From positions 80,744-144,743 of the forward strand of contig NZ_JAFKFW010000010.1 in assembly GCF_017308015.1 (NCBI RefSeq): a DNA stretch of 64,000 nucleotides, in the 5' to 3' direction. The translations under genes and the position numbers were made by a program. Position 1 is the stretch's first letter; every line of letters begins with the position of its first letter. The notes beneath the pieces were generated by a model. That model had not been told where the DNA came from. It saw only the letters and a list, made by a program, of their open reading frames with translations, and did not search any database. Positions 1 to 64,000 of this stretch are shown piece by piece. The stretch is from Allobosea sp. (GTDB lineage Bacteria; Pseudomonadota; Alphaproteobacteria; Rhizobiales; Beijerinckiaceae).

Positions 1-255
1 CTGCTGCTCGACGAAGCCACCTCGGCTCTCGATTCCGAAAGCGAGCGGGCCGTGCAGGATGCACTCGATCGCCTGATGCAGGGCCGGACCACGCTGGTGG
101 TGGCGCATCGGCTGGCGACCATCCTCTCGGCCGACCGCATCCTCGTCATGGAAGACGGGCGCATCGTCGAGGAAGGCAGCCATGCGGAGCTCAAGGCGCA
201 GGGCGGTCTCTATGCCCGGCTGGCGGCGCTGCAGTTCGGGCTGGAGACGGCCTGA
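1..255 (+). CDS. ABC exporter ATP-binding protein, C-terminal fragment
   Basis: Only the last 84 codons lie in the window; the reading frame is open from base 1 and stops at 253-255. The fragment opens in the Walker B/D-loop ([11 protein letters not shown], visible residues 1-11), has the H-loop histidine in VVAHRL (residue 36) and ends in the usual exporter tail ([12 protein letters not shown]). This is the nucleotide-binding domain of an MsbA/multidrug-type half exporter in the inner membrane. The substrate cannot be judged because the membrane domain is outside the window. It converges on the cytochrome c gene with only six bases between the two stop codons. Confidence 0.93.
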
Positions 256-263
256 GCCGTCTC
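244..263. terminator. Hairpin spanning both convergent stop codons
   Basis: GAGACGGC (244-251) and GCCGTCTC (256-263) form a perfect 8-bp stem with a CTGA loop. The stop codon of the ABC gene lies in the loop and the stop of the opposing cytochrome gene at the stem edge. No T-tract follows, so intrinsic termination is uncertain. Confidence 0.45.
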
Positions 264-585
264 AGCGCGGCGGCAGGGCAGCATAGTAGGCTGCGAGCGC
301 GGCGATCTCCTGCGCTGACATCAGGCGCGCCATGTAGCGCATCTCCTTGTGCTGGCGCTTGCCCGAGCGGAACGCCATCATCTGATTGTAGAGATACCGC
401 TCGTTCTGCCCCGCCAGATGCGGCACTTCGGTGTCGCGGGCGATGCCGTCGACGCCATGGCAGGCGGCGCATTCCTCAATCGTGGACGTTCGCGGCTCGG
501 CCGAGGCGGGGCTGGTCGCAAGCAACGCACCGATAGCGAGCAGCGGCGCGCCCATCGAGAGCCGGGGAAGGGGCCTGCGGGGCAT
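262..585 (-). CDS. Small class I c-type cytochrome, periplasmic
   Basis: The 107-aa protein has a signal peptide (hydrophobic residues about 12-24, AXA cleavage site near 27-29) and one haem-binding CAACH motif (C39-H43). Candidate sixth-ligand methionines lie at 82, 85 and 89. The mature protein is about 78 residues, the size of a mono-haem cytochrome c553-like electron carrier. It follows the OmpA-like gene by three bases on the same strand, so it is probably the last gene of that operon. A role with the stator-like genes is unknown. M11 is an alternative start. Confidence 0.85.
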   Translation of the reverse strand: MPRRPLPRLSMGAPLLAIGALLATSPASAEPRTSTIEECAACHGVDGIARDTEVPHLAGQNERYLYNQMMAFRSGKRQHKEMRYMARLMSAQEIAALAAYYAALPPR

Positions 586-588
586 GCG

Positions 589-1608
589 TCAGCGTTCCGT
601 GATCTTGAATTCGATGCGGCGGTTGCGGCGGTGCGCCTCGTCCGTGTTGGCGACGTCGAGGGGCTGGTATTCGCCGAAGCCGGTCGCCGCGACGCGGTCC
701 GTCGGCAGGCCGCGCGAGATCAGGTACTCGACCACGGCGATGGCGCGGGCCGAGGACAGATACCAGTTCGAGGGGAACTGGGCCGACTTGATCGGACGGT
801 TATCGGTGTGGCCGTCGACGCGCAGGATCCAGGGCAGGTCCGGCGGCATCTCGTTGCCGAGATCGAGCAGGATGGTCGCGAGCTTGTCGAGCTCGCCCTT
901 GCCCTCGGGCTTCAGCACGGCCTGGCCGGCGTCGAAGAAGACCTCGGACTGGAAGACGAAGCGGTCGCCGACGACGCGGATGTCAGGCCGCGTGCCGAGC
1001 ACCTGCCGCAGCCGCCCGAAGAAGTCCGAACGGTAGCGGGCGAGTTCCTGCACGCGCTGGGCGAGAGCGACGTTGAGGCGCGAGCCGAGCTCTGAGATGC
1101 GGGCCTGCGAATCCTTGTCCTTGGCCTCGGAGGCGGCCAACGCCTCTTCCAGCGCGGCGAGCTGGCGGCGCATCGCCTGGATCTGCTGGTTGACGAGGTC
1201 GACGGTCGCCTGGGCGCGGGCCGAAAGCTGCTTCTCGGCGTCGAGCGCCTTCTGCGATTCTGCAAGCTGGGCGTTCGCGCTGCTGCCGGCTTGCGTGTCG
1301 ATGAGGCCTTGCAGGCGGGTGCGTTCGCCCTGCGTCTGGGCAAGCGTCGACTGCATGAGCTGGAGGTTCTCCTGCGCCTGCCGGTTGGAGGAGCGCTCCA
1401 GAGCGAGCAGGTCGGTCAGCTCCGAAATCTGCTTGTTCAGGCGCTCCAGCGCCGTGTCCTTGCCGGTCAGTTCCTGCGACAGGAAGAACTGGCCGAGCAC
1501 GAAGACGGTGAGCAGGAAGACGATGCCGATCAGCATCGTCGAGAGCGCGTCGACGAAGCCGGGCCAGAAATTGACGTCCTCGCGGCGATGGGCGCGGGAG
1601 AGGGCCAT
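589..1608 (-). CDS. MotB-like OmpA-family peptidoglycan-binding protein
   Basis: The 339-aa protein has a short cytoplasmic N-terminus, one membrane segment (about 19-42) opening with WPGFVDALSTML, a long Gln/Ala/Glu-rich coiled coil (about 45-190) and a C-terminal OmpA-like peptidoglycan-binding domain (VDGHTDNRP). D20 sits where MotB proteins carry the proton-channel aspartate. It lies directly downstream of a MotA/ExbB-like gene, so the two probably form an ion-driven stator-type complex. No flagellar genes are nearby, and it differs from MotB in its long coiled coil. The biological role is not established by the sequence. Confidence 0.88.
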   Translation of the reverse strand: MALSRAHRREDVNFWPGFVDALSTMLIGIVFLLTVFVLGQFFLSQELTGKDTALERLNKQISELTDLLALERSSNRQAQENLQLMQSTLAQTQGERTRLQGLIDTQAGSSANAQLAESQKALDAEKQLSARAQATVDLVNQQIQAMRRQLAALEEALAASEAKDKDSQARISELGSRLNVALAQRVQELARYRSDFFGRLRQVLGTRPDIRVVGDRFVFQSEVFFDAGQAVLKPEGKGELDKLATILLDLGNEMPPDLPWILRVDGHTDNRPIKSAQFPSNWYLSSARAIAVVEYLISRGLPTDRVAATGFGEYQPLDVANTDEAHRRNRRIEFKITER

Positions 1609-1637
1609 CCGTCAGGTTCCTATGGTGCCGAGCGGGA

Positions 1638-2648
1638 TCATGGCTCGGTGACCTGGTCGGCAGTAAGGCGGTCGATCAGGCGCTTCAGGTCCTTCTCGCG
1701 GGCGGCCTGGGCCTCGACCCAGTCGCGGATCATCTGCTGTTCGGAGCGCATGTGCTGGACGAGGCCCTGGATGCCCTCGGCGAGATTCGAGAGAGCCTGG
1801 GTCGCGGCGCGGTTGTTGGAGGCGCCGTCGGCCATGGCGGCGCTGAGCTGCTCGAAACGGTCGGCGAGCGGGTTGCCGGTTGCCAGCAGTGTAGCGGGCG
1901 CCTCGGGCGTGCCGGTGCGGCTGCCGAGCCAGCTCTCGACCTCGTTGCGGAAGCGGCGCTGGGCCTGCCCGACCTGAAGGTCGAGGAAGCCGAGGATCAG
2001 GGAGCCGGCGATGCCGAAGAGCGAGGACGAGAAGGATAGACCCATGCCGGCGAGCGGGGCGGAAAGCCCCGCCTTCAATTCGTCGAAGAGCACGCCGGCC
2101 TCGGCACCGGTGCGCAGCGACTTGATGACGGTACCCACCGAGCCGACCGTGTCGAGCAGGCCCCAGAAGGTGCCGAGCAGGCCGAGGAAGACGAGCAGGC
2201 CGCTGAGATAACGCAGTACCTCGCGTCCATCGTCCAGCCTCACGGCGATCGATTCGAGCACCGATACGGCCTGGGCCGGAGCCAGCGTACCCCGCTCCAG
2301 CGCCGGCAGGACGGAGCCCATCGGAGCGATGACCTGGCCGCGGCGGACTTCTGCCGATGCCGGATCGACGGCGAGGCTGGTCGCGGCGCGCGCCTCGCTG
2401 TAGAGCCGCCAGAGCTCGCGCAGCGCGATCAGGCAGCCGACGAAGAGGGCACCCAGGATGAGGCCGTTCAGCCCCGGATTGGTCATGAAGGCCTGGACCA
2501 GCCCGGCCTGGAGGATGTAGCCGAGGAAGCCGATCAGGGCGAGGAAGAGGACCGCGCGGACGACATAGCGCAGCGGCCTGGAGAAGCGGACCTGCGTCCG
2601 CATCGGCGCGGCCGTTGCCGGTCTGGCCGCGAAATCCTCAATCGCCAT
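1638..2648 (-). CDS. MotA/TolQ/ExbB-type proton channel protein
   Basis: A 336-aa inner-membrane protein. The start at 2648 (MAIEDFAARP) is preferred to an upstream in-frame ATG at 2711 because the extra residues look untranslated. Two membrane segments lie near the N-terminus (around YVVRAVLFLALIGFLGYIL, then LNGLILGALFVGCLIAL). A further pair flanks the conserved GLLGTFWGLLDTVGSV and GLSFSSSLFGIAGSLI blocks, typical of the MotA_ExbB domain. The C-terminal 90 residues are soluble and charged. It is paired with the downstream MotB-like gene (29-base gap) and is distinct from the true tolQ at 22623-23333. Confidence 0.88.
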   Translation of the reverse strand: MAIEDFAARPATAAPMRTQVRFSRPLRYVVRAVLFLALIGFLGYILQAGLVQAFMTNPGLNGLILGALFVGCLIALRELWRLYSEARAATSLAVDPASAEVRRGQVIAPMGSVLPALERGTLAPAQAVSVLESIAVRLDDGREVLRYLSGLLVFLGLLGTFWGLLDTVGSVGTVIKSLRTGAEAGVLFDELKAGLSAPLAGMGLSFSSSLFGIAGSLILGFLDLQVGQAQRRFRNEVESWLGSRTGTPEAPATLLATGNPLADRFEQLSAAMADGASNNRAATQALSNLAEGIQGLVQHMRSEQQMIRDWVEAQAAREKDLKRLIDRLTADQVTEP

Positions 2649-2745
2649 GCGTCGTCTTCCGTTCGCCTCGGAGTGCGGGAGGACTGTCGCCTCCCACGCC
2701 GCCGGGATCAAGCACGAAAGAGCAACAGTTTTGAGGCTGTGGGCC

Positions 2746-3537
2746 TCAGGCGGCCGCGGTCTTGAGCGCCTGGCTGAGCGCGCGCTCGCCGGCCTCGTTG
2801 CCGCAGATGATGTCCTTCGCGCTGGTCATCGGCTTGCCGTCGAGCGTGCCGAAGGTGCCGCCGGCCTCGCGGATCAGCACGGCGCCGGCCGCGAAATCCC
2901 AGGTGTTGAGGCCGCGTTCCCAATAGGCGTCCATGCGGCCGGCGGCGACATAGGCGATGTCGAGCGCGGCCGAGCCCATGCGGCGGACATTGGCGAAGCG
3001 CGGCATCACGGCGGCGAGCTCGCGCAGAAACTGGCCGTGGCCGCCCTTGCCGATATGCGGGATGCCGGTGCCGATCAGCATGTCGGCCGGCTCGTTGCGG
3101 CCGGAGACGCGCAGGCGGCGGTTGTTGACGAAGGCGCCCTTGCCCTTCTCGGCCATGAACATCTCGTCCTTGGCAGCATCATAGATCACGCCGGCGATGA
3201 ACTGGTTGTCGCGCTCCAGCGCGACCGAGATATTCCAGTGCGGGATGCCGCGCAGGAAGTTGTGGGTGCCGTCGAGCGGATCGATATGCCAGCGGTTGCT
3301 CTCGTCGGTGCCGTGGACGACGCCGCTCTCCTCCATGACGAAGCCGTAGCCGGGGCGGGCTTTCTCCAGCGATTCGCGCAGGATCTCCTCGGCCTTGTGA
3401 TCGGCCTTCGAGACGAAGTCGCCCGGACCCTTGGCGAGCACCTGCAGGTTCTCGACCTCGCCGAAGTCGCGCTTCAGCGAGCGGGACGCCTTCATCACGG
3501 CGTCGGTCATCACGGTCATCAGGGGGGAGCGGATCAT
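2746..3537 (-). CDS. suhB: Inositol monophosphatase family protein
   Basis: The 263-aa protein has the family's metal- and phosphate-binding motifs: DFVSKAD, MEESG, IDPLDGTHNF and, near the C-terminus, LNTWDFAAG. It should hydrolyse inositol-1-phosphate or a similar sugar phosphate in the cytosol with Mg2+. The start at 3537 (MIRSPLMTVM) fits the family; the in-frame ATG at 3600 adds 21 residues rich in Arg and Ala. It is transcribed toward the stator pair with a 97-base gap, a possible operon. The suhB symbol rests on family membership only; SuhB-specific rRNA-maturation activity is not shown. Confidence 0.9.
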   Translation of the reverse strand: MIRSPLMTVMTDAVMKASRSLKRDFGEVENLQVLAKGPGDFVSKADHKAEEILRESLEKARPGYGFVMEESGVVHGTDESNRWHIDPLDGTHNFLRGIPHWNISVALERDNQFIAGVIYDAAKDEMFMAEKGKGAFVNNRRLRVSGRNEPADMLIGTGIPHIGKGGHGQFLRELAAVMPRFANVRRMGSAALDIAYVAAGRMDAYWERGLNTWDFAAGAVLIREAGGTFGTLDGKPMTSAKDIICGNEAGERALSQALKTAAA

Positions 3538-3630
3538 CGGAAACCTCTTGCGCGCCACAACGGCGCGGTGAGCCAGCGGCGCAAGCCTCGCGCCCGGCAA
3601 GAATTTAGTGAGCCGTCACTTGCGCGGGTC

Positions 3631-4551
3631 TCAGGGCGCCGTCAAGACGGCGCTGCTGATCCGGCTGGCAGCCATGCGGGCGGCGCGGGCCTGCTGCTCG
3701 GGCTTGAGGCGCTCGAACAGGTCGTCCAGCGCGTCGTCCTTGAGGCCCTGTGATCTGGCCGCAAGGTGCCAGGCAGCCGCCTCGATCGTGTCGGGCGCGA
3801 TGCCGAGCCCGAACTGATAGAGCTTGGCGAGGCGGTTCTGGGCGATCGGGTTGCCCTGCCAGGCAGCGCGCCGGAACAGGCTCGCGGCAGCGGCCTCGTC
3901 CTTCTCCACGCCGGTGCCGTTGAACAGCATGATGGCGTATTCGACCTCCCCCGGCACGTTGCCGGCCGCCGATGCCTGCTTCATCCAGCGGGCGGCGACC
4001 TCCTCGCTCGCAGGCATGCCGCGGCCCTGCTTGGCCAGAACGCCGAGCGCATACATGGCGTCGCCGACCTGGGCCTTCGCCGCGATTTCGAGGCAGGCGA
4101 CGGCGCGCTTGTCGTCTTCCTGCCGGTTTGCCGCGAGCAAAGCGATGGCGAGGTTGTAGTTGGCGGCGGGGTGGCCTGCGGCTGCCGCCTTTTCCAGCAG
4201 GGCCCCGGCGCGGGCAGCGTCGCGCTTGCCGCTCTTCTCGTCCAGAAGCTGCGTCGCGAGCGCAAAGGTAGCGTTGATGTCGCCTCGTGTCTCGGCGCGC
4301 TCGTACCACTCTGTCGCGATTTTCGGATCCGGTGCGACGCCCAGCCCCTGACGATAGAGCTCGCCGACCAAGGTCATTGCCGCGGCATCGGAGCTGTCGG
4401 CCTCGATGCGTATGAGCGCTTCGGCCAGCGCGCGCCGGTAGTGGCCGGCCTGATAGGCGCCATAGGCCATATCCGGCACCGGCGCCGCCTCGGCAGGGGC
4501 TGCGAGGAGGGCGCCGGAGAGCAGGACGAGCAGCCCGGCAAACAGCTTCAT
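3631..4551 (-). CDS. Exported Sel1-repeat (TPR-like) protein
   Basis: The 306-aa protein has a clear signal peptide (MKLFAGLLVLLSGALLAAPAEA) followed by six or seven Sel1-like repeats with the A-x(2)-LG-x-LY-x-G-x-G pattern (for example VGELYRQGLGV and LGVALAKQGRG-type units). Such proteins act as periplasmic adaptor scaffolds. The ATG at 4551 overlaps the thiE stop in an ATGA tetranucleotide, which argues for translational coupling and decides the start over upstream in-frame ATGs inside thiE. Its specific partner is unknown. Confidence 0.88.
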   Translation of the reverse strand: MKLFAGLLVLLSGALLAAPAEAAPVPDMAYGAYQAGHYRRALAEALIRIEADSSDAAAMTLVGELYRQGLGVAPDPKIATEWYERAETRGDINATFALATQLLDEKSGKRDAARAGALLEKAAAAGHPAANYNLAIALLAANRQEDDKRAVACLEIAAKAQVGDAMYALGVLAKQGRGMPASEEVAARWMKQASAAGNVPGEVEYAIMLFNGTGVEKDEAAAASLFRRAAWQGNPIAQNRLAKLYQFGLGIAPDTIEAAAWHLAARSQGLKDDALDDLFERLKPEQQARAARMAASRISSAVLTAP

Positions 4552-5201
4552 TGCGCTGCTTTCCGTGCAGCACAGGCGGCCGTCGCCTGGTTGGCCTGCT
4601 CGACCAGCGCGCGGATATCCTGTCCCTCCTCGAAGGCCCAGGCGCCTAGCGCGACGAATTCCGCGCCGGTCTCGACCAGTGCCGGGATGGATTCGGCATC
4701 GGGGGCATAGGCGACGCAGGGCGTCTCGAAGATTTCGGCCCACCAGCCGGCGCGCTCGACCACGGCTGCCAGCGGAGGCAGCGAGCCGTCCGGGCGGGGT
4801 TCTCCGAACATCACGTAGTCGACGCCGGCCTCGCCGGCATCCATGGCGTCATGGCGAGCGCGCAGGCCGCCGATGCCGATGATGCGCTCGCTCTTGAGGC
4901 TGGAGCGGGCCTCGGCAACTGCAGCCGGGCCGCCGGTGAGATGAACGCCATCAGCGCCGCCGCGCGTGGCGACGAGTGCGTTATCCTCGACGACGAGCGC
5001 GACATTGTTGGCCTGGACCGGACCGGCGAGGCGCTTGACGCGCTCGATCCTGCTGCGGTCGTCGCCGGGGGCGAGGCGCAGCAGTATGGCGGCGATGTCG
5101 CCGCCGGCCATGGCCTGCATCAGACGAAAGGCCATGGCCTCCGCATCCGTGACGGGAGGGGTGACGAGCATCAGGCGAGTGGGGGGGGATTGTGTGGTCA
5201 T
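4548..5201 (-). CDS. thiE: Thiamine phosphate synthase family protein
   Basis: A 217-aa TIM-barrel protein of the ThiE/TenI family, which joins HMP-pyrophosphate to thiazole phosphate. Visible motifs are the VEDNALVA strand, GADGVHLTGG phosphate region and VDYVMFGEPRPDGS. Substitutions relative to classical ThiE (no clear GP-x(2)-T-x-TK motif; a FGEPRPDG version instead) mean it could be a TenI-like or divergent paralogue. The start overlaps the upstream benE stop by four bases (ATGA), and its stop overlaps the Sel1 gene, so three genes form one tightly coupled operon. No TPP riboswitch was seen upstream. Confidence 0.8.
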   Translation of the reverse strand: MTTQSPPTRLMLVTPPVTDAEAMAFRLMQAMAGGDIAAILLRLAPGDDRSRIERVKRLAGPVQANNVALVVEDNALVATRGGADGVHLTGGPAAVAEARSSLKSERIIGIGGLRARHDAMDAGEAGVDYVMFGEPRPDGSLPPLAAVVERAGWWAEIFETPCVAYAPDAESIPALVETGAEFVALGAWAFEEGQDIRALVEQANQATAACAARKAAQ

Positions 5202-6412
5202 GATCGGCTGCGCAAACGGCCCGTAGCGAAGTCCAATGTCAAGACCGCAAGCCCGGCAACCAGACTCCAGAAGGCCGAGCCGATGCCGAAGAGCGAAAGG
5301 CTGGAGGCCGCGATCGCGAAGGTGACGACGGCTGCGAAGCGCTCCTTGTCGGAGGACATGGCCTGCCCGAGCGCGCCCGTCAGCGAGCCGATCAGGCCGA
5401 GGCCGGCGACGGCGACGATCAAGGCTTTCGGCAACGCGAGCAGCAGGGCGATCAGCAGGCCGGTGGAAGCGGCGACGACGAAATAGAACAAGCCATAGAG
5501 CACGCCGGCCTTCCAGCGCTGGGCCGGATCGGGATGAGTGTCGCCGCCGGTGCAGATCGAGGCCGATATCGCGGCCATGTTCGTCATATGCGCCCCGAAC
5601 GGGGCGGTCAGCAGCGAGGTCAGGCCGGTGACGAACAGCGAGGGTGCGGTCGGCGGATTGTAGCCGGAGGCGCGCAGCACGGCGAAGCCCGGCAGGTTCT
5701 GGGCGGCCATGGTGACGAGATAGAGCGGGACGCCGATGCCGAGCATGGCGGGAATATCGAAGCGCGGCGTGACGAATTCGAGGCCGCTCAGCGTCATTGC
5801 GCCGGCAGGCCAGGCGCTGAGCCCGCCGAGGAAGCTGATTACGATGCCGGTTGCGAGCGCGGCGATGACGCCGAGAAAGGGATTGATGAGCCGCGCTACG
5901 AGGAAGACGGCGAGCAGCGGCAGGACGAGGCCGGGCGAGAGCCGCATCTCGTCGAAGACCGCGACGACGAAGCGGAAGATGACACCGGCGAGCATTGCTG
6001 CCGCAACCGGCATCGGGATGCGCTCGATCAGCCTGCCGAGCGGCCGGAAGGCGGCGGTCAGCATCATCAGGACGGCCGCGACCAGGAAGGCGCCGACGGC
6101 GGAAGCCATGTCGAAGCCGGTGACGGCTGCGATCAGGGCCGCGCCCGGCGTCGACCAGGCGCAGATCATCGGCATGCGGTACCGCCAGGACAGAAAGAGG
6201 CTGGAGGCACCGGTCGCGAGGCAGAGGGCCGCGATCCAGGAGATGGTCTGGCCGGGCGTCGCGCCCAGCGCCTGCGCGGCCTGCAGGATGACGGCGACGG
6301 AAGCTGTGAAGCCGACGAAGACCGCGACCAGGGCAGAAAAGACGATCGACATGGTACGGAAAGCCGGCTGGAACGAAAGCAAGCCAGCGTTGAACCAGAA
6401 AATGCGGGACAC
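5198..6412 (-). CDS. benE: BenE-family benzoate/H+ symporter-like transporter
   Basis: The 404-aa protein has about 11-12 hydrophobic segments, and the blocks ICAWSTPGAALI, PMPVAAAMLAGV, GFAVLRASGYNPP and FGAHMTNMAAISASICTG are characteristic of the BenE family. It is an inner-membrane importer of aromatic acids or a related substrate. No benzoate catabolic genes lie nearby, so the substrate is open. It is the first gene of the benE-thiE-Sel1 operon and is divergent from phoX; the 140-base intergenic region carries the PHO box. Confidence 0.9.
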   Translation of the reverse strand: MSRIFWFNAGLLSFQPAFRTMSIVFSALVAVFVGFTASVAVILQAAQALGATPGQTISWIAALCLATGASSLFLSWRYRMPMICAWSTPGAALIAAVTGFDMASAVGAFLVAAVLMMLTAAFRPLGRLIERIPMPVAAAMLAGVIFRFVVAVFDEMRLSPGLVLPLLAVFLVARLINPFLGVIAALATGIVISFLGGLSAWPAGAMTLSGLEFVTPRFDIPAMLGIGVPLYLVTMAAQNLPGFAVLRASGYNPPTAPSLFVTGLTSLLTAPFGAHMTNMAAISASICTGGDTHPDPAQRWKAGVLYGLFYFVVAASTGLLIALLLALPKALIVAVAGLGLIGSLTGALGQAMSSDKERFAAVVTFAIAASSLSLFGIGSAFWSLVAGLAVLTLDFATGRLRSRS

Positions 6413-6484
6413 GGAAAGGGCGGCGGGCGCAAGGCCAGTCCTACGCGCGGGGCTTGCCCGGAGATGGGCTGCGGTTGGAAGAGC

Positions 6485-6502
6485 CTGTCATGCGGGTGTC
6501 AA
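6485..6502 (+). promoter_or_regulatory. PHO box (PhoB operator) of phoX
   Basis: CTGTCAT, a 4-base spacer (GCGG), then GTGTCAA: two direct 7-mers in 11-bp register, matching the Pho-box consensus CTGTCAT-N4-CTGTCAT at 12 of 14 positions (7/7, then 5/7). It lies 50 bp upstream of the phoX start codon, a normal promoter distance, which indicates induction on phosphate starvation. Confidence 0.75.
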
Positions 6503-6552
6503 TGGCCGGGTCTAGCTGCGCATTATTCCAATCCGAAGTGGTGGGGACGGCC

Positions 6553-8553
6553 ATGCGCGACGACGAATATGAATCCACTTTCGGCGCCAGCATGCTGGAG
6601 CATGAGGACGCGGAACCGCGGAATCCTACCGAAAACCCGACCATGGGCGAGCTGATCTCGCAGCGCTTCTCGCGGCGCGGTTTGCTGAAGGGTGCGCTCG
6701 CGGTCTCGGCGATCTCGGCGACGGTCGGAACGTTGGCGCTGGAGAGCGCCGCCGAAGCGCAGGCGCAGGGTGCCAAGTCCGCCTTCTCCTTCAAGGAAGT
6801 CGAGGTCGGCGTCGATGCCGACCACCATGTCGCCGATGGCTACGAGGCGCAGGTGCTGCTGCGCTGGGGCGACCCGCTGACGGCCGATGCGCCGGCTTTC
6901 GATCCGGCCAAGCAGAGCGCCGAGGCCCAGAGCAAGCAGTTCGGCTACAATAACGACTTCGTCGGCTATGTGCCGATGACGGGCGCTGCCGACCCGTCCG
7001 CGCATGGGCTGCTCTTCGTCAATCACGAGTACACCAACCCGCATCTGATGTTTCCGGGCGTCGTCGAGATGAAGGACGGCAAGCCTGTGATGAAGAACGC
7101 GACGCCGGAACGTTTCGCGATCGAGGCGATGGCCCATGGCGCGACGGTCGCGGAAATCCGCAAGACCGGCAGCCAATGGGCGCTGGTCAAGGATTCCAAA
7201 TACAATCGCCGCATCACCGTCGCGACGCAGATGGAGCTTTCGGGGCCGGTCGCCGGCCATGAACGCGTACAGACCAAGGCCGATGCCAGCGGCCGCAAGG
7301 TGCTGGGCACGCTCAACAACTGCTCGGGCGCGCTGACGCCCTGGGGGACCTTCGTCTCGGGCGAGGAGAACTTCCACGGCTATTTCTCCGGCAAGCTGCC
7401 GGAGGGCCATCGCGAGGAAGCCAACTACAAGCGCCTCGCCGTGCCGTCCTCGCCCTACGCCTGGGGCCGCTTCGAGGAGCGTTTCGATCTTGCCAAGGAG
7501 CCGAACGAGGCCAATCGCTTCGGCTGGGTGATCGAGGTCGATCCGTTCGATCCGAACTCGGTGCCGAAGAAGCGTACCGCGCTCGGTCGCTTCAAGCACG
7601 AGGGCGCCGACATGATCGTCGCCAGGGACGGGCGCGTGGCGGTCTATCTCGGCGACGACGAGCGCTTCGACTATGTCTACAAGTTCGTCACCGCCGGCCG
7701 GTTCGACCCGAACAACCGCGCCAGCAATCTCGACCTGCTCGATGCCGGCACGCTCTATGTCGCCAAGTTCGCGGCGGACGGCACGCATGAATGGCTGCCG
7801 CTGGTCTTCGGGCAGGGACCGCTCACGGCCGCCAACGGCTTCCAGAACCAGGCCGACGTGCTGATCGAGGCGCGGCGTGCCGGCGACCTGCTCGGCGCGA
7901 CCAAGATGGACCGGCCGGAGGACATCACGCCGAACCCGGTGACGGGGCGTGTCTACGTGATGCTCACCAACAATACGAGCCGCAAGGACGAGCAAGTCGA
8001 CGCTGCCAATCCGCGCGCCAAGAACGCCTTCGGCCATATCATCGAGATCGCCGAGGCCGATGGCGACCACACGGCAACCAAGGGGCGCTGGGAGATCTTG
8101 CTGAAATGCGGCGATCCCAGCGTCGCGGCGGTAGGCGCCAGCTTCTCGACCGATACGACGAAGAACGGCTGGTTCGGCATGCCCGATAATGCCGTGGTCG
8201 ATTCCGCGGGACGGCTCTGGGTCGCGACCGACGGCAACGGCATCGACGTGACCGGGCGCACCGACGGGCTCTGGGCGGTCGATACAGAGGGTGGCGCGCG
8301 GCGGACCTCGAAACTGTTCTATCGCGTGCCGCATGGCGCGGAGATGTGCGGCCCCTGCTTCACGCCGGACGACACCACCGCCTTCGTCGCCGTGCAGCAT
8401 CCCGGCGATGACGGCCCGGACTGGCCGGAATTCGGCCGCCGCTCCTATTACGAGGACCTCTCCACCCGCTGGCCGGATTTCAAACCGGACATGCCGGTGC
8501 GACCCTCCGTGGTGGCGATCACCAAGAAGGGTGGCGGCAAGATCGGGGTTTGA
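6553..8553 (+). CDS. phoX: PhoX-family alkaline phosphatase, Tat-exported
   Basis: A 666-aa protein of the PhoX/DUF839 family, Ca/Fe-dependent periplasmic phosphatases. An unusually long N-region (about 37 residues) precedes the twin-arginine signal SRRGLLKGALAVSAIS. Family blocks include LLFVNHEYTNP, LNNCSGALTPWGTFVSGEEN, GRVAVYLGDDERFDY, RPEDITPNPVTGRVY and GPCFTPDDTTAFVAVQHPG. The ATG at 6553 is chosen because the PHO box at 6485-6502 would otherwise be inside the gene. It should release phosphate from organic phosphomonoesters. A bidirectional hairpin terminator follows. Confidence 0.93.
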   Translation: MRDDEYESTFGASMLEHEDAEPRNPTENPTMGELISQRFSRRGLLKGALAVSAISATVGTLALESAAEAQAQGAKSAFSFKEVEVGVDADHHVADGYEAQVLLRWGDPLTADAPAFDPAKQSAEAQSKQFGYNNDFVGYVPMTGAADPSAHGLLFVNHEYTNPHLMFPGVVEMKDGKPVMKNATPERFAIEAMAHGATVAEIRKTGSQWALVKDSKYNRRITVATQMELSGPVAGHERVQTKADASGRKVLGTLNNCSGALTPWGTFVSGEENFHGYFSGKLPEGHREEANYKRLAVPSSPYAWGRFEERFDLAKEPNEANRFGWVIEVDPFDPNSVPKKRTALGRFKHEGADMIVARDGRVAVYLGDDERFDYVYKFVTAGRFDPNNRASNLDLLDAGTLYVAKFAADGTHEWLPLVFGQGPLTAANGFQNQADVLIEARRAGDLLGATKMDRPEDITPNPVTGRVYVMLTNNTSRKDEQVDAANPRAKNAFGHIIEIAEADGDHTATKGRWEILLKCGDPSVAAVGASFSTDTTKNGWFGMPDNAVVDSAGRLWVATDGNGIDVTGRTDGLWAVDTEGGARRTSKLFYRVPHGAEMCGPCFTPDDTTAFVAVQHPGDDGPDWPEFGRRSYYEDLSTRWPDFKPDMPVRPSVVAITKKGGGKIGV

Positions 8554-8575
8554 GGCGCCACCATTCACGAAAAAG

Positions 8576-8605
8576 AAGAGCCGCCGGATCGCTCCGGCGG
8601 CTCTT
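8576..8605. terminator. Bidirectional intrinsic terminator between phoX and fba
   Basis: A 13-bp perfect stem (8576-8588 with 8593-8605; core GCCGCCGGA/TCCGGCGGC) with a TCGC loop, followed by TTCTT on plus and preceded by an A-rich run that gives T-rich RNA on minus. It serves the convergent phoX and fba genes. Confidence 0.85.
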
Positions 8606-8631
8606 TTCTTCCGGATCGTGTGCGTGCCTGC

Positions 8632-9714
8632 TCAGGCCGCCTTCTTGGCGCCGAAGGTCGGGTCGAGCTCGCCCTTGGCATAGCGCTTGGCCATGTCGGC
8701 CAGCGTGATGACGCGCTTGATCTTCGAGGCCTGGCCGGCGGTGTTGAACTCTTCCAGGCGCTGCTTGCAGAGCTTGGTCATCGCTTCCATGGCGGGCTTC
8801 AGATACTTGCGGGGATCGAACTCGCCGGGGTTCTCCGACAGGATCTTGCGGATCTGGCCGGTCATCGCCATGCGGTTGTCGGTGTCGATGTTGATCTTGC
8901 GCACGCCGTGCTTGATGCCGCGCTGGATCTCCTCGACCGGCACGCCCCAGGTCTGGGGCATCTTGCCGCCGTACTGGTTGATGACGTCCTGAAGGTCCTG
9001 CGGAACGCTGGACGAGCCGTGCATGACGAGATGCGTGTTCGGCAGCAGCTTGTGGATCGCCTCGATGACATGCATCGCGAGGATCGCGCCGTCGGGCTTG
9101 CGGGTGAACTTGTAGGCGCCGTGCGAGGTGCCCATGGCGATGGCGAGCGCGTCGACCTTGGTCTCGGCGACGAACTTCACGGCCTCGTCGGGGTTGGTCA
9201 GGAGCTGGTCGTGGGAGAGCTTGCCTTCGAAGCCGTGGCCGTCCTCCTTCTCGCCCTCGCCGGATTCGAGCGAGCCGAGCACGCCGAGCTCGCCCTCGAC
9301 CGAGATGCCGCCGAGATGAGCCATGTCGGTGACGGTCTTGGTGACGCCGACATTGTAGTCCCAGTCGCCGGGCGTCTTGCCGTCGGCCTTGAGCGAGCCG
9401 TCCATCATCACCGAGGTGAAGCCGGCCTGGATCGCGGTCATGCAGGTCGCCGGCTCGTTGCCGTGGTCGAGATGCACGCAGACCGGGATATGCGGATAGA
9501 TCTCGGTGACGGCGTCCATCATGTGCTTGAGCATGATGTCGTTGGCGTAGGACCGGGCGCCACGCGAGGCCTGGATGATGACGGGCGCGTCGGTCGCATC
9601 CGCCGCCGCCATGATCGCCAGCGCCTGCTCCATGTTGTTGATGTTGAAGGCGGGCACGCCGTAGTCGTTCTCGGCGGCATGATCGAGCAACTGGCGAAGC
9701 GTGATACGGGCCAC
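8632..9714 (-). CDS. fba: Class II fructose-bisphosphate aldolase
   Basis: The 360-aa protein has the class II aldolase barrel motifs: [12 protein letters not shown], metal-site [31 protein letters not shown] and NIDTDNRMA. It cleaves or forms fructose-1,6-bisphosphate (and sedoheptulose-bisphosphate in CbbA-type enzymes) using Zn2+. Its length fits the long alphaproteobacterial class IIA/CbbA form. A good ribosome-binding site (AGGGGAG) precedes the ATG at 9714. It sits at the end of a minus-strand run tkt-gap-pgk-fba that supplies glycolysis, gluconeogenesis and pentose interconversion. Confidence 0.96.
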
Positions 9715-9805
9715 GATGGCACTCCCCTTTGGACAAACAGACAGAAGCCGGGTTTAGCGGCGAAAAGCGACGAAGGTAAAGCGAAAGCGGAATTCGCGCT
9801 TAAGA

Positions 9806-10051
9806 TCAGCGCCCGCGGGCTTCGGGAGCGGCGCCGCGCTCTTCGATCGCGGCGAGTTCCCCGGCGAAATTGCCGGTGACCGATTTCGCCATGACGAGCA
9901 GGCCGGCGGTGTCGCGGCGCTGCTTGCGGACAAGGTCACCCAGCATGTCAAAGCGCTTCTCGACCGCGTTGAAACGCTTGTCGTGCTCCGAGAGCTTGGC
10001 CTGAATCTTCTTCAGGATCTCGAACATCGCGCTCTGCACATTCTCGCTCAT
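9806..10051 (-). CDS. Small coiled-coil hypothetical protein
   Basis: The 81-aa protein beginning MSENVQSAMFEILKK is mostly alpha-helical with heptad-like LSEHDKRFNAVEKRFDML, a shape common in small uncharacterised rhizobial proteins. It has no signal or membrane segment. It lies between pgk and fba on their strand, after the pgk terminator, so it is probably transcribed from its own promoter or by read-through. No function can be assigned. Confidence 0.65.
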   Translation of the reverse strand: MSENVQSAMFEILKKIQAKLSEHDKRFNAVEKRFDMLGDLVRKQRRDTAGLLVMAKSVTGNFAGELAAIEERGAAPEARGR

Positions 10052-10061
10052 CAAGAGAACA

Positions 10062-10096
10062 TAGCAAAAACATGAGCTGCCGCAAGGGCAGCTCAT
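10062..10096 (-). terminator. Intrinsic terminator of pgk
   Basis: ATGAGCTGCC (10072-10081) pairs perfectly with GGCAGCTCAT (10087-10096) around a GCAAG loop. On the minus strand the stem is followed by GTTTTTGC, a classic terminator just after the pgk stop. Confidence 0.88.
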
Positions 10097-10106
10097 ATCG
10101 GCTGGA

Positions 10107-11300
10107 TCAGGCCTTCCGAAGCGCCTCGACGCCCGGCAGGGCCTTGCCTTCCATCCATTCGAGGAAGGCGCCGCCCGCCGTCGAGACATAGGAGAGATCG
10201 TCGGCGACGTCGGCATGGTTCATGGCCGCGACGGTGTCGCCGCCGCCGGCGACCGCAACGAGTTCACCCGCCTCGACGCGTCTGGCCGCGGCCTTGGCGA
10301 CAGCGACCGTCGCGGTGTCGAAGGGCGGCAGTTCGAAGGCGCCGAAGGGGCCGTTCCAGACCAGCGTCTTGACCTTTTCCAGCCGCAGCACGACTTCTGC
10401 GATGCTGAGCGGGCCGGCATCGAGGATCATCTCGTCGGCTTCGACACCGTCGACCGGCACGACCCGGTAGCTGGGATGGGCCTTGAACTCACGGGCGACC
10501 AGCGCATCGACGGGCAGCAAAATCTCACAGCCGGCGGCCCTGGCCTTCTCCTCGATCTCGCGGGCGGTGCCGACGAGGTCATGTTCGCAAAGCGACTTGC
10601 CGATGTTCACCCCGCGCGCGGCGAGGAAGGTGTTGGCCATGCCGCCGCCGATGGCGAGGACGTCGACCTTTTTCACAAGGTTGCCGAGCAATTCTAGCTT
10701 GGTCGAGACCTTGGCGCCGCCGACGATCGCCATCACCGGGCGGGCGGGATTGTCGAGGCCGGCCGAGAGGGCTTCGAGCTCCGCCTGCATGGTACGACCG
10801 GCATAGGCCGGCAGGACATGGGCGAGGCCTTCAGTCGAGGCGTGGGCGCGGTGGGCGGCAGAGAAGGCGTCGTTGACATAGAGATCGCCATTGGCGGCGA
10901 GCGCCCTGACGAAGTCGGCGTCGTTCTTCTCGTCGCCGGCGTGGAAGCGGGTGTTCTCCAGCAGCAGAACGTCGCCGTTCTTCGCGGCGACGAGCGCCTT
11001 CGCGACATCATCGCCAATGCAGTCGTCGACGAAGGTGACCGGGCGGCCGAGCGCCTCGGTCAGCGCCGGCACGACCTGCCGCAGGCTGTTCTTGTCGTCC
11101 CGGCCCTTCGGACGGCCGAAATGCGCGAGCAGCACGACCTTGCCGCCCTTGTCGGCGATTTCGCGGATCGTCGGCAGGATGCGGTCGATGCGGGTGGTGT
11201 CGCTGACCTTGCCGTCTTCCATGGGCACGTTGAGGTCGACGCGGACAAGGACGCGCTTGCCCGAGACAGCGGCGTCGTCGAGGGTACGGAAGGCAGTCAT
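10107..11300 (-). CDS. pgk: Phosphoglycerate kinase
   Basis: A full-length 397-aa enzyme that interconverts 1,3-bisphosphoglycerate and 3-phosphoglycerate with ADP/ATP. Signature motifs are [11 protein letters not shown] at the N-terminus, [52 protein letters not shown] and the nucleotide loop [12 protein letters not shown]. The ATG overlaps the stop of the upstream 151-aa membrane protein by four bases. A strong terminator lies downstream. Confidence 0.98.
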
Positions 11301-11752
11301 CGGGGCAGCAGGCCTCCGAACAGGCCGGGCACGCCGAATTTCAGCACGAGGATGGTCAGGAGCACGGTCAGGACGGCGGTGACGATCGCTGTGATGAACA
11401 GCGTGCCGGCGCGGGGCGTCGCATCGACGCGGTTGCGAAGCGCGGTGATCTCGCCGCGGATCGAGGCGAAATCCATCGTGCCGGCCGCGGCGTCGACCTT
11501 GTGCGCGCTGCGCTCCAGCGAGGCCTCGGCGCGCGTCAGAACGGCCTCGTAGCGGGCAAATTTCTCCTCGATGCGGGCCGCCTTCTCCTCGATGCGGGAG
11601 AGCTGGTCCAGCTTGCGCGGCTCGGTGACCGGAGCGACGGTCTCGGCGGCCGGCGTCGCCGCCACGAGGGTCGGGCCGGATGCGGGGGGCGGCGACGCGA
11701 CGGGCGGCTCGGTATTCGTCGGGGTCACGACGGTCGGCTCGATCTTGGCCAT
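11297..11752 (-). CDS. Hypothetical coiled-coil protein with C-terminal membrane anchor
   Basis: The 151-aa protein has a Pro/Thr/Ala-rich disordered N-terminus (about 1-48), a charged coiled coil (about 49-115, with [16 protein letters not shown]) and one C-terminal membrane segment (about 117-140). It resembles tail-anchored proteins facing the cytoplasm. It is translationally coupled to pgk by an ATGA overlap and lies between gap and pgk, a position that suggests co-expression with glycolysis but not a defined role. The family is not recognised. Confidence 0.78.
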
Positions 11753-11859
11753 GGGCGCTCCGTAGCTGGGAGAAGTGGGACGAGGCCGGGCCTTGGCAGC
11801 GCGGCCTCGCAGTCAGGCGCCATGCCCTCGCGAGAGGACAGGAAGCACTTCGTTACCGC

Positions 11860-11901
11860 ATCGGATTATCCCGAAAAATGGCGCCCACTTTCCGGTCCGA
11901 T
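11860..11901. repeat. Intergenic palindromic repeat after gap
   Basis: Outer arms ATCGGA (11860-11865) and TCCGAT (11896-11901) enclose an imperfect inner stem, CCGAAAAATGG against CCACTTTCCGG. The pattern (paired CGAAAA and TTTYCGG around GGCGCCC) resembles a palindromic repeat scattered through rhizobial genomes. It sits just downstream of gap and may also terminate transcription. Confidence 0.5.
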
Positions 11902-11909
11902 ACGAAGGA

Positions 11910-12920
11910 TCAGAGCAGGGCGCCCATGGCGACGGCGGTGTCGCTCATGCGGTTCGAGAAGCCCCATTCGTTGTCGTACCAGGACAGCACGCGCACGAAC
12001 TTGTCGTCCATGACCTTGGTCTGGTCGAGGGCGAAGGTCGAGGACGCCGGATCGTGGTTGAAGTCGATCGAGACGTTCGGCTGGTCGGTGACGGCGAGGA
12101 TGCCCTTGAGCGGGCCGCGCTTCGACGCCTTGACGATGGCCTCGTTGACCTTCTCGACCGTGGTCTTGCGCTTCGAGATGAACTTGAAGTCGACGACCGA
12201 GACGTTCGGGGTGGGAACGCGGATCGAGGTGCCGTCGAGGCGGCCCTTCAGATCGGGAATGACGAGACCGATCGCCTTGGCGGCGCCGGTCGAGGTCGGG
12301 ATCATCGAGAGCGCGGCGGCGCGGCCGCGGTAGAGATCCTTGTGCATCGTGTCCAGCGTCGGCTGGTCGCCGGTGTACGCATGGATCGTGGTCATGAAGC
12401 CCTTGTCGATGCCCACGCTGTCATGGAGCACGCGCACAACCGGCGCGAGGCAGTTCGTGGTGCAGGAGGCGTTCGAGACGACGACGTGGTCCCTGGTCAG
12501 CTCGTGATGGTTGACGCCGAACACGACGGTGAGGTCCGCACCGTCGCAGGGAGCCGAGACCAGCACGCGCTTGGCGCCGGCCGCGAGATGAGCGGCGGCC
12601 TTGTCGCGGGTGGTGAAGATGCCGGTGCATTCGAAGGCGATGTCGACGCCGAGCGCCTTATGCGGCAGGTCCTTGGGATCGCGGATCGCGGTGACCTTGA
12701 TCGGGCCGCGGCCGACATCGATCGTGTCGCCGGAGACGGTCACCGTGCCGGGGAAGCGGCCATGGACGGAGTCGAAGCGGAAGAGATGGGCATTGGTCTC
12801 GACCGGGCCGAGATCGTTGATCGCCACGACCTCGATGTCCTTGCGCTTCGACTCGATGATCGCGCGCAGAACGTTGCGCCCGATGCGGCCGAAACCGTTG
12901 ATCGCCACCTTGACCGTCAT
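11910..12920 (-). CDS. gap: Type I glyceraldehyde-3-phosphate dehydrogenase
   Basis: The 336-aa protein begins [16 protein letters not shown], the NAD-binding Rossmann start, with catalytic cysteine in [12 protein letters not shown], then TVDKGF-like and [12 protein letters not shown]-type motifs (here [11 protein letters not shown]) and the WYDNEWG C-terminal block. It oxidises glyceraldehyde-3-phosphate to 1,3-bisphosphoglycerate. The start at 12920 is decided by family alignment; the in-frame ATG at 12968 adds residues without similarity. It lies between tkt and the pgk operon on the same strand. Confidence 0.98.
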
Positions 12921-13046
12921 GTCTTCCTCTCCTTCGCCGAGCGAACCGGCGATGCCGTCGCTATCCACGCGGGCAATTCGGCCAAAGAATGGCCGAACGC
13001 AAGATGTCTTTCGGGAAAATCAGCCCTGCCTGCGGCAATTAGACCG

Positions 13047-15044
13047 TCAGGCGTTGTGCTTCTTCATCGCGGCGTCGACGATCGCCTCCGCAGTGATGCC
13101 GAAATGCTTGTAGACCTCCTTGTAGGGGCCGCTGGCACCGAAGGAGTTCATGCCGATGAAGACGCCGTCATGGCCGATCACGGCATCCCAGCCGAAGCGC
13201 ACGCCGGCTTCGACCGCAATCTTGACCGGAGCCGAGCCGATGATCGCCGTCTGGGTGGCCTCGTCCTGCTGCAGCAGAAGCTCAAGCGAAGGCACCGAAA
13301 CGACGCGGGCGCGGACGCCCTTCTCGGCGAGAAGCTTGCGCGCGGCGACGGCGAGCTCGACCTCGGAGCCCGAGGCGAAGAGCGAGATCTGGGCCTTGCC
13401 GCCCTCGGCCGCGAGCAGTTCGTAGGCGCCGGTGGCCGAGCGGTTCCGGGCCGAGGCGTCGGTGCGGAGCTGTGGCAGGTTCTGGCGGGAGAGCGCGAGG
13501 ACAGTCGGGCCGTCGGTGCGTTCCAGAGCGGCCTGCCAGGCCTCGGCGGTCTCGATCGTGTCGGCGGGGCGGAAGACGCGCATGTTCGGCATGGCACGCA
13601 AGCTGGCGACCTGCTCGACCGGCTGGTGGGTCGGACCATCCTCGCCGAGGCCGATCGAGTCATGGGTCATGACATAGACGACCGGCAGGCCCATCAGGGC
13701 GGCAAGCCGCATCGAGGGGCGGGCATAGTCGGCGAAGACCAGGAAGGTACCGCCGCCGGTGCGGAAGCCGCCATGCAGCGTGATGCCGTTCATCGCGGCG
13801 GCCATGCCGTGCTCGCGGATGCCGTAGCGGACATAGCGGCCCTTCGGGGTCTTCGGGGTGAAGTCCTCGGCGGCCTTGGTGCGGGTGTTGTTGGACGGAG
13901 TCAGGTCGGCCGACCCCATCACCAGCTCCGGCATGATCGGGGTGATGGCTTCGAGCGCCATTTCCGAAGCCTTGCGGGTCGCGACGGCCTGCGGCGCGGC
14001 GATCAGTGCCTTCTTGTGGGCGAGGATCGCCTTGTCGAGCTTGGCCGGAACGGTGTGGGCGAGGCGGCGGTCGAACTCGCCGCGCTTGCGCTCGGAGAGG
14101 GTGGCGAAGCGCTCGTTCCAGTCTTTGTGGGCGGCGGCGCCGGCAGAGCCGAAGCCGCGCCAGGCCTTGAGCACGTCGGCAGGGACCTCGAAGGGACCGC
14201 CGGTAATGCCCAGCGCCTTCTTGGCGGCGGCGAGCTCCTCGGCGCCGAGCGGCTCGCCATGGGCCTTGGACGTGCCGGCCTTCTTCGGCGCGCCGAAGCC
14301 GATCACGGTCTTGCAGGCGATCATGGTGGGCTTGTTCGACTTCCGGGCGCGATTGATCGCGGCCTCGATCGCCTCGGGATCATGGCCGTCGACGCGCTCG
14401 GAGCGCCAACCGCAGGCCTTGAAGCGCGCGACCTGGTCGACATTGTCGGTGATCGAGAGCGGCCCGTCGATCGAGATGTCGTTATCGTCCCAGAGCACGA
14501 TCAGCTTGTTGAGCTTCTGGTGGCCGGCGAGCGCGATCGCCTCCTGGCTGATGCCCTCCATCAGGTCGCCGTCGGAAGCCAGCACATAGGTATGGTGATC
14601 GACGACCTTCTTGCCGAACTCGGCGGCGAGCATGCGCTCGGCCATCGCCATGCCAACGGCGGTGGCGAGCCCCTGGCCGAGCGGGCCGGTGGTGGTCTCG
14701 ACGCCGGCGGTCATGAAGTTCTCGGGGTGGCCGGGGGTCTTCGATTCGAGCTGGCGGAAGGCCTTGAGGTCGTCGAGCTGCATGCCGGGCGCGCCGGTGA
14801 GATAGAGCAGGGCGTAGAGCAGCATCGAGCCATGGCCGGCGGAGAGCACGAAGCGATCGCGGTCCGGCCAGCGCGGATCGGCGGCGTCATACTTCATCAC
14901 GCGGGTAAACAGCACGGCGGCGATGTCGGCGGCGCCCATCGGCAGGCCGGGATGGCCGGACTTGGCCTTCTCGACGCCGTCCATCGCCAGACCGCGGATG
15001 GCATTGGCGAGCTTGTCGTGCTGGGCGCGATCGATGGTGGTCAT
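13047..15044 (-). CDS. tkt: Transketolase
   Basis: The 665-aa thiamine-diphosphate enzyme of the pentose phosphate pathway. Visible elements are the N-terminal [16 protein letters not shown], the ThDP-binding SDGDLMEG and [17 protein letters not shown], then the pyrimidine-domain [31 protein letters not shown] (transketolase signature 2) and the C-terminal [10 protein letters not shown]. Length is typical. It is divergent from the DUF4164-zapA genes across a 345-bp intergenic region and is probably first of the tkt-gap-pgk run. Confidence 0.98.
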
Positions 15045-15389
15045 GATGATCTCACAGGGCTCCGTCAGGCGGGCGGGAGGACCGGGCCGGCCTGCGCGAC
15101 AGCGGGCCGGCGAGGGGGAAGGCAGTGTTGCCGCCGCTTGCGGCAGGCTCGGAAAGGACGGGGTGGATTAGGCCCGGCCCTCCCTGCGAGTCAATTCGCG
15201 AAACCCTGCTTTCGGGGTCGCAGGCACGGCTTTTGGTTGGTTTTCCGCAGATGGCGCCTCAGCCCCGCCCGGCAAGCCGTTGCAAGGACATGTTTACAGG
15301 CCGAGAGAGCGATTCCTGTTTTCCGGTGCTTTGCTGTAAATTGAGACACGAATCGTGTGAGCCGGCTTCGATCTGAAAGGAGAGCGACG
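15045..15389. other. Divergent intergenic region tkt / DUF4164
   Basis: This 345-bp stretch between two divergent genes holds no convincing open frame. A small palindrome, ACACGA-A-TCGTGT (15346-15358), lies 31 bp upstream of the DUF4164 start. Both promoters must be here, but I cannot place -35/-10 boxes with confidence. Confidence 0.4.
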
Positions 15390-15701
15390 GTGGCGAGCCT
15401 GATGCTGGACAATGCGCTGGCGCGACTGGATACGGCGCTGGGGCAGTTGGAGGCGGCGGCGCGGCGGCGGGTCGAGGCTGAGCGTGGGCGTGGCAATCTC
15501 GAAACCGAACTCGCCCTGATGCAGGACGACCGGGCGCGGCTGGCGGCCGAGCTCGACGGCGCGATGGCACGCCTCGGCCAGGTCGAAACGGCTGCGGCTG
15601 ATGTCGACCAGCGGCTGGAGCGGGCGATGAACGTCGTCGGCGCGGTGATCGCGCGGGTCGAGGCGCAGCAGCCGTCGGAGCCCGAGGCAAGCGAAAGCTA
15701 A
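15390..15701 (+). CDS. DUF4164 family coiled-coil protein
   Basis: The 103-aa protein is one long heptad-patterned helix (LARLDTALGQLEAAARRR, then LETELALMQDDRARLAAEL). It matches the small DUF4164 proteins found directly upstream of zapA in Rhizobiales. The GTG at 15390 is chosen because AAAGGAGA at 15376-15383 sits at the right distance; upstream in-frame starts lack one. It is followed by zapA after 18 bases. A role with ZapA in division is suggested by context only. Confidence 0.85.
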   Translation: MASLMLDNALARLDTALGQLEAAARRRVEAERGRGNLETELALMQDDRARLAAELDGAMARLGQVETAAADVDQRLERAMNVVGAVIARVEAQQPSEPEASES

Positions 15702-15719
15702 AGCGGAACTGGAGACCGA

Positions 15720-16088
15720 ATGCCGCAAGTCAACGTCATGATTTCCGGGAAGGCCTATCGCATGGCCTGCGGGGAGGGCGAGGAGGGCCATCTCGAAGGG
15801 CTCGCCCGGTTCTATGACGAGAAGATCGGCGAGATGCGGCAGGCCTTCGGCGAGATCGGCGACATGCGCCTGCATGTCATGGCGGCGCTGATGGTGGCCG
15901 ACGAGGTCCATGAACTGAAGCAGCGGCTGGCGAAGCTGGAGGCCGACCTCGCGGCGACGCAGGGCAATGCCGGCGCCGCCGATGAGCGGCTCAGCGAGGT
16001 CGAGGACCGGGCGGCGGAAGCGTTGGTCGCGGCGGCCGAGCGGATCGAGGGCGTGGCGCGCAGCCTGATCCCGACCGCGGTGGGCTGA
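15720..16088 (+). CDS. zapA: Cell division protein ZapA
   Basis: The 122-aa protein has the N-terminal ZapA globular domain (MPQVNVMISGKAYRMACGEG, then LARFYDEKIGEMRQ) and the long C-terminal coiled coil that mediates tetramer formation. ZapA bundles FtsZ filaments at mid-cell. An RBS (GGAG) lies six bases upstream. In many proteobacteria zapA is followed by the 6S RNA gene and 5-formyl-THF cyclo-ligase; here it is followed by a P-loop protein, and the 6S/cyclo-ligase pair lies inverted at 33.6-34.4 kb. Confidence 0.93.
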   Translation: MPQVNVMISGKAYRMACGEGEEGHLEGLARFYDEKIGEMRQAFGEIGDMRLHVMAALMVADEVHELKQRLAKLEADLAATQGNAGAADERLSEVEDRAAEALVAAAERIEGVARSLIPTAVG

Positions 16089-16105
16089 GTGCCGGCGGGC
16101 CGCCG

Positions 16106-16603
16106 GTGCAACGTTACGCGATTTTCCTGAGCGGACCGATCGGCGCCGGCAAGACGACGCTGGGGCGGGCTCTGGCTGCGCGGATCGGCGGCAGCTTTAT
16201 CGATGGCGACGACCATGCCGACCCGGGTTTGCCCTGGTACGGTTCCATCCTGCGCACCAGCCGGTCGATCGTACGGGAGGGCTTCTCGCTGCTGGCCGAG
16301 CGCCCCAATCTGGTCGTGGCCTACCCGCTCCGCTGCAGTGACTGGATCTTCTTCCGGCGCCATTTCGGCGATGCCGGTGTGCGGCCGATTTTCGTCAGCC
16401 TTCGTGCTTCCTATGAACGCATTGTCGATGCCGGCCGAGGGCGGGTGTTCGATACCGAGGAGCATGACCGCATCCGCGTGATGCTGGCGGAAGGCTATGG
16501 CGAACGCAGCTTCAGCGATCTGATTGTCGATAGCGATCGCGGCTCCTTCGCAGGAACGCTCGACGAACTGGAGACCGGGCTCAGCAGCTTCATGACGACC
16601 TGA
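16106..16603 (+). CDS. P-loop NTPase, shikimate/gluconate kinase-like
   Basis: The 165-aa protein opens with IFLSGPIGAGKTTLGRALA, a Walker A (GPIGAGKT, residues about 10-17), followed by IDGDDH, a layout seen in gluconate/shikimate-type and AAA_18/33 small-molecule kinases. The remainder is not diagnostic. The start is GTG at 16106; no clear RBS is visible, so the exact start is uncertain. It lies at the left edge of the proposed inversion (after zapA, before pal). The substrate is unknown. Confidence 0.75.
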   Translation: MQRYAIFLSGPIGAGKTTLGRALAARIGGSFIDGDDHADPGLPWYGSILRTSRSIVREGFSLLAERPNLVVAYPLRCSDWIFFRRHFGDAGVRPIFVSLRASYERIVDAGRGRVFDTEEHDRIRVMLAEGYGERSFSDLIVDSDRGSFAGTLDELETGLSSFMTT

Positions 16604-16638
16604 GCGATCCTCTCCAGGTGGCTTGCCGGAATGAAAAA

Positions 16639-16664
16639 GGCCCCGGATGTCGTCATCCGGGGCC
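16639..16664. terminator. Bidirectional terminator between P-loop gene and pal
   Basis: GGCCCCGGATG (16639-16649) pairs perfectly with CATCCGGGGCC (16654-16664) around a TCGT loop. TCTTTCTTTTT follows on plus and AAAAA precedes it (T-tract on minus), so it works in both directions. Confidence 0.9.
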
Positions 16665-16690
16665 TCTTTCTTTTTATCTCTGCGATCAGA

Positions 16691-17206
16691 TCAGACGCCG
16701 GGGGCGCCGCCGGCGCCGTCCAGCACCGTGACCGAGCGGCGGTTCTGCGACCAGCAGGAGATGTCGTTGCAGACCGCGACCGGGCGCTCCTTGCCGTAGG
16801 AGATGGTGCGCATGCGGTTGGCAGCGATGCCGCGCGAGGCCAGATAGTCGCGCACGGTCTGGCCGCGGCGGGCGCCGAGCGAATAGTTGTACTCGCGGGT
16901 GCCGCGCTCGTCGGCATGGCCTTCGACGGTGAAGGTATAGCGCGGATAGCGCTGCAGCCAGCCGGCCTGCTTGTCGAGGGTCGCGACGGCGGTCGAGGTC
17001 AGGTCAGTCGAGTCGGTCTCGAAGAAGACGCGGTCGCCCACGTTGACGACGAAGTCCTGTGCGCTGCCTGGCGTCGCGGCACCGCCGGCGCCGAAGCCCG
17101 AGGCATCCGCGTTCTGGTCCTTGGCGCAAGCGCCGAGCGCGAGCGTGGCGGCGATGGCGGCGGCGAAACGGACGGCACGGCTGCCGGGAACGAGAGTGGT
17201 CAACAT
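16691..17206 (-). CDS. pal: Peptidoglycan-associated lipoprotein Pal
   Basis: The 171-aa protein has a lipoprotein signal ending in LALGAC (lipidated Cys about residue 27), a short linker and an OmpA-like domain with VFFETDSTDL, VEGHADERGTREYN and GARRGQTVRDYL, all standard for Pal. It anchors the outer membrane to peptidoglycan and interacts with TolB. The start at 17206 (MLTTLVPG) is preferred over ATG 17224. It is normally immediately downstream of tolB and upstream of cpoB; here 2.4 kb of opposite-strand genes separates it from tolB, and cpoB is 17 kb away. Confidence 0.96.
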   Translation of the reverse strand: MLTTLVPGSRAVRFAAAIAATLALGACAKDQNADASGFGAGGAATPGSAQDFVVNVGDRVFFETDSTDLTSTAVATLDKQAGWLQRYPRYTFTVEGHADERGTREYNYSLGARRGQTVRDYLASRGIAANRMRTISYGKERPVAVCNDISCWSQNRRSVTVLDGAGGAPGV

Positions 17207-17505
17207 GGCTGGACTCCGGGGCAATCGAATTCATGTGGCGGCGCGCTTCGACGAGGCGTCGCGATACCTCATCAATGAACCGTCAACCTAAACGAGACCT
17301 TGCCAAATCAGGGCGAAGTGGCGGCATTGCGGCTTATGGTTAACCAAGTATGGCAAAAAGCGCTTCCAGCCTCGTCTGTTGCTTCGCGGGCACAGCGATA
17401 GCCGGTGCCTTGACGGAAATGCTCCCCGCCGGCGGTCTCGGGCGCCGGCGATCAAGGCGCTCATGCTTCCCGGCCAACAGATACGGCCTCTCGGGTTGAC
17501 GAAAT

Positions 17506-17548
17506 CATAGCTGAGTGGTTATTGAATAATTCATAGCCATTCGGTTAT
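17506..17548 (+). promoter_or_regulatory. Tandem ArsR-type operator and promoter
   Basis: Two 17-bp sites, CATAGC-N5-GGTTAT at 17506-17522 and 17532-17548, repeat in direct orientation with 26 bp centre spacing. Each is itself an imperfect palindrome. TTGACG (17496-17501) is a good -35 just upstream, and the -10 position falls around 17519-17524, inside the first site. The arrangement fits autorepression by the ArsR protein starting at 17558. Confidence 0.6.
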
Positions 17549-17557
17549 GGGTTTTTG

Positions 17558-17881
17558 ATGTCCGATACGCATGATCAGCTCTTCAAGACGCTCGCCGATC
17601 CGACCCGGCGGGGCATTTTCGAGCGCCTGTGCAGCCAGGGCGAGCAGACGGTCGCGGCGCTGACGGCGCAGGCTGGCGTGTCGCAACCGGCCGTCTCCAA
17701 GCATCTGGCCGTGCTGAAGCAGGCCGGGCTGGTGCGGGACCGCCATCAGGGCCGCCAGACGCACTACAGCGCGCAGCTCGCTGCGCTGGCGCCTTTGGCT
17801 GACTGGACGAACCGCATGGCCGGATACTGGGAAAACCGGTTCGACGATCTCGAAGATCTGCTCAAGAGGATGGACCAATGA
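17558..17881 (+). CDS. ArsR/SmtB-family repressor (SdpR-like)
   Basis: The 107-aa winged-helix regulator contains LFKTLADPTRRGIFERL, the recognition helix VSQPAVSKHLAVLKQAGLV and wing RQTHYSA. It lacks the metal-binding CxC motif of arsenic sensors, as is usual for ArsR proteins paired with AHSA1-domain genes. The ATG at 17558 is used. Its stop overlaps the next start (ATGA). A tandem operator overlaps the promoter, so it probably represses its own three-gene operon. Confidence 0.92.
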   Translation: MSDTHDQLFKTLADPTRRGIFERLCSQGEQTVAALTAQAGVSQPAVSKHLAVLKQAGLVRDRHQGRQTHYSAQLAALAPLADWTNRMAGYWENRFDDLEDLLKRMDQ

Positions 17882-18297
17882 CCGAAACACGCTCCGTCAT
17901 CGTCGAGCGCGAGATGCCGCATCCGCCGGAAAAGCTCTGGCGGGCGCTGACGCAATCTCACCTGATCGCGGAATGGCTGATGAAGAACGACTTCGTGCCG
18001 GCGGTCGGCCACCGCTTCAACCTGCGCGGCGACTGGGGCGGCGTGCTCGATTGCGAGGTGCTGGCGGTCGAGCCGAACAGGTCGCTCTCCTATAGCTGGG
18101 ACTTCGCGCATGACGATCCGGCCTATGCCCTGAAGAGCGTGGTGACCTTCACGCTCACGCCTTCGGCGAAGGGTACGCATCTGCGCATGGAGCAGGTCGG
18201 CTTCCGGCCGGAGCAGAAGCAGGCCTTCGGTGGCGCCAAGGCCGGCTGGCAGCAGTTCTTCGCCAAGCTGGAAGAGGTTGCGGCGCGTGCCGATTGA
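17878..18297 (+). CDS. SRPBCC / AHSA1-domain protein
   Basis: The 139-aa protein begins VIVEREMPHPPEKLWRALTQS, the START-like AHSA1 fold, and ends WQQFFAKLEEVAARAD. Such proteins have a hydrophobic pocket and are very often co-encoded with ArsR regulators; the ligand is unknown. Translationally coupled to the upstream arsR gene by an ATGA overlap. Confidence 0.9.
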   Translation: MTETRSVIVEREMPHPPEKLWRALTQSHLIAEWLMKNDFVPAVGHRFNLRGDWGGVLDCEVLAVEPNRSLSYSWDFAHDDPAYALKSVVTFTLTPSAKGTHLRMEQVGFRPEQKQAFGGAKAGWQQFFAKLEEVAARAD

Positions 18298-18339
18298 GGC
18301 GGCGCCTCTTCTCCTGCCCCGTGATCAAAGGAGCTTTCC

Positions 18340-18579
18340 TTGACCTGGAATACCGCAATCCGACAGGGCCATCGCTGGCTGTCGATCATCTTCACGGCGA
18401 CAGTCCTCGCGAACTTCATCGCGATGGCGCGTGGCGAACCGCCGGCCTGGATCGTCTATTCGCCCTTGCTGCCGCTTTTCCTGCTGCTGTTCAGCGGGCT
18501 CTATCTGTTCGCGTTGCCCTATGCCGCCAAGCGGCGCGCCCGGCGACAGGCGGAAGCGAACGTCCAGCTTTCCGGCTGA
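18340..18579 (+). CDS. Small two-segment membrane protein
   Basis: The 79-aa protein has two hydrophobic segments (about 14-29 and 39-60) and a basic C-terminus (KRRARRQAEA). It starts at a TTG (18340) preceded by AAAGGAG at optimal distance, which decides the start. It is the third gene of the arsR-AHSA1 operon. Small membrane proteins of this kind commonly accompany such pairs; the function is unknown. Confidence 0.75.
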   Translation: MTWNTAIRQGHRWLSIIFTATVLANFIAMARGEPPAWIVYSPLLPLFLLLFSGLYLFALPYAAKRRARRQAEANVQLSG

Positions 18580-18705
18580 GCGCGAAAGAATTGCGCAAAC
18601 GGGGCGTGGAATTGCAGCGCAACTTTCGCGCGCGCCGGTCTACCGTGTGGGCTTGCGATCCGATGCCTGCGTCGGTTTGCCTTCCTGTCCCGAGCGGAGA
18701 TCGCG

Positions 18706-19506
18706 ATGGCCCATTCCCTCAAATCCGGCGCTGCGAGCGTGACGCCCCTTCGCGGCCCGAACCAGCCCGCTCTCGATTCCGATATCGTCTGGGAAGCGCG
18801 CCGCGATCTCGCCGCGACGTTCCGGATGGCGGCGCGCTACGGTTTCGAGGAGGGTATCTGCAATCACTTCTCGGCGCTGGTGCCGGGCTATGACGACCTG
18901 TTCATCGTCAATCCCTATGGCTGGGCCTTCCGCGAGCTGACGGCCTCGAAGCTCCTGATCTGCGACTTCCACGGCAATGTCGTCTCGGGTGAGGGGCAGC
19001 CGGAGGCGACCGCCTTCTACATCCATGCCCGGATTCACAAGAACATCCCGCGTGCCAAGGTCGCCTTCCACACGCATATGCCCTACGCGACCGCGCTCTC
19101 GATGACGGAGGGCGCGCCGCTGGTCTTCGCCGGGCAGACGGCACTCAAGTTCTATGGTCGCACAGCAGTCGACAGCGACTATAACGGGCTGGCACTGGAC
19201 GAGCGCGAGGGCGACCGGATCGCCGCCGCGATCGGCGATGCCGATATCGTCTTCATGAAGCATCACGGCGTGATGGTGCTCGGACCGAATATCGCCGAGG
19301 CCTGGGACGATCTCTACTATCTGGAGCGGGCCTGCGAGGTGCAGGCGCTGGCGCTCGCGACGGGGCGAGAGGTCAAGCCGGTCAAGCCGGAGATCGCGGA
19401 AGCGGCCTATCGCCAGATGCGCGAGGGCGATCCGGAATCGGCGCGCCTGCACCTGGCCTCGATTCGTCGGCAGCTCGATACGGAGGAGCCAGTCTATCGC
19501 GATTGA
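18706..19506 (+). CDS. Class II aldolase/adducin family protein
   Basis: The 266-aa protein contains the class II aldolase fold with metal-binding FHTHMPYATALS, MKHHGVMVLG and an upstream GICNHFSALVPG block (N-terminal substrate region). The family includes L-fuculose phosphate aldolases and many uncharacterised members; this full-length adducin-like version is close to those annotated only as class II aldolase. It may belong to the same plus-strand island as the arsR operon. A hairpin terminator follows. Confidence 0.9.
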   Translation: MAHSLKSGAASVTPLRGPNQPALDSDIVWEARRDLAATFRMAARYGFEEGICNHFSALVPGYDDLFIVNPYGWAFRELTASKLLICDFHGNVVSGEGQPEATAFYIHARIHKNIPRAKVAFHTHMPYATALSMTEGAPLVFAGQTALKFYGRTAVDSDYNGLALDEREGDRIAAAIGDADIVFMKHHGVMVLGPNIAEAWDDLYYLERACEVQALALATGREVKPVKPEIAEAAYRQMREGDPESARLHLASIRRQLDTEEPVYRD

Positions 19507-19523
19507 GCGGGCGCGCAAAAGCC

Positions 19524-19556
19524 AGGAAGCCGCCCGACATTGCCGGGCGGCTTCCT
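19524..19556. terminator. Bidirectional hairpin between aldolase gene and tolB
   Basis: AGGAAGCCGCCCG (19524-19536) and CGGGCGGCTTCCT (19544-19556) pair perfectly over 13 bp with a 7-base loop, between convergent genes. No long T-tract follows on plus. Confidence 0.75.
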
Positions 19557-19584
19557 GAAAGGTCTGCTGACGACGCCTCGCGCT

Positions 19585-20931
19585 TCAGCGCTGGCCGCTG
19601 AGCAAGGGCGACCATGTGGGGTCGGAGGCGAAGGCCGGGGTCGGCACAGGCACTTCGACGCGGCCGGTGATGTCGACCATGTAGAGCTTGCCACCGGACT
19701 GGCCGCCGGGATCGCGAAAGAACATGATGTACTGGCCGTTCGGCGCCCAGTTCGGGGCCTCGTTGTGGAAGCCCTCGGTCAGGATGCGCTCGCCCGAGCC
19801 GTCCGGCCGCATCACGCCGATGGCGAAGCCGCCGCCGCCCTGGCGGGTGAAGGCGATGAGGTCCCCACGCGGCGACCATGAGGGCTGCGAATAGCGGCCC
19901 TGGCCGAAGGAGATGCGCTGGCCCTCGCCGCCGCCGGCGGGCATCACGTAAAGCTGCTGCTGACCGCCGCGGTCGCTCTCGAAGACGATGCGCGAGCCGT
20001 CGGGCGCATAGGAGGGCGAGGTGTCGATCGCGGCCGTCGAGGTCAGGCGCGTGGTCGAGCGCGAGCCGATGTCGATGGCGTAGAGATTGGCGTTGCCGCC
20101 TTGCTGGAGAGAGAGCACCACGCGCTGGCCGTTCGGCGCGAAGCGCGGGCTCGAGCTCATGTCCGGGAAGTTGCCGACGATCTGGCGCTGGCCGGTCTCG
20201 ATGTTCAGCACCTGTACGCGCGGCTGCTCGCCCTGGCGCTGGGTCATGAAGGTGACATCCTGCGAGACAGGCGAATAGCGCGGCGTCACCACCGAGACAT
20301 CGCCATTGGTGAGGTAGCGCACGTTGGCGCCGTCCTGGTCCATGATGGCGAGACGCTTGCGGCGCGTTTCCTTCGGGCCGGATTCATCCACGAAGACGAC
20401 GCGTGTGTCGAAGAAGCCGCCGAGCCCGGTGATCTTCGAGAAGATCGCATCCGAGATGATGTGGCCGACGCGGCGGTTGTTGCTGGGGTCGGTGAAATAT
20501 TGCTGGCCGTCCGTCTGGGTGCCGGTCGCGACGTCCCAGAGCCGGAACTCAGCCCGGATGCGTCCGGCTTCGCGCGAGACGCGGCCGGTGACGAGGGCCT
20601 GCACGCCAGCCGCCTGCCAGGCCTGGAACTGAGGTGCGGCATCGAAGGGCGGGTTCTTCTCGGGGTGCCGGGCCTTGTCGATCGGCGTGAAGTAGCCACA
20701 GCGCTTCAGGTTGTTGGCGATGACGCCGGAGACGAGCACCCCGCCTTCCCCACCGAAATCGGCGATGGCGATCGGCATCGGCTGGAAGGCGCCGCCGGTC
20801 AGGTTGATGACGAGCTCGGCCTTGGCGGCAGCGGGCACGAGCAGCGCCGCGCCCGCGGTCGTGAGGAGCCGGCGGCGCGTTGGTGTGGCCGCGAGGAAGG
20901 TGAGGGGGCTGTTGTCGATCATCGGGGTCAC
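19585..20931 (-). CDS. tolB: Tol-Pal system translocation protein TolB
   Basis: The 448-aa periplasmic protein has an N-terminal signal with RRR before a hydrophobic stretch ([23 protein letters not shown], possibly Tat-compatible), the TolB N-domain, and a C-terminal six-bladed beta-propeller with TolB repeats ([54 protein letters not shown]). The GTG at 20931 overlaps the tolA stop (GTGA); ATG 20922 is the alternative. It links Pal to TolA. pal does not follow directly, contrary to the usual order. Confidence 0.95.
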
Positions 20932-22130
20932 ATGACGTCCCTGGCGTCGAAATTGACGACGACATCGCGCCAGTCGTCGTAATAGGAGGCGAATTGAGCC
21001 GGGATGCGCAAGGGTGCGCAGCGGCGGGTGGCGGTCAGCGCCGAATCGGCAGCGACCCGGAAGAGCGGATCCGCGGAGGAGTTGATCACGCCGGGCTGGC
21101 CGATGAGCGAGCCGTCGGTGTTCAGCTTCATCCGCACGGACGGCACGACATTGCTGCTGCCATGGGCGTTGGCGAGCGCGATCGGCACGTTCCAGCACTT
21201 CAGGAGTTGCTCCTGGATGATGCCGATGAGCTGAGACCTCAGCGAAGGACTGAGCTTCTGCGAGGTGCCGCGTTCGGTGCCGAGCGAGGCGGTGCGGTTC
21301 ACCTGCGGTGCCGAGGAGCCGGACGACTGCGCCTTCTCCTTGGACTGCAGCAGCTTGGCGATGTCGTTCGCGTTGAAGTTCTTGGCGACCTCCGCCTCCT
21401 TCTTCGCCTTGGCCTCGGCTTCCTGCTTGGCCTTGGCCTCGGCGGCGAGCTTCACCTTCTGCTCGGCCTTCGCCTTGGCGGCAGCTTCGGCCTTTTCCTT
21501 CGCGGCCTTCTCGGCTTCTGCCTTGGCGAGCGCCTCGGCCTTGGCCTTCGCGTCGGCGGCGCGCTTGGCGGCCTGGGCGTCGGCTTCCGCCTTGGCCTTG
21601 GCTGCGGCCTTCGCTTCTTCCTCCGCCTTCTTCGCCTTGGAGGCGAGTTCGGCCTCCTCGGCGAGCCTGGCCTGTTCCTCGCGCTTCTGCTCGGCCTCGC
21701 GGGCGGCTGCGGCCTCGCTCTTCTGCGGGGTCTGCTTGGCCGGCTCGGGCGGCTTGGCCTCGGGCTTCGGCTGCTCGACCGGGCGGGCCGGCGGCGGGGG
21801 CGTCGTCGCGTTGTTCTCGGCAGTCTTCAACTCGGGCGGACGCGAGGGCGGGGCCGGCGCATCGGCCTTGGCCTCGCCGGCCTCCTTGCGCTCGACCATC
21901 TCGGACTGACGCTCGGCGCGCGGGGTCGGCTGCGCCTGAACCTTCTCGGCGCTGCGCTCGCCACGCGTCACCTGGTTCAACGCGCTGGGATCGACTACCT
22001 CGACGGCGATCGCCTCCTCGTTCTCCGGCAGCGGCGCAGGCGACGAGAACGCCAGCAGCCCCGCGACGAGGAACGTCACGTGGCCGAGCGCCGACACCAG
22101 CATGCCAGGTTCGGAGGTCGAAAGCTTCAC
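20928..22130 (-). CDS. tolA: Cell envelope integrity protein TolA
   Basis: The 400-aa protein has a GTG start, an N-terminal membrane anchor (about 10-24), a proline-rich stretch, a very long Ala/Lys/Glu helical domain (about 120-270) that spans the periplasm and a C-terminal TonB/TolA-like domain with [11 protein letters not shown] and [20 protein letters not shown]. It transmits energy from TolQR to Pal/TolB. It overlaps tolB by four bases and lies 28 bases after tolR. Confidence 0.94.
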
Positions 22131-22158
22131 GCCCTTAACGTCCTTACTCTCACGATCC

Positions 22159-22611
22159 TCAGCGGCTCGCCGGCTCGGTGACGAGCGCGACCCGCTTGAA
22201 GCCGGCGGCGGTGATGGTCGACATCACCGAGGCGACGCGGCCGTAATCCACCTGCCTGTCGCCGCGAACATAGATGCGCTCGTCGAAGCCCTGCTTCGCC
22301 AGGCCCTGGAGCCTGGCGACGAGGTCGGGCTCGAGCGTCGGCTCGTCCTGCAGGAAGATCTGGCCTTTGCTGTCGATGGCGATGGTCAAGGGCTTCTGGT
22401 CGACATTGATCGGCTTGGCGCCGGTCTGCGGCAGGTCGAGCGGGACGCCGGTCGCGATCAGCGGCGCGGCGACCATGAAGATGATGAGCAACACCAGCAT
22501 GACGTCGATGAACGGCGTCATGTTGATCTCGGCGATGGCGCCGTGACGGCGCCCGCGCCGGCCCCGGCGGCCGGAACCGCCCTTTGCGCCTGAAGCGGCT
22601 GACATACCCAT
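22159..22611 (-). CDS. tolR: TolR, ExbD-family energiser
   Basis: The 150-aa protein has a Gly/Arg-rich N-terminus, the single membrane segment INMTPFIDVMLVLLIIFMV with the proton-path aspartate (FIDVML), and a periplasmic ExbD-like domain (VDQKPLTIAIDSKG, IYVRGDRQVDYGRV). It forms the ion channel with TolQ. Eleven bases separate it from tolQ. Confidence 0.96.
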   Translation of the reverse strand: MGMSAASGAKGGSGRRGRRGRRHGAIAEINMTPFIDVMLVLLIIFMVAAPLIATGVPLDLPQTGAKPINVDQKPLTIAIDSKGQIFLQDEPTLEPDLVARLQGLAKQGFDERIYVRGDRQVDYGRVASVMSTITAAGFKRVALVTEPASR

Positions 22612-22622
22612 CGCTCAGGCCC

Positions 22623-23333
<711 letters not shown>

Positions 23334-23670
23334 CCTGTCATCCTTCTCACCCAGGCGGTACGGCCGATGCTGGACGCTTCGAGGCGCCAGCCCCGGCCCA
23401 AACCCCGCCGCTCGCGTCGCGGGAGACCCACGCCGCCGCCCGATCCGCGATCCGGGGAAATGCCGTATCCCTCCAATCGCGCGTGAATCCGGCGAAAGAT
23501 GGGCCGAAACGGGGTTTCCCACGGAACGCATGCTCCAGACCGAGTTAAGCATCCGGCAAGGTTAATGTCGGGTATACGTGGGCGACCGCGACATTCCGGA
23601 AACGAGTCGCAGACAGGCAAAGTCATGCTGGCGTCCGTTTCGCGCCGGTTCGGAGCGAGGGTGGCGTGCA
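23334..23670. other. Divergent intergenic region tolQ / kinase
   Basis: A 337-bp region between divergent genes. No RNA gene or riboswitch was recognised. TATACG near 23572-23577 could be a -10 for the plus-strand kinase gene, but no matching -35 is clear. Confidence 0.35.
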
Positions 23671-24207
23671 ATGAACCTCACGGGCGAGATCCTTATCCTG
23701 ACCGGACCGCCAGGCTCCGGGAAAACGACCGCGGCTCAGGCGCTGGCCCGCGAACCGGGTTCCCCGAAGGTGCATCTCCATTCCGACGATTTCTGGCACG
23801 TCATCAAAAACGGAGCGATCGCTCCCTATCTGCCGGAAGCGCACGATCAGAACGCTGTCGTCGTCGACGTGCTGGCGCAGGCCGCCGCCGGTTATGCAAG
23901 CGGCGGGTACTTCGTCATTGTCGACGGCATCATAGGGCCGTGGTTCCTGGCCGCCTTCAGGCGCATCCAGGCGACCATCCATTATGTCGTTCTCCGTCCC
24001 GCTCTCGACGAAGCCATCCGGCGCTGCCGCGACCGTGGCGGGGACACGCTGACCGATCCCGGCACGATCACGGAACTCCACAGACAGTTCTCGTCACTCG
24101 GCCTCCTCGAGCGCCACATCCTGCCGGTCGCCGCGCAGAGCCGTAAGGATACTCTCGACGCAGTGGCCAAGGCCGTCCGCAGCGGAGATTTCCACCTGTC
24201 GCGTTGA
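23671..24207 (+). CDS. P-loop small-molecule kinase-like protein
   Basis: The 178-aa protein starts MNLTGEILILTGPPGSGKTTAAQALA, with Walker A GPPGSGKT (about 13-20), HLHSDDFWH after strand 2, and an Arg-rich lid (RRCRDRGGD), as in AAA_33/chloramphenicol-phosphotransferase-like kinases. The ATG at 23671 has GGAGCGAGGG upstream. It is a plus-strand passenger between tolQ and the DUF2852 gene. The substrate is unknown; antibiotic resistance cannot be inferred. Confidence 0.78.
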   Translation: MNLTGEILILTGPPGSGKTTAAQALAREPGSPKVHLHSDDFWHVIKNGAIAPYLPEAHDQNAVVVDVLAQAAAGYASGGYFVIVDGIIGPWFLAAFRRIQATIHYVVLRPALDEAIRRCRDRGGDTLTDPGTITELHRQFSSLGLLERHILPVAAQSRKDTLDAVAKAVRSGDFHLSR

Positions 24208-24296
24208 CAAGCTCGGGCGACAGACGCCTCTGTTCGGCGCGGTGCGATATCCGCTCGTCGTTAGGGCTGCGGCGCCACGTAGCGGCGGCCGGACCG

Positions 24297-24362
24297 GAAG
24301 AAGCCCGCCCGGGGCCGGGGCGGGCCTGGCTGATCGAACCAATGGTTCGGGCGGGGGCTTCT
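24297..24362 (+). promoter_or_regulatory. Alternative hairpins before lipoprotein gene
   Basis: GCCCGCCC (24303-24310) can pair with the near GGGCGGGC (24318-24325), or within a longer stem GAAGCCCGCCCG with the distal CGGGCGGGGGCTTC (24348-24361). The longer stem would enclose a second perfect hairpin, CGAACCA/TGGTTCG (24335-24349). It may be a terminator of the kinase gene or a leader structure; no T-tract follows. Confidence 0.4.
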
Positions 24363-24479
24363 CCTGACGAAAAACTGGCTGAAACCTTCTCCGAAAAGCT
24401 CTACGACTGCTGTTGCGGCCAGCATCCGCATCAAGATGCAGAAGTGAAACGGGTTGCTTTCTGAACGGAGAGGTTTCCC

Positions 24480-25061
24480 ATGTCGAAGCGTATCGGTCTG
24501 ATCGTCGCCATTTCAATCGCGGCAGGCGTGGCGGGTTGCGCCACCACCCCCGAGATCACCACCCAAACCGTGATCGTCGCCGGGGTCGGCCCCGTCGATA
24601 TCGAACGCCTCAATGTCCGGGTCGTCTCGGTCGACCGGCCCAATCGGTCCGTCATCGTCGAGCAGCGCGGCCATACTTGGCTCGTCGATGTTCCGCCTGT
24701 CTTCGGCAACCTCGAAAATGTCCGCGAAGGCGACATGGTCGATATCAGCCGCGTCGAAGGCGTCGTCGTCGAGGTTCGGCCGAGCCGGCGTGGCTCCCGG
24801 CCCGGAATCACCTACACCGAAGCGGCGAGCACGCCAGCCTTCCAGGGCGTTCCGGAGCGGTTCGTCACGCGATCCCTGACGCTGACCGCGCGCTTCGAGC
24901 GTTTCGATGCGGCCAACAGCACTGTCAGCTATGTGGGACCGCTGGGGCCCCGCACGCTTACCGTCGCCGACCCGGCTGTGAAGGAACGGTTGAGGCGGTT
25001 CAAACGCGGGGACATGGTCGACCTCACCTTCGAAGAGGCCTTCTATATCGCCCTGCGGTAA
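24480..25061 (+). CDS. Hypothetical lipoprotein
   Basis: The 193-aa protein has a short lipoprotein signal ending in AGVAGC (Cys20), then two similar beta-rich halves: VVSVDRPNRSVIVEQ...LVDVPP and TARFERFDAANSTVSYVG...LTVADP, each followed by a VREGDMVDIS / FKRGDMVDLT motif. This internal repeat suggests a duplicated OB-like domain. RBS GGAGAGG lies upstream. The function is not recognised. Confidence 0.8.
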   Translation: MSKRIGLIVAISIAAGVAGCATTPEITTQTVIVAGVGPVDIERLNVRVVSVDRPNRSVIVEQRGHTWLVDVPPVFGNLENVREGDMVDISRVEGVVVEVRPSRRGSRPGITYTEAASTPAFQGVPERFVTRSLTLTARFERFDAANSTVSYVGPLGPRTLTVADPAVKERLRRFKRGDMVDLTFEEAFYIALR

Positions 25062-25136
25062 GGGCATCACCGGAACCCTGGCAACCCGGCTCGCGGGCGG
25101 CCAGGGTGACCCGCGCAGACAGCAGCCGAAACGGAA

Positions 25137-25165
25137 AGCCCGCCCCGGCGGTTGCGGGGCGGGCT
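25137..25165. terminator. Hairpin between lipoprotein and DUF2852 genes
   Basis: AGCCCGCCCC (25137-25146) pairs perfectly with GGGGCGGGCT (25156-25165) between convergent genes. The T-tract is weak on both sides. Confidence 0.65.
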
Positions 25166-25193
25166 AGATCCAAGCCGGGCGGCAGCCGGTGCG

Positions 25194-25652
25194 TCAGGCC
25201 GCGTCGGGCTGGGCCGGAGGATTGGCCGGCGGGTTGTTGCGGCGCTCGGTCATGAACTGATCGAACTCGGCCTTGTCGCGGGCCATGCGCAGGCGACCCA
25301 GGAAATCGTGGAATTCGCGCTGCTCATCCTCGAGCCGGCGCAGCGTCTCCGCGCGATATTCGTCGAAGGCGCGGTTGCCGCTGGAGGGGCCGCCGCGGCC
25401 CCAGCCGCCGAAGCCCCCGCCAAAGCCGCCTTCGCGGCCGGCCATGCGCTCGCGCAGGCGGTCCATCTTGCCCTGCAGACGGCTCATCCGGTGCTCGTAC
25501 CGGTCTCCGGCATATCCACAACCCATGCGTCCACTCCAGAAAATAAAGGCCAGGGTCGCCAGACCCAGCGGCCAGAACAAGATGAAGCCGAGAACCGCGA
25601 AGGCGATCCAGGCACCCTTTCCATATTCGTCCAGCTTCTCGACGATCGGCAT
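25194..25652 (-). CDS. DUF2852 family membrane protein
   Basis: The 152-aa protein has an N-terminal hydrophobic hairpin (about 14-40), then a charged stretch, a glycine-rich segment (GFGGGFGGWGRGG), and the C-terminal FHDFLGRLRMARDKAEFDQFM block typical of DUF2852, a family I know mainly from Hyphomicrobiales. The ATG lies 24 bp downstream of a perfect palindrome. It follows the TetR gene and is likely its target. Confidence 0.85.
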   Translation of the reverse strand: MPIVEKLDEYGKGAWIAFAVLGFILFWPLGLATLAFIFWSGRMGCGYAGDRYEHRMSRLQGKMDRLRERMAGREGGFGGGFGGWGRGGPSSGNRAFDEYRAETLRRLEDEQREFHDFLGRLRMARDKAEFDQFMTERRNNPPANPPAQPDAA

Positions 25653-25677
25653 TGCTCCCTCACTGGGCCAGCGTGAA

Positions 25678-25694
25678 TGTAAATCACATTTACA
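25678..25694. promoter_or_regulatory. Palindromic operator upstream of DUF2852 gene
   Basis: TGTAAA-TCACA-TTTACA, a perfect inverted repeat that extends one further base each side (25677-25695). The same 6-5-6 layout with half-site TGTAAG/CTAACA lies at the start of the adjacent tetR gene (26402-26418), so both are probably bound by that regulator. Confidence 0.6.
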
Positions 25695-25745
25695 TAGATG
25701 CGCTCGACCCTGCGGCTTGTCAAGAAGGCGGCCTGCGGAAAAGAA

Positions 25746-26402
25746 TCAGCCGGGCGTGGAGGGGCCGTTGCGGCCGATGCCGAGCCCCTGGAGATAGATC
25801 AGCATGCCGGCTTCCAGCAGCTCGGCGGCGGACATGGGCAGCGGGCGACGTCCGCCATCGGCGCGGCCGAACAGGGCGGCGACGCCATGCGACATTGCCC
25901 AGACATGCAGGGCCATCATCAGGGCCGGTGGGCGTTTGCCTTGCGGGAGCTGCGCGATCAGGGCTTCGGAAGCCTGACGCAGGCCGGCGAAAGCGCGGTC
26001 GGCGGAGGCACGCAAATCCGGGCTGGCATCGAGCGGCACGCCGGCCTCGAACATTGCGGAGTAATAGGCCGGCTCGTCATGGGCGAAGGCGAGATAGGCG
26101 CGACCGAGCCGGTGGAAGGCGGTCTCGGGATCGGGCTGGCCCTGATCCCAGGCGCGGGACAGCGCCGCCTCGAAGGCCTGAAAGCCGCGGGCGGCGACAT
26201 CGGCCAGGAGGTCGTCGCGGTCGCGGAAATGGCGGTAAGGCGCGGCGGGGCTGACGCCGGCCATGCGCGCCGCTTCGGCGAAGGTGAAGCCGTTCGGTCC
26301 CTTCTCCCCGATCAGTCCGAGCGCAGCCCGAACCAGTTCCTCCTTGAGGTTGCCATGGTGATAGCCGCGGGGTGTCTCGGGGCGGTCGCGCTTCCAGCTC
26401 AT
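25746..26402 (-). CDS. TetR/AcrR-family regulator
   Basis: The 218-aa protein begins MSWKRDRPETPRGYHHGNLKEELVRAAL, followed by the HTH FTFAEAARMAGVSPAAPYRHF and a WHG-type ligand domain (GRAYLAFAHDEPAYYSAMF). The start codon overlaps by one base a 17-bp palindrome (26402-26418) matching another before the downstream DUF2852 gene. It probably represses itself and DUF2852. The inducer is unknown. No clear RBS precedes ATG 26402. Confidence 0.9.
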   Translation of the reverse strand: MSWKRDRPETPRGYHHGNLKEELVRAALGLIGEKGPNGFTFAEAARMAGVSPAAPYRHFRDRDDLLADVAARGFQAFEAALSRAWDQGQPDPETAFHRLGRAYLAFAHDEPAYYSAMFEAGVPLDASPDLRASADRAFAGLRQASEALIAQLPQGKRPPALMMALHVWAMSHGVAALFGRADGGRRPLPMSAAELLEAGMLIYLQGLGIGRNGPSTPG

Positions 26403-26418
26403 GTAAGGAGCGCTAACA
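26402..26418. promoter_or_regulatory. Palindromic operator at the tetR start
   Basis: TGTAAG-GAGCG-CTAACA is an imperfect inverted repeat (one mismatched pair) with the same geometry as the perfect site at 25678-25694. Placed over the translation start, it is a likely autoregulatory site. Confidence 0.5.
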
Positions 26419-26441
26419 TGCGGGCAGGGCCGCGTCGACTG

Positions 26442-26846
26442 TCAGTCCTCCAGCATCAACCGCTTGCGCAGGCCGTCGGGGATGCGCCGGGCGCGGCCAC
26501 CGCCGACACAGGCGACCCTGACGGCGGCGGTGATCAGGGCCTCCCCGCCGCGCAGCACGCGCTGTTCGAGGTCCATGGTGGCGCCGCGCGCCTCGATGCA
26601 AGCGGTCTCGACCGTCAGCAGGTCGTCCATCACGGCGGGCCGCAGGAAGTCGATCGTCATCTTGCGCACGGCGAAGCCGAGCGCCGTCTCGCCGTCGAAG
26701 AGCTCGCGCTGCTCGATGCCGAGCGCGCGGATCAGTTCCGTGCGGCCGCGCTCCATGAAACGCAGATAGGAGGCGTGGTAGACGACGCCGGAAAAATCGG
26801 TGTCCTCGTAGTAGACGCGGACTTCGAGGCGATGGACCCTGCTCAT
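26442..26846 (-). CDS. ybgC: Tol-Pal-associated acyl-CoA thioesterase YbgC
   Basis: The 134-aa hotdog-fold thioesterase begins MSRVHRLEVRVYYEDTDFSGVVYHASYLRFMERGR, containing the catalytic YYEDTDFSGVVYH motif of the YbgC/4-hydroxybenzoyl-CoA family. The start at 26846 fits the family. It normally heads the tol-pal operon; here tetR, DUF2852 and two plus-strand genes lie between it and tolQ. Confidence 0.93.
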   Translation of the reverse strand: MSRVHRLEVRVYYEDTDFSGVVYHASYLRFMERGRTELIRALGIEQRELFDGETALGFAVRKMTIDFLRPAVMDDLLTVETACIEARGATMDLEQRVLRGGEALITAAVRVACVGGGRARRIPDGLRKRLMLED

Positions 26847-26973
26847 GGCGCTCCGGAGCGGTATCGAACGGTAGCTGTTGCCATAGACCAACAGATGCAG
26901 CTTCGGAAAGGCCGGAACCGTGCCGCCGGAGATGCGTTCCCGATGGCGTGATCACAGCAAGGGAGAATCTTTC

Positions 26974-27486
26974 ATGGCGCAATCCAGCAAGGCGACCGCG
27001 CGGCTGCTCGACAAGGCCGAGGCCGATCTCGTAGCCCGCAGCCGGCGCGGCGCGATCGGGGCTCTCCCGGATGATGAATTGCGTGATCTCGCGGCCAAGC
27101 TGCGCGAGCGCCGTGACAAGGCGCGCGATGGCGCCCGGCGCCAGAGGCGTGAAATGCGCGGCAAGGCGGAGCCGAAGGGCGCCAGACCTGCAACCGACAA
27201 CACCGGCACCAAAGCCAAGGCCGATGCGCTGACGGCTGCGCTGAAGCGCGTCGGCGCCGAGCGCACCCGGCGGGAAGAGAAAGCGAAGCTGCCGAGCCAG
27301 CGCAGCCTCGCGCGCAAAGCACTCGCTCTCAGGCAGCGCCAGCGCGCCGCGGAACGGCCTGCCAGTCGCACGGCGGGCAAAGGCATGCGGGCGGTCGAGA
27401 ATCCGAAGGGGGCGAAGTCCGGGGCGCTGAACGATGCGGGTGCGCGTCCTGCGCTGATGCGCTCGAAGGTCGCGCGTCAATCCTAA
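26974..27486 (+). CDS. Basic low-complexity hypothetical protein
   Basis: The 170-aa protein is rich in Arg, Lys and Ala (isoelectric point clearly high), with GAIGALPDDELRDLAAKLRERRDKARDGARR near the N-terminus and no membrane segments. RBS GGGAGA precedes ATG 26974. It may bind nucleic acid, but no family is recognised. Divergent from ybgC and convergent with the DUF3828-like gene. Confidence 0.65.
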   Translation: MAQSSKATARLLDKAEADLVARSRRGAIGALPDDELRDLAAKLRERRDKARDGARRQRREMRGKAEPKGARPATDNTGTKAKADALTAALKRVGAERTRREEKAKLPSQRSLARKALALRQRQRAAERPASRTAGKGMRAVENPKGAKSGALNDAGARPALMRSKVARQS

Positions 27487-27510
27487 TGCAACACACAGTC
27501 CTGCGGGCGC

Positions 27511-28038
27511 TCAGCGCTTGCAGGGCTTGTCCATGAAGGAGCCGCAGTCATAGGGCTGCGACAGGGCGTCCCGGATCGAATAAGCCTTGCCTTCGAAGCT
27601 GTTGACGATGTCGTCGATGCGCCAGCCGCCACTTTCCCGCAGCATCCTGAACTCGACGACGACCGGTTTACCGAAGCTGCGGAAGTTCGCCAGTACCGTC
27701 GCCTTGCCAGCCGCGGCGGGGAGCGTATCGAGGTTCAGCTTCTTCACCTCGCCGTCCTGACCGTTGATGAAGGGATCGGCGTCGACATGCCCCGTCTCGC
27801 CGGCCTCGTCCTGATAAAGGTCGTCGCGGGCAAAGAGAGCGGCCAGGCTCCTGCTCATCAGCTTGTCGCGATGCGGCGGGCGCCAGGGTGGCTCGCCGCG
27901 GCCGGCAAGCGTCCTCATCGTGATGGCATAGGCCTCCTTAACGGGGCCTGCAGGGACACTGTCGTCGGCGAGGCCGGTGCCGGCTGCCATCAGGCCGAAG
28001 GCCACAACACTTGATAAAATCATGCGACTTGCCGGCAT
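27511..28038 (-). CDS. Exported DUF3828-like hypothetical protein
   Basis: The 175-aa protein has a signal peptide (MILSSVVAFGLMAAGTGLA) and a mature region with VLANFRSFGKPVVVEFRMLRESGGWRIDDIVN, the fold expected of DUF3828 (NTF2-like) proteins. ATG 28038 has GGAG upstream. It is probably periplasmic. Its function is unknown. It follows ruvB on the same strand after about 80 bases. Confidence 0.78.
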   Translation of the reverse strand: MPASRMILSSVVAFGLMAAGTGLADDSVPAGPVKEAYAITMRTLAGRGEPPWRPPHRDKLMSRSLAALFARDDLYQDEAGETGHVDADPFINGQDGEVKKLNLDTLPAAAGKATVLANFRSFGKPVVVEFRMLRESGGWRIDDIVNSFEGKAYSIRDALSQPYDCGSFMDKPCKR

Positions 28039-28119
28039 GGGCGAACTCCAGGGCGATACCCGACCGATGAAGCGCGGTGGGCAGGCGCGCATCCTTCATA
28101 TGCGGGACGGCTTGCCGCG

Positions 28120-29172
28120 CTATTCGCCGTCCTCCCCATCTCCGAACAGCCCGAACTGCCCGCTCTCCCGCGACGGCTCGGGCATGCCGAGGTGGCGGAA
28201 GGCGTGGGGCGTGAGAAGGCGTCCGCGCGGGGTGCGCTGGATGAAGCCCTGCTGGAGCAGGAAGGGCTCGATGATCTCCTCGATCGCGTCGCGCGGCTCG
28301 GAGAGCGATGCGGCGATGGTCTCGATCCCGACCGGGCCGCCGCCGAAATTGACCGCGACGGTGGTGAGGTAGCGTCGGTCCATCTGGTCGAGGCCGATGG
28401 CATCGACGTCGAGCAGGGAGAGCGCCTTGTCGGCGACCTTGCGGGTGACGATCGGATCGCCGTCGACGATGGCGAAGTCGCGCACGCGGCGCAGCAGGCG
28501 CCCGGCGATGCGCGGCGTTCCGCGCGAGCGCCTGGCGATCTCGTTGGCGCCGTCGTCGGACATCGGCACGCCGAGCACGCGCGCGCCACGTGCGACGATG
28601 CCCTGCAATTCCTCGACCGTGTAGAACTGCAGGCGGACGGGGATGCCGAAGCGATCACGCAGCGGCGTGGTCAGGAGGCCGGCACGGGTGGTGGCGCCGA
28701 CGAGCGTGAACTTGGGCAGGTCGATCTTGACCGAGCGGGCGGCCGGGCCTTCGCCGATGATCAGGTCGAGCTGGTAGTCCTCCATCGCGGGATAGAGGAT
28801 TTCCTCGACCGCCGGATTAAGGCGGTGGATCTCGTCGATGAAGAGCACGTCGCGTTCTTCGAGATTGGTGAGCTGGGCGGCGAGATCACCGGCTTTCGCG
28901 ATGACCGGGCCGGAGGTCGAGCGGAAATTGACGCCGAGTTCGCGTGCCACGATCTGCGCGAGCGTCGTCTTGCCGAGACCGGGCGGGCCGACGAAGAGGA
29001 CATGGTCGAGCGCGTCGCCTCGGCTTTTGGCAGCGTTGATGAAGACCTGGAGATTGGCGCGCGCCGCCGCCTGCCCGGTGAAATCGGCGAGCGAGAGCGG
29101 CCGCAGCGAGGTTTCGCTGTCGTCGTCGCGCTTGTCGGCCGTCATCAGGCCGGAGCGTTTGGGTTCGCTCAC
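28120..29172 (-). CDS. ruvB: Holliday junction helicase RuvB
   Basis: The 350-aa AAA+ motor of the RuvABC resolvasome has Walker [12 protein letters not shown], Walker [10 protein letters not shown], sensor [27 protein letters not shown], and C-terminal winged helix [14 protein letters not shown]. The GTG start overlaps the stop of an upstream GNAT gene. That gene separates ruvB from ruvA, an unusual insertion. Confidence 0.98.
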
Positions 29173-29660
29173 AGCGCGATCTCCAGCTCGATGGCGTCGT
29201 GGATCGGAATGTCCTTGTACCCTGTCTTGATGATGCCCGGCACGACCGAGCGATAGGCATCGATGGCCTCGAGATAAAGCCCCGAAAGGCGAAAGCCGCA
29301 GCGCTGGTAGAAGGTCATGCCGGGCATGTTGTCGTTGGTCAGCATCGCCTTGAGCTTCGTCGCGCCTGCCGCCCGGGCGGTGTTCATCACGGCATCGAGC
29401 ATCCGGACCGCGACGCCTTCGCCGGGCTTCAGCGAATGGAGTGCGCAGAGATAGGCAATGTCGCCCCGGAGCGTCCAGCTCGCGAGCGCGGCGGTGGCTC
29501 CGGACGGTTCGTAGAGGCCAAGCGCGTCGATTTCAGCGATGTCGTAGACGTGAAGGTCGATCATCATGCTGTGCGAGCCCCAGTTCGCCAGCATGATGCG
29601 GCAGAGCTCGGTCTTGTCGGTGACGATGCGCAGTTCAAGCTCGTCGGGCGGCTCGCTCAC
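29169..29660 (-). CDS. GNAT-family N-acetyltransferase between ruvA and ruvB
   Basis: The 163-aa protein contains the acetyl-CoA-binding region [16 protein letters not shown] and the C-terminal [15 protein letters not shown] typical of GNAT enzymes. Its ATG overlaps the ruvA stop and its own stop overlaps ruvB (ATGA and GTGA), so it is fully embedded in the ruv operon. The substrate is unknown. I know no standard GNAT at this place in the ruv operon. Confidence 0.88.
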
Positions 29661-30274
29661 TTCGCCAGTTCCTTCAAGCCCAGCCTGATGAGCTGGGCTG
29701 TGCCGGCACCATCGCCGGCGGCCTTGGAGGCAGCCGCTACCGCGGCCACGGCCTGCGCCTGAGGATAGCCGAGATTGGCGAGCGCGGACACGGCGTCGGC
29801 GATCGGCTGCGGCAGTTTCCTGTCTTCGAGGGCGCCCGAGAGCTGCACGACGCCCGGGTCGATATGGCCGAAGGCCGGGGCCTTGTCCTTGAGCTCCGCG
29901 CAGAGGCGCTGCGCCAGCTTGGGGCCGACTCCGGGCGAGCGCGCGATCGCGGCCTTGTCGTTGGTGGCGATGGCGGTAGCGAGGCTGCCTGGATCGAGCG
30001 TCGAAAGGATCGCGAGAGCGACCTTTGCGCCGACGCCCTGCACCACCTGCATCAGGCGGAACCAGTCACGCTCGACATCCGACAGGAAGCCGTAGAGGCG
30101 GATCGCATCCTCGCGGACATGGGTCTCGATCGACAGCGCCGCCGCCTCGCCGGGCTTCGGCAGCCGCTGGAGCGTGCGCGCCGAGCATTGCACGACATAG
30201 CCGACGCCCTGCACGTCGATGATGACGTGGTCCTCGCCATAGGAATCGATCAGGCCCTTGAGCTTGCCGATCAT
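29657..30274 (-). CDS. ruvA: Holliday junction DNA-binding protein RuvA
   Basis: The 205-aa protein has the N-terminal OB domain ([21 protein letters not shown]), helix-hairpin-helix motifs ([13 protein letters not shown] and [13 protein letters not shown]) and a C-terminal RuvB-binding domain with [12 protein letters not shown]. Complete. It follows ruvC by 25 bases. Confidence 0.98.
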
Positions 30275-30299
30275 CGTCTGGTTCCCCCGGCCGTCTTCA

Positions 30300-30815
30300 T
30301 CAACCCGCCGCGCGCATCTGCGCGACCAGAGCCTTCATGCCGCGATGCTGGGCATGGCAGATCGCGACGGCGAGCGCGTCCGCAGCGTCGGCAGAACTCG
30401 TCTCGGCCTTGGGCAGGAGGACCCGGATCATCGCCTGGATCTGTTTCTTGTCGGCATGGCCGACGCCGACCACGGTCTTCTTGACGAGGTTGGCGGCGTA
30501 CTCCGCGACATCGAGCCCGGCGAGCGCCGGCACGACCAGCGCGATGCCGCGGGCCTGGCCGAGCTTCAGCGCCGATTGCGGGTCGCGGTTGATGAAGGTC
30601 TCCTCGACGGCGGCCTCATGCGGGCGATGCGCCGCAAGGACCTTGTTCAGGCCTTCATGCAGTTGCCGCAGGCGCTGGCCGAGCGGCAGCGCGCCATCGC
30701 TCTCGACGCAGCCGCAGGCGACGAAGGAGAGCTTGCTCCCTTCCGAGAGCACGATGCCCCAGCCGGTTTTGCGGAGGCCGGGGTCGATGCCGAGGATGCG
30801 AATCGGGGGTGCCAT
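30300..30815 (-). CDS. ruvC: Holliday junction endonuclease RuvC
   Basis: The 171-aa resolvase has catalytic acidic residues in ILGIDPGL (D11), the AAVEETFIN block, and the C-terminal [14 protein letters not shown]. It cleaves four-way junctions as a dimer. First gene of ruvC-ruvA-GNAT-ruvB; separated from yebC by an opposite-strand transporter gene, whereas these are usually adjacent. Confidence 0.97.
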
Positions 30816-30978
30816 GACGAGCCCAACCTAACGGATGTTTCGGATTTGTCCCGCGCCGAGACGAGCCTCGGCGGGCGGCGGGATGAATTCCGCTGATCCA
30901 TGACATCAAAAAGCAAAGTTGTTCTTGCCGCGGGCCCGCGGGCATGGTTGGCCTCGCTTTTGTCCTTGTACTGGCTTC

Positions 30979-31758
30979 ATGTCCTCGACCCTGTCTTCCT
31001 TCATGCCGGGCCTCAACGCTGACGGCATCGCCGTCCTGCTGGCCGCAACATTGTTCGGTGGCCTGGTCCGTGGCTTTACCGGCTTCGGCTTCGCCATGGT
31101 GTTCATGCCGCTGGCCTCGGTCATCCTCGGGCCGGTCGCGGCGCTCGGCCTGATCTGGTTCATCGACCTGCCCTTCGCGCTGCCGATCGCGGCGCGCAGC
31201 GCCAAGACGGCGGAATGGCGCGAAATCCTGCCGCTGCTGCTGACCGCGACGCTCGCCCTGCCTGCCGGAATCTGGCTGCTGATCTGGCTCGATCGCGAGA
31301 CGATGCGCTGGGTGCTGGCCCTGCTCGTGCTCTTTGCCGTGGCGTTGATGGCGTCCGGCTGGCGCTACCACGGGCGTCCGACGGTGCCGCTCTCGCTCGG
31401 CGTCGGTGCGCTGTCGGGACTGTTCAACGGCATGGCTTCGATCGGCGGCATGCCGCTCGCGGTATTCTGGCTCGGCGCCCAGCGCAACGACCGGCACAAG
31501 ACGCGGGCCAATATGCAGGCCTTCTTCGGCGTCTCGACGCTGATCAGCGGCATGGTGCTGTGGTGGAAGGGAATTCTCACCGTTGGAGCGTTGCTGATGG
31601 CGGTGCCGCTCTTCGCGATCTACGGCGTAGGCCTCTGGGCCGGGACGCATGGCTTTCGACTGGCGTCGGAGGATACGTTCCGGCGTGGAGCCTATCTGGT
31701 GATCTTCCTGAGCGCGCTGATCAGCCTGCCGCTCTGGGACGTGGTGATCGGGCGGTAG
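30979..31758 (+). CDS. TauE/SafE-family sulfite or organosulfur exporter
   Basis: The 259-aa protein has eight hydrophobic segments and family blocks LFGGLVRGFTGFGFAMVFMPL and VGALSGLFNGMASIGGMPLAVFWL (duplicated half motif with G-x-G). ATG 30979 is chosen by family length; upstream in-frame starts add charged residues. It stands alone on the plus strand between ruvC and yebC. The transported anion is unknown. Confidence 0.87.
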   Translation: MSSTLSSFMPGLNADGIAVLLAATLFGGLVRGFTGFGFAMVFMPLASVILGPVAALGLIWFIDLPFALPIAARSAKTAEWREILPLLLTATLALPAGIWLLIWLDRETMRWVLALLVLFAVALMASGWRYHGRPTVPLSLGVGALSGLFNGMASIGGMPLAVFWLGAQRNDRHKTRANMQAFFGVSTLISGMVLWWKGILTVGALLMAVPLFAIYGVGLWAGTHGFRLASEDTFRRGAYLVIFLSALISLPLWDVVIGR

Positions 31759-31771
31759 CGTAAGGCTCCTG

Positions 31772-31862
31772 TCGCCACGCTCGCCCTTGTGGCGAGCGCC
31801 CATGTTCTTGAACACGACTTTCGACCCGCGAAGTCGTGGATGGTCGAGACAAGCCCGACCAT
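31772..31862. repeat. Triple stem-loop intergenic element
   Basis: Three consecutive perfect inverted repeats: CGCTCGCC/GGCGAGCG (31778-31798), CACGACTT/AAGTCGTG (31813-31838) and ATGGTCG/CGACCAT (31840-31862). The last (GGTCG-x-GACAAGCCCGACC) resembles a palindromic repeat I associate with rhizobial genomes. It lies between convergent transporter and yebC genes. Confidence 0.6.
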
Positions 31863-31886
31863 GACATGGGACGCGGTGGCGCTGCC

Positions 31887-32633
31887 TCAGGCGCTGAGCT
31901 TCGCCATGATGTCGTCGGCGATCTCGAAATTGGCGAAGACGTTCTGGACGTCGTCGTCGTTGTCGAGGGCCTCCATCAACCGCATCATCGAACCGGCCTT
32001 CTCCTCGTCGAGCGGGGCGGTCGTGGTCGGACGCCAAACGGGCTTCGCCGAGGCCGGGGCGCCGAGCGAGGCTTCGAGCGCCTTGGAGACCTCGTTCAGC
32101 GCGTCGAATGCGCAGAGGATGGTGTGGCCGTTCTCGTCCGAAATCACGTCGTCGGCACCGGCTTCGATCGCGGCTTCCATCAGCTTGTCGGCATCGCCCG
32201 CCTCAGGCGGATAGCTGATCTCGCCGACACGGTTGAACATGAAGGAGACGGAGTTGCTTTCGCCCAGCGCGCCGCCGGCCTTGGTGAAGTAGGAGCGCAC
32301 GGCGGAGGCGGTGCGGTTGCGATTGTCGGTCAGCGCCTCGACGATGACGGCGGCGCCGCCCGGGCCATAACCCTCGTAGCGGACCTCGTCGTAGTTCTCG
32401 CCTTCGCCGCCGGCCGCCTTGTTGATGGCGCGCTGGATGTTGTCCTTCGGCATGTTCTCGGCACGCGCGGCGAGCACAGCCATGCGCAGGCGCGGGTTCA
32501 TGTTGATGTCGGGCATGCCCATCTTGGCGGCGACTGTGATTTCGCGGGCCAGTTTCGAGAACAGCTTGGAGCGCACCGCGTCCTGCTTGCCCTTGCGGTG
32601 CATGATGTTCTTGAACTGGGAATGGCCGGCCAT
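31887..32633 (-). CDS. yebC: YebC/PmpR-family protein
   Basis: The 248-aa protein starts [19 protein letters not shown] and contains [23 protein letters not shown] and [28 protein letters not shown], definitive for YebC. Members act in transcription regulation and in relieving ribosome stalling. Upstream is the TIGR00282 phosphoesterase, forming the conserved cyclo-ligase-phosphoesterase-yebC run. Confidence 0.97.
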
Positions 32634-32739
32634 GGGGACTCGTTACCTTCTTACGAGGGTTGCGGCGAAACATGCTGGAAGCCGGGCCTTATAGGCGCCG
32701 CCGCCCGCTTCCTGCAAGACGGGGGAGGGCAGGCTTCCG

Positions 32740-33564
32740 TCAGGACACCCAGGCCGTCGGGACCGCTTCGCTGAGATGCGGGCCGATCCGTACGGCCCAG
32801 ACCGCCCTGGCCAGACCAGTGGAGTCGTCGATATCGACCGCGACGCCCGACAGCGTGCCTTCGCCGGTTGCCGGTTCCAGCCTTGCGCCCGGCACCTTCT
32901 GCAGGAAGCGGCGTATCGGCTCGTCCTTCTGCATGCCGAGGACGGAATCGTAGTCGCCGCACATGCCGGCATCGGATTGATAGGCCGTGCCGGCCGGCAG
33001 GATGCGGGTGTCCGAAGTCGGCGCATGGGTATGCGTGCCGACGACGAGGCTGGCGCGCCCATCGAGGAAATAGCCCATGGCCTGCTTCTCGCTGGTCGCT
33101 TCGGCATGGACATCGACGATGACGGCATCCGCCACTTCGCCGAGGGGGCAGGCGGAGAGTTCGCGCTCGACCGCCGCGAAGGGGTCGTCGAGCGCGTCCA
33201 TGAACAGCCGCCCCATGACGTTGACGACGAGGACGCGGGCGCCGTTGCGGGCCTCGATCACGGTCGCGCCCCGGCCGGGCGTTCCGGGCGGATAATTGGC
33301 CGGGCGGATCAGTCGATCCTGCCGGGCGATGAAGACGAGCGCCTCGCGCTGGTCCCAGGAATGGTTGCCCAGCGTGACGACATCGGCGCCTGCCGCGAGA
33401 ATCTCGTCGCAGATCGCCTCGGTGATGCCGAAGCCGCCGGCGGAGTTCTCGCCGTTGATGACGACGCAGTCGAGTTTCCAGGCCTCGCGCAGGGCGGGCA
33501 GCCGCTCCTGAACCGCAATCCGGCCGGGGCGGCCGACGATGTCACCGAGGAAGAGAAGACGCAT
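32740..33564 (-). CDS. TIGR00282-family metallophosphoesterase (YmdB-like)
   Basis: The 274-aa protein carries the metal ligands in MRLLFLGDIVGRPGR, VINGENSAGGFG, VVTLGNHSWDQ, DVHAEATSEKQA and GTHTHAPTSD, diagnostic for the YmdB cyclic-nucleotide/RNA phosphodiesterase family. Full length. Located between the cyclo-ligase and yebC genes on the same strand. Confidence 0.95.
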   Translation of the reverse strand: MRLLFLGDIVGRPGRIAVQERLPALREAWKLDCVVINGENSAGGFGITEAICDEILAAGADVVTLGNHSWDQREALVFIARQDRLIRPANYPPGTPGRGATVIEARNGARVLVVNVMGRLFMDALDDPFAAVERELSACPLGEVADAVIVDVHAEATSEKQAMGYFLDGRASLVVGTHTHAPTSDTRILPAGTAYQSDAGMCGDYDSVLGMQKDEPIRRFLQKVPGARLEPATGEGTLSGVAVDIDDSTGLARAVWAVRIGPHLSEAVPTAWVS

Positions 33565-33619
33565 GAAACAGACTCGAAAACCGTGAAGGCTTTCTCCCTC
33601 GCTCGAAGGCGCGCGGGAA

Positions 33620-34204
33620 TCAACCGCAACGAATGGCTTCGTGCTCGGTCACGATCCAGTCGAGGCGCCGGTCATGCGGCTCGTCCGGCACCGCCCCGAT
33701 CTCCTGTGCAGCATAGCCGATGCCGATGCTGACGGTCGGGCCGGGTTCGCCGAGAGCGCGGTCGTAATAGCCCTTGCCGTAGCCGATGCGGTAGCCGCGC
33801 CGGTCGAAGGCGGCGAGCGGTACGAGCAGGATAGCGGGATTCAGTTCCGGCTGATCGGGCGCGGGAACCAGCGTGCCGAAGCCGCCGGGCACGATCGGCT
33901 CATAGGGCGCCCAGCGCCGGAAGATCATGCGCTTCTCGACGATCGCCGGCAGGCAGAGCGGCAGGCCGCGCTCATGCAGGGTTTCGAGGATGGGGCGGGG
34001 ATCGGCTTCCGAGCGCATCGGCCAATAGGCCGAGACCGGGCCGGCGCTGCCTTTCCAGACGGGCAGGGCAAGCGTGCGCGCGGCGATCTCGGCGTCCCAT
34101 TCCAGCCTGTTGTCGAGGTCGAGCGCGTCGCGACGGGCCAGCGCCTCCGCGCGCAGGGCCGCCTTGAGCGGGGAGGGCGGAGCGTGCGTGCCGGACGTCG
34201 TCAT
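33620..34204 (-). CDS. fau: 5-formyltetrahydrofolate cyclo-ligase
   Basis: The 194-aa enzyme converts 5-formyl-THF to 5,10-methenyl-THF with ATP. Motifs: LKAALRAEALARRDAL at the start, ISAYWPMRSEAD-like (VSAYWPMRSEAD), LLVPLAAFDRRGYRIGYGKGYYDRAL. The ATG at 34204 (MTTSGTHAPP) suits family length. The 6S RNA candidate lies immediately upstream on the same strand, a known linkage. Confidence 0.95.
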   Translation of the reverse strand: MTTSGTHAPPSPLKAALRAEALARRDALDLDNRLEWDAEIAARTLALPVWKGSAGPVSAYWPMRSEADPRPILETLHERGLPLCLPAIVEKRMIFRRWAPYEPIVPGGFGTLVPAPDQPELNPAILLVPLAAFDRRGYRIGYGKGYYDRALGEPGPTVSIGIGYAAQEIGAVPDEPHDRRLDWIVTEHEAIRCG

Positions 34205-34261
34205 AAGGGCTGCGGAGCCACCTCGGCCGTGGAGTTTTGAATCCCGGGACACCTACTAAAG

Positions 34262-34408
34262 TAGGTGGGCGCCGTGTGTCCGGCTCCGATGGAACCGGTC
34301 AGGGACAGCTCCCTAGGGAGTCGTATGGGCCCGGGGAATGCTGTCTCTCACGCACCAGGCAGCCCCGCTTCGCCAATGTAAGGAAGCCGCCGGCAAAGCG
34401 CCAGAGGT
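34262..34408 (-). ncRNA. ssrS: Probable 6S RNA (ssrS)
   Basis: Read on the minus strand, this approximately 147-nt region folds into one long hairpin. A closing stem pairs GGCGC near the 5' end with GCGCC near the 3' end, a second stem pairs CGGCTTCC with GGAGCCG, an open central bubble follows, and a terminal stem pairs AGAGACAGC with GCTGTCCCT. The 3' end GGCGCCCACCTAC resembles alphaproteobacterial 6S RNAs. It sits directly upstream of the cyclo-ligase gene, the classical ssrS location. Ends are estimated to a few bases. A short hairpin, CACCTAC-TTTA-GTAGGTG, abuts the 3' end. Confidence 0.72.
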
Positions 34409-34546
34409 CTTTGCGGGGCCGATGCGAATTCCTCGGCCGCAGGCGCGCCCGGTGTTCAGACCGGCCATGTACCCGTTCATATTTTGGCCGTGGTGCGCTG
34501 ATGGTATAGAGACAGCGCGCGACATGTACGGAAACCGGTTTCAGCG

Positions 34547-35488
34547 ATGCTTCGTTCTCTTCTAGCCCGCCATCTCTCCCGCCCGGGGCTGGCTGCGCTG
34601 GCGATCTCCGCCGCGCTTGCCGGCAACGCCGTGCCGGCCTCGGCGCAGGACGCGGCCGATCTGCTGGTGCGCACCACCCGGCTCGAGAACCAGTTGCGCC
34701 AGATGTCCGGCCAGATCGAGCAGCTTCAGTTCGAGAATCGGCGACTCTCCGAGCAGCTCCGGAAGTTCCAGGAGGATGTCGATTTCCGCCTGAACGAAAA
34801 GGGCGGTGGGCGCTCGGGCGCTGCTGCTCCCGGCCCGGCGGGCGTGCCCCCTGCCGGCGGGACGCCGCAGCGGCATCGCCGCAGCGATGCCTTCGACCCA
34901 GCCACGCAGCAGGGCGCGGCCGGCGCGCCGCAGCAGCTCGGCGGCGGCGGCGCGCTCGCCGGCATCATCGAGGACGACTACGCCGGCGGCCCTGCGACCG
35001 GCCAGCCGCTCGATCTGCAGGGCGTCGGGCGCCCCGTGCCCCAAGGCGGGTTGCCGCAGGACAGGCCGCGTGGCGCGAGCGTGGCCGCGGCGAGCGGCCC
35101 GCAGACGGCGAAAGAGGCCTATGACCTGGCCTTTGCCTCGCTCCAGCGCAAGGAATACGAGCAGGCCGAGATGGGCTTTCGTCAGTTCCTGCAGAGCTAC
35201 CCGCGCGACCGGCTGGCGGTCGATGCGACCTACTGGCTCGGCGAGAGCTACTTGCAGCGGCAGCGCTACCGCGAGGCGGCCGAGCAGTTCCTGAAGGTCT
35301 CGCAGGGCTCGCCGAAAGCCGCCAAGGTGCCGGAGAGCCTGCTCAAGCTCGGCATGTCCCTCAACGGGCTCGGCGCCAAGGAACAGGCCTGCGCAACCTA
35401 TGCAAAGGTCGGCGTCGACTATCCCTCCGCCTCCAATTCCGTGCGCCAGGGCATCGCCCGCGAACGCCGCCGCTCCGGCTGCGCTTGA
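34547..35488 (+). CDS. cpoB: Tol-Pal accessory protein CpoB (YbgF)
   Basis: The 313-aa periplasmic protein has a signal peptide (cleavage near ASAQD), an N-terminal trimerising coiled coil (LENQLRQMSGQIEQLQFENRRL), a Gly/Pro/Gln-rich linker and C-terminal TPR repeats (AYDLAFASLQRKEYEQAEMGFRQF, YWLGESYLQRQRYREAAEQF). It coordinates outer-membrane constriction with peptidoglycan synthesis. Its usual neighbour pal is 17 kb away in inverted orientation. Confidence 0.94.
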   Translation: MLRSLLARHLSRPGLAALAISAALAGNAVPASAQDAADLLVRTTRLENQLRQMSGQIEQLQFENRRLSEQLRKFQEDVDFRLNEKGGGRSGAAAPGPAGVPPAGGTPQRHRRSDAFDPATQQGAAGAPQQLGGGGALAGIIEDDYAGGPATGQPLDLQGVGRPVPQGGLPQDRPRGASVAAASGPQTAKEAYDLAFASLQRKEYEQAEMGFRQFLQSYPRDRLAVDATYWLGESYLQRQRYREAAEQFLKVSQGSPKAAKVPESLLKLGMSLNGLGAKEQACATYAKVGVDYPSASNSVRQGIARERRRSGCA

Positions 35489-36540
35489 GCGCGGCCCCGA
35501 TCGCCACGCATTCCGCGCCGGTCTCGCTCGCCGAGGCCGGTGCTGCTTTTCAGGGGCTGTCGCAGGAGACGGGCCTGCTGGTCGCGGTCTCCGGCGGGCC
35601 GGATTCGATTGCGCTGCTGGCACTTCTTGCCGCCTGGACGCAGTTGCCCGGCAGGCCGCCCCTTCATGCCGCGACGGTCGATCACGGCCTGCGCCCGGAA
35701 TCGGCCGATGAAGCTGTCGCCGTGGCGCGCCTCTGCGCGAAGCTCGGAATCGGCCATGCGACCCTGCGTTGGGAGGGCCTGAAGCCGGCAAGCGCTGTCC
35801 AGGCGGAGGCACGACGCGCCCGTTATGCCTTGCTGGCGAACGAGGCGAGGCGGCTCGGCGGCGCGACGCTGGTTACGGCTCATACGCTCGACGACCAGGC
35901 CGAGACCTTGCTGATGCGGCTCGCCCATGGTTCCGGCCCGTCGGGGCTCGCCGGAATGCGGCGATGGAGCAAGGTCAACGGCATCCCGCTCGTCCGGCCG
36001 CTGCTCGGCATTTCCAAGGCGCGGCTCATTGCGACGGCTGAGGCACGCGGGCTGCCCTTCGTGCACGATCCCAGCAATAGCGATCCGCGCTTCGAGCGCG
36101 TGCGCTGGCGGGAGGCGATGCCGGTTCTGGCGGAGCGGGGGCTGACGGCGGAGCGGCTCGGCCGGCTGGCGGAGCGGATGGCCCGGCTGGACGAATCCGC
36201 CGCGCAGAGGGCTCGCGAGGTGCTGTCGGGGGCGCTTCTGCCGGATGGGTCCGAAGAAAATGGCTTGCGCCTGCGCTTTTCCATGCTGGTTCCGGAGCCC
36301 GAGGAGATCGTGCTGCGCGTCCTCGCCCTGGTGCTCGAGGCAGTCGTGCCGGGTGGCGATGCTCATGGCCGGCTGGAACGGCTGGAATCCTGCAGCGTGG
36401 CTCTCACGGACGCCGCCCGGGCCGGTCTCGCCTTGCGCCGCACCCTGGCCGGCAGTGTCCTCACGCTCGGCCGCGACGGCGTGCTGACGCTGCAGATGGA
36501 GCCGCCGCGCAGACGCGGTGTTCACCCTTCGGCGTCATAG
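35485..36540 (+). CDS. tilS: tRNA(Ile)-lysidine synthetase
   Basis: The 351-aa PP-loop ATPase modifies C34 of tRNA-Ile to lysidine. The PP-loop VSGGPDSIALLALLA is at about 34-47, followed by TVDHGLRPESADEAV and TAHTLDDQAETLLMRL. It is shorter than E. coli TilS, as in many alphaproteobacteria that lack the full C-terminal domain. The TTG start overlaps the cpoB stop by four bases. Confidence 0.95.
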   Translation: MSAAPIATHSAPVSLAEAGAAFQGLSQETGLLVAVSGGPDSIALLALLAAWTQLPGRPPLHAATVDHGLRPESADEAVAVARLCAKLGIGHATLRWEGLKPASAVQAEARRARYALLANEARRLGGATLVTAHTLDDQAETLLMRLAHGSGPSGLAGMRRWSKVNGIPLVRPLLGISKARLIATAEARGLPFVHDPSNSDPRFERVRWREAMPVLAERGLTAERLGRLAERMARLDESAAQRAREVLSGALLPDGSEENGLRLRFSMLVPEPEEIVLRVLALVLEAVVPGGDAHGRLERLESCSVALTDAARAGLALRRTLAGSVLTLGRDGVLTLQMEPPRRRGVHPSAS

Positions 36541-36651
36541 TGCCGCCACGTCATTGCTTTCCCTTGGCAAGGGCGCGTGCGACACCTAAATTGATCATCG
36601 GGAAACTCTAGGCCTCGCCCGGCAATTCCGGGAGGCCCGATCGGACTGGGA

Positions 36652-38577
<1,926 letters not shown>

Positions 38578-38597
38578 GGCGGACCGGATGGACTACG

Positions 38598-38623
38598 AAA
38601 GGGCGGCCTCGCGGCCGCCCTTT
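38598..38623 (+). terminator. Intrinsic terminator after ftsH
   Basis: AAAGGGCGGCC (38598-38608) and GGCCGCCCTTT (38613-38623) pair perfectly over 11 bp with a TCGC loop, followed by TT. glmM must therefore also have its own promoter between here and 38739. Confidence 0.9.
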
Positions 38624-38738
38624 TTCGTTTGCGCGAAGACGATGTCATGTACCGTCACAATTTGTGAGAAGGCGGAAAGGTTTTTTGGCTATAGAACGCC
38701 CGAAACGGGCGCTATCCGCCTCTCGGAACCGAAACACG

Positions 38739-40082
<1,344 letters not shown>

Positions 40083-40105
40083 AGCAGATCGAGGGATAAC
40101 GGTTC

Positions 40106-40152
40106 GGGCGTCATTCCGGGCTCCGGCCTTCGGCCTGCCCGGAATGACGCCC
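40106..40152. repeat. Perfect 16-bp palindromic repeat between glmM and SDR
   Basis: GGGCGTCATTCCGGGC (40106-40121) pairs perfectly with GCCCGGAATGACGCCC (40137-40152) around a 15-base GC-rich loop. It may terminate the convergent genes. Its GTCATTCCGGGC core recurs in the element at 51515-51644. Confidence 0.8.
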
Positions 40153-40169
40153 CCGTTCCTGCAGGCCGC

Positions 40170-40937
40170 TCACACTACCGAGGTCAACCCGCCATCGACC
40201 ATCAGCAGGTGGCCGTTGACGTAGTCCGAGGCGGCCGATGACAGGAAGATCGCAGCGCCCGCCAGTTCCCTGGTCTCGCCCCAGCGCCCGGCCGGCGTAC
40301 GGCTGCAGACCCAGTTCGAGAAGGCCTCGTCGGCGATGAGTGCCGCGTTGATCTCTGTCGCGAAATAGCCGGGGCCGATGGCATTGGCCTGGATGTTGTG
40401 CTTTCCGAGTTCGGCGGCGAGGCCCCGCGTCATCATCTTCACCGCGCCCTTGGATGCCGTGTAGGGGATGATGGTGGCGCGGCCGAGTTCGCTCATCACC
40501 GAGCCGATGCTGATGATCTTGCCGCGCTTGCGCGGGACCATGCGCTTCGTGACAGCCTGGGTGACGTAGAACACCGAATGCAGGTTGGTGTTGATCACCT
40601 CGTGCCAGCCCTCGACCGGGAATTCGGTGATCGGCGCCCGCTTCTGCATGCCGGCATTGTTGATCAGGATGTCGATCGGGCCGATCTCGGCCTCGATCAT
40701 GGCGACGCCGGCCTCGACCGCCGCGTGATCGGTGACATCGAAAGGGGCGATCGAAGCCTTGCGGCCGGCTGCTTTCAGCGCCTGCTGCGCGCGTTCGAGC
40801 TTGGCCTTGTCGCGCCCGTTCAGCACGACATGAGCGCCTGCATCGGACAGCCCCTCGGCAAGGGCGAGGCCGATACCCTGGCCCGAGCCGGTGACAAGCG
40901 CGATCTTGCCGGCGAGACTGAACAGCGACAGCGACAT
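40170..40937 (-). CDS. idnO: SDR oxidoreductase, gluconate 5-dehydrogenase-like
   Basis: The 255-aa short-chain dehydrogenase has cofactor motif TGSGQGIG (about 16-23), NNAGMQKR, catalytic Ser in SIGSVMS, YTASKGAVK (Tyr-x3-Lys) and PGYFATEI. IdnO/Gno enzymes reduce 5-ketogluconate to gluconate. The start at 40937 has GAGG upstream. Divergent from an L-idonate 5-dehydrogenase gene, which supports the idonate/gluconate pathway assignment. Confidence 0.82.
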   Translation of the reverse strand: MSLSLFSLAGKIALVTGSGQGIGLALAEGLSDAGAHVVLNGRDKAKLERAQQALKAAGRKASIAPFDVTDHAAVEAGVAMIEAEIGPIDILINNAGMQKRAPITEFPVEGWHEVINTNLHSVFYVTQAVTKRMVPRKRGKIISIGSVMSELGRATIIPYTASKGAVKMMTRGLAAELGKHNIQANAIGPGYFATEINAALIADEAFSNWVCSRTPAGRWGETRELAGAAIFLSSAASDYVNGHLLMVDGGLTSVV

Positions 40938-41068
40938 GGCATATCCTCGCAAAATGCCGGATGCGGCGATTTCGGTTTGCGCCCGGGGCGCTACCTTGGG
41001 TAAGCAGGTTTCAATCGATTAGACAACGATCCTGCGCGCCTGTCGCGCGGCGAATTCGGGAGCGTGCC
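40938..41068. promoter_or_regulatory. Divergent idnO-idnD promoter region
   Basis: A 131-bp intergenic space between two divergent starts, with an AT-rich stretch holding the palindrome AATCGATT (41013-41020), a possible operator for a LacI- or GntR-type regulator not encoded in the window. Confidence 0.4.
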
Positions 41069-42106
41069 ATGCGTGCCGTCGTCATCCATGCCGAGAAGGA
41101 TCTGCGGGTCGAGCCGACGACCGCGCCTACGCTCGGGCCGCACGACGTGCGCGTGCGGATCGAGGCCGGCGGTATCTGCGGCTCGGACCTGCACTACTAC
41201 CTGCATGGCGGCTTCGGCACGATCCGCGTGCGCGAGCCGATGATCCTCGGCCACGAGATCGCGGGCCGGGTCGAGGCGATCGGCGGCGCGGTTTCGCGGG
41301 TGAAGCCGGGCGACCGCGTCGCGGTCAACCCCAGCCGAGCTTGCGGTCATTGCCGCTATTGCCAAATGGGTTTGCAGCAGCACTGCACGGACATGCTGTT
41401 CTACGGCTCGGCAATGCGCTTCCCGCATGTGCAGGGTGGCTTCCGCGACGTGCTCGTCGTCGAGGAGCGGCAGGCGGTGAAGGTGGCGCCGCGCGTCACG
41501 GCGGCCGAAGCCGCCTTCGCCGAACCGCTTTCGGTCTGCCTCCATGCGGCCAAGCGGGCCGGGCCGCTGCTCGGCAAGCGCGTGCTGGTGACGGGAGCCG
41601 GACCGATCGGCGCGCTCACCATTCTCGCGGCCAAGGCGGCAGGTGCTTCCGAGATCGTCGCGACCGACGTGGTGGATGGGCCGCTGCCGGTCGCGCGCAA
41701 GATGGGCGCGACGGGGACAGTCAATGTCGCGGCAGAGCCCGAGCGGCTCAAGGCCGAGTACGGCGCGGAGAAGGGCGTCTTCGACGTTATGTTCGAGGCT
41801 TCGGGCAACCAGCATGCGCTGACGGGCGCTTTCGACGTGGTCCGGCCCGGCGGCGTCATCGTCCAGATCGGCGTCGGCGGCCAGTTCACGCTGCCGATGA
41901 ACGTCGTTGTTGCCAAGGAATTCGACCTGCGCGGCTCCTTTCGCTTTCACGAGGAATTCGACTGGGCGGTGGCGATGATCGGTTCGGGCAATATCGATCT
42001 CTCGCCGTTGCTGACGGCGTCGATTCCGGTCGACCGGGCGGTTGAAGCCTTCGATCTCGCCGCCGACAAGTCGAAGGCGATCAAGGTCCAGCTTGACTTC
42101 GCCTGA
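41069..42106 (+). CDS. idnD: L-idonate 5-dehydrogenase (zinc MDR family)
   Basis: The 345-aa medium-chain dehydrogenase has catalytic-zinc motifs GGICGSDLHYYLHGG and GHEIAGRVEAIG, structural-zinc cysteines in CGHCRYCQMGLQQHC, and NAD-binding VTGAGPIGAL. The closest family by these blocks is L-idonate 5-dehydrogenase, which oxidises L-idonate to 5-ketogluconate; sorbitol/threonine dehydrogenases are related alternatives. The divergent idnO product would complete conversion to gluconate. Confidence 0.85.
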   Translation: MRAVVIHAEKDLRVEPTTAPTLGPHDVRVRIEAGGICGSDLHYYLHGGFGTIRVREPMILGHEIAGRVEAIGGAVSRVKPGDRVAVNPSRACGHCRYCQMGLQQHCTDMLFYGSAMRFPHVQGGFRDVLVVEERQAVKVAPRVTAAEAAFAEPLSVCLHAAKRAGPLLGKRVLVTGAGPIGALTILAAKAAGASEIVATDVVDGPLPVARKMGATGTVNVAAEPERLKAEYGAEKGVFDVMFEASGNQHALTGAFDVVRPGGVIVQIGVGGQFTLPMNVVVAKEFDLRGSFRFHEEFDWAVAMIGSGNIDLSPLLTASIPVDRAVEAFDLAADKSKAIKVQLDFA

Positions 42107-42118
42107 GTCGCGATTGCG

Positions 42119-43879
42119 TCAGCCCGCGTTGCGACGGCGCAGCGGCAGCTCCTCCAGCGGGCTGACCGCGAAGCCGCTGCGGCCGTTGCGCTTGGCGAGA
42201 TAGAGCGCCTCGTCGGCCCTGCTGGCGGCTTCGGTCAGCGTGTCCTCCGGTTCCAGCAAGGTCGCGCCGATGCTGGTGCTGACGAAGACGGGTGCGCCGC
42301 CGTCGAGGATGACGGGGCGTTCCGCGGCGGCGGTCACGATTGCCGCAGCGATGGCCGACAATCCGTCGCGGTCGATATCGTCCAGCAGCAGGATGAACTC
42401 GTCCCCGCCCCAGCGGGCGCAGATGTCGCGGTCGCGCAACTGCGCTGTCATCCGCCGGGCAAGCTCGGCGATGACCTCGTCGCCGCTCTGGTGGCCATGG
42501 CGGTCGTTCAGCGGCTTGAGATTGTCGAGATCGACCAGCAGCAGGCCTGCCTGATGCCCGGTGCGTCCGGCACGGCTTCTGCTGTTCGCAAAGGCTCGTT
42601 CAAAGCCACGGCGGTTGAACACGCCGGTCAGCGGGTCGGCATGGGCGAGCCGTTCGAGCTGCTCGGTCCGCTCGCGCACGGCTTCCTCGAGCCGGGTGGT
42701 GTTTTCCTCGATGCTGCGCGCCATCGTGCCGAAGGCCTGCGACAGCCGGCCGATCTCGTCGCGGCCGGCATCGATCGCGACGGCGCGGAATTCGCGGGCG
42801 CGAACATGGCTCGCGGCATGCTCGACGCGGGCCAGCCGGTCGAGCACCGCGCGCTTGAACAGCACGGTCATCAGGGCCGCAGCCGCCAGCAGCACCGCGC
42901 CGAACAGCAGGCCGAGCGGCAGGAACAGGCTCCTGTCGATGATGCGGTCGATATCCATCACGGTGACGTTGAACCAGCCGAGGCGGTCGAGATAGCCGAC
43001 GCCGACGAGCACGCGCTTGCCGTCGACCGTCATGAATCGTGACTGCACGAGATCGTCGCCGGCTCCGACGCGGGCGATCATCTGGCCGAGCAGGCTGCGG
43101 TCCGGATCGTTGTCGACGAGCTGGTATATGGTCTTCTTGGAGGAGATGTCCTTGGTCAGGCTGTGGAAATCGACAAGGCTGGCGTCGCGATGGGCCTGCA
43201 CCGCACCGCTGCGGTCGACGAACATGCTCTGGACGCCGGTCTGAGGGATGTCGACCACCTCGCGGATGAACTGCGTGAGGTCGAGCCCTGTACCGATGAT
43301 GCCCAGCACGCGGCTATCCTTGCGGATGATGCAGTTGATCCAGACCTTGGTGACGCGGAGATTGTCGTCATTGTCGACATTGAGATGGCAGCCGGAACCG
43401 AGCGCAGCCGTCTTGTAGTACCAGCCGTCGCGCGGGTTGCCGGCCGAAAGGGTGTAGCGCTTGCGGTCGTGCTCGTAGCTGTTGTCCTTGTCGTTGAAGT
43501 AGTAATTCCCTGATCCAGCGAGCACGGTGAAATAGCTGCGGTCCCGGAAGGACTGGCGGTAATGTTCCAGCTCGGCCAAGCCGCGCTCGGCTTTCGCTGG
43601 GTCGTTCTCGTTCTCGGCCCAGTCGACGATCGCGGGCGCGCGGGCCACGGTCTCGGCCAGCGAAACTTCCCGCATCAACGCTTCGAGGCCGCGGTAGCGG
43701 TCGAACAGGATCTGCTTCTCGGCGACGAGCGTGCCGAGCTTCACCACGGTCGCGTCGACGAGCCAGAGGAAGGCGGCGCCGGCCGGAATCGCGATCGCTA
43801 CCAGGATCGCGAATGTCCAGCCCATGACGCGGGCTTTCAAGCTGTGGGTGCGGGGCAGACCGGTTCCGGCCTGAATCAT
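42119..43879 (-). CDS. Membrane diguanylate cyclase with Cache and HAMP domains
   Basis: The 586-aa protein has a membrane segment (about 20-44), a large periplasmic dCache-type sensor (about 45-305, with VWINCIIRKDSRVLGIIGTGLDLTQF split across its repeats), a second membrane segment (about 315-345), HAMP, a short coiled coil, and a GGDEF domain with intact active site GGDEF at 491-495. An inhibitory site RDRD at 482-485, five residues upstream, predicts product feedback. It makes cyclic di-GMP in response to a periplasmic ligand. No EAL domain. Confidence 0.93.
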   Translation of the reverse strand: MIQAGTGLPRTHSLKARVMGWTFAILVAIAIPAGAAFLWLVDATVVKLGTLVAEKQILFDRYRGLEALMREVSLAETVARAPAIVDWAENENDPAKAERGLAELEHYRQSFRDRSYFTVLAGSGNYYFNDKDNSYEHDRKRYTLSAGNPRDGWYYKTAALGSGCHLNVDNDDNLRVTKVWINCIIRKDSRVLGIIGTGLDLTQFIREVVDIPQTGVQSMFVDRSGAVQAHRDASLVDFHSLTKDISSKKTIYQLVDNDPDRSLLGQMIARVGAGDDLVQSRFMTVDGKRVLVGVGYLDRLGWFNVTVMDIDRIIDRSLFLPLGLLFGAVLLAAAALMTVLFKRAVLDRLARVEHAASHVRAREFRAVAIDAGRDEIGRLSQAFGTMARSIEENTTRLEEAVRERTEQLERLAHADPLTGVFNRRGFERAFANSRSRAGRTGHQAGLLLVDLDNLKPLNDRHGHQSGDEVIAELARRMTAQLRDRDICARWGGDEFILLLDDIDRDGLSAIAAAIVTAAAERPVILDGGAPVFVSTSIGATLLEPEDTLTEAASRADEALYLAKRNGRSGFAVSPLEELPLRRRNAG

Positions 43880-43994
43880 CGGGTCGGCTTCCTTGCGGGA
43901 TGGCGCAAGGTAGAGGCCGATCCGTTGCGTAAGCTTTAAGAAACCGGTTGAAGGGCCGGCTGTATTCCGCCTGGGTCTGGCTGCCGTCCCGTGC

Positions 43995-44021
43995 GCGCTG
44001 CGGCGTGAAACGCCGCTGCGC
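43995..44021. terminator. Hairpin downstream of fhs
   Basis: GCGCTGCGGCG (43995-44005) pairs with CGCCGCTGCGC (44011-44021) with one T-T mismatch around a TGAAA loop, in the 184-bp gap after the fhs stop. No T-tract, so a modest terminator candidate. Confidence 0.5.
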
Positions 44022-44063
44022 AGATCCGGGATCCGGTGACGACCTTCAGAACAATAGTAGCCG

Positions 44064-45737
44064 TCAGAACAAGCCTTCGATGCGCCCCTGTGCGTCGATA
44101 TGGATGCGCTCGGCGGCGGGCTCGCGCGGCAGGCCCGGCATGGTCATGATGTCCCCGCAGATCGCCACGACAAAGCCGGCGCCGGCCGAAAGCCGGAGTT
44201 CACGCAACGGTACGGTGTGGCCGGAGGGTGCGCCGCGCAAGGTCGGGTCGGCTGAGAAGGAATACTGGGTCTTGGCGACGCAGACCGGCAGATTGCCGAA
44301 GCCGGCCTCTTCCAGTTCGGCAAAACGGGCCTGCAGTTTGGCGTCGATGGCGACGCGCTCGGCACCATAAATCTCGCGCGCGATTGTCTCCAGCTTCTGC
44401 CGCAGCGGCATCGCATCAGGGTAGAGCGGGGCAAAATCGGCCTCGCCCTCGTCAGCGAGCGCGGCGACCTTGTGGGCGAGCTCTTCGGTGCCGGCGCCGC
44501 CCTCGGCCCAGTGCCGGCAGATCACCGCCTCGACGCCGAGATGATTGCGACAATAGTTGCGGATCAATTCGTGCTCGGCGGCGGTGTCGGTGGTGAAATT
44601 GTTGATCGCCACGATCGGCGGGACTCCGAACTTCCGGAGATTGTTGACGTGACGCGTCAGGTTGGAGAGCCCGGCCTCCAGCGCTTTCAGGTCCTCGCGG
44701 CCAAGCGCGTCCTTGGCGAGGCCGCCATGCATCTTGAGGGCGCGCACTGTCGCGACGACGACGGCGGCGGCGGGCTTTAAGCCCGCCTTGCGGCATTTGA
44801 TGTCGAAGAATTTCTCGGCGCCGAGATCGGCCCCGAACCCGGCCTCGGTGACGACGTAATCGGCGAGCTTCAGCGCGGCCTTCGTCGCGATCACCGAATT
44901 GCAGCCATGGGCGATATTGGCGAAGGGGCCGCCATGAACGAAGGCCGGTGTGCCCTCCAGCGTCTGCACGAGGTTCGGCATCAGCGCGTCCTTGAGCAGA
45001 ACGCTCATCGCGCCGGTGGCCTTGATGTCTGCGGCGGTGACGAGGCGCTTGTCACGCGTCCGGCCGATGACGATGCGGCCGAGCCGGGCCTCCAGATCGG
45101 CGGCATCGCGGGCCAGGCAGAAGATCGCCATGATCTCGGAGGCGACGGTGATGTCAAAGCCGTCCTCGCGCGGGAAGCCATTGCTGGCGCCGCCGAGCGA
45201 GGAGACGATCTGGCGCAGCGCCCGGTCATTCATGTCCATCACACGGCGCCAGGCGACATGGCGGGTGTCGAGGCCGAGGCCGTTGCCCCAGTAGACATGG
45301 TTGTCGATCAGCGCCGCCAGCAGGTTATGGGCGCTGGTGATGGCGTGGAAATCGCCGGTGAAATGCAGGTTGATCTGCTCCATCGGTACGACCTGGGCGT
45401 AGCCGCCGCCGGCAGCACCGCCCTTCATGCCGAAGCTCGGGCCCAGCGATGGTTCGCGCAGCGCGACCATCGCGCGCTTGCCGATGCGGGAGAGCCCGTC
45501 GCCGAGACCCACCGTGGTCGTGGTCTTGCCTTCGCCGGCGGGGGTCGGGCTGATCGCGGTGACGAGGATGAGCTTGCCGTCCGGCTTCGCCTGGAAACCG
45601 GGGATCGCATGGGTATCGATCTTGGCGATGTACTTGCCGTAGGGGTTCAGGGCCTCGGAGGGGATGCCCGCCTTTGCGGCGATCGTGGCGATAGGCTGCA
45701 GCGTGGCAACGCGCGCGATCTCGATATCGGTCGGCAT
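44064..45737 (-). CDS. fhs: Formate-tetrahydrofolate ligase
   Basis: The 557-aa enzyme makes 10-formyl-THF from formate, THF and ATP. Motifs: [16 protein letters not shown] (P-loop about 64-72), [40 protein letters not shown] and the C-terminal [13 protein letters not shown]. The start at 45737 (MPTDIEIAR) matches family length. It would feed formate from the nearby formaldehyde-oxidation genes into one-carbon metabolism. Confidence 0.97.
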
Positions 45738-45870
45738 TCGTCCTCTCGGAGGCTGTTCCTGCCCGCGTCTCCCGAGCGCGGGATCATGTCGACACTGGCC
45801 CGAAAACCCTGCGGCGGCCAGCGCTATTGCCGGCGGGACAGGCATGATGCACAGGCGGCGCGGGCCGCGA

Positions 45871-46557
45871 TCAGCCTGCGAGATGCGCGTTCTGCGGGAA
45901 CAGGAATTTTCGCGCCTCGGCGTCGAAATCCGTCTTGAAGGCGAACTGATCCTTCAGCGCGACAGCGCGTTGCGCTGCGGGGCGCGCCGAGATCTCGTCG
46001 AGATGGCGCTTCACATGCGGGAACATCTCCGGCCAGACCTCGCCGACGGCGAAGGAGAGCCGCGTCGCCCAGCCCCAGATCGACATGTCGACCAGCGTGT
46101 AGCGATCGCCGAGCATGTAGCGTCGGTCTGCAAGCAGGTCGTTGACGATGCCCCAGTGCCGCTCGGCCTCGCGGGCATAGCGGTTGATGGCATAGGGCAG
46201 CTTCTCCGGGGCGAAGCGGCTGAAATGCACGGCCTGGCCGCAATAGGGGCCGATACCGGTCGCGACGAACATCAGCCAGGAGAGCATCTCGCCGCGCGCC
46301 TTCGGCGTGTCCTCCGGCAGGAATTTCCCGGTTTTCTCGGCGAGATAGAGCAGGATCGCGCTGGAGTCGAAGACGGTGACGTCGCCATCGGTCAGGGCAG
46401 GCGTCTTGGCGTTGGGATTGATGGCGAGAAATTCCGGCTTGAACTGGTCGCCCTTGCGGGTGTCGACCGGGACCATTTCGTAGGGCAGGCCCGCTTCCTC
46501 CAGGAAGAGCGCGATCTTCGCCGGGTTCGGCGAGGGGTGGTAGTAGAGCTTGATCAT
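45871..46557 (-). CDS. Glutathione S-transferase family protein
   Basis: The 228-aa protein has an N-terminal thioredoxin-fold ([49 protein letters not shown], the glutathione-binding loop with DSSAIL) and an all-helical C-terminal domain. It resembles the bacterial Nu/YfcG-like class. The substrate is unknown. Followed upstream by the haloacid dehalogenase gene on the same strand. Confidence 0.9.
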
Positions 46558-46578
46558 CGGGTCTCCACGCGGGGCGCG

Positions 46579-47328
46579 TCAGGCCTGCCTCAGTCCGGCG
46601 ACATAGGAAACGAGATCGGTCAGCGCGGCAATGGTCGTGTCGGCCTGGAAGCCGAGCTGTTCCGGTTGCATCCTGAGCGCCTTGAACATCAAAGCTGGGT
46701 CGATCGTCGCGGCGGCGGCAAGCTCGTTGCGCAGCCTGCCGGCCGGCACGCGCTCGATGCGAGCGACATGAAAGCCATGCGCCTTGGCGCCGGCAATGTC
46801 GAAGCCGTTGGAAGAGACGAAGAGGATTTCATCGCGGGAAAGGCCGAGCCGTTTCTCGACATGGGCGTAGCCGCGCGGATCGGGCTTGTAGACGCCGATC
46901 TCGTCGACGCTGATCACGGTCTCCAGCAGTTCGGTGATGCCGGCGTGGGCGACAAGCCGCTTCAGCATGTCCGGGCTGCCGTTGGAGAAGATGGCAAGGC
47001 GGTGGGAGGCGAGGCCTTCGAGCGCCGCGCGGGCTTCCGGGTAGAGCAGCAGGGCGTCATAGGCGGCTGCTATCCTCGCAACGAGTTCGGGCGAGGATGC
47101 GAGCCCGAGCGAGCGCAGAGTGAAGTCGAGCGAATCGCGGGTGACGGCCCAGAAATCCTCGTATCGATCCATCAGCGCCCGCAGCCAGGTGTATTCGAGC
47201 TGCTTCAAGCGCCAGATCTGGGTGATCGTCGCGCCGTGTCCTGGAAAGGCGGCGTCGGTGACGGCCGCGACCGACTGGACGTCGAAGAGCGTGCCATAGG
47301 CATCGAAAACCAGCGCCTTGATCGACAT
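46579..47328 (-). CDS. Haloacid dehalogenase type II
   Basis: The 249-aa HAD hydrolase has the nucleophile motif VFDAYGTLFDV (D8), LAIFSNGSPDML (motif II), KPDPRGY and FVSSNGFDIAGAKAHGF (motif IV). This set marks the (S)-2-haloacid dehalogenase subfamily, which may act on halogenated or other 2-substituted acids. RBS GGAGAAGG precedes ATG 47328. Adjacent to a GST gene and divergent from gpmI. Confidence 0.92.
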   Translation of the reverse strand: MSIKALVFDAYGTLFDVQSVAAVTDAAFPGHGATITQIWRLKQLEYTWLRALMDRYEDFWAVTRDSLDFTLRSLGLASSPELVARIAAAYDALLLYPEARAALEGLASHRLAIFSNGSPDMLKRLVAHAGITELLETVISVDEIGVYKPDPRGYAHVEKRLGLSRDEILFVSSNGFDIAGAKAHGFHVARIERVPAGRLRNELAAAATIDPALMFKALRMQPEQLGFQADTTIAALTDLVSYVAGLRQA

Positions 47329-47443
47329 ACGCCTTCTCCGTTGCTGCTGCGTCGCGGTTCCCCGTCTTCTTAACACTCGCATCGGCGGTGTGGCGCGTGG
47401 TATCCGCACAGGCAGTTTTCACCGCTACCGACAGGTCAAGCCG

Positions 47444-48958
47444 ATGCCGTCTCGCCCCGTGATGCTGATGATCCTCGACGGCTGGGGCTGGCGCGAGGAA
47501 AGCGAAAACAACGCCGTCAAGCTGGCGAACACGCCGAATTTCGACCGGCTCTGGGCGGCGAACCCGCATGCCTTCCTCCACACCTCCGGGCTCGATGTCG
47601 GGTTGCCGCCAGGGCAGATGGGCAATTCCGAGGTCGGCCATCTCAATCTCGGCGCCGGCCGTGTGGTGATGCAGGACCTGCCGCGCATCAACCAGGCGAT
47701 CGCGGACGGTTCGATCGCGGGGGCGCTGGAGGCGGCCGGCCTCGTCGCCGGGCTGAAGGCGAGCGGCGGCGCCTGCCATCTGCTCGGCCTGGTCTCGCCC
47801 GGCGGCGTCCATGCGCATCAGGATCATGCTGTGGCGCTCGCGCGTATCCTGACAGGGCAAGGCGTGCAGGTGCATGTCCATGTCTTCACCGACGGGCGCG
47901 ATACGCCGCCGCAATCGGCCGCCGAATACGTCGAGGCCTTCGCGGCGGCGCTGCCGGCGGGCGCAACCATCGCCAGCGTCTCAGGCCGCTATTACGCGAT
48001 GGATCGCGACAACCGCTGGGAGCGGGTCGAGAAAGCCTGGCGCGCGATGGTGCTGGGGGAGGGCGAGCGCTTCCCGGATGCGCAGGCCGCCATCGCCGCA
48101 GCTTACGCGGAGAACGTCACCGACGAGTTCATCCTGCCGGCTGCGATCGGCAACTATGCCGGGATGAAGGATGGCGACGGGCTGCTCAGCTTCAATTTCC
48201 GCTCGGACCGCATCCGCGAGATCCTCGCCGCCGTGCTGGAACCGGATTTCGCCGGCTTTGCCCGGCCGCGCCGGCCGGTGCTCGTCAAAGCGGTGAGCAT
48301 GACCTCCTATAGCGCCGAGCTCGACAAGATCATGCCGACGCTGTTCGCACCGCAGACCCTGGCCAACGGCCTGGGCGAGACGGTGGCCAAGGCCGGCAAG
48401 ACGCAGGTTCGCATGGCCGAGACCGAGAAATATCCGCATGTCACCTATTTCTTCAACGGTGGCGAGGAGACGCCCTATGCGGGCGAGGACCGGGTGATGG
48501 TGCCTTCGCCAAAGGTTGCGACCTATGATATGCAGCCGGAGATGTCGGCGCCGGAACTGACCCGGAAGGCGATCGAGGCGATCGATTCCGGCCGCTACGA
48601 TCTGGTCGTGCTCAACTTCGCCAATCCCGATATGGTCGGCCATACCGGCGTGCTCGCTGCCGCTATCAAGGCGGTCGAGACGGTCGATGCCGGGCTCGGC
48701 GCCATTGCCGAAGCGATCGGACGGCAGGGCGGGGCGCTACTGGTCACGGCCGACCACGGCAACTGCGAATTGATGGTCGATCCGGCGACGGGCAAGCCGC
48801 ATACGGCTCACACGACAAATCCGGTGCCGCTGATGCTGGTCGGCGGGACGTACAAGGGGCTTGCCGACGGGCGCCTCGCCGATATCTCGCCGACGCTGCT
48901 GGCATTGATGGGGCTGGCGCAGCCGGCCGAGATGACAGGGCAGTCGCTGCTGCGCTGA
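47444..48958 (+). CDS. gpmI: 2,3-bisphosphoglycerate-independent phosphoglycerate mutase
   Basis: The 504-aa enzyme begins MPSRPVMLMILDGWGWRE, with phosphoserine site GNSEVGHLNLGAGR (S62) and metal ligands in LVTADHGNCELM and NFANPDMVGHTG. It interconverts 3- and 2-phosphoglycerate with Mn2+. Complete. Complements the fba/pgk/gap genes elsewhere in the window. Confidence 0.97.
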   Translation: MPSRPVMLMILDGWGWREESENNAVKLANTPNFDRLWAANPHAFLHTSGLDVGLPPGQMGNSEVGHLNLGAGRVVMQDLPRINQAIADGSIAGALEAAGLVAGLKASGGACHLLGLVSPGGVHAHQDHAVALARILTGQGVQVHVHVFTDGRDTPPQSAAEYVEAFAAALPAGATIASVSGRYYAMDRDNRWERVEKAWRAMVLGEGERFPDAQAAIAAAYAENVTDEFILPAAIGNYAGMKDGDGLLSFNFRSDRIREILAAVLEPDFAGFARPRRPVLVKAVSMTSYSAELDKIMPTLFAPQTLANGLGETVAKAGKTQVRMAETEKYPHVTYFFNGGEETPYAGEDRVMVPSPKVATYDMQPEMSAPELTRKAIEAIDSGRYDLVVLNFANPDMVGHTGVLAAAIKAVETVDAGLGAIAEAIGRQGGALLVTADHGNCELMVDPATGKPHTAHTTNPVPLMLVGGTYKGLADGRLADISPTLLALMGLAQPAEMTGQSLLR

Positions 48959-48966
48959 CAAAAGCA

Positions 48967-48994
48967 AAACGGCGCGGGAAGATCCGCGCCGTTT
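48967..48994. terminator. Bidirectional terminator between gpmI and outer-membrane protein gene
   Basis: AAACGGCGCGG (48967-48977) pairs perfectly with CCGCGCCGTTT (48984-48994) around a 6-base loop, between convergent genes. Confidence 0.85.
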
Positions 48995-49015
48995 CGTGTC
49001 TCGATCCGCCGGGGA

Positions 49016-49876
49016 TCAGTACTTGCGCACCACCGGCGGCGGGGCGTAGGCGACCGGTTCGCGCTCGACCGGGCCGCAGCAGTTCGGATCGCCGAAATTC
49101 CAGCGCATGCCGATGCGGAAGTCGTGGCTGTCGATGTTCTTGGCCTTGAGCGGGGCGTAGACTTGGCTGAATGCGGTATTGTTGATGCGGCCGGACTGAG
49201 CGTCACCGAGGTTGAGGTAGCGATAGCCCGCTTCGATCGTTAGATTCTTGTTCACCTCGTAACCGACACCTGCCATCAGAGCCCAGGCGAGCCCGGATCT
49301 GGTGCTGGTGCTCGCGACACCCAAAGTCGTGGCTGGCCCGACGATGCCTTCGTCCGTGAAGCCGGAGATTCTGTTCGAGGCGTAACCGATGCCGGCTCCC
49401 AGGTAAGGCGTGAGGCAGTTCCAGGTGCCGAGATCGATGTAGCCGTTGAACAGGGCGACCATGGAGGCCAGGTCCCCCTTATAGGTGTTGTTCTGGTAGA
49501 CGTTGGCCCAAGGGTTGAAGACCGTATCCGTCACCTGGATGGACGCGGCGCCGCGATATTCGGCGGTGGCGTCGAAGCGCAGCCAGTTGTTGAAGCGATA
49601 GCCGAGGCCGACGCTGCCGAAGAAGGCGCTGTCCTCTTTCTTTCGGCCGAAGGTTCCGTCGAAGCGGGCGACATCCTCCTGATAATATTTGCCGACGCTC
49701 TGGACGCCGACGCCGATATCGCCACGCAAGTAGATGCCGCTCGAGATGGTGCCCTTGAGACCGAGCGGCTCCGGCGGGGGCGGAGGCGGGGCGTAGGCGA
49801 GATCGGCGGCTTGTGCTGCGGCGGAGACGCCGAGGGCCAGGCCGCCCGCCAGCGCGAGTGTTTTCAGGCTGCCCAT
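49016..49876 (-). CDS. Outer-membrane beta-barrel protein, Omp25-like
   Basis: The 286-aa protein has a signal peptide ending in SAAAQAADLAYAPPPPPPEP and beta-strand-rich sequence with GLGYRFNNWLRFDATAEYRG and ALMAGVGYEVNKNLTIEAGYRYLNLGD, as in the Omp25/Ropy-type porin-like family. It ends with RKY after a proline-rich tail. An aromatic C-terminus fits barrel assembly. The N-terminal proline run and the PPPVVRKY ending are typical of rhizobial surface proteins. Confidence 0.9.
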   Translation of the reverse strand: MGSLKTLALAGGLALGVSAAAQAADLAYAPPPPPPEPLGLKGTISSGIYLRGDIGVGVQSVGKYYQEDVARFDGTFGRKKEDSAFFGSVGLGYRFNNWLRFDATAEYRGAASIQVTDTVFNPWANVYQNNTYKGDLASMVALFNGYIDLGTWNCLTPYLGAGIGYASNRISGFTDEGIVGPATTLGVASTSTRSGLAWALMAGVGYEVNKNLTIEAGYRYLNLGDAQSGRINNTAFSQVYAPLKAKNIDSHDFRIGMRWNFGDPNCCGPVEREPVAYAPPPVVRKY

Positions 49877-50133
49877 GGCAGTGTCCTTCGCATTTGCGCG
49901 GCGCAAGAACGCAGCCCGCGCGTGTTACCAACGGGAAGATCATGGCAGCGATTTCTTAAACGACACTTAACCCTAAAAGCTAACCTTACCGGGGACTGAA
50001 CGGCCGATGCGAACAACACGGCGAGGTCCGCGGGATACTTTCAGGGCCGGCGAGCCTTCCGTCCCGAAGACGGGGCGCCGATCGTCAGCGGAATGCTATT
50101 GCGGTTGCGCGCCGGCCAGACCGCCTCAACCGT

Positions 50134-50571
50134 TCATGCGGAGGGCTTGCCCATTCCTGGCGCGGCGAGCTTGCGGGCTCTGGCCGCCATCGCCTCGAAT
50201 TCGTCGCGGATTGCCTCCAGCCTGTCTTCGTCGAGCTCCTCGAGATCGAGCAGTTCCTCGCGAGCGCCTTCCAGCCGGCAGATCAATTCGTCGAGCTTGA
50301 TCTGCATCGCCGCGGTATCGCGGTTCTGGCTGTTCTGGATGATGAAGACCATCAGGAAGGTGACGATCGTCGTCGAGGTGTTGACGACGAGCTGCCAGGT
50401 GTCGTTGTAGCCGAAGAACGGGCCGGAGAGTGCCCAGAGGACGATGAGTGCCGCGGCTCCGATGAAGGTCTGCGGCCGGCCTGCCCAATACGCGACGGCT
50501 TGCGAGAGGCGGGTGAACAGCGAGCGGTCGCTCTGCGGCGGGCGGCGTTTGGGCGTGCGGCGTTTGGCCAT
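50134..50571 (-). CDS. Low-affinity iron permease family protein
   Basis: The 145-aa protein has a basic N-terminus, two close membrane segments (about 37-50 and 60-78, VNTSTTIVTFLMVFIIQNSQNRD) and a charged C-terminal helix (LEELDEDRLEAIRDEF). TFLMVFIIQNSQNRD is the signature of the LAFeP/Fet4-like family. Iron transport by bacterial members is not proven. ATG 50571 fits. Confidence 0.9.
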   Translation of the reverse strand: MAKRRTPKRRPPQSDRSLFTRLSQAVAYWAGRPQTFIGAAALIVLWALSGPFFGYNDTWQLVVNTSTTIVTFLMVFIIQNSQNRDTAAMQIKLDELICRLEGAREELLDLEELDEDRLEAIRDEFEAMAARARKLAAPGMGKPSA

Positions 50572-50648
50572 CGAAAGATTCCCCGCGGCCGGTTGAGGCT
50601 GTGATGCTCCCAACGCGGCCGGGCGGTGGCCGTTCCCGCGGGAGGGCG

Positions 50649-51485
50649 CTATGCCGTCAGGCGCTCGGCATGCCAGGCGATGTGCTGGGCCATGAAGGTC
50701 GAGATGAAGTTGTAGGAATGGTCGTAGCCGTCTCGCATCGTGAGCTGGAGCGGAATGCCGGCTGCGGCGCAGGCGACATCAAGGAGCTGTGGACGCAGGC
50801 CCTCTTCCAGGAAGCCGTCGGCCGTGCCCTGATCGACCAGGAGGTCGCGGACGCGGTGGCCGTCGGCGATGAGCAGGGTCGAGTCATAGGCGCGCCAGGC
50901 GGTCTCGTCCGGCCCCAGATATTTCGCGAAGGCCGGACGCGACCAGCCGGCGGTCGAAGGCTGGGCGATCGGCGCGAAGGCAGAAACGGAGCGGTAGCGA
51001 TCGGGGTTCTTCAAGGCGAGCGTGATCGCGCCATGGCCGCCCATGGAATGGCCGAAGATGCCCTGCCGGTTCATGTCGACCGGGAAATGCCGGCTGACCA
51101 GCTCCGGCAATTCGTCGCGAATATAGGTCTCCATCCGGTAGTTCTTCGCATAGGGTGCCTCGGTCGCGTCGAGATAAAAGCCGGCGCCGGAGCCGAACTG
51201 CCAGTTGTCGGGCTCGTCCGGGACGCCTTCGCCGCGCGGGCTCGTGTCCGGGCAGATGATGGCGATGCCGTTTGCGGCCGCCGCGGCGCGATACTCGCCC
51301 TTGTCCATGACGTTCTGGTGCGTGCAGGTCAGGCCCGAGAGATACCAGAGCAGCGGAACGGGCCCGTCCTCGATCTGATGCGGCAGGTAGATCGCGAAGG
51401 TCATCGGGCAGGCGCAAGCCGCGCTGTCATGCCGGTAGACGCGCTGCGAGCCGCCGAAGGCCTTGGATGAGGAGAGGAGTTCCAT
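50649..51485 (-). CDS. frmB: S-formylglutathione hydrolase
   Basis: The 278-aa esterase-D-type hydrolase has the nucleophile elbow GHSMGGHGAI, VYRHDSAACACPMTFAIYLP and LYLDATEAPYAKNYRMETYI-like blocks (the substrate loop), catalytic Asp/His in the C-terminal third (DGYDHSYNFISTF). It releases glutathione and formate in formaldehyde oxidation. In operon order it follows frmA, separated by a palindromic element. Confidence 0.96.
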   Translation of the reverse strand: MELLSSSKAFGGSQRVYRHDSAACACPMTFAIYLPHQIEDGPVPLLWYLSGLTCTHQNVMDKGEYRAAAAANGIAIICPDTSPRGEGVPDEPDNWQFGSGAGFYLDATEAPYAKNYRMETYIRDELPELVSRHFPVDMNRQGIFGHSMGGHGAITLALKNPDRYRSVSAFAPIAQPSTAGWSRPAFAKYLGPDETAWRAYDSTLLIADGHRVRDLLVDQGTADGFLEEGLRPQLLDVACAAAGIPLQLTMRDGYDHSYNFISTFMAQHIAWHAERLTA

Positions 51486-51514
51486 GGGAGGGTCCTTTCT
51501 TACGGCGCGCGCTT

Positions 51515-51644
51515 GTCGTTCCGGGGTGGACAGAGGCCGAACCCGGAACCCCCGACCGGGCGAGCCTTTGCCCGCTCGGCCTATTCAAGCGTCGTACCAA
51601 GTCGTGGTTTCCGGGTTCAGCGCCTCGCGCTGCCCCGGAATGAC
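51515..51644. repeat. 130-bp inverted-repeat element between frmA and frmB
   Basis: Ends GTCGTTCCGGGG (51515-51526) and CCCCGGAATGAC (51633-51644) are inverted repeats matching at 11 of 12 bases. Inside lies a second, perfect pair, GAACCCGGAA (51539-51548) and TTCCGGGTTC (51609-51618). The GTCRTTCCGGG core is shared with 40106-40152. It has the form of a MITE-like or REP element and encodes nothing recognisable. Confidence 0.65.
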
Positions 51645-51690
51645 AGAGATGAGCTTCACTGCCCGCGGAATGAGGCAGCGGGACGGCGCA

Positions 51691-52803
<1,113 letters not shown>

Positions 52804-52828
52804 CGAGCTTTTCCTTCCTTGCGGATGT

Positions 52829-53113
52829 TCATTTCAGATAGGGGCGGATGACCCGCATGATTGCGGCGATCTCGTCGTTGTTCTCGGCCTCCGCCTGCGC
52901 CGCCTCGGCCGGGCGGGCCATGGTCTCGCGCAGGTGGCTTTCCAATACCTCGGCCATCAGCCCGGTCGCCGCGCCGCGCAGCGCAGCGAGCTGCTGGAGG
53001 AGCGCGCCGCATTCCTCGCCACGGTCGACGGCAGCGATCAGGGCGTCGGTCTGCCCCCTGATGCGACGCAGCCGCGTGACGGCGCGCTTCTTCTCTTCGG
53101 GTGTGTGGGGCAT
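52829..53113 (-). CDS. frmR: FrmR formaldehyde-sensing CsoR/RcnR-family repressor
   Basis: The 94-aa four-helix repressor begins [46 protein letters not shown]. Pro2 and the conserved Cys (about residue 35, in EECGALLQQ) are the residues FrmR uses for formaldehyde crosslinking. It represses frmRAB in the absence of aldehyde. Its operator is seen upstream at 53152-53168. Confidence 0.95.
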
Positions 53114-53151
53114 GGGACGCGCACCGGATTCGATCCGGCCACGACGTTATG

Positions 53152-53168
53152 ATACTCAGGGGGAGTAT
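53152..53168. promoter_or_regulatory. FrmR operator upstream of frmR
   Basis: ATACTC-AGGGG-GAGTAT, a perfect 6-bp inverted repeat around a G-tract, 39 bp before the frmR start. It reads TACT-x-A-G5-AGTA, the layout known for RcnR/FrmR family sites. Confidence 0.75.
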
Positions 53169-53208
53169 GTCAACGATGCGGCCGGAACGCGGCTTGCCGA
53201 GACTCGGC

Positions 53209-54099
53209 TCAGAAGCTCCAGCCGATGTCGAGCTGGACGAGGTGCCGGCTGAAGTTCATCAGATCGAGCGGGCGGTCGCGACCACGCTCGTGTCCTGCGA
53301 CCTGGACGTTGTAGGCCACCGAGATCGCAAGCTCGTCGGTGGCCTGCCAGTAGATGCCGGGACCGACGAAGGTGGCATGCCCGGCGTGATTGCCGAAGCC
53401 CAGCGAGTTCTGCTGGCGCAGGTGGCGGACCTCGCCGCTGAGATAGAGGCCGGGGCGGAACTGCCAGGCGAGCGAAGCGCCGACCGCCGTCGTCGCGCTG
53501 CGTTGATAGGGCTCGGGGCCGTTCCAGATCAGGTTGTGCGAGACGTTGACGGCGCCGTAGAGCGAGCCGGGAATGATGATGCGGTCGGCGAGGAGCTTGA
53601 AAGCCGTATTGTAACTGGAGAAACGGCCGGACTGCCTGTCATCGTTGCGCTCCAGGCCAGTTTCCAGGCCGAGGCTGAGGCCGAGACCGTGGTCGCGATG
53701 GTTGAGCAGCCGATATTTGGTTTCGAAGCTGCCGCCGTGGCTGCGGTCCTTCAGGCGCTCCCGGGCAATCATCGAGCGCGTCGTGCCGCCGAAGAGGGAG
53801 GCGCTGATCTCGAGACAGGGGAGGAGGCCGTAGGAGCCCTGCAATTGGGCGTTGCGGTTGAGCGAGCGCCCCTCCCTCACGCCGGCATTTCCTCCGAGCG
53901 TGAGGCCGAGGCTGCCGCGGCCGAGATCGGCAATGCCGGCGCCATCGGTGAAGCCGAAGGCATCCGTCGGTGCATCGTCCAGATCGTCGCAGACGGCGGT
54001 TGTTTCCGCTTGAGGCCGGGGTTCGAAGGCTCCCGCAGCGATACCCGTCAGGGTCGACAGCCCGCATGCGAGCGCAAAGGTCAGAATATGATTGGCCAA
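53209..54099 (-). CDS. Outer-membrane beta-barrel-like protein, tandem copy A
   Basis: The 296-aa exported protein has a signal peptide (MANHILTFALACGLSTLTGIAAGA) and no recognised family. It is clearly paralogous to the next gene: both share CxxxxxxPTDAFGFTxG, a GSYGLxPCxEI segment, AVNxSHxxxWxGPxPYQRS, SLAWQxxxGLYLSGEVRH and the C-terminal LxNFSxHLVxLxxGxSF. The alternating strand pattern and terminal Phe suggest an outer-membrane barrel. Function unknown. Confidence 0.8.
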   Translation of the reverse strand: MANHILTFALACGLSTLTGIAAGAFEPRPQAETTAVCDDLDDAPTDAFGFTDGAGIADLGRGSLGLTLGGNAGVREGRSLNRNAQLQGSYGLLPCLEISASLFGGTTRSMIARERLKDRSHGGSFETKYRLLNHRDHGLGLSLGLETGLERNDDRQSGRFSSYNTAFKLLADRIIIPGSLYGAVNVSHNLIWNGPEPYQRSATTAVGASLAWQFRPGLYLSGEVRHLRQQNSLGFGNHAGHATFVGPGIYWQATDELAISVAYNVQVAGHERGRDRPLDLMNFSRHLVQLDIGWSF

Positions 54100-54229
54100 G
54101 ATCGGCTTCCCCAGAGGCAGAAGGGGGAAGACAATCTCCCGTGACCTTAAACCGGTGTGAAAAGCGGCGAAAAAAGGGCAGGTGAGCCGCGCCTTTCGGC
54201 CAGCGCGGTTAACGAGTGCGGAAACTCGG

Positions 54230-55141
54230 TCAGAAGCTGTAGCCGAGCTTCAGTTTGACGAGATGCTGGCTGAAATTGGTCAGGTCGAGATTGCCGGGCC
54301 CGCTCTTGGTTTTGCCGGCGAGCTGGATGTTGTAGGCCGCGGACACCGCGAGCTGCTTCGTCGCCTGCCAGAACAGGCCGGGGCCGGCGAAGGTGGCGTA
54401 GCCGGCCTCCTTGCCGAAGCCGAGCTCGTTATGGACGCGCATATGGCGGACCTCGCCGCTGAGATAGAGCCCGTCGATCACCTGCCAGGCGAGCGAGCCG
54501 CCGACGGTGAAGGTGGATGAGCGCTGATAGGGCGAGGGGCCCGTCCAGGTAAAATCGTGTGAGAGATTCACCGCCGCGTAGAGCGTGTTCGGGATCAGGG
54601 CCCTGTCGGCGAAGAGCCGGATGCCTGTGTTGTAGGTTGTGAAGCGGCCCGCGCCGTCGGGATCGGCGCGATTGACGCTGGGATCGATGACCAGGGTGAG
54701 GCCAAACCCATGCATGCTCCGCCCGAGCAGCTTGTACTTCATCTCGACGCCGGCGCCGAAGGCGCGTTCGTCGGCGCCGATGCCGCCGACGGAGGCGTGG
54801 GTGAAGGAGCCCAGCACATAGGGGCCGATTTCGAAACAGGGGAACAGGCCATAAGAGCCCTGCAGTGTCAGGCCATGGCTGTTCGAGCTGCCGGCGCGCG
54901 TGCCGAAGACACCGCCATAGGTCAGGCTCGGACCGAAGGAACCGACATCGGCGACATCCGAACCTGTGGTGAAGCCGAAGGCATCGGTCGGGATGCCCTC
55001 GCTTTCCGTACAGGCGGAGATGGCGGGGAGTGGCGTGACGGGCGCGCCCTTGCGGGACGGCAGGTCGGCTGCGAAGGCGGCCATCGTGGCGACGGACATG
55101 AACAGGGAGGCGACGAGGCGAAGAGGGACGATGTTCGTCAT
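54230..55141 (-). CDS. Outer-membrane beta-barrel-like protein, tandem copy B
   Basis: The 303-aa paralogue of the preceding gene, with signal peptide MTNIVPLRLVASLFMSVATMAAFA and the same landmarks: PTDAFGFTTGSDVADVG, GSYGLFPCFEI, HDFTWTGPSPYQRSSTFTV and SLAWQVIDGLYLSGEVRH, ending LVKLKLGYSF. The two genes are tandem, same strand, 130 bases apart, so they derive from a local duplication. Start 55141 is the signal-peptide ATG. Confidence 0.82.
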   Translation of the reverse strand: MTNIVPLRLVASLFMSVATMAAFAADLPSRKGAPVTPLPAISACTESEGIPTDAFGFTTGSDVADVGSFGPSLTYGGVFGTRAGSSNSHGLTLQGSYGLFPCFEIGPYVLGSFTHASVGGIGADERAFGAGVEMKYKLLGRSMHGFGLTLVIDPSVNRADPDGAGRFTTYNTGIRLFADRALIPNTLYAAVNLSHDFTWTGPSPYQRSSTFTVGGSLAWQVIDGLYLSGEVRHMRVHNELGFGKEAGYATFAGPGLFWQATKQLAVSAAYNIQLAGKTKSGPGNLDLTNFSQHLVKLKLGYSF

Positions 55142-55293
55142 GGCGCGGCTCCAGTTGCGCGGCGGAGGCAGGCTCCGCTGCGACACAGGCGGGGCTTCTT
55201 CCGTTGCAAGACATGCGCCGCTCCGAGGCCGCGGGCGATAAAGGAGCCATAGGCGTTTCAGCAATCCCACCCACTGTTGTTGCGCTGCAACAG

Positions 55294-55854
55294 TCAGGGC
55301 CTGGGCAGGTGCAAGAGCCGCTCCAGCGCACGCGGGGCGATCTCCGTCAGCGCTCCGACCGGCTTCCAGGCGGCGGCATGAACCTCGTCGATCTGCGCGA
55401 CGAGCGGCAGGGCGGGATCGGCGAGAAAGAGATATTGCAGGTCGTGATGGACATGGGCAGGCTCGCTGCGCGACGGCTTGCCCGGCACATCGTGGCTGTC
55501 GATGGCGAAGGGCAGGTCGCCGCCCTGGTGCCAGGGATGGAGGCCAAGGCCCTGCACTCCGGTTTCCTCGACCGCCTCGCGCGCGGCGGAGAGGTGGAAA
55601 TGCTCGGCTTCCTCCCAATGGCCGCCGGGCTGCAGCCAGCGGCCGATCACGACATGGTCGACGAGCAGAACCTGTGCATGATCAGGCGAGAGCACGAAGG
55701 CGCTGGTGGTGAGATGACCGGGGAAGGTGTCGCGCCGGTCGAGTGCGTGCCCTTCGGCGATCTGCCAGCGCAACAAGGCGAGGTGCTCGCGGGGGCCGGC
55801 GAGTTCGGCGCGATAGCGCTCGACGATGCGGGTGAGATCGATGCGGAAATCCAT
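55294..55854 (-). CDS. NUDIX hydrolase
   Basis: The 186-aa protein carries a Nudix box GGHWEEAEHFHLSAAREAVEETGV (G-x5-E-x7-REVxEExG form) at about 91-114. The start at 55854 begins MDFRIDLTRIVERYRAEL. The long N-terminal region (about 50 residues) is typical of a housekeeping clean-up pyrophosphatase of uncertain substrate. It follows a DUF3616 gene by four bases on the same strand. Confidence 0.9.
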   Translation of the reverse strand: MDFRIDLTRIVERYRAELAGPREHLALLRWQIAEGHALDRRDTFPGHLTTSAFVLSPDHAQVLLVDHVVIGRWLQPGGHWEEAEHFHLSAAREAVEETGVQGLGLHPWHQGGDLPFAIDSHDVPGKPSRSEPAHVHHDLQYLFLADPALPLVAQIDEVHAAAWKPVGALTEIAPRALERLLHLPRP

Positions 55855-55858
55855 CGGC

Positions 55859-56902
55859 TCAGCGCGCTTCGACTGGCAGGCGATAGGATTCGAAACGACC
55901 GTTCTTCGGACCGTCATAGCCGACAAGGACCGCGAGGCCCTTGGCATCCTGCGCCAGCACGGTCAGGGATTCGGCCTTGTCGTCGCCGCGATCGGGCAGA
56001 TCGCCGAGCGTCGCTGCGGCATGGGGCCTGGCGAGGTCGATCAGCATCAGGGAATAGGGCTCACCTTGGTCCTGCGCCGGGCCGAGCAGGGCGAGCAGGC
56101 GGCCGTCGGGGAGGGGCGCGAGATCGCGGATGCCGCGGTTGCTGCCGGCCGGCAGTTCGAAGACCTGTGGGGTTTCCGTTGCGGGCGCATGGCCCGGGGC
56201 AAACAGAGCCTTGAGCGAGGCGCCGACGAGGAAGCCGCGATTGTCGAGCGAAGGCGCGCGCAGGCCGGCCCAGAGCGTGTCGCCGGTGACCGCGATGCCT
56301 TCGATGTTCAGACCGTTGTCGTCCATCAGGCTCCGGCCGAAAAAGGGCGCTGCCGGGCCGGCGGCGCGCAGCATGTCGCTCAGCCGATAGGTCAGCTCGA
56401 CCTTTCCGTCGGCCGCGCCTTCGGCATCGACCTTGATCCGTGCGAGGTGGAAGGCAGAGAGGCGGAACTCACCTCGCCTGCGCGAGCAGCCATGCGAGCC
56501 AGAGACATAGAAGGCGCCGTCGGCATAGGCGACGGCCTCGCCGTCGAGTTCGGCGAAGCGGCCGGGCATCTTGCAGATGCCTTGCGGCGGCTGACCCAGC
56601 GTTTCGGGCGACGCTTCAGCCCCGATGATCGGCAACGTCGCGCCCGGTGTGATCCGGTTTTCGGCAATGCGGGCGAATTGCGCGAAGGAACCTTCGTCGT
56701 TGATCAGCAGGCAACGCTGAGCGCCGTTCGCGGCGGGCATGCAGGCAAGGCCGCTGATGTCGCGCGCCGGCCGGCCGGTTTTCTTCGTAGAGAAGTTACC
56801 GAGCGTCTTGAAGCGCTGTTCCGGCGCGAGCGTCGCTGCCTGGGTCAGTGAGGCGCCGAGAAGGCTTGCGGCGACGAACGTGGCGAAGAGGCGATACCGC
56901 AT
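55859..56902 (-). CDS. Exported DUF3616-like protein
   Basis: The 347-aa protein has a signal peptide (MRYRLFATFVAASLLGASLTQAA) and a beta-propeller-like body with ISGLACMPAANGAQRCLLINDEG, GLNIEGIAVTGDTLWAGLRAPS and GIRDLAPLPDGRLLALLGPAQDQG, matching the DUF3616 layout. It is probably a periplasmic protein. The NUDIX gene follows at a five-base distance, so the two are likely co-transcribed. Confidence 0.83.
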   Translation of the reverse strand: MRYRLFATFVAASLLGASLTQAATLAPEQRFKTLGNFSTKKTGRPARDISGLACMPAANGAQRCLLINDEGSFAQFARIAENRITPGATLPIIGAEASPETLGQPPQGICKMPGRFAELDGEAVAYADGAFYVSGSHGCSRRRGEFRLSAFHLARIKVDAEGAADGKVELTYRLSDMLRAAGPAAPFFGRSLMDDNGLNIEGIAVTGDTLWAGLRAPSLDNRGFLVGASLKALFAPGHAPATETPQVFELPAGSNRGIRDLAPLPDGRLLALLGPAQDQGEPYSLMLIDLARPHAAATLGDLPDRGDDKAESLTVLAQDAKGLAVLVGYDGPKNGRFESYRLPVEAR

Positions 56903-57077
56903 CAGGCGAATCCGGAGGGAGGGGCGCGGATTGAGCGCGCGCCGCCGGCGGATGTCAAAGCGTGGCGGCACGATCCCTATGGGATCTTGATGATCCTGCC
57001 CCCGGGCTCGTCTCGAATGGCTATGGCTCGATCCCTAGCTTGTTCCCGCGGTCCTGGAAGACCGTTCGGGAAACAGA

Positions 57078-57290
57078 ATGATGTTCAGTATCCCTCGCAA
57101 ATCCTTCGGCGGCCCGCTCCAGTTCGTGGTCGGGCGCGATGCGGAAGGGCATTGGCTCGCCGTCGAGACGCATGGCCGTGGCGGCGGTCTGTTCTGCGAT
57201 CGCGGTGCGGCTTTGCGCTACGCCGCCTTCGAGACGGGGCACCGGGCGCGAGCAGTCCGGGTGACTGCGAAGACGCTCTCGCTGCTGTGA
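57078..57290 (+). CDS. Small conserved hypothetical protein
   Basis: The 70-aa protein MMFSIPRKSFGGPLQFVV has a GRDAEGHWLAVETHGRGGGLFCDRGAALRYAAFE core, no membrane segment and no known domain. It lies ten bases upstream of the DapA-like gene and may be co-expressed with it. The start could be 57078 or 57081. Confidence 0.6.
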   Translation: MMFSIPRKSFGGPLQFVVGRDAEGHWLAVETHGRGGGLFCDRGAALRYAAFETGHRARAVRVTAKTLSLL

Positions 57291-57299
57291 GGCCGTGCC

Positions 57300-58241
57300 A
57301 TGAACCACTGGCTCCACGGCATGTTCACAGCCCTGGTCACGCCTTTCGATGAGGACGGGATCGACCACGGCGCGCTGGAACGCCTCATTCTGTGGCAGAT
57401 CGCGCAGGGCGCAGACGGCATCGTGGTCGGCACGGCGACGGGCGAGAGCCCGACGCTGAGCGGATCGGAGCGGGAGGCGCTCTGCTCCGCCGCGCGTCGT
57501 ATCGCGGGCCGGCACTATCCGATCATTGCCGCCGTCGGCAGCTGTGCGACGGCCGGTACGGTCGCAGAGATCGCCGCCGCCGAGAAGGCCGGCGCCTCGG
57601 CCTTGCTGCTGCGCATGCCCTATTACAATCGGCCGACGCAAGCGGGGCTGGCCGCTCATTCTCTGGCGGCGGCGCAGGCGACAGGCCTCGAGATCATCCT
57701 CGACAACGACCCGGCTCGCTGCGGCGTCGAGCTCGCGGCGGAGACGCTGCAGTTGCTGGAGGGGGCCTCGAACATCATCGGCATCCTGGAGCGGCAGGGT
57801 GATCTCGTCCGCTGCGAGCGGATCGCCCGCATGCGTGACCGCCGCTTCATGCGCCTGACCGGCGCGGCAGATACGATTCCGGCCTATCTGCTAGCCGGCG
57901 GCTGCGGGGCGATCACCAGTGTCGGCAATCTCGCGCCGCACTGGCTGGCACGCATCGACAGCGCGGCGCGCTCCGAGTTCTACGGGCAGGCGCAGGCCCT
58001 GCAGCGGCGGCTGGTTCCGCTGCTCGATCTGCTGGCGCGGGAGCCGGATCCCGTCCTGATCAAGCTCGCACTGTCGATGCTGCATCCGGGAGTCGATGCG
58101 GCCTGCCGCGCGCCGCTCGCGCCGCCGCGGCCGGAATGCGTGCCCCTGCTTTGCGACGCGATCGAGGACCTGCCGCATCCGTTGACCGGCATGGCGACGA
58201 AGAGCGTGCGCAGCGGTGCAGCGACCGTCCGCCATGCTTGA
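57300..58241 (+). CDS. DapA-family protein lacking the catalytic lysine
   Basis: The 313-aa TIM-barrel protein belongs to the dihydrodipicolinate synthase/N-acetylneuraminate lyase family (GMFTALVTPFDEDG, TGESPTLSGSE, PYYNRPTQ), but the Schiff-base lysine (GIKEATG in the family) is Leu163 in IIGILERQGD. The tyrosine of YNVPSRTG is Asp135 (LDNDPARCG) and the first threonine of GTTGES is Ala46. It should not be an active aldolase/lyase. RBS GAGG precedes ATG 57300. A small gene precedes it. Confidence 0.85.
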   Translation: MNHWLHGMFTALVTPFDEDGIDHGALERLILWQIAQGADGIVVGTATGESPTLSGSEREALCSAARRIAGRHYPIIAAVGSCATAGTVAEIAAAEKAGASALLLRMPYYNRPTQAGLAAHSLAAAQATGLEIILDNDPARCGVELAAETLQLLEGASNIIGILERQGDLVRCERIARMRDRRFMRLTGAADTIPAYLLAGGCGAITSVGNLAPHWLARIDSAARSEFYGQAQALQRRLVPLLDLLAREPDPVLIKLALSMLHPGVDAACRAPLAPPRPECVPLLCDAIEDLPHPLTGMATKSVRSGAATVRHA

Positions 58242-58289
58242 GCCCGCAGCGGCGCGGCTATGCCCGCCGTGAATCGTATGGAGGTCTTC

Positions 58290-58451
58290 ATGGCTGCAAT
58301 CGGTGCCTATCGCCGCCGCCGGGAGGCGATCTATCGCTCCCTCCCACGGACATCGGCGGGCGGCTGGAAGGCCGATCTGCTGCATCTGTTCGGCTCTGTC
58401 GTCCTGCTCGCCGTCCTCATCGGCGCGCGTGTCTGGTGGCATTTCCACTGA
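58290..58451 (+). CDS. Small single-pass membrane protein
   Basis: The 53-aa protein has a basic amphipathic N-terminus (AYRRRREAIYRS) and one C-terminal membrane segment (LLHLFGSVVLLAVLIGARVWWHF). RBS GGAGG five bases before ATG 58290 decides the start. It follows the DapA-like gene on the same strand. Function unknown. Confidence 0.6.
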   Translation: MAAIGAYRRRREAIYRSLPRTSAGGWKADLLHLFGSVVLLAVLIGARVWWHFH

Positions 58452-58464
58452 GTGCCCAAGCAGA

Positions 58465-58492
58465 AAGGGCGCCGCGATGCCGCGACGCCCTT
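58465..58492. terminator. Hairpin between small membrane protein and aceB
   Basis: AAGGGCG (58465-58471) and CGCCCTT (58486-58492) with an inner CGCG stem and one mismatch form a hairpin between convergent genes. Confidence 0.65.
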
Positions 58493-58517
58493 CCGGGGTC
58501 ATCGATCGGAAACGAGC

Positions 58518-60125
58518 TCAGTTCAGCTTGGCGTAGGCCGGAACGGTGAGGAAGTCCTCGAAGTTCGGCGCCAGCGACAGCGTCTCGAACAGCGCGATCG
58601 CTTCGGGGAAACGGCCCCTGGCGTAGTTCTCAGGTCCGAGCTCGCCCTTCACGCGCTCCATCTCTTCCGGCAGGCAGCGTTTGAACAGGGCCGCATCGGC
58701 CTTGATTCCGCCTTCGAGCTCGACGCCGTATTGGCAGAACTGCCAGATCTGGGCGCGGCTGATCTCGGCCGTCGCGGCATCCTCCATCATGTTGTAGATC
58801 GGCACCGCGCCGCGGCCGCGCAGCCAGGCCTCGATATACTGGACGCCCACGCGGATGTTCTCGCGGAAGCCTTCCTCGGTGCGCGTGCCCTGATGGACCT
58901 CGAGCAGGTCCTTCGTGCCGATCTGGACGTCGTCGCGCTTCTTGCCGAGCTGGTTGGCCTGCGGCATCAGCCGGTCGAAGACCTCCATCGCGACCGGAAC
59001 GAGATCGGGATGCGCGACCCAGGTGCCGTCATGGCCGTCGCCGGCCTCGCGCTCCTTGTCGGCCTTGACCTTGGCGAAGGCGGCGGCATTGGCCTCGGGG
59101 TTGTTCTTGACCGGGATCTGCGCCGCCATGCCGCCCATGGCGAAGGCGCCGCGGCGGTGGCAGGTCTTGATCAGCAGCAACGAATAGGCGCGCAGGAAGG
59201 CCTTGGACATCACGACCTGCGAGCGATCCGGCAGGATATAGGCCTTGTTGCGGGCGAGCTTCTTGATGAAGGAGAAGATGTAGTCCCAGCGGCCGCAATT
59301 GAGGCCGGCCATGTGCTCGCGCAGTTCGTAAAGGATCTCGTCCATCTCGAAGGCGGCCGGCAGGGTCTCGATCAGGACAGTCGCCTTGATCGTCCCGTTC
59401 TTCAGGCCGAGCGCCGACTGGGCGGCGACGAAGACGTCGTTCCAGAGCCGGGCCTCGAGATGGCTCTCCAGCTTCGGCAGGTAGAAATAGGGGCCGGAGC
59501 CGGCCGCCAGCGCCGCCCTGGCGTTGTGGAAGACATAGAGGCCGAAATCGACAAGGGAACCGGAAGCCTCCTCGCCGTCGATCTCGATATGGCGCTCCAC
59601 AAGGTGCCAGCCGCGCGGGCGGATGATCAGGACGGCGGGCTTGGCTTTGAGCTTGTAGTCCTTGCCGTTGGTGGGGTCGGTGAAATCGATCCTGTTCGCC
59701 CAGCGGTCCCGCAGGTTGATCTGGCCCTCGATCATGTTGGTCCAGACCGGCGAGGAGGCGTCCTCGAAATCGGCCATGAAGACCTTCGCGCCGGAATTCA
59801 GCGCGTTGACGATCATCTTGCGGTCGACCGGACCCGTGATCTCGACGCGGCGATCGAGAAGGTCGGCCGGAATCGGCGCGACCTTCCAGTCGCCTTCGCG
59901 GATATGCCGGGTCTCGGCGAGGAAATCGGGCGTCTCGCCGGAGTCGAAACGCTTCTGGCGTTCGGTGCGGAGCGCAAGCAGGCGCTTGCGCGTTTCGTTG
60001 AAGCGCCGGTGCAGGTCGGCGACGAAAGCAAGAGCTTCACTGGTGAGGATCTGCTCGAATCCGGGCCGCAGAGCGCCCCTGACGACAACGCCGTCCGGCA
60101 GGGCGAGAGTGGGGGTGTCCGACAT
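58518..60125 (-). CDS. aceB: Malate synthase A
   Basis: The 535-aa enzyme of the glyoxylate shunt condenses glyoxylate with acetyl-CoA. Motifs: FMADFEDASSPVWTNMIEGQ, RPRGWHL, GSGPYFYLPKLESHLEARLWNDVF, TVLIETLPAAFEMDEILYEL and GLNCGRWDYIFSF. The start at 60125 (MSDTPTLALP) suits the family; ATG 60143 adds six residues. Upstream is an AT-rich region with a perfect 8-bp palindrome. The tadG-like gene is divergent. Confidence 0.97.
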   Translation of the reverse strand: MSDTPTLALPDGVVVRGALRPGFEQILTSEALAFVADLHRRFNETRKRLLALRTERQKRFDSGETPDFLAETRHIREGDWKVAPIPADLLDRRVEITGPVDRKMIVNALNSGAKVFMADFEDASSPVWTNMIEGQINLRDRWANRIDFTDPTNGKDYKLKAKPAVLIIRPRGWHLVERHIEIDGEEASGSLVDFGLYVFHNARAALAAGSGPYFYLPKLESHLEARLWNDVFVAAQSALGLKNGTIKATVLIETLPAAFEMDEILYELREHMAGLNCGRWDYIFSFIKKLARNKAYILPDRSQVVMSKAFLRAYSLLLIKTCHRRGAFAMGGMAAQIPVKNNPEANAAAFAKVKADKEREAGDGHDGTWVAHPDLVPVAMEVFDRLMPQANQLGKKRDDVQIGTKDLLEVHQGTRTEEGFRENIRVGVQYIEAWLRGRGAVPIYNMMEDAATAEISRAQIWQFCQYGVELEGGIKADAALFKRCLPEEMERVKGELGPENYARGRFPEAIALFETLSLAPNFEDFLTVPAYAKLN

Positions 60126-60168
60126 GGATGGTCCTCCGATCACGTTGCCGCATCATCACGCGAACGAG

Positions 60169-60192
60169 AATTTTTCAAAATACAGAAAAATT
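60169..60192. promoter_or_regulatory. AT-rich palindrome upstream of aceB
   Basis: AATTTTTC and GAAAAATT (60169-60176 and 60185-60192), a perfect inverted repeat with an 8-base spacer, 44 bp upstream of the aceB start. It is AT-rich in an otherwise GC-rich window. Position and form fit an operator for a carbon-source regulator. Confidence 0.55.
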
Positions 60193-60423
60193 GACGATCA
60201 CCTGTTCAATTTTGGAAAGAATGATGATTTCTGACAGAGATTCTTCAATGCAATCAAGGGTTGCGGCTATCTTGCGATGAAGCTTCGCTGACGTAGCGGT
60301 AGGTCCTTTCGATTCAAAATGTGCAGATAGGCCCGACTTCCACAAATCGGTTTCAGCAATTCGTAAGCTCCGGCCGCCACGCTTTCCGGGTCGAATGCGG
60401 CAATCTGCCCCTGTACGAGGCAC

Positions 60424-61773
60424 ATGATGAAGATCGGTTCCCTGTCTGAGATCGTCAGGCGCTTCCGCCGGGATGAGAGCGGCAACTTCCTGATGCTGTT
60501 CGGGCTCGTGCTCATTCCGCTGTTGGGCGTCGTGGGCGTCGCAATCGACTATTCCCGTGCCAGCAATGCCCGGCAGGCGCTCAATTCTGCGATCGATTCC
60601 GCGGCGCTGATGGCAGCGCGTGACGCCCAGAAGCTGACGGACGGGCAGCTACGGAGCCGCATCGACGCCTGGATTCGCGACAACCTGCCTCCCTCGGTGA
60701 AGGGCCAGTTCAGCAACGCCACGGTGACGATCGACCGCACGGCACGGACGATCAAGATCGATGCGAATGCCAATGTACCGACGACGATCTCCAGCGTGCT
60801 GGGCGTGGCTCAGCTTCCCGTGGGCACCTTCAGCCAATCGACCTGGGGAACCAACAAGATCGAGCTCGCGCTCGTGCTCGATAATACGGGTTCGATGGCG
60901 CAAAACAGCAAGATGACCAACCTGAAGACGGCTTCGAAAAGCCTGCTCAAGATCATGAAGGATGCCGCGATCACGACGGACCAGATCCGCGTCTCGATCG
61001 TTCCCTTCAACACGCAGGTCCGGATCGCGAGAGCGTTCAAGGACGAGGCGTGGATGCGTTATGGGCTGGTCCGCAATGTGACGTGCAGCAGCAATAAGCA
61101 GAGCTGCTACGTCAATAATACCAATATCTATGTGTATGATACGGGCAATCTGAGCTGCGATTCCAGGGGCCGGACGTGCGTGTACAACACGATTACGAAG
61201 GCAAACTGGTCGGTAGCCAACCAAGGCTGCATCGTCGATCGTGATCAGGATAACGATACCAAGGACGGAGGTTTGTCCGGCACCGCCGAGCAATATCCCG
61301 CGTTCTGGTGCAGCCAGACATCTCTCGCGGAAAGCATGCCGCTGAGCTCCGACTGGGCGGCTCTGGAGGCACGCATCGACACGATGACGCCTGCGGGCAA
61401 CACCAACGTCACGATCGGTGCCGTCTGGGGCTGGGCGACCTTGACGCCGGGTGCGCCCTTCACCGAGGCGAAGCCCGCCACCGAGCCGAACCTCAAGAAA
61501 TACATGATCCTGTTGACCGACGGCGACAATACGGAAAACCGCTTCACCGCCACCGGCAAGGATATCGACGCCCGCACCAAGCTGGCCTGCTCGAATATCA
61601 AGGCGGCGGGCATCAATCTCTATACGATCCGTGTGATCGACGGGAATGCCGACCTGCTCAAGGGATGCGCGAGCAACCCCAGCATGTATTACGATGTGCA
61701 GAACGCGTCGCAGCTCGATCCGATCTTCAAGGCGATCGCCAACGAGATCAGCGCGGTGCGCCTGACCCAGTGA
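60424..61773 (+). CDS. TadG-like membrane protein with von Willebrand A domain
   Basis: The 449-aa protein opens with FRRDESGNFLMLFGLVLIPLLGVVGVAIDYSRAS, the N-terminal Tad/TadE-like segment (membrane about 24-44), and then a vWA domain with metal-binding DNTGSMA (about 153-159) and a second cluster GATLTPGAPFTEAKPATEP to MILLTDGDNTENRF. A Cys-rich insert lies at about 220-300. TadG proteins localise Tad pili; no other tad genes lie in the window. Its last 26 bases overlap the convergent HD gene. Confidence 0.87.
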   Translation: MMKIGSLSEIVRRFRRDESGNFLMLFGLVLIPLLGVVGVAIDYSRASNARQALNSAIDSAALMAARDAQKLTDGQLRSRIDAWIRDNLPPSVKGQFSNATVTIDRTARTIKIDANANVPTTISSVLGVAQLPVGTFSQSTWGTNKIELALVLDNTGSMAQNSKMTNLKTASKSLLKIMKDAAITTDQIRVSIVPFNTQVRIARAFKDEAWMRYGLVRNVTCSSNKQSCYVNNTNIYVYDTGNLSCDSRGRTCVYNTITKANWSVANQGCIVDRDQDNDTKDGGLSGTAEQYPAFWCSQTSLAESMPLSSDWAALEARIDTMTPAGNTNVTIGAVWGWATLTPGAPFTEAKPATEPNLKKYMILLTDGDNTENRFTATGKDIDARTKLACSNIKAAGINLYTIRVIDGNADLLKGCASNPSMYYDVQNASQLDPIFKAIANEISAVRLTQ

Positions 61774-62377
61774 GCTCGGCGTCGCCGAGTGCGGCGAAGC
61801 GCGCCAGGAAGCGCGCCTGCGCCGCCTCGGTATCGAGCGGATCGAGCCAAGCCAGAACTTCGGCCGGCAGCGCCTGCGGCCGGCCGAAGAACCTGAGGGC
61901 CTCCTCGCGGCCGAAGCCGGCCAAGCGCGTGGCTTCGAAGAAGGCGGCGATCGTATCGGCTTCCTTGATCTTGCGCTTCAGGGTGGCCGGCGTCGCGGCC
62001 GGCAGGCCGAAGCGCAGGTGGATCGCGGCCAGCAGGCGCAGTTCCACGCTCTTGTAGGCGTCGCCCATCACCACCTTGAACGGCGAGATCATGTCGCCGA
62101 TCACGTATTCCGGCGCATCGTGGAGCAGCGCCATCAGGCGCCAGTCGTCACCCCAGTCCGGATTGAGATGGGCGGCGATCGCCTCGACCAGCAGGGAATG
62201 CTGCGCGACCGAGAAGGAATGGGCGCCCCGTGTCTGCCCGTTCCAGCGGGCGACACGGGCGAGGCCATGGGCGATGTCCTCGATCTCGATATCGAGCGGC
62301 GAGGGGTCGAGCAGGTCGAGCCGGCGGCCCGAAAGCATACGCTGCCAGGCGCGCGGCGGTTCCGGCTTACGGGCCAT
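61748..62377 (-). CDS. HD-domain hydrolase (YfbR/5'-nucleotidase-like)
   Basis: The 209-aa protein contains the HD metal residues in SVAQHSLLVEAIA and ALLHDAPEYVIGDM, the YfbR-type layout with WNGQTRGAHSFSVAQHS and HDAPE. It probably hydrolyses a nucleotide 5'-phosphate or similar phosphomonoester. ATG 62377 overlaps the upstream tag stop by one base (TGATG). Tail overlaps the tadG-like gene on the other strand. Confidence 0.88.
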   Translation of the reverse strand: MARKPEPPRAWQRMLSGRRLDLLDPSPLDIEIEDIAHGLARVARWNGQTRGAHSFSVAQHSLLVEAIAAHLNPDWGDDWRLMALLHDAPEYVIGDMISPFKVVMGDAYKSVELRLLAAIHLRFGLPAATPATLKRKIKEADTIAAFFEATRLAGFGREEALRFFGRPQALPAEVLAWLDPLDTEAAQARFLARFAALGDAELTGSGAPR

Positions 62378-63021
62378 CAGGCAGCGGGGCGGGAGTCGCG
62401 AGCGAGTGCGGCGCATTCGCTCCAGCGGAAGCAGCCGGTCAGGTGGTCGTTGACCAGCCCGCAGGCCTCCATGAAGGCATAGACAATGGTCGGGCCGCAG
62501 AAGGTGAAGCCGGCCTTCTTCAGCTCCTTTGCGATCGTCTCCGACAGTTTGGTCTGGGTCGGGACTTGGCCCTGGGCGCGGTAGCTGTTCTGCAGCACGC
62601 GGCCGTCGAGATGTTTCCAGAGGAAGTCGGCGAAGGGCTCGCGCTCGCTGATCCTGAGATAGGCCTGCGCGCTCCTGATCGTGCCCTCGATCTTGCCGCG
62701 ATGGCGGATGATGCCTGGGTCGGCGAGCAGACGCTGGACATCGGCCTCGGTGAAGCGGGCGACCGCCTCCGGCTCGAAACCGGCGAAGCCGGCGCGGAAG
62801 GCGTTGCGCTTCCTGAGGATGGTGATCCAGGAGAGGCCGGCCTGGAAGCCGTCGAGGATCAGCTTTTCCCAGAGCGCGCGGGAATCATATTCCGGCACGC
62901 CCCATTCGGTGTCGTGATAGGCGAGATAGAGCGGGTCCGTGCCCGGCCAGCGGCAGCGGAATTTGCCGTCAGCCCCCTGGATCGCGACGCGCTCCTCGTT
63001 GACGATGATGGCATCGCTCAT
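62377..63021 (-). CDS. tag: DNA-3-methyladenine glycosylase I
   Basis: The 214-aa enzyme has the family start RCRWPGTDPLYLAYHDTEWGVP and C-terminal zinc ligands in VNDHLTGCFRW, with a catalytic/base-binding region GFQAGLSWITILRKR and ISEREPFADFLWKHLDG. It excises 3-methyladenine from alkylated DNA. The ATG overlaps the ygfZ stop (ATGA), so ygfZ-tag-HD form a coupled operon. Confidence 0.96.
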   Translation of the reverse strand: MSDAIIVNEERVAIQGADGKFRCRWPGTDPLYLAYHDTEWGVPEYDSRALWEKLILDGFQAGLSWITILRKRNAFRAGFAGFEPEAVARFTEADVQRLLADPGIIRHRGKIEGTIRSAQAYLRISEREPFADFLWKHLDGRVLQNSYRAQGQVPTQTKLSETIAKELKKAGFTFCGPTIVYAFMEACGLVNDHLTGCFRWSECAALARDSRPAA

Positions 63022-63917
63022 AGGGCAACTCCTGCCGGGGCGCCGAAATCGGGCTCACCGGGGAAGGGGAAACGGATGAAGCCGGGCTTCTCCGCGAGAT
63101 GGAAAGCAAGTCCGCCGCCGAGCGGGGCCGTTCCCGCGGCGAGCGCATCGGCGAGCCGGTCGAGCCGGAGCAGGGCGAGCGCCCGGCCGTTTGCGGATGA
63201 GCCGATGGTGCCGAGCGGTTTGCCGCCGGCCGTGGCCTCGGCGCCGGTTTCGGTCGCGATGCCCTCGTCGAAGACGACGGGCACGACGCGTGTGCGGGCC
63301 GTGCCGCGATGCTGCATCCGGGAGACGACTTCCTGCCCGATATAGCAGCCCTTCTGGAAAGAGACGCCGCCGAGCTGGTCGAGCAGCGCTTCGTGCGGGA
63401 AGGTGTCGCCATAGGCGAAGTCGCGCCCGCCTGCGGGGATCCCGAGCGCTATGCGCCGCGCGTGATAGACTTCCGGTTCGGCGGTCAGCAGTGTCTCGAT
63501 GCCTTCGACATCGGCGATGGCGCGCTGGCCGAGCGCCGGCAGGCGCGGGTCGTCATAGACGAAACCGGCATCGGCGGGGAGGGGGGCGCCATCGGCTGAT
63601 GCGATGACCGCGCTCTTCTCGGTGAGATCTTCCAGCGCGACCTTGGCGCGCAGCTTGTAGAGTTTCAGGCGTTTCATCAGGTCGGCGGTCTGCAGCAGGG
63701 GCGTGTCGAGCAGGAAGCCGCCGCCATCCTCCGGCGCCAGCGCAAGGATGAAGAAATCGCAGATCATCTTGCCTTGCGGCGTCAGCAGCGCGCCGTAGCC
63801 GGCCTGCCCGGGCACGACCGGGTCGAGATCGTTGGTCACGAGGTTCTGCAAGAAGTCGCGCGCGTCGTCGCCGCTGACGCGGATGACGCCGCGATCGATC
63901 AATCGGGTTGCGGACAT
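63018..63917 (-). CDS. ygfZ: YgfZ folate-binding iron-sulfur maintenance protein
   Basis: The 299-aa GcvT-like protein has the hallmark KGCYIGQEVVSRMQHRG motif and N-terminal IRVSGDDARDFLQNLVTNDL. YgfZ supports assembly of some Fe-S enzymes using folate. Translationally coupled with tag. The next gene upstream lies outside the window; 83 bases of unassigned sequence remain. Confidence 0.93.
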   Translation of the reverse strand: MSATRLIDRGVIRVSGDDARDFLQNLVTNDLDPVVPGQAGYGALLTPQGKMICDFFILALAPEDGGGFLLDTPLLQTADLMKRLKLYKLRAKVALEDLTEKSAVIASADGAPLPADAGFVYDDPRLPALGQRAIADVEGIETLLTAEPEVYHARRIALGIPAGGRDFAYGDTFPHEALLDQLGGVSFQKGCYIGQEVVSRMQHRGTARTRVVPVVFDEGIATETGAEATAGGKPLGTIGSSANGRALALLRLDRLADALAAGTAPLGGGLAFHLAEKPGFIRFPFPGEPDFGAPAGVAL

Positions 63918-64000
63918 GGGCAGCCGTTCCAGTTCTGATATCGGGCCGGGGGCTCGTCAGCCGAATGGTGATGATGGCGCCACCCGAAAACTGTTTGGGC

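What the first reader, a model, noticed from the sequence alone, without database searches (positions are those of the whole stretch)
16605..34546. A single inversion explains split zapA-6S-cyclo-ligase and pal-cpoB linkages
The left side runs tkt-, DUF4164+, zapA+, and then the block pal, tolBARQ, ybgC, ruvBAC, yebC, phosphoesterase, cyclo-ligase, 6S all on minus, followed by cpoB-tilS-ftsH-glmM on plus. Two linkages known across proteobacteria, zapA-ssrS-cyclo-ligase and pal-cpoB, are both broken, and flipping only the 16.6-34.5 kb block restores both. Likely breakpoints lie near 16.1-16.6 kb (a P-loop kinase gene there) and 34.41-34.55 kb. I see no repeats at the ends that would explain it.
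Basis: partly seen in the sequence, partly recalled or inferred. Interest (0 to 1): 0.8.

Follow-up and report, generated by a model that had tools for sequence, protein, structure and literature searches.

The report
Ancient 18-kb inversion in Bosea
In one branch of the bacterium Bosea a stretch of about 18,000 bases, carrying the 6S RNA gene, the Ruv DNA-repair genes and most of the Tol-Pal envelope genes, was flipped once with the cuts falling between genes' control signals, and the species of that branch have kept it, which offers a natural test of what turning genes against DNA replication does.

Summary
The window is from Bosea. Of 67 genus genomes, 21 (window included) have both new junctions: zapA tail-to-tail with pal, 6S divergent from cpoB. 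Of the other 46, 44 keep an old junction and two cannot be judged. The old order, zapA-6S-fcl-ymdB-yebC-ruvCAB-ybgC-tolQRAB-pal-cpoB, also occurs outside the genus. Inverted genomes form one side of one branch in a block tree (support 99) and in a left-flank tree without outgroups (99.5): one old inversion shared by close relatives.

The cuts spare the signals. One lies between zapA (or the P-loop gene behind it) and the 6S promoter region, the other near the pal terminator, upstream of the conserved cpoB promoter region. No inverted repeat longer than 10 nt was found.

In the old order the block reads away from hemE (taken as origin marker); inverted, it reads towards hemE in 6 of 7 genomes. 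Third-position GC skew fell in 12 of 12 block genes, rose in the one opposite-strand block gene tested, and was unchanged in 6 of 8 flanking genes; zapA and DUF4164 rose, unexplained. Protein divergence did not rise. A known kind of event, well documented; modest interest.

The parts
15720..16088 (+). zapA, left flank of the inversion
   Evidence: PF05164 match at this place, E 5.1e-21
16106..16603 (+). P-loop (AAA_18/shikimate-kinase-like) gene on the zapA side of breakpoint 1
   Evidence: weak Pfam matches below cut-off; same position behind zapA in inverted G026 (81% id) and in standard-order G053, G057 (68-69%)
16604..16690 (.). breakpoint 1 junction interval (zapA side joined to pal 3' end)
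   Evidence: zapA-pal junction in 21 of 67 genus genomes
16638..16665 (.). hairpin with T-runs on both sides, likely shared terminator of pal and the zapA-side unit; hairpins of this type follow pal in 21 of 21 inverted genomes
16691..34368 (-). inverted block: pal, tolBARQ, ybgC, ruvBAC, yebC, phosphoesterase, cyclo-ligase, 6S (with several plus-strand genes inside)
34211..34368 (-). 6S RNA gene (ssrS)
   Evidence: RF00013, 79.2 bits
34375..34404 (-). 6S promoter region: TACATT at -12..-7 and the conserved CTGGCGCTTTGCCGGC block over the -35 region
   Evidence: block within 2 mismatches in 22 of 23 standard and 15 of 16 inverted genomes examined
34405..34477 (.). breakpoint 2 junction interval (73 nt between the two promoter regions)
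34478..34510 (+). cpoB promoter region: conserved CATATTTTGGCCGTGG block and TATAGA
   Evidence: block within 2 mismatches in 16 of 16 standard and 15 of 15 inverted genomes examined
34547..35488 (+). cpoB, right flank of the inversion, followed by tilS, ftsH, glmM
   Evidence: TIGR02795 match, E 6.1e-36

Best explanation
One two-breakpoint inversion, in place, of about 18 kb in the ancestor of one major Bosea clade. Breakpoint 1 fell between the zapA unit and the 6S promoter region; breakpoint 2 at or just behind the pal terminator, upstream of the cpoB promoter region. Every transcription unit kept its promoter, so 6S-fcl and cpoB-tilS became a divergent pair and zapA and pal became convergent, with a new shared terminator hairpin. 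The block passed from co-directional to head-on with replication and its base composition drifted accordingly. Shown: both junctions, polarity, single origin, conserved promoter regions, skew shift. Inferred: promoter and terminator function, origin side from hemE, and repair by end-joining or a fork error rather than by repeat recombination.
For: Both new junctions in 21 of 67 genus genomes (in G002 and G055 on separate contigs). Of the other 46, 42 have pal-cpoB adjacent, G064 has it by gene order, G004 has zapA-6S adjacent; G059 and G061 cannot be judged. Standard order in 23, as far as each fetched stretch goes. Outside the genus zapA-6S are adjacent (same strand, under 3.5 kb) in 53 of 71 and pal-cpoB in 61 of 73 genomes where both were found; 11 of 38 non-genus loci carry the whole row from zapA to cpoB (6S itself not found in one of them, G139). 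Inverted genomes are one side of one branch: 20 rows in the block tree, SH-aLRT 99, 21 rows in the left-flank tree without outgroups and with a simpler model, 99.5. Promoter blocks kept. zapA stop to 6S is 42-44 nt in 7 un-inverted genomes. 6S and pal read away from hemE in 7 of 7 standard and towards it in 6 of 7 inverted assemblies of 1-3 contigs, while zapA and cpoB read away in 13 of these 14. GC3 skew: 12 of 12 block genes lower in inverted; sulP, on the other strand, higher; pgk, gap, tkt, cpoB, tilS, ftsH unchanged.
Against: The left-flank tree with distant outgroups puts G041 with the standard clade (2 changes, which its starred branches force; long branches meet). zapA and DUF4164, outside the block, also changed skew (up in inverted genomes), which this account does not explain. 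G012 has the whole region turned, with the block away from hemE. The skew comparison rests on one event, so its p-values are not independent evidence. In 4 of 31 genomes the longest inverted match between junctions was 1 nt above the second-highest of 30 shuffles. A consensus scan found no sigma-70 promoter at either junction.
Confidence: 0.94

Rival explanations
1. The inverted order is ancestral and the standard order arose by a second flip.
For: The two Bosea clades are both deep, so the genus alone does not polarise the change.
Against: Eleven of 38 non-genus loci carry the whole standard row from zapA to cpoB and none of the 38 shows pal- next behind zapA. The new junctions were not searched for in the other 45 non-genus genomes, but pal-cpoB is adjacent in 61 of 73.
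Confidence: 0.02
2. The block is a reversible switch, flipped repeatedly by a recombinase or by flanking inverted repeats.
For: Other flips occur in this neighbourhood (G066, the 'other' clade, G081, G138).
Against: Orientation follows the tree with a single change in two of three trees (two changes); no exact inverted match over 10 nt between the junctions in 31 genomes; the genes next to the junctions in the window are not recombinases.
Confidence: 0.02
3. The block was excised and reinserted in the other direction, or was replaced by horizontal transfer of an inverted copy.
For: The flank tree with distant outgroups places G041 differently from the block tree.
Against: Each edge of the block is joined to the flank of the other edge, the simplest outcome of inversion in place; flank and block trees agree on the inverted group once distant outgroups are left out.
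Confidence: 0.02

Closest known systems
Local bacterial chromosome inversions that turn genes from leading to lagging strand (debate of Merrikh & Merrikh 2018, PMC6220195, and Liu & Zhang 2022, PMC9098844)
   Same: Co-directional genes become head-on; orientation compared with a sister group and outgroups, with third-position GC skew as confirmation, is the method that Liu & Zhang call standard.
   Different: Here one block of about a dozen core genes and the 6S RNA is retained in 21 sampled genomes with flanking genes as internal controls; no rise in protein divergence was seen.
zapA-ssrS-fau (ygfA) gene array
   Same: The standard Bosea order has zapA, 6S and cyclo-ligase in a row.
   Different: Split by the inversion. 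PMC7641849 (passages read) says ssrS is often flanked by ZapA and EVE genes in beta/gamma- but not alpha-proteobacteria; here zapA-6S adjacency is common in this alphaproteobacterial order (53 of 71 non-genus genomes; EVE was not looked for).
tol-pal cluster (ybgC-tolQRAB-pal-cpoB; name and order recalled)
   Same: Standard order has the full row.
   Different: In inverted genomes cpoB is cut off from pal, and in many of them plus-strand genes also sit between pal and tolB.

Membership tests
Simple two-breakpoint chromosomal inversion | Both block edges joined to the opposite flanks, internal order kept | tested here: met
Simple two-breakpoint chromosomal inversion | Outgroups carry the un-inverted order | tested here: met
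   11 of 38 non-genus loci have the whole row
Simple two-breakpoint chromosomal inversion | Single origin on a tree | tested here: met
   one change in the block tree and in the flank tree without outgroups; two changes in the flank tree with distant outgroups
Repeat-mediated inversion | Inverted repeats at the two breakpoints | tested here: not met
   longest exact inverted matches 7-10 nt, shuffled medians 6-9, in 31 present-day genomes; 4 of 31 are 1 nt above the second-highest shuffle. Repeats lost since the event cannot be excluded
Phase-variable invertible element | Orientation varies among closest relatives | tested here: not met
   orientation is constant within the clade
Phase-variable invertible element | Both orientations in one culture | not testable with these tools
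   no reads available
Origin- or terminus-symmetric (X-type) inversion | Breakpoints symmetric about origin or terminus | tested here: not met
   zapA lies 0.90-1.71 Mb to one side of hemE in 16 of 17 assemblies of 1-3 contigs (0.63 Mb in G040), hemE as origin marker being recalled; terminus position itself not tested

The most novel reading that the evidence does not exclude
The upstream edge of the 6S promoter is a preferred rearrangement breakpoint: zapA|6S was cut in the window's clade, apparently again in G066, in G003/G047 and in the small-genome members (G040 and kin), and it also takes up inserted genes. In the window's clade the cut left promoter regions untouched and a head-on 6S/Ruv/Tol-Pal block has persisted, which speaks against head-on placement being strongly harmful or mutagenic for these genes.
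Probability: 0.35. Interest if true: 0.55.

Novelty: new member of a known kind. Interest (0 to 1): 0.42.

Why it matters
It is a one-event natural experiment placed on a tree: about a dozen core genes plus 6S RNA, in the same place on the chromosome, apparently co-directional with replication in one Bosea clade and head-on in its sister, with un-flipped neighbours as controls. It allows direct tests of the dispute over whether lagging-strand genes evolve faster, and suggests that the pal-cpoB and zapA-6S linkages can be dispensed with when each unit has its own promoter and terminator.

Tried and rejected
Repeat-mediated flipping: no exact inverted match over 10 nt between the junctions in 31 genomes (for inserts over 400 nt only the last 200 nt were used in standard genomes), and none of the 25 longest of 593 inverted pairs listed for the window joins the two junction intervals. 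Origin symmetry: rejected by distance from hemE. dnaA as marker was set aside because its distance from hemE varies. Faster protein evolution of head-on genes: outgroup-to-inverted over outgroup-to-standard distance ratios were 0.955-1.021 for 11 block genes and 0.83-1.01 for 7 flank genes (cpoB with one outgroup only), no sign of acceleration; within-clade divergence is lower in the inverted clade for 18 of 21 genes. A consensus scan found no sigma-70 promoter at either junction, so the promoters rest on conservation and spacing only. Literature: '6S RNA + zapA + alphaproteobacteria', 'Bosea + tol-pal' and 'Bosea + 6S RNA' returned no paper; 'Bosea + inversion + synteny' returned 3, judged unrelated from the listing; two searches gave the papers cited. 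In this open-access library these searches found no report of the inversion.

Rows dropped before counts: G039 in the 6S promoter check is an artefact of a 6S gene cut at the locus end (it is the one miss of 16). Genomes lacking either gene of a pair were left out of that pair's tally. G055 is not in the block tree. Nine genus genomes (G025, G030, G033, G040, G043, G046, G054, G059, G061) were put in no group and are in no tree. The gene-order table covers 62 of 66 genus relatives and 38 of 83 other genomes.

Full report
Identity. The window is G000:C12:80744-144743. The closest named relatives of its cyclo-ligase are Bosea contigs, so the genus is taken as Bosea.

Comparison. I took stretches of up to 20 kb downstream of zapA from 62 of the 66 genus relatives and 38 of 83 other genomes of the family and order and mapped the window's proteins on them. 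Within the genus there are two arrangements of the same block, plus derived ones. Standard (23 genomes, as far as each stretch goes): DUF4164-zapA-6S-fcl-ymdB-yebC-sulP(reversed)-ruvC-ruvA-ruvB-ybgC-tetR-DUF2852-tolQ-tolR-tolA-tolB-pal-cpoB-tilS-ftsH. Inverted (21 with the window): DUF4164-zapA, then the block reversed, then cpoB-tilS-ftsH. Profile positions show both new junctions in those 21 (in G002 and G055 on separate contigs). Of the other 46, 42 have pal-cpoB adjacent, G064 has it by gene order and G004 has zapA-6S adjacent; G059 and G061 cannot be judged. Named examples: Bosea robiniae, B. thiooxidans and Bosea sp. 47.2.35 have cpoB beside the cyclo-ligase (inverted); B. caraganae is standard.

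Polarity and number of events. Outside the genus zapA and 6S are adjacent in 53 of 71 genomes in which both were found, pal and cpoB in 61 of 73, and 11 of 38 loci carry the whole row. Inside the genus pal-cpoB is not adjacent only in the inverted 21 and in G059, where the two genes are on different contigs, of 64 with both. A tree of ten block proteins (48 rows, 20 inverted) puts the inverted genomes on one side of one branch, SH-aLRT 99. A tree of the left-flank proteins Pgk-Gap-Tkt needs two changes when three distant outgroups are included, because long-branched G041 moves, but one change, support 99.5, for all 21 when they are left out and a simpler model is used. G041 has the same two junctions as the rest. 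All trees are quick searches without bootstrap.

Breakpoints. In seven un-inverted genomes with no insert the zapA stop and the 6S gene are 42-44 nt apart, so the conserved 6S promoter region starts about 4-6 nt behind zapA. The block CTGGCGCTTTGCCGGC over its -35 region is within two mismatches in 22 of 23 standard and 15 of 16 inverted genomes examined (the inverted miss is an artefact). In standard genomes pal is followed by a G+C-rich hairpin and then CATATTTTGGCCGTGG upstream of cpoB; that last block is kept in 16 of 16 standard and 15 of 15 inverted genomes examined. In 15 inverted genomes the two blocks face each other across 35-265 nt (73 nt in the window). Pal in 21 of 21 inverted genomes is followed by another hairpin type (stem CCCCGGAC or CCCCGGAT), seen in none of the 17 standard genomes printed; in the window it has T-runs on both sides and could serve both converging units (function inferred). 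Exact inverted matches between the junction gaps are 7-10 nt; in 4 of 31 genomes they are 1 nt above the second-highest of 30 shuffles, otherwise within them. The P-loop gene sits directly behind zapA in both arrangements in the four genomes in which it was found.

Consequence for replication. Taking hemE as marker of the origin side (recalled from other alphaproteobacteria), 6S and pal read away from it in 7 of 7 standard assemblies of 1-3 contigs and towards it in 6 of 7 inverted ones; zapA and cpoB read away in 13 of those 14 (contigs taken as circular). G012 is the exception, with the whole region turned. Third-position (G-C)/(G+C) of block genes is -0.069 in standard and -0.233 in inverted genomes; 12 of 12 genes go down. 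The TauE gene, on the other strand of the block, goes up (-0.083 to +0.018). Pgk, gap, tkt, cpoB, tilS and ftsH do not change. ZapA and DUF4164 rise, which I cannot explain. Since all inverted genomes share one event, these are clade contrasts, not independent samples. Protein divergence from outgroups is not raised in block genes.

Other rearrangements. In a group of un-inverted Bosea, yebC no longer follows ymdB within the fetched stretch (10 genomes); pal lies 22-27 kb upstream of zapA on the opposite strand in eight genomes and 43-45 kb downstream on the same strand in four. G066 has 6S-fcl-ymdB reversed; in G003 and G047 6S is on another contig than zapA; in G040 zapA is 270 kb from an intact 6S-to-cpoB row, and in G030, G033 and G054 that row is on another contig than zapA. 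So zapA|6S seems to be a repeated breakpoint, but contig breaks limit this and no rate was tested.

Verdict. An ordinary class of event, clearly shown, with clean breakpoints and a useful replication-strand contrast. Of the papers, I read part 1 of 2 of the text of PMC9098844, the abstract and outline of PMC6220195, and passages of PMC7641849.

Noticed in passing
L119 (G048) 18217-19323, minus strand: A gene that looks like D-alanine-D-alanine ligase (by eye, recalled; no family search) lies between zapA and 6S; similar sequence ends precede 6S in several other un-inverted genomes.
   Followed up: partly
zapA-pal junction of G022, G023, G029, G037, G039, G060 and others: Short palindromic repeats around GTCATGCTCGGG...CCCGAGCAT sit in the junction, like REP elements; they may be later insertions.
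   Followed up: no
window 17555-19506: ArsR-type, AHSA1 and class II aldolase genes on the plus strand between pal and tolB, found in part of the inverted genomes (aldolase in 13 relatives) and between pal and tolB in none of the 23 standard ones; pal is therefore cut off from tolB too.
   Followed up: partly
G012 contig C1: The whole zapA-to-cpoB region is turned relative to hemE, and dnaA is about 2.5 Mb from hemE: a larger inversion or an assembly error.
   Followed up: no
G081 (L186), G138 (L189): Other local flips in this cluster outside the genus: fcl-ymdB-yebC reversed in G081, the tolQ-tolR-tolB-pal group reversed in G138.
   Followed up: no
zapA and DUF4164 genes of the inverted clade: Third-position G-C skew is higher than in standard genomes although these genes were not flipped.
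   Followed up: no
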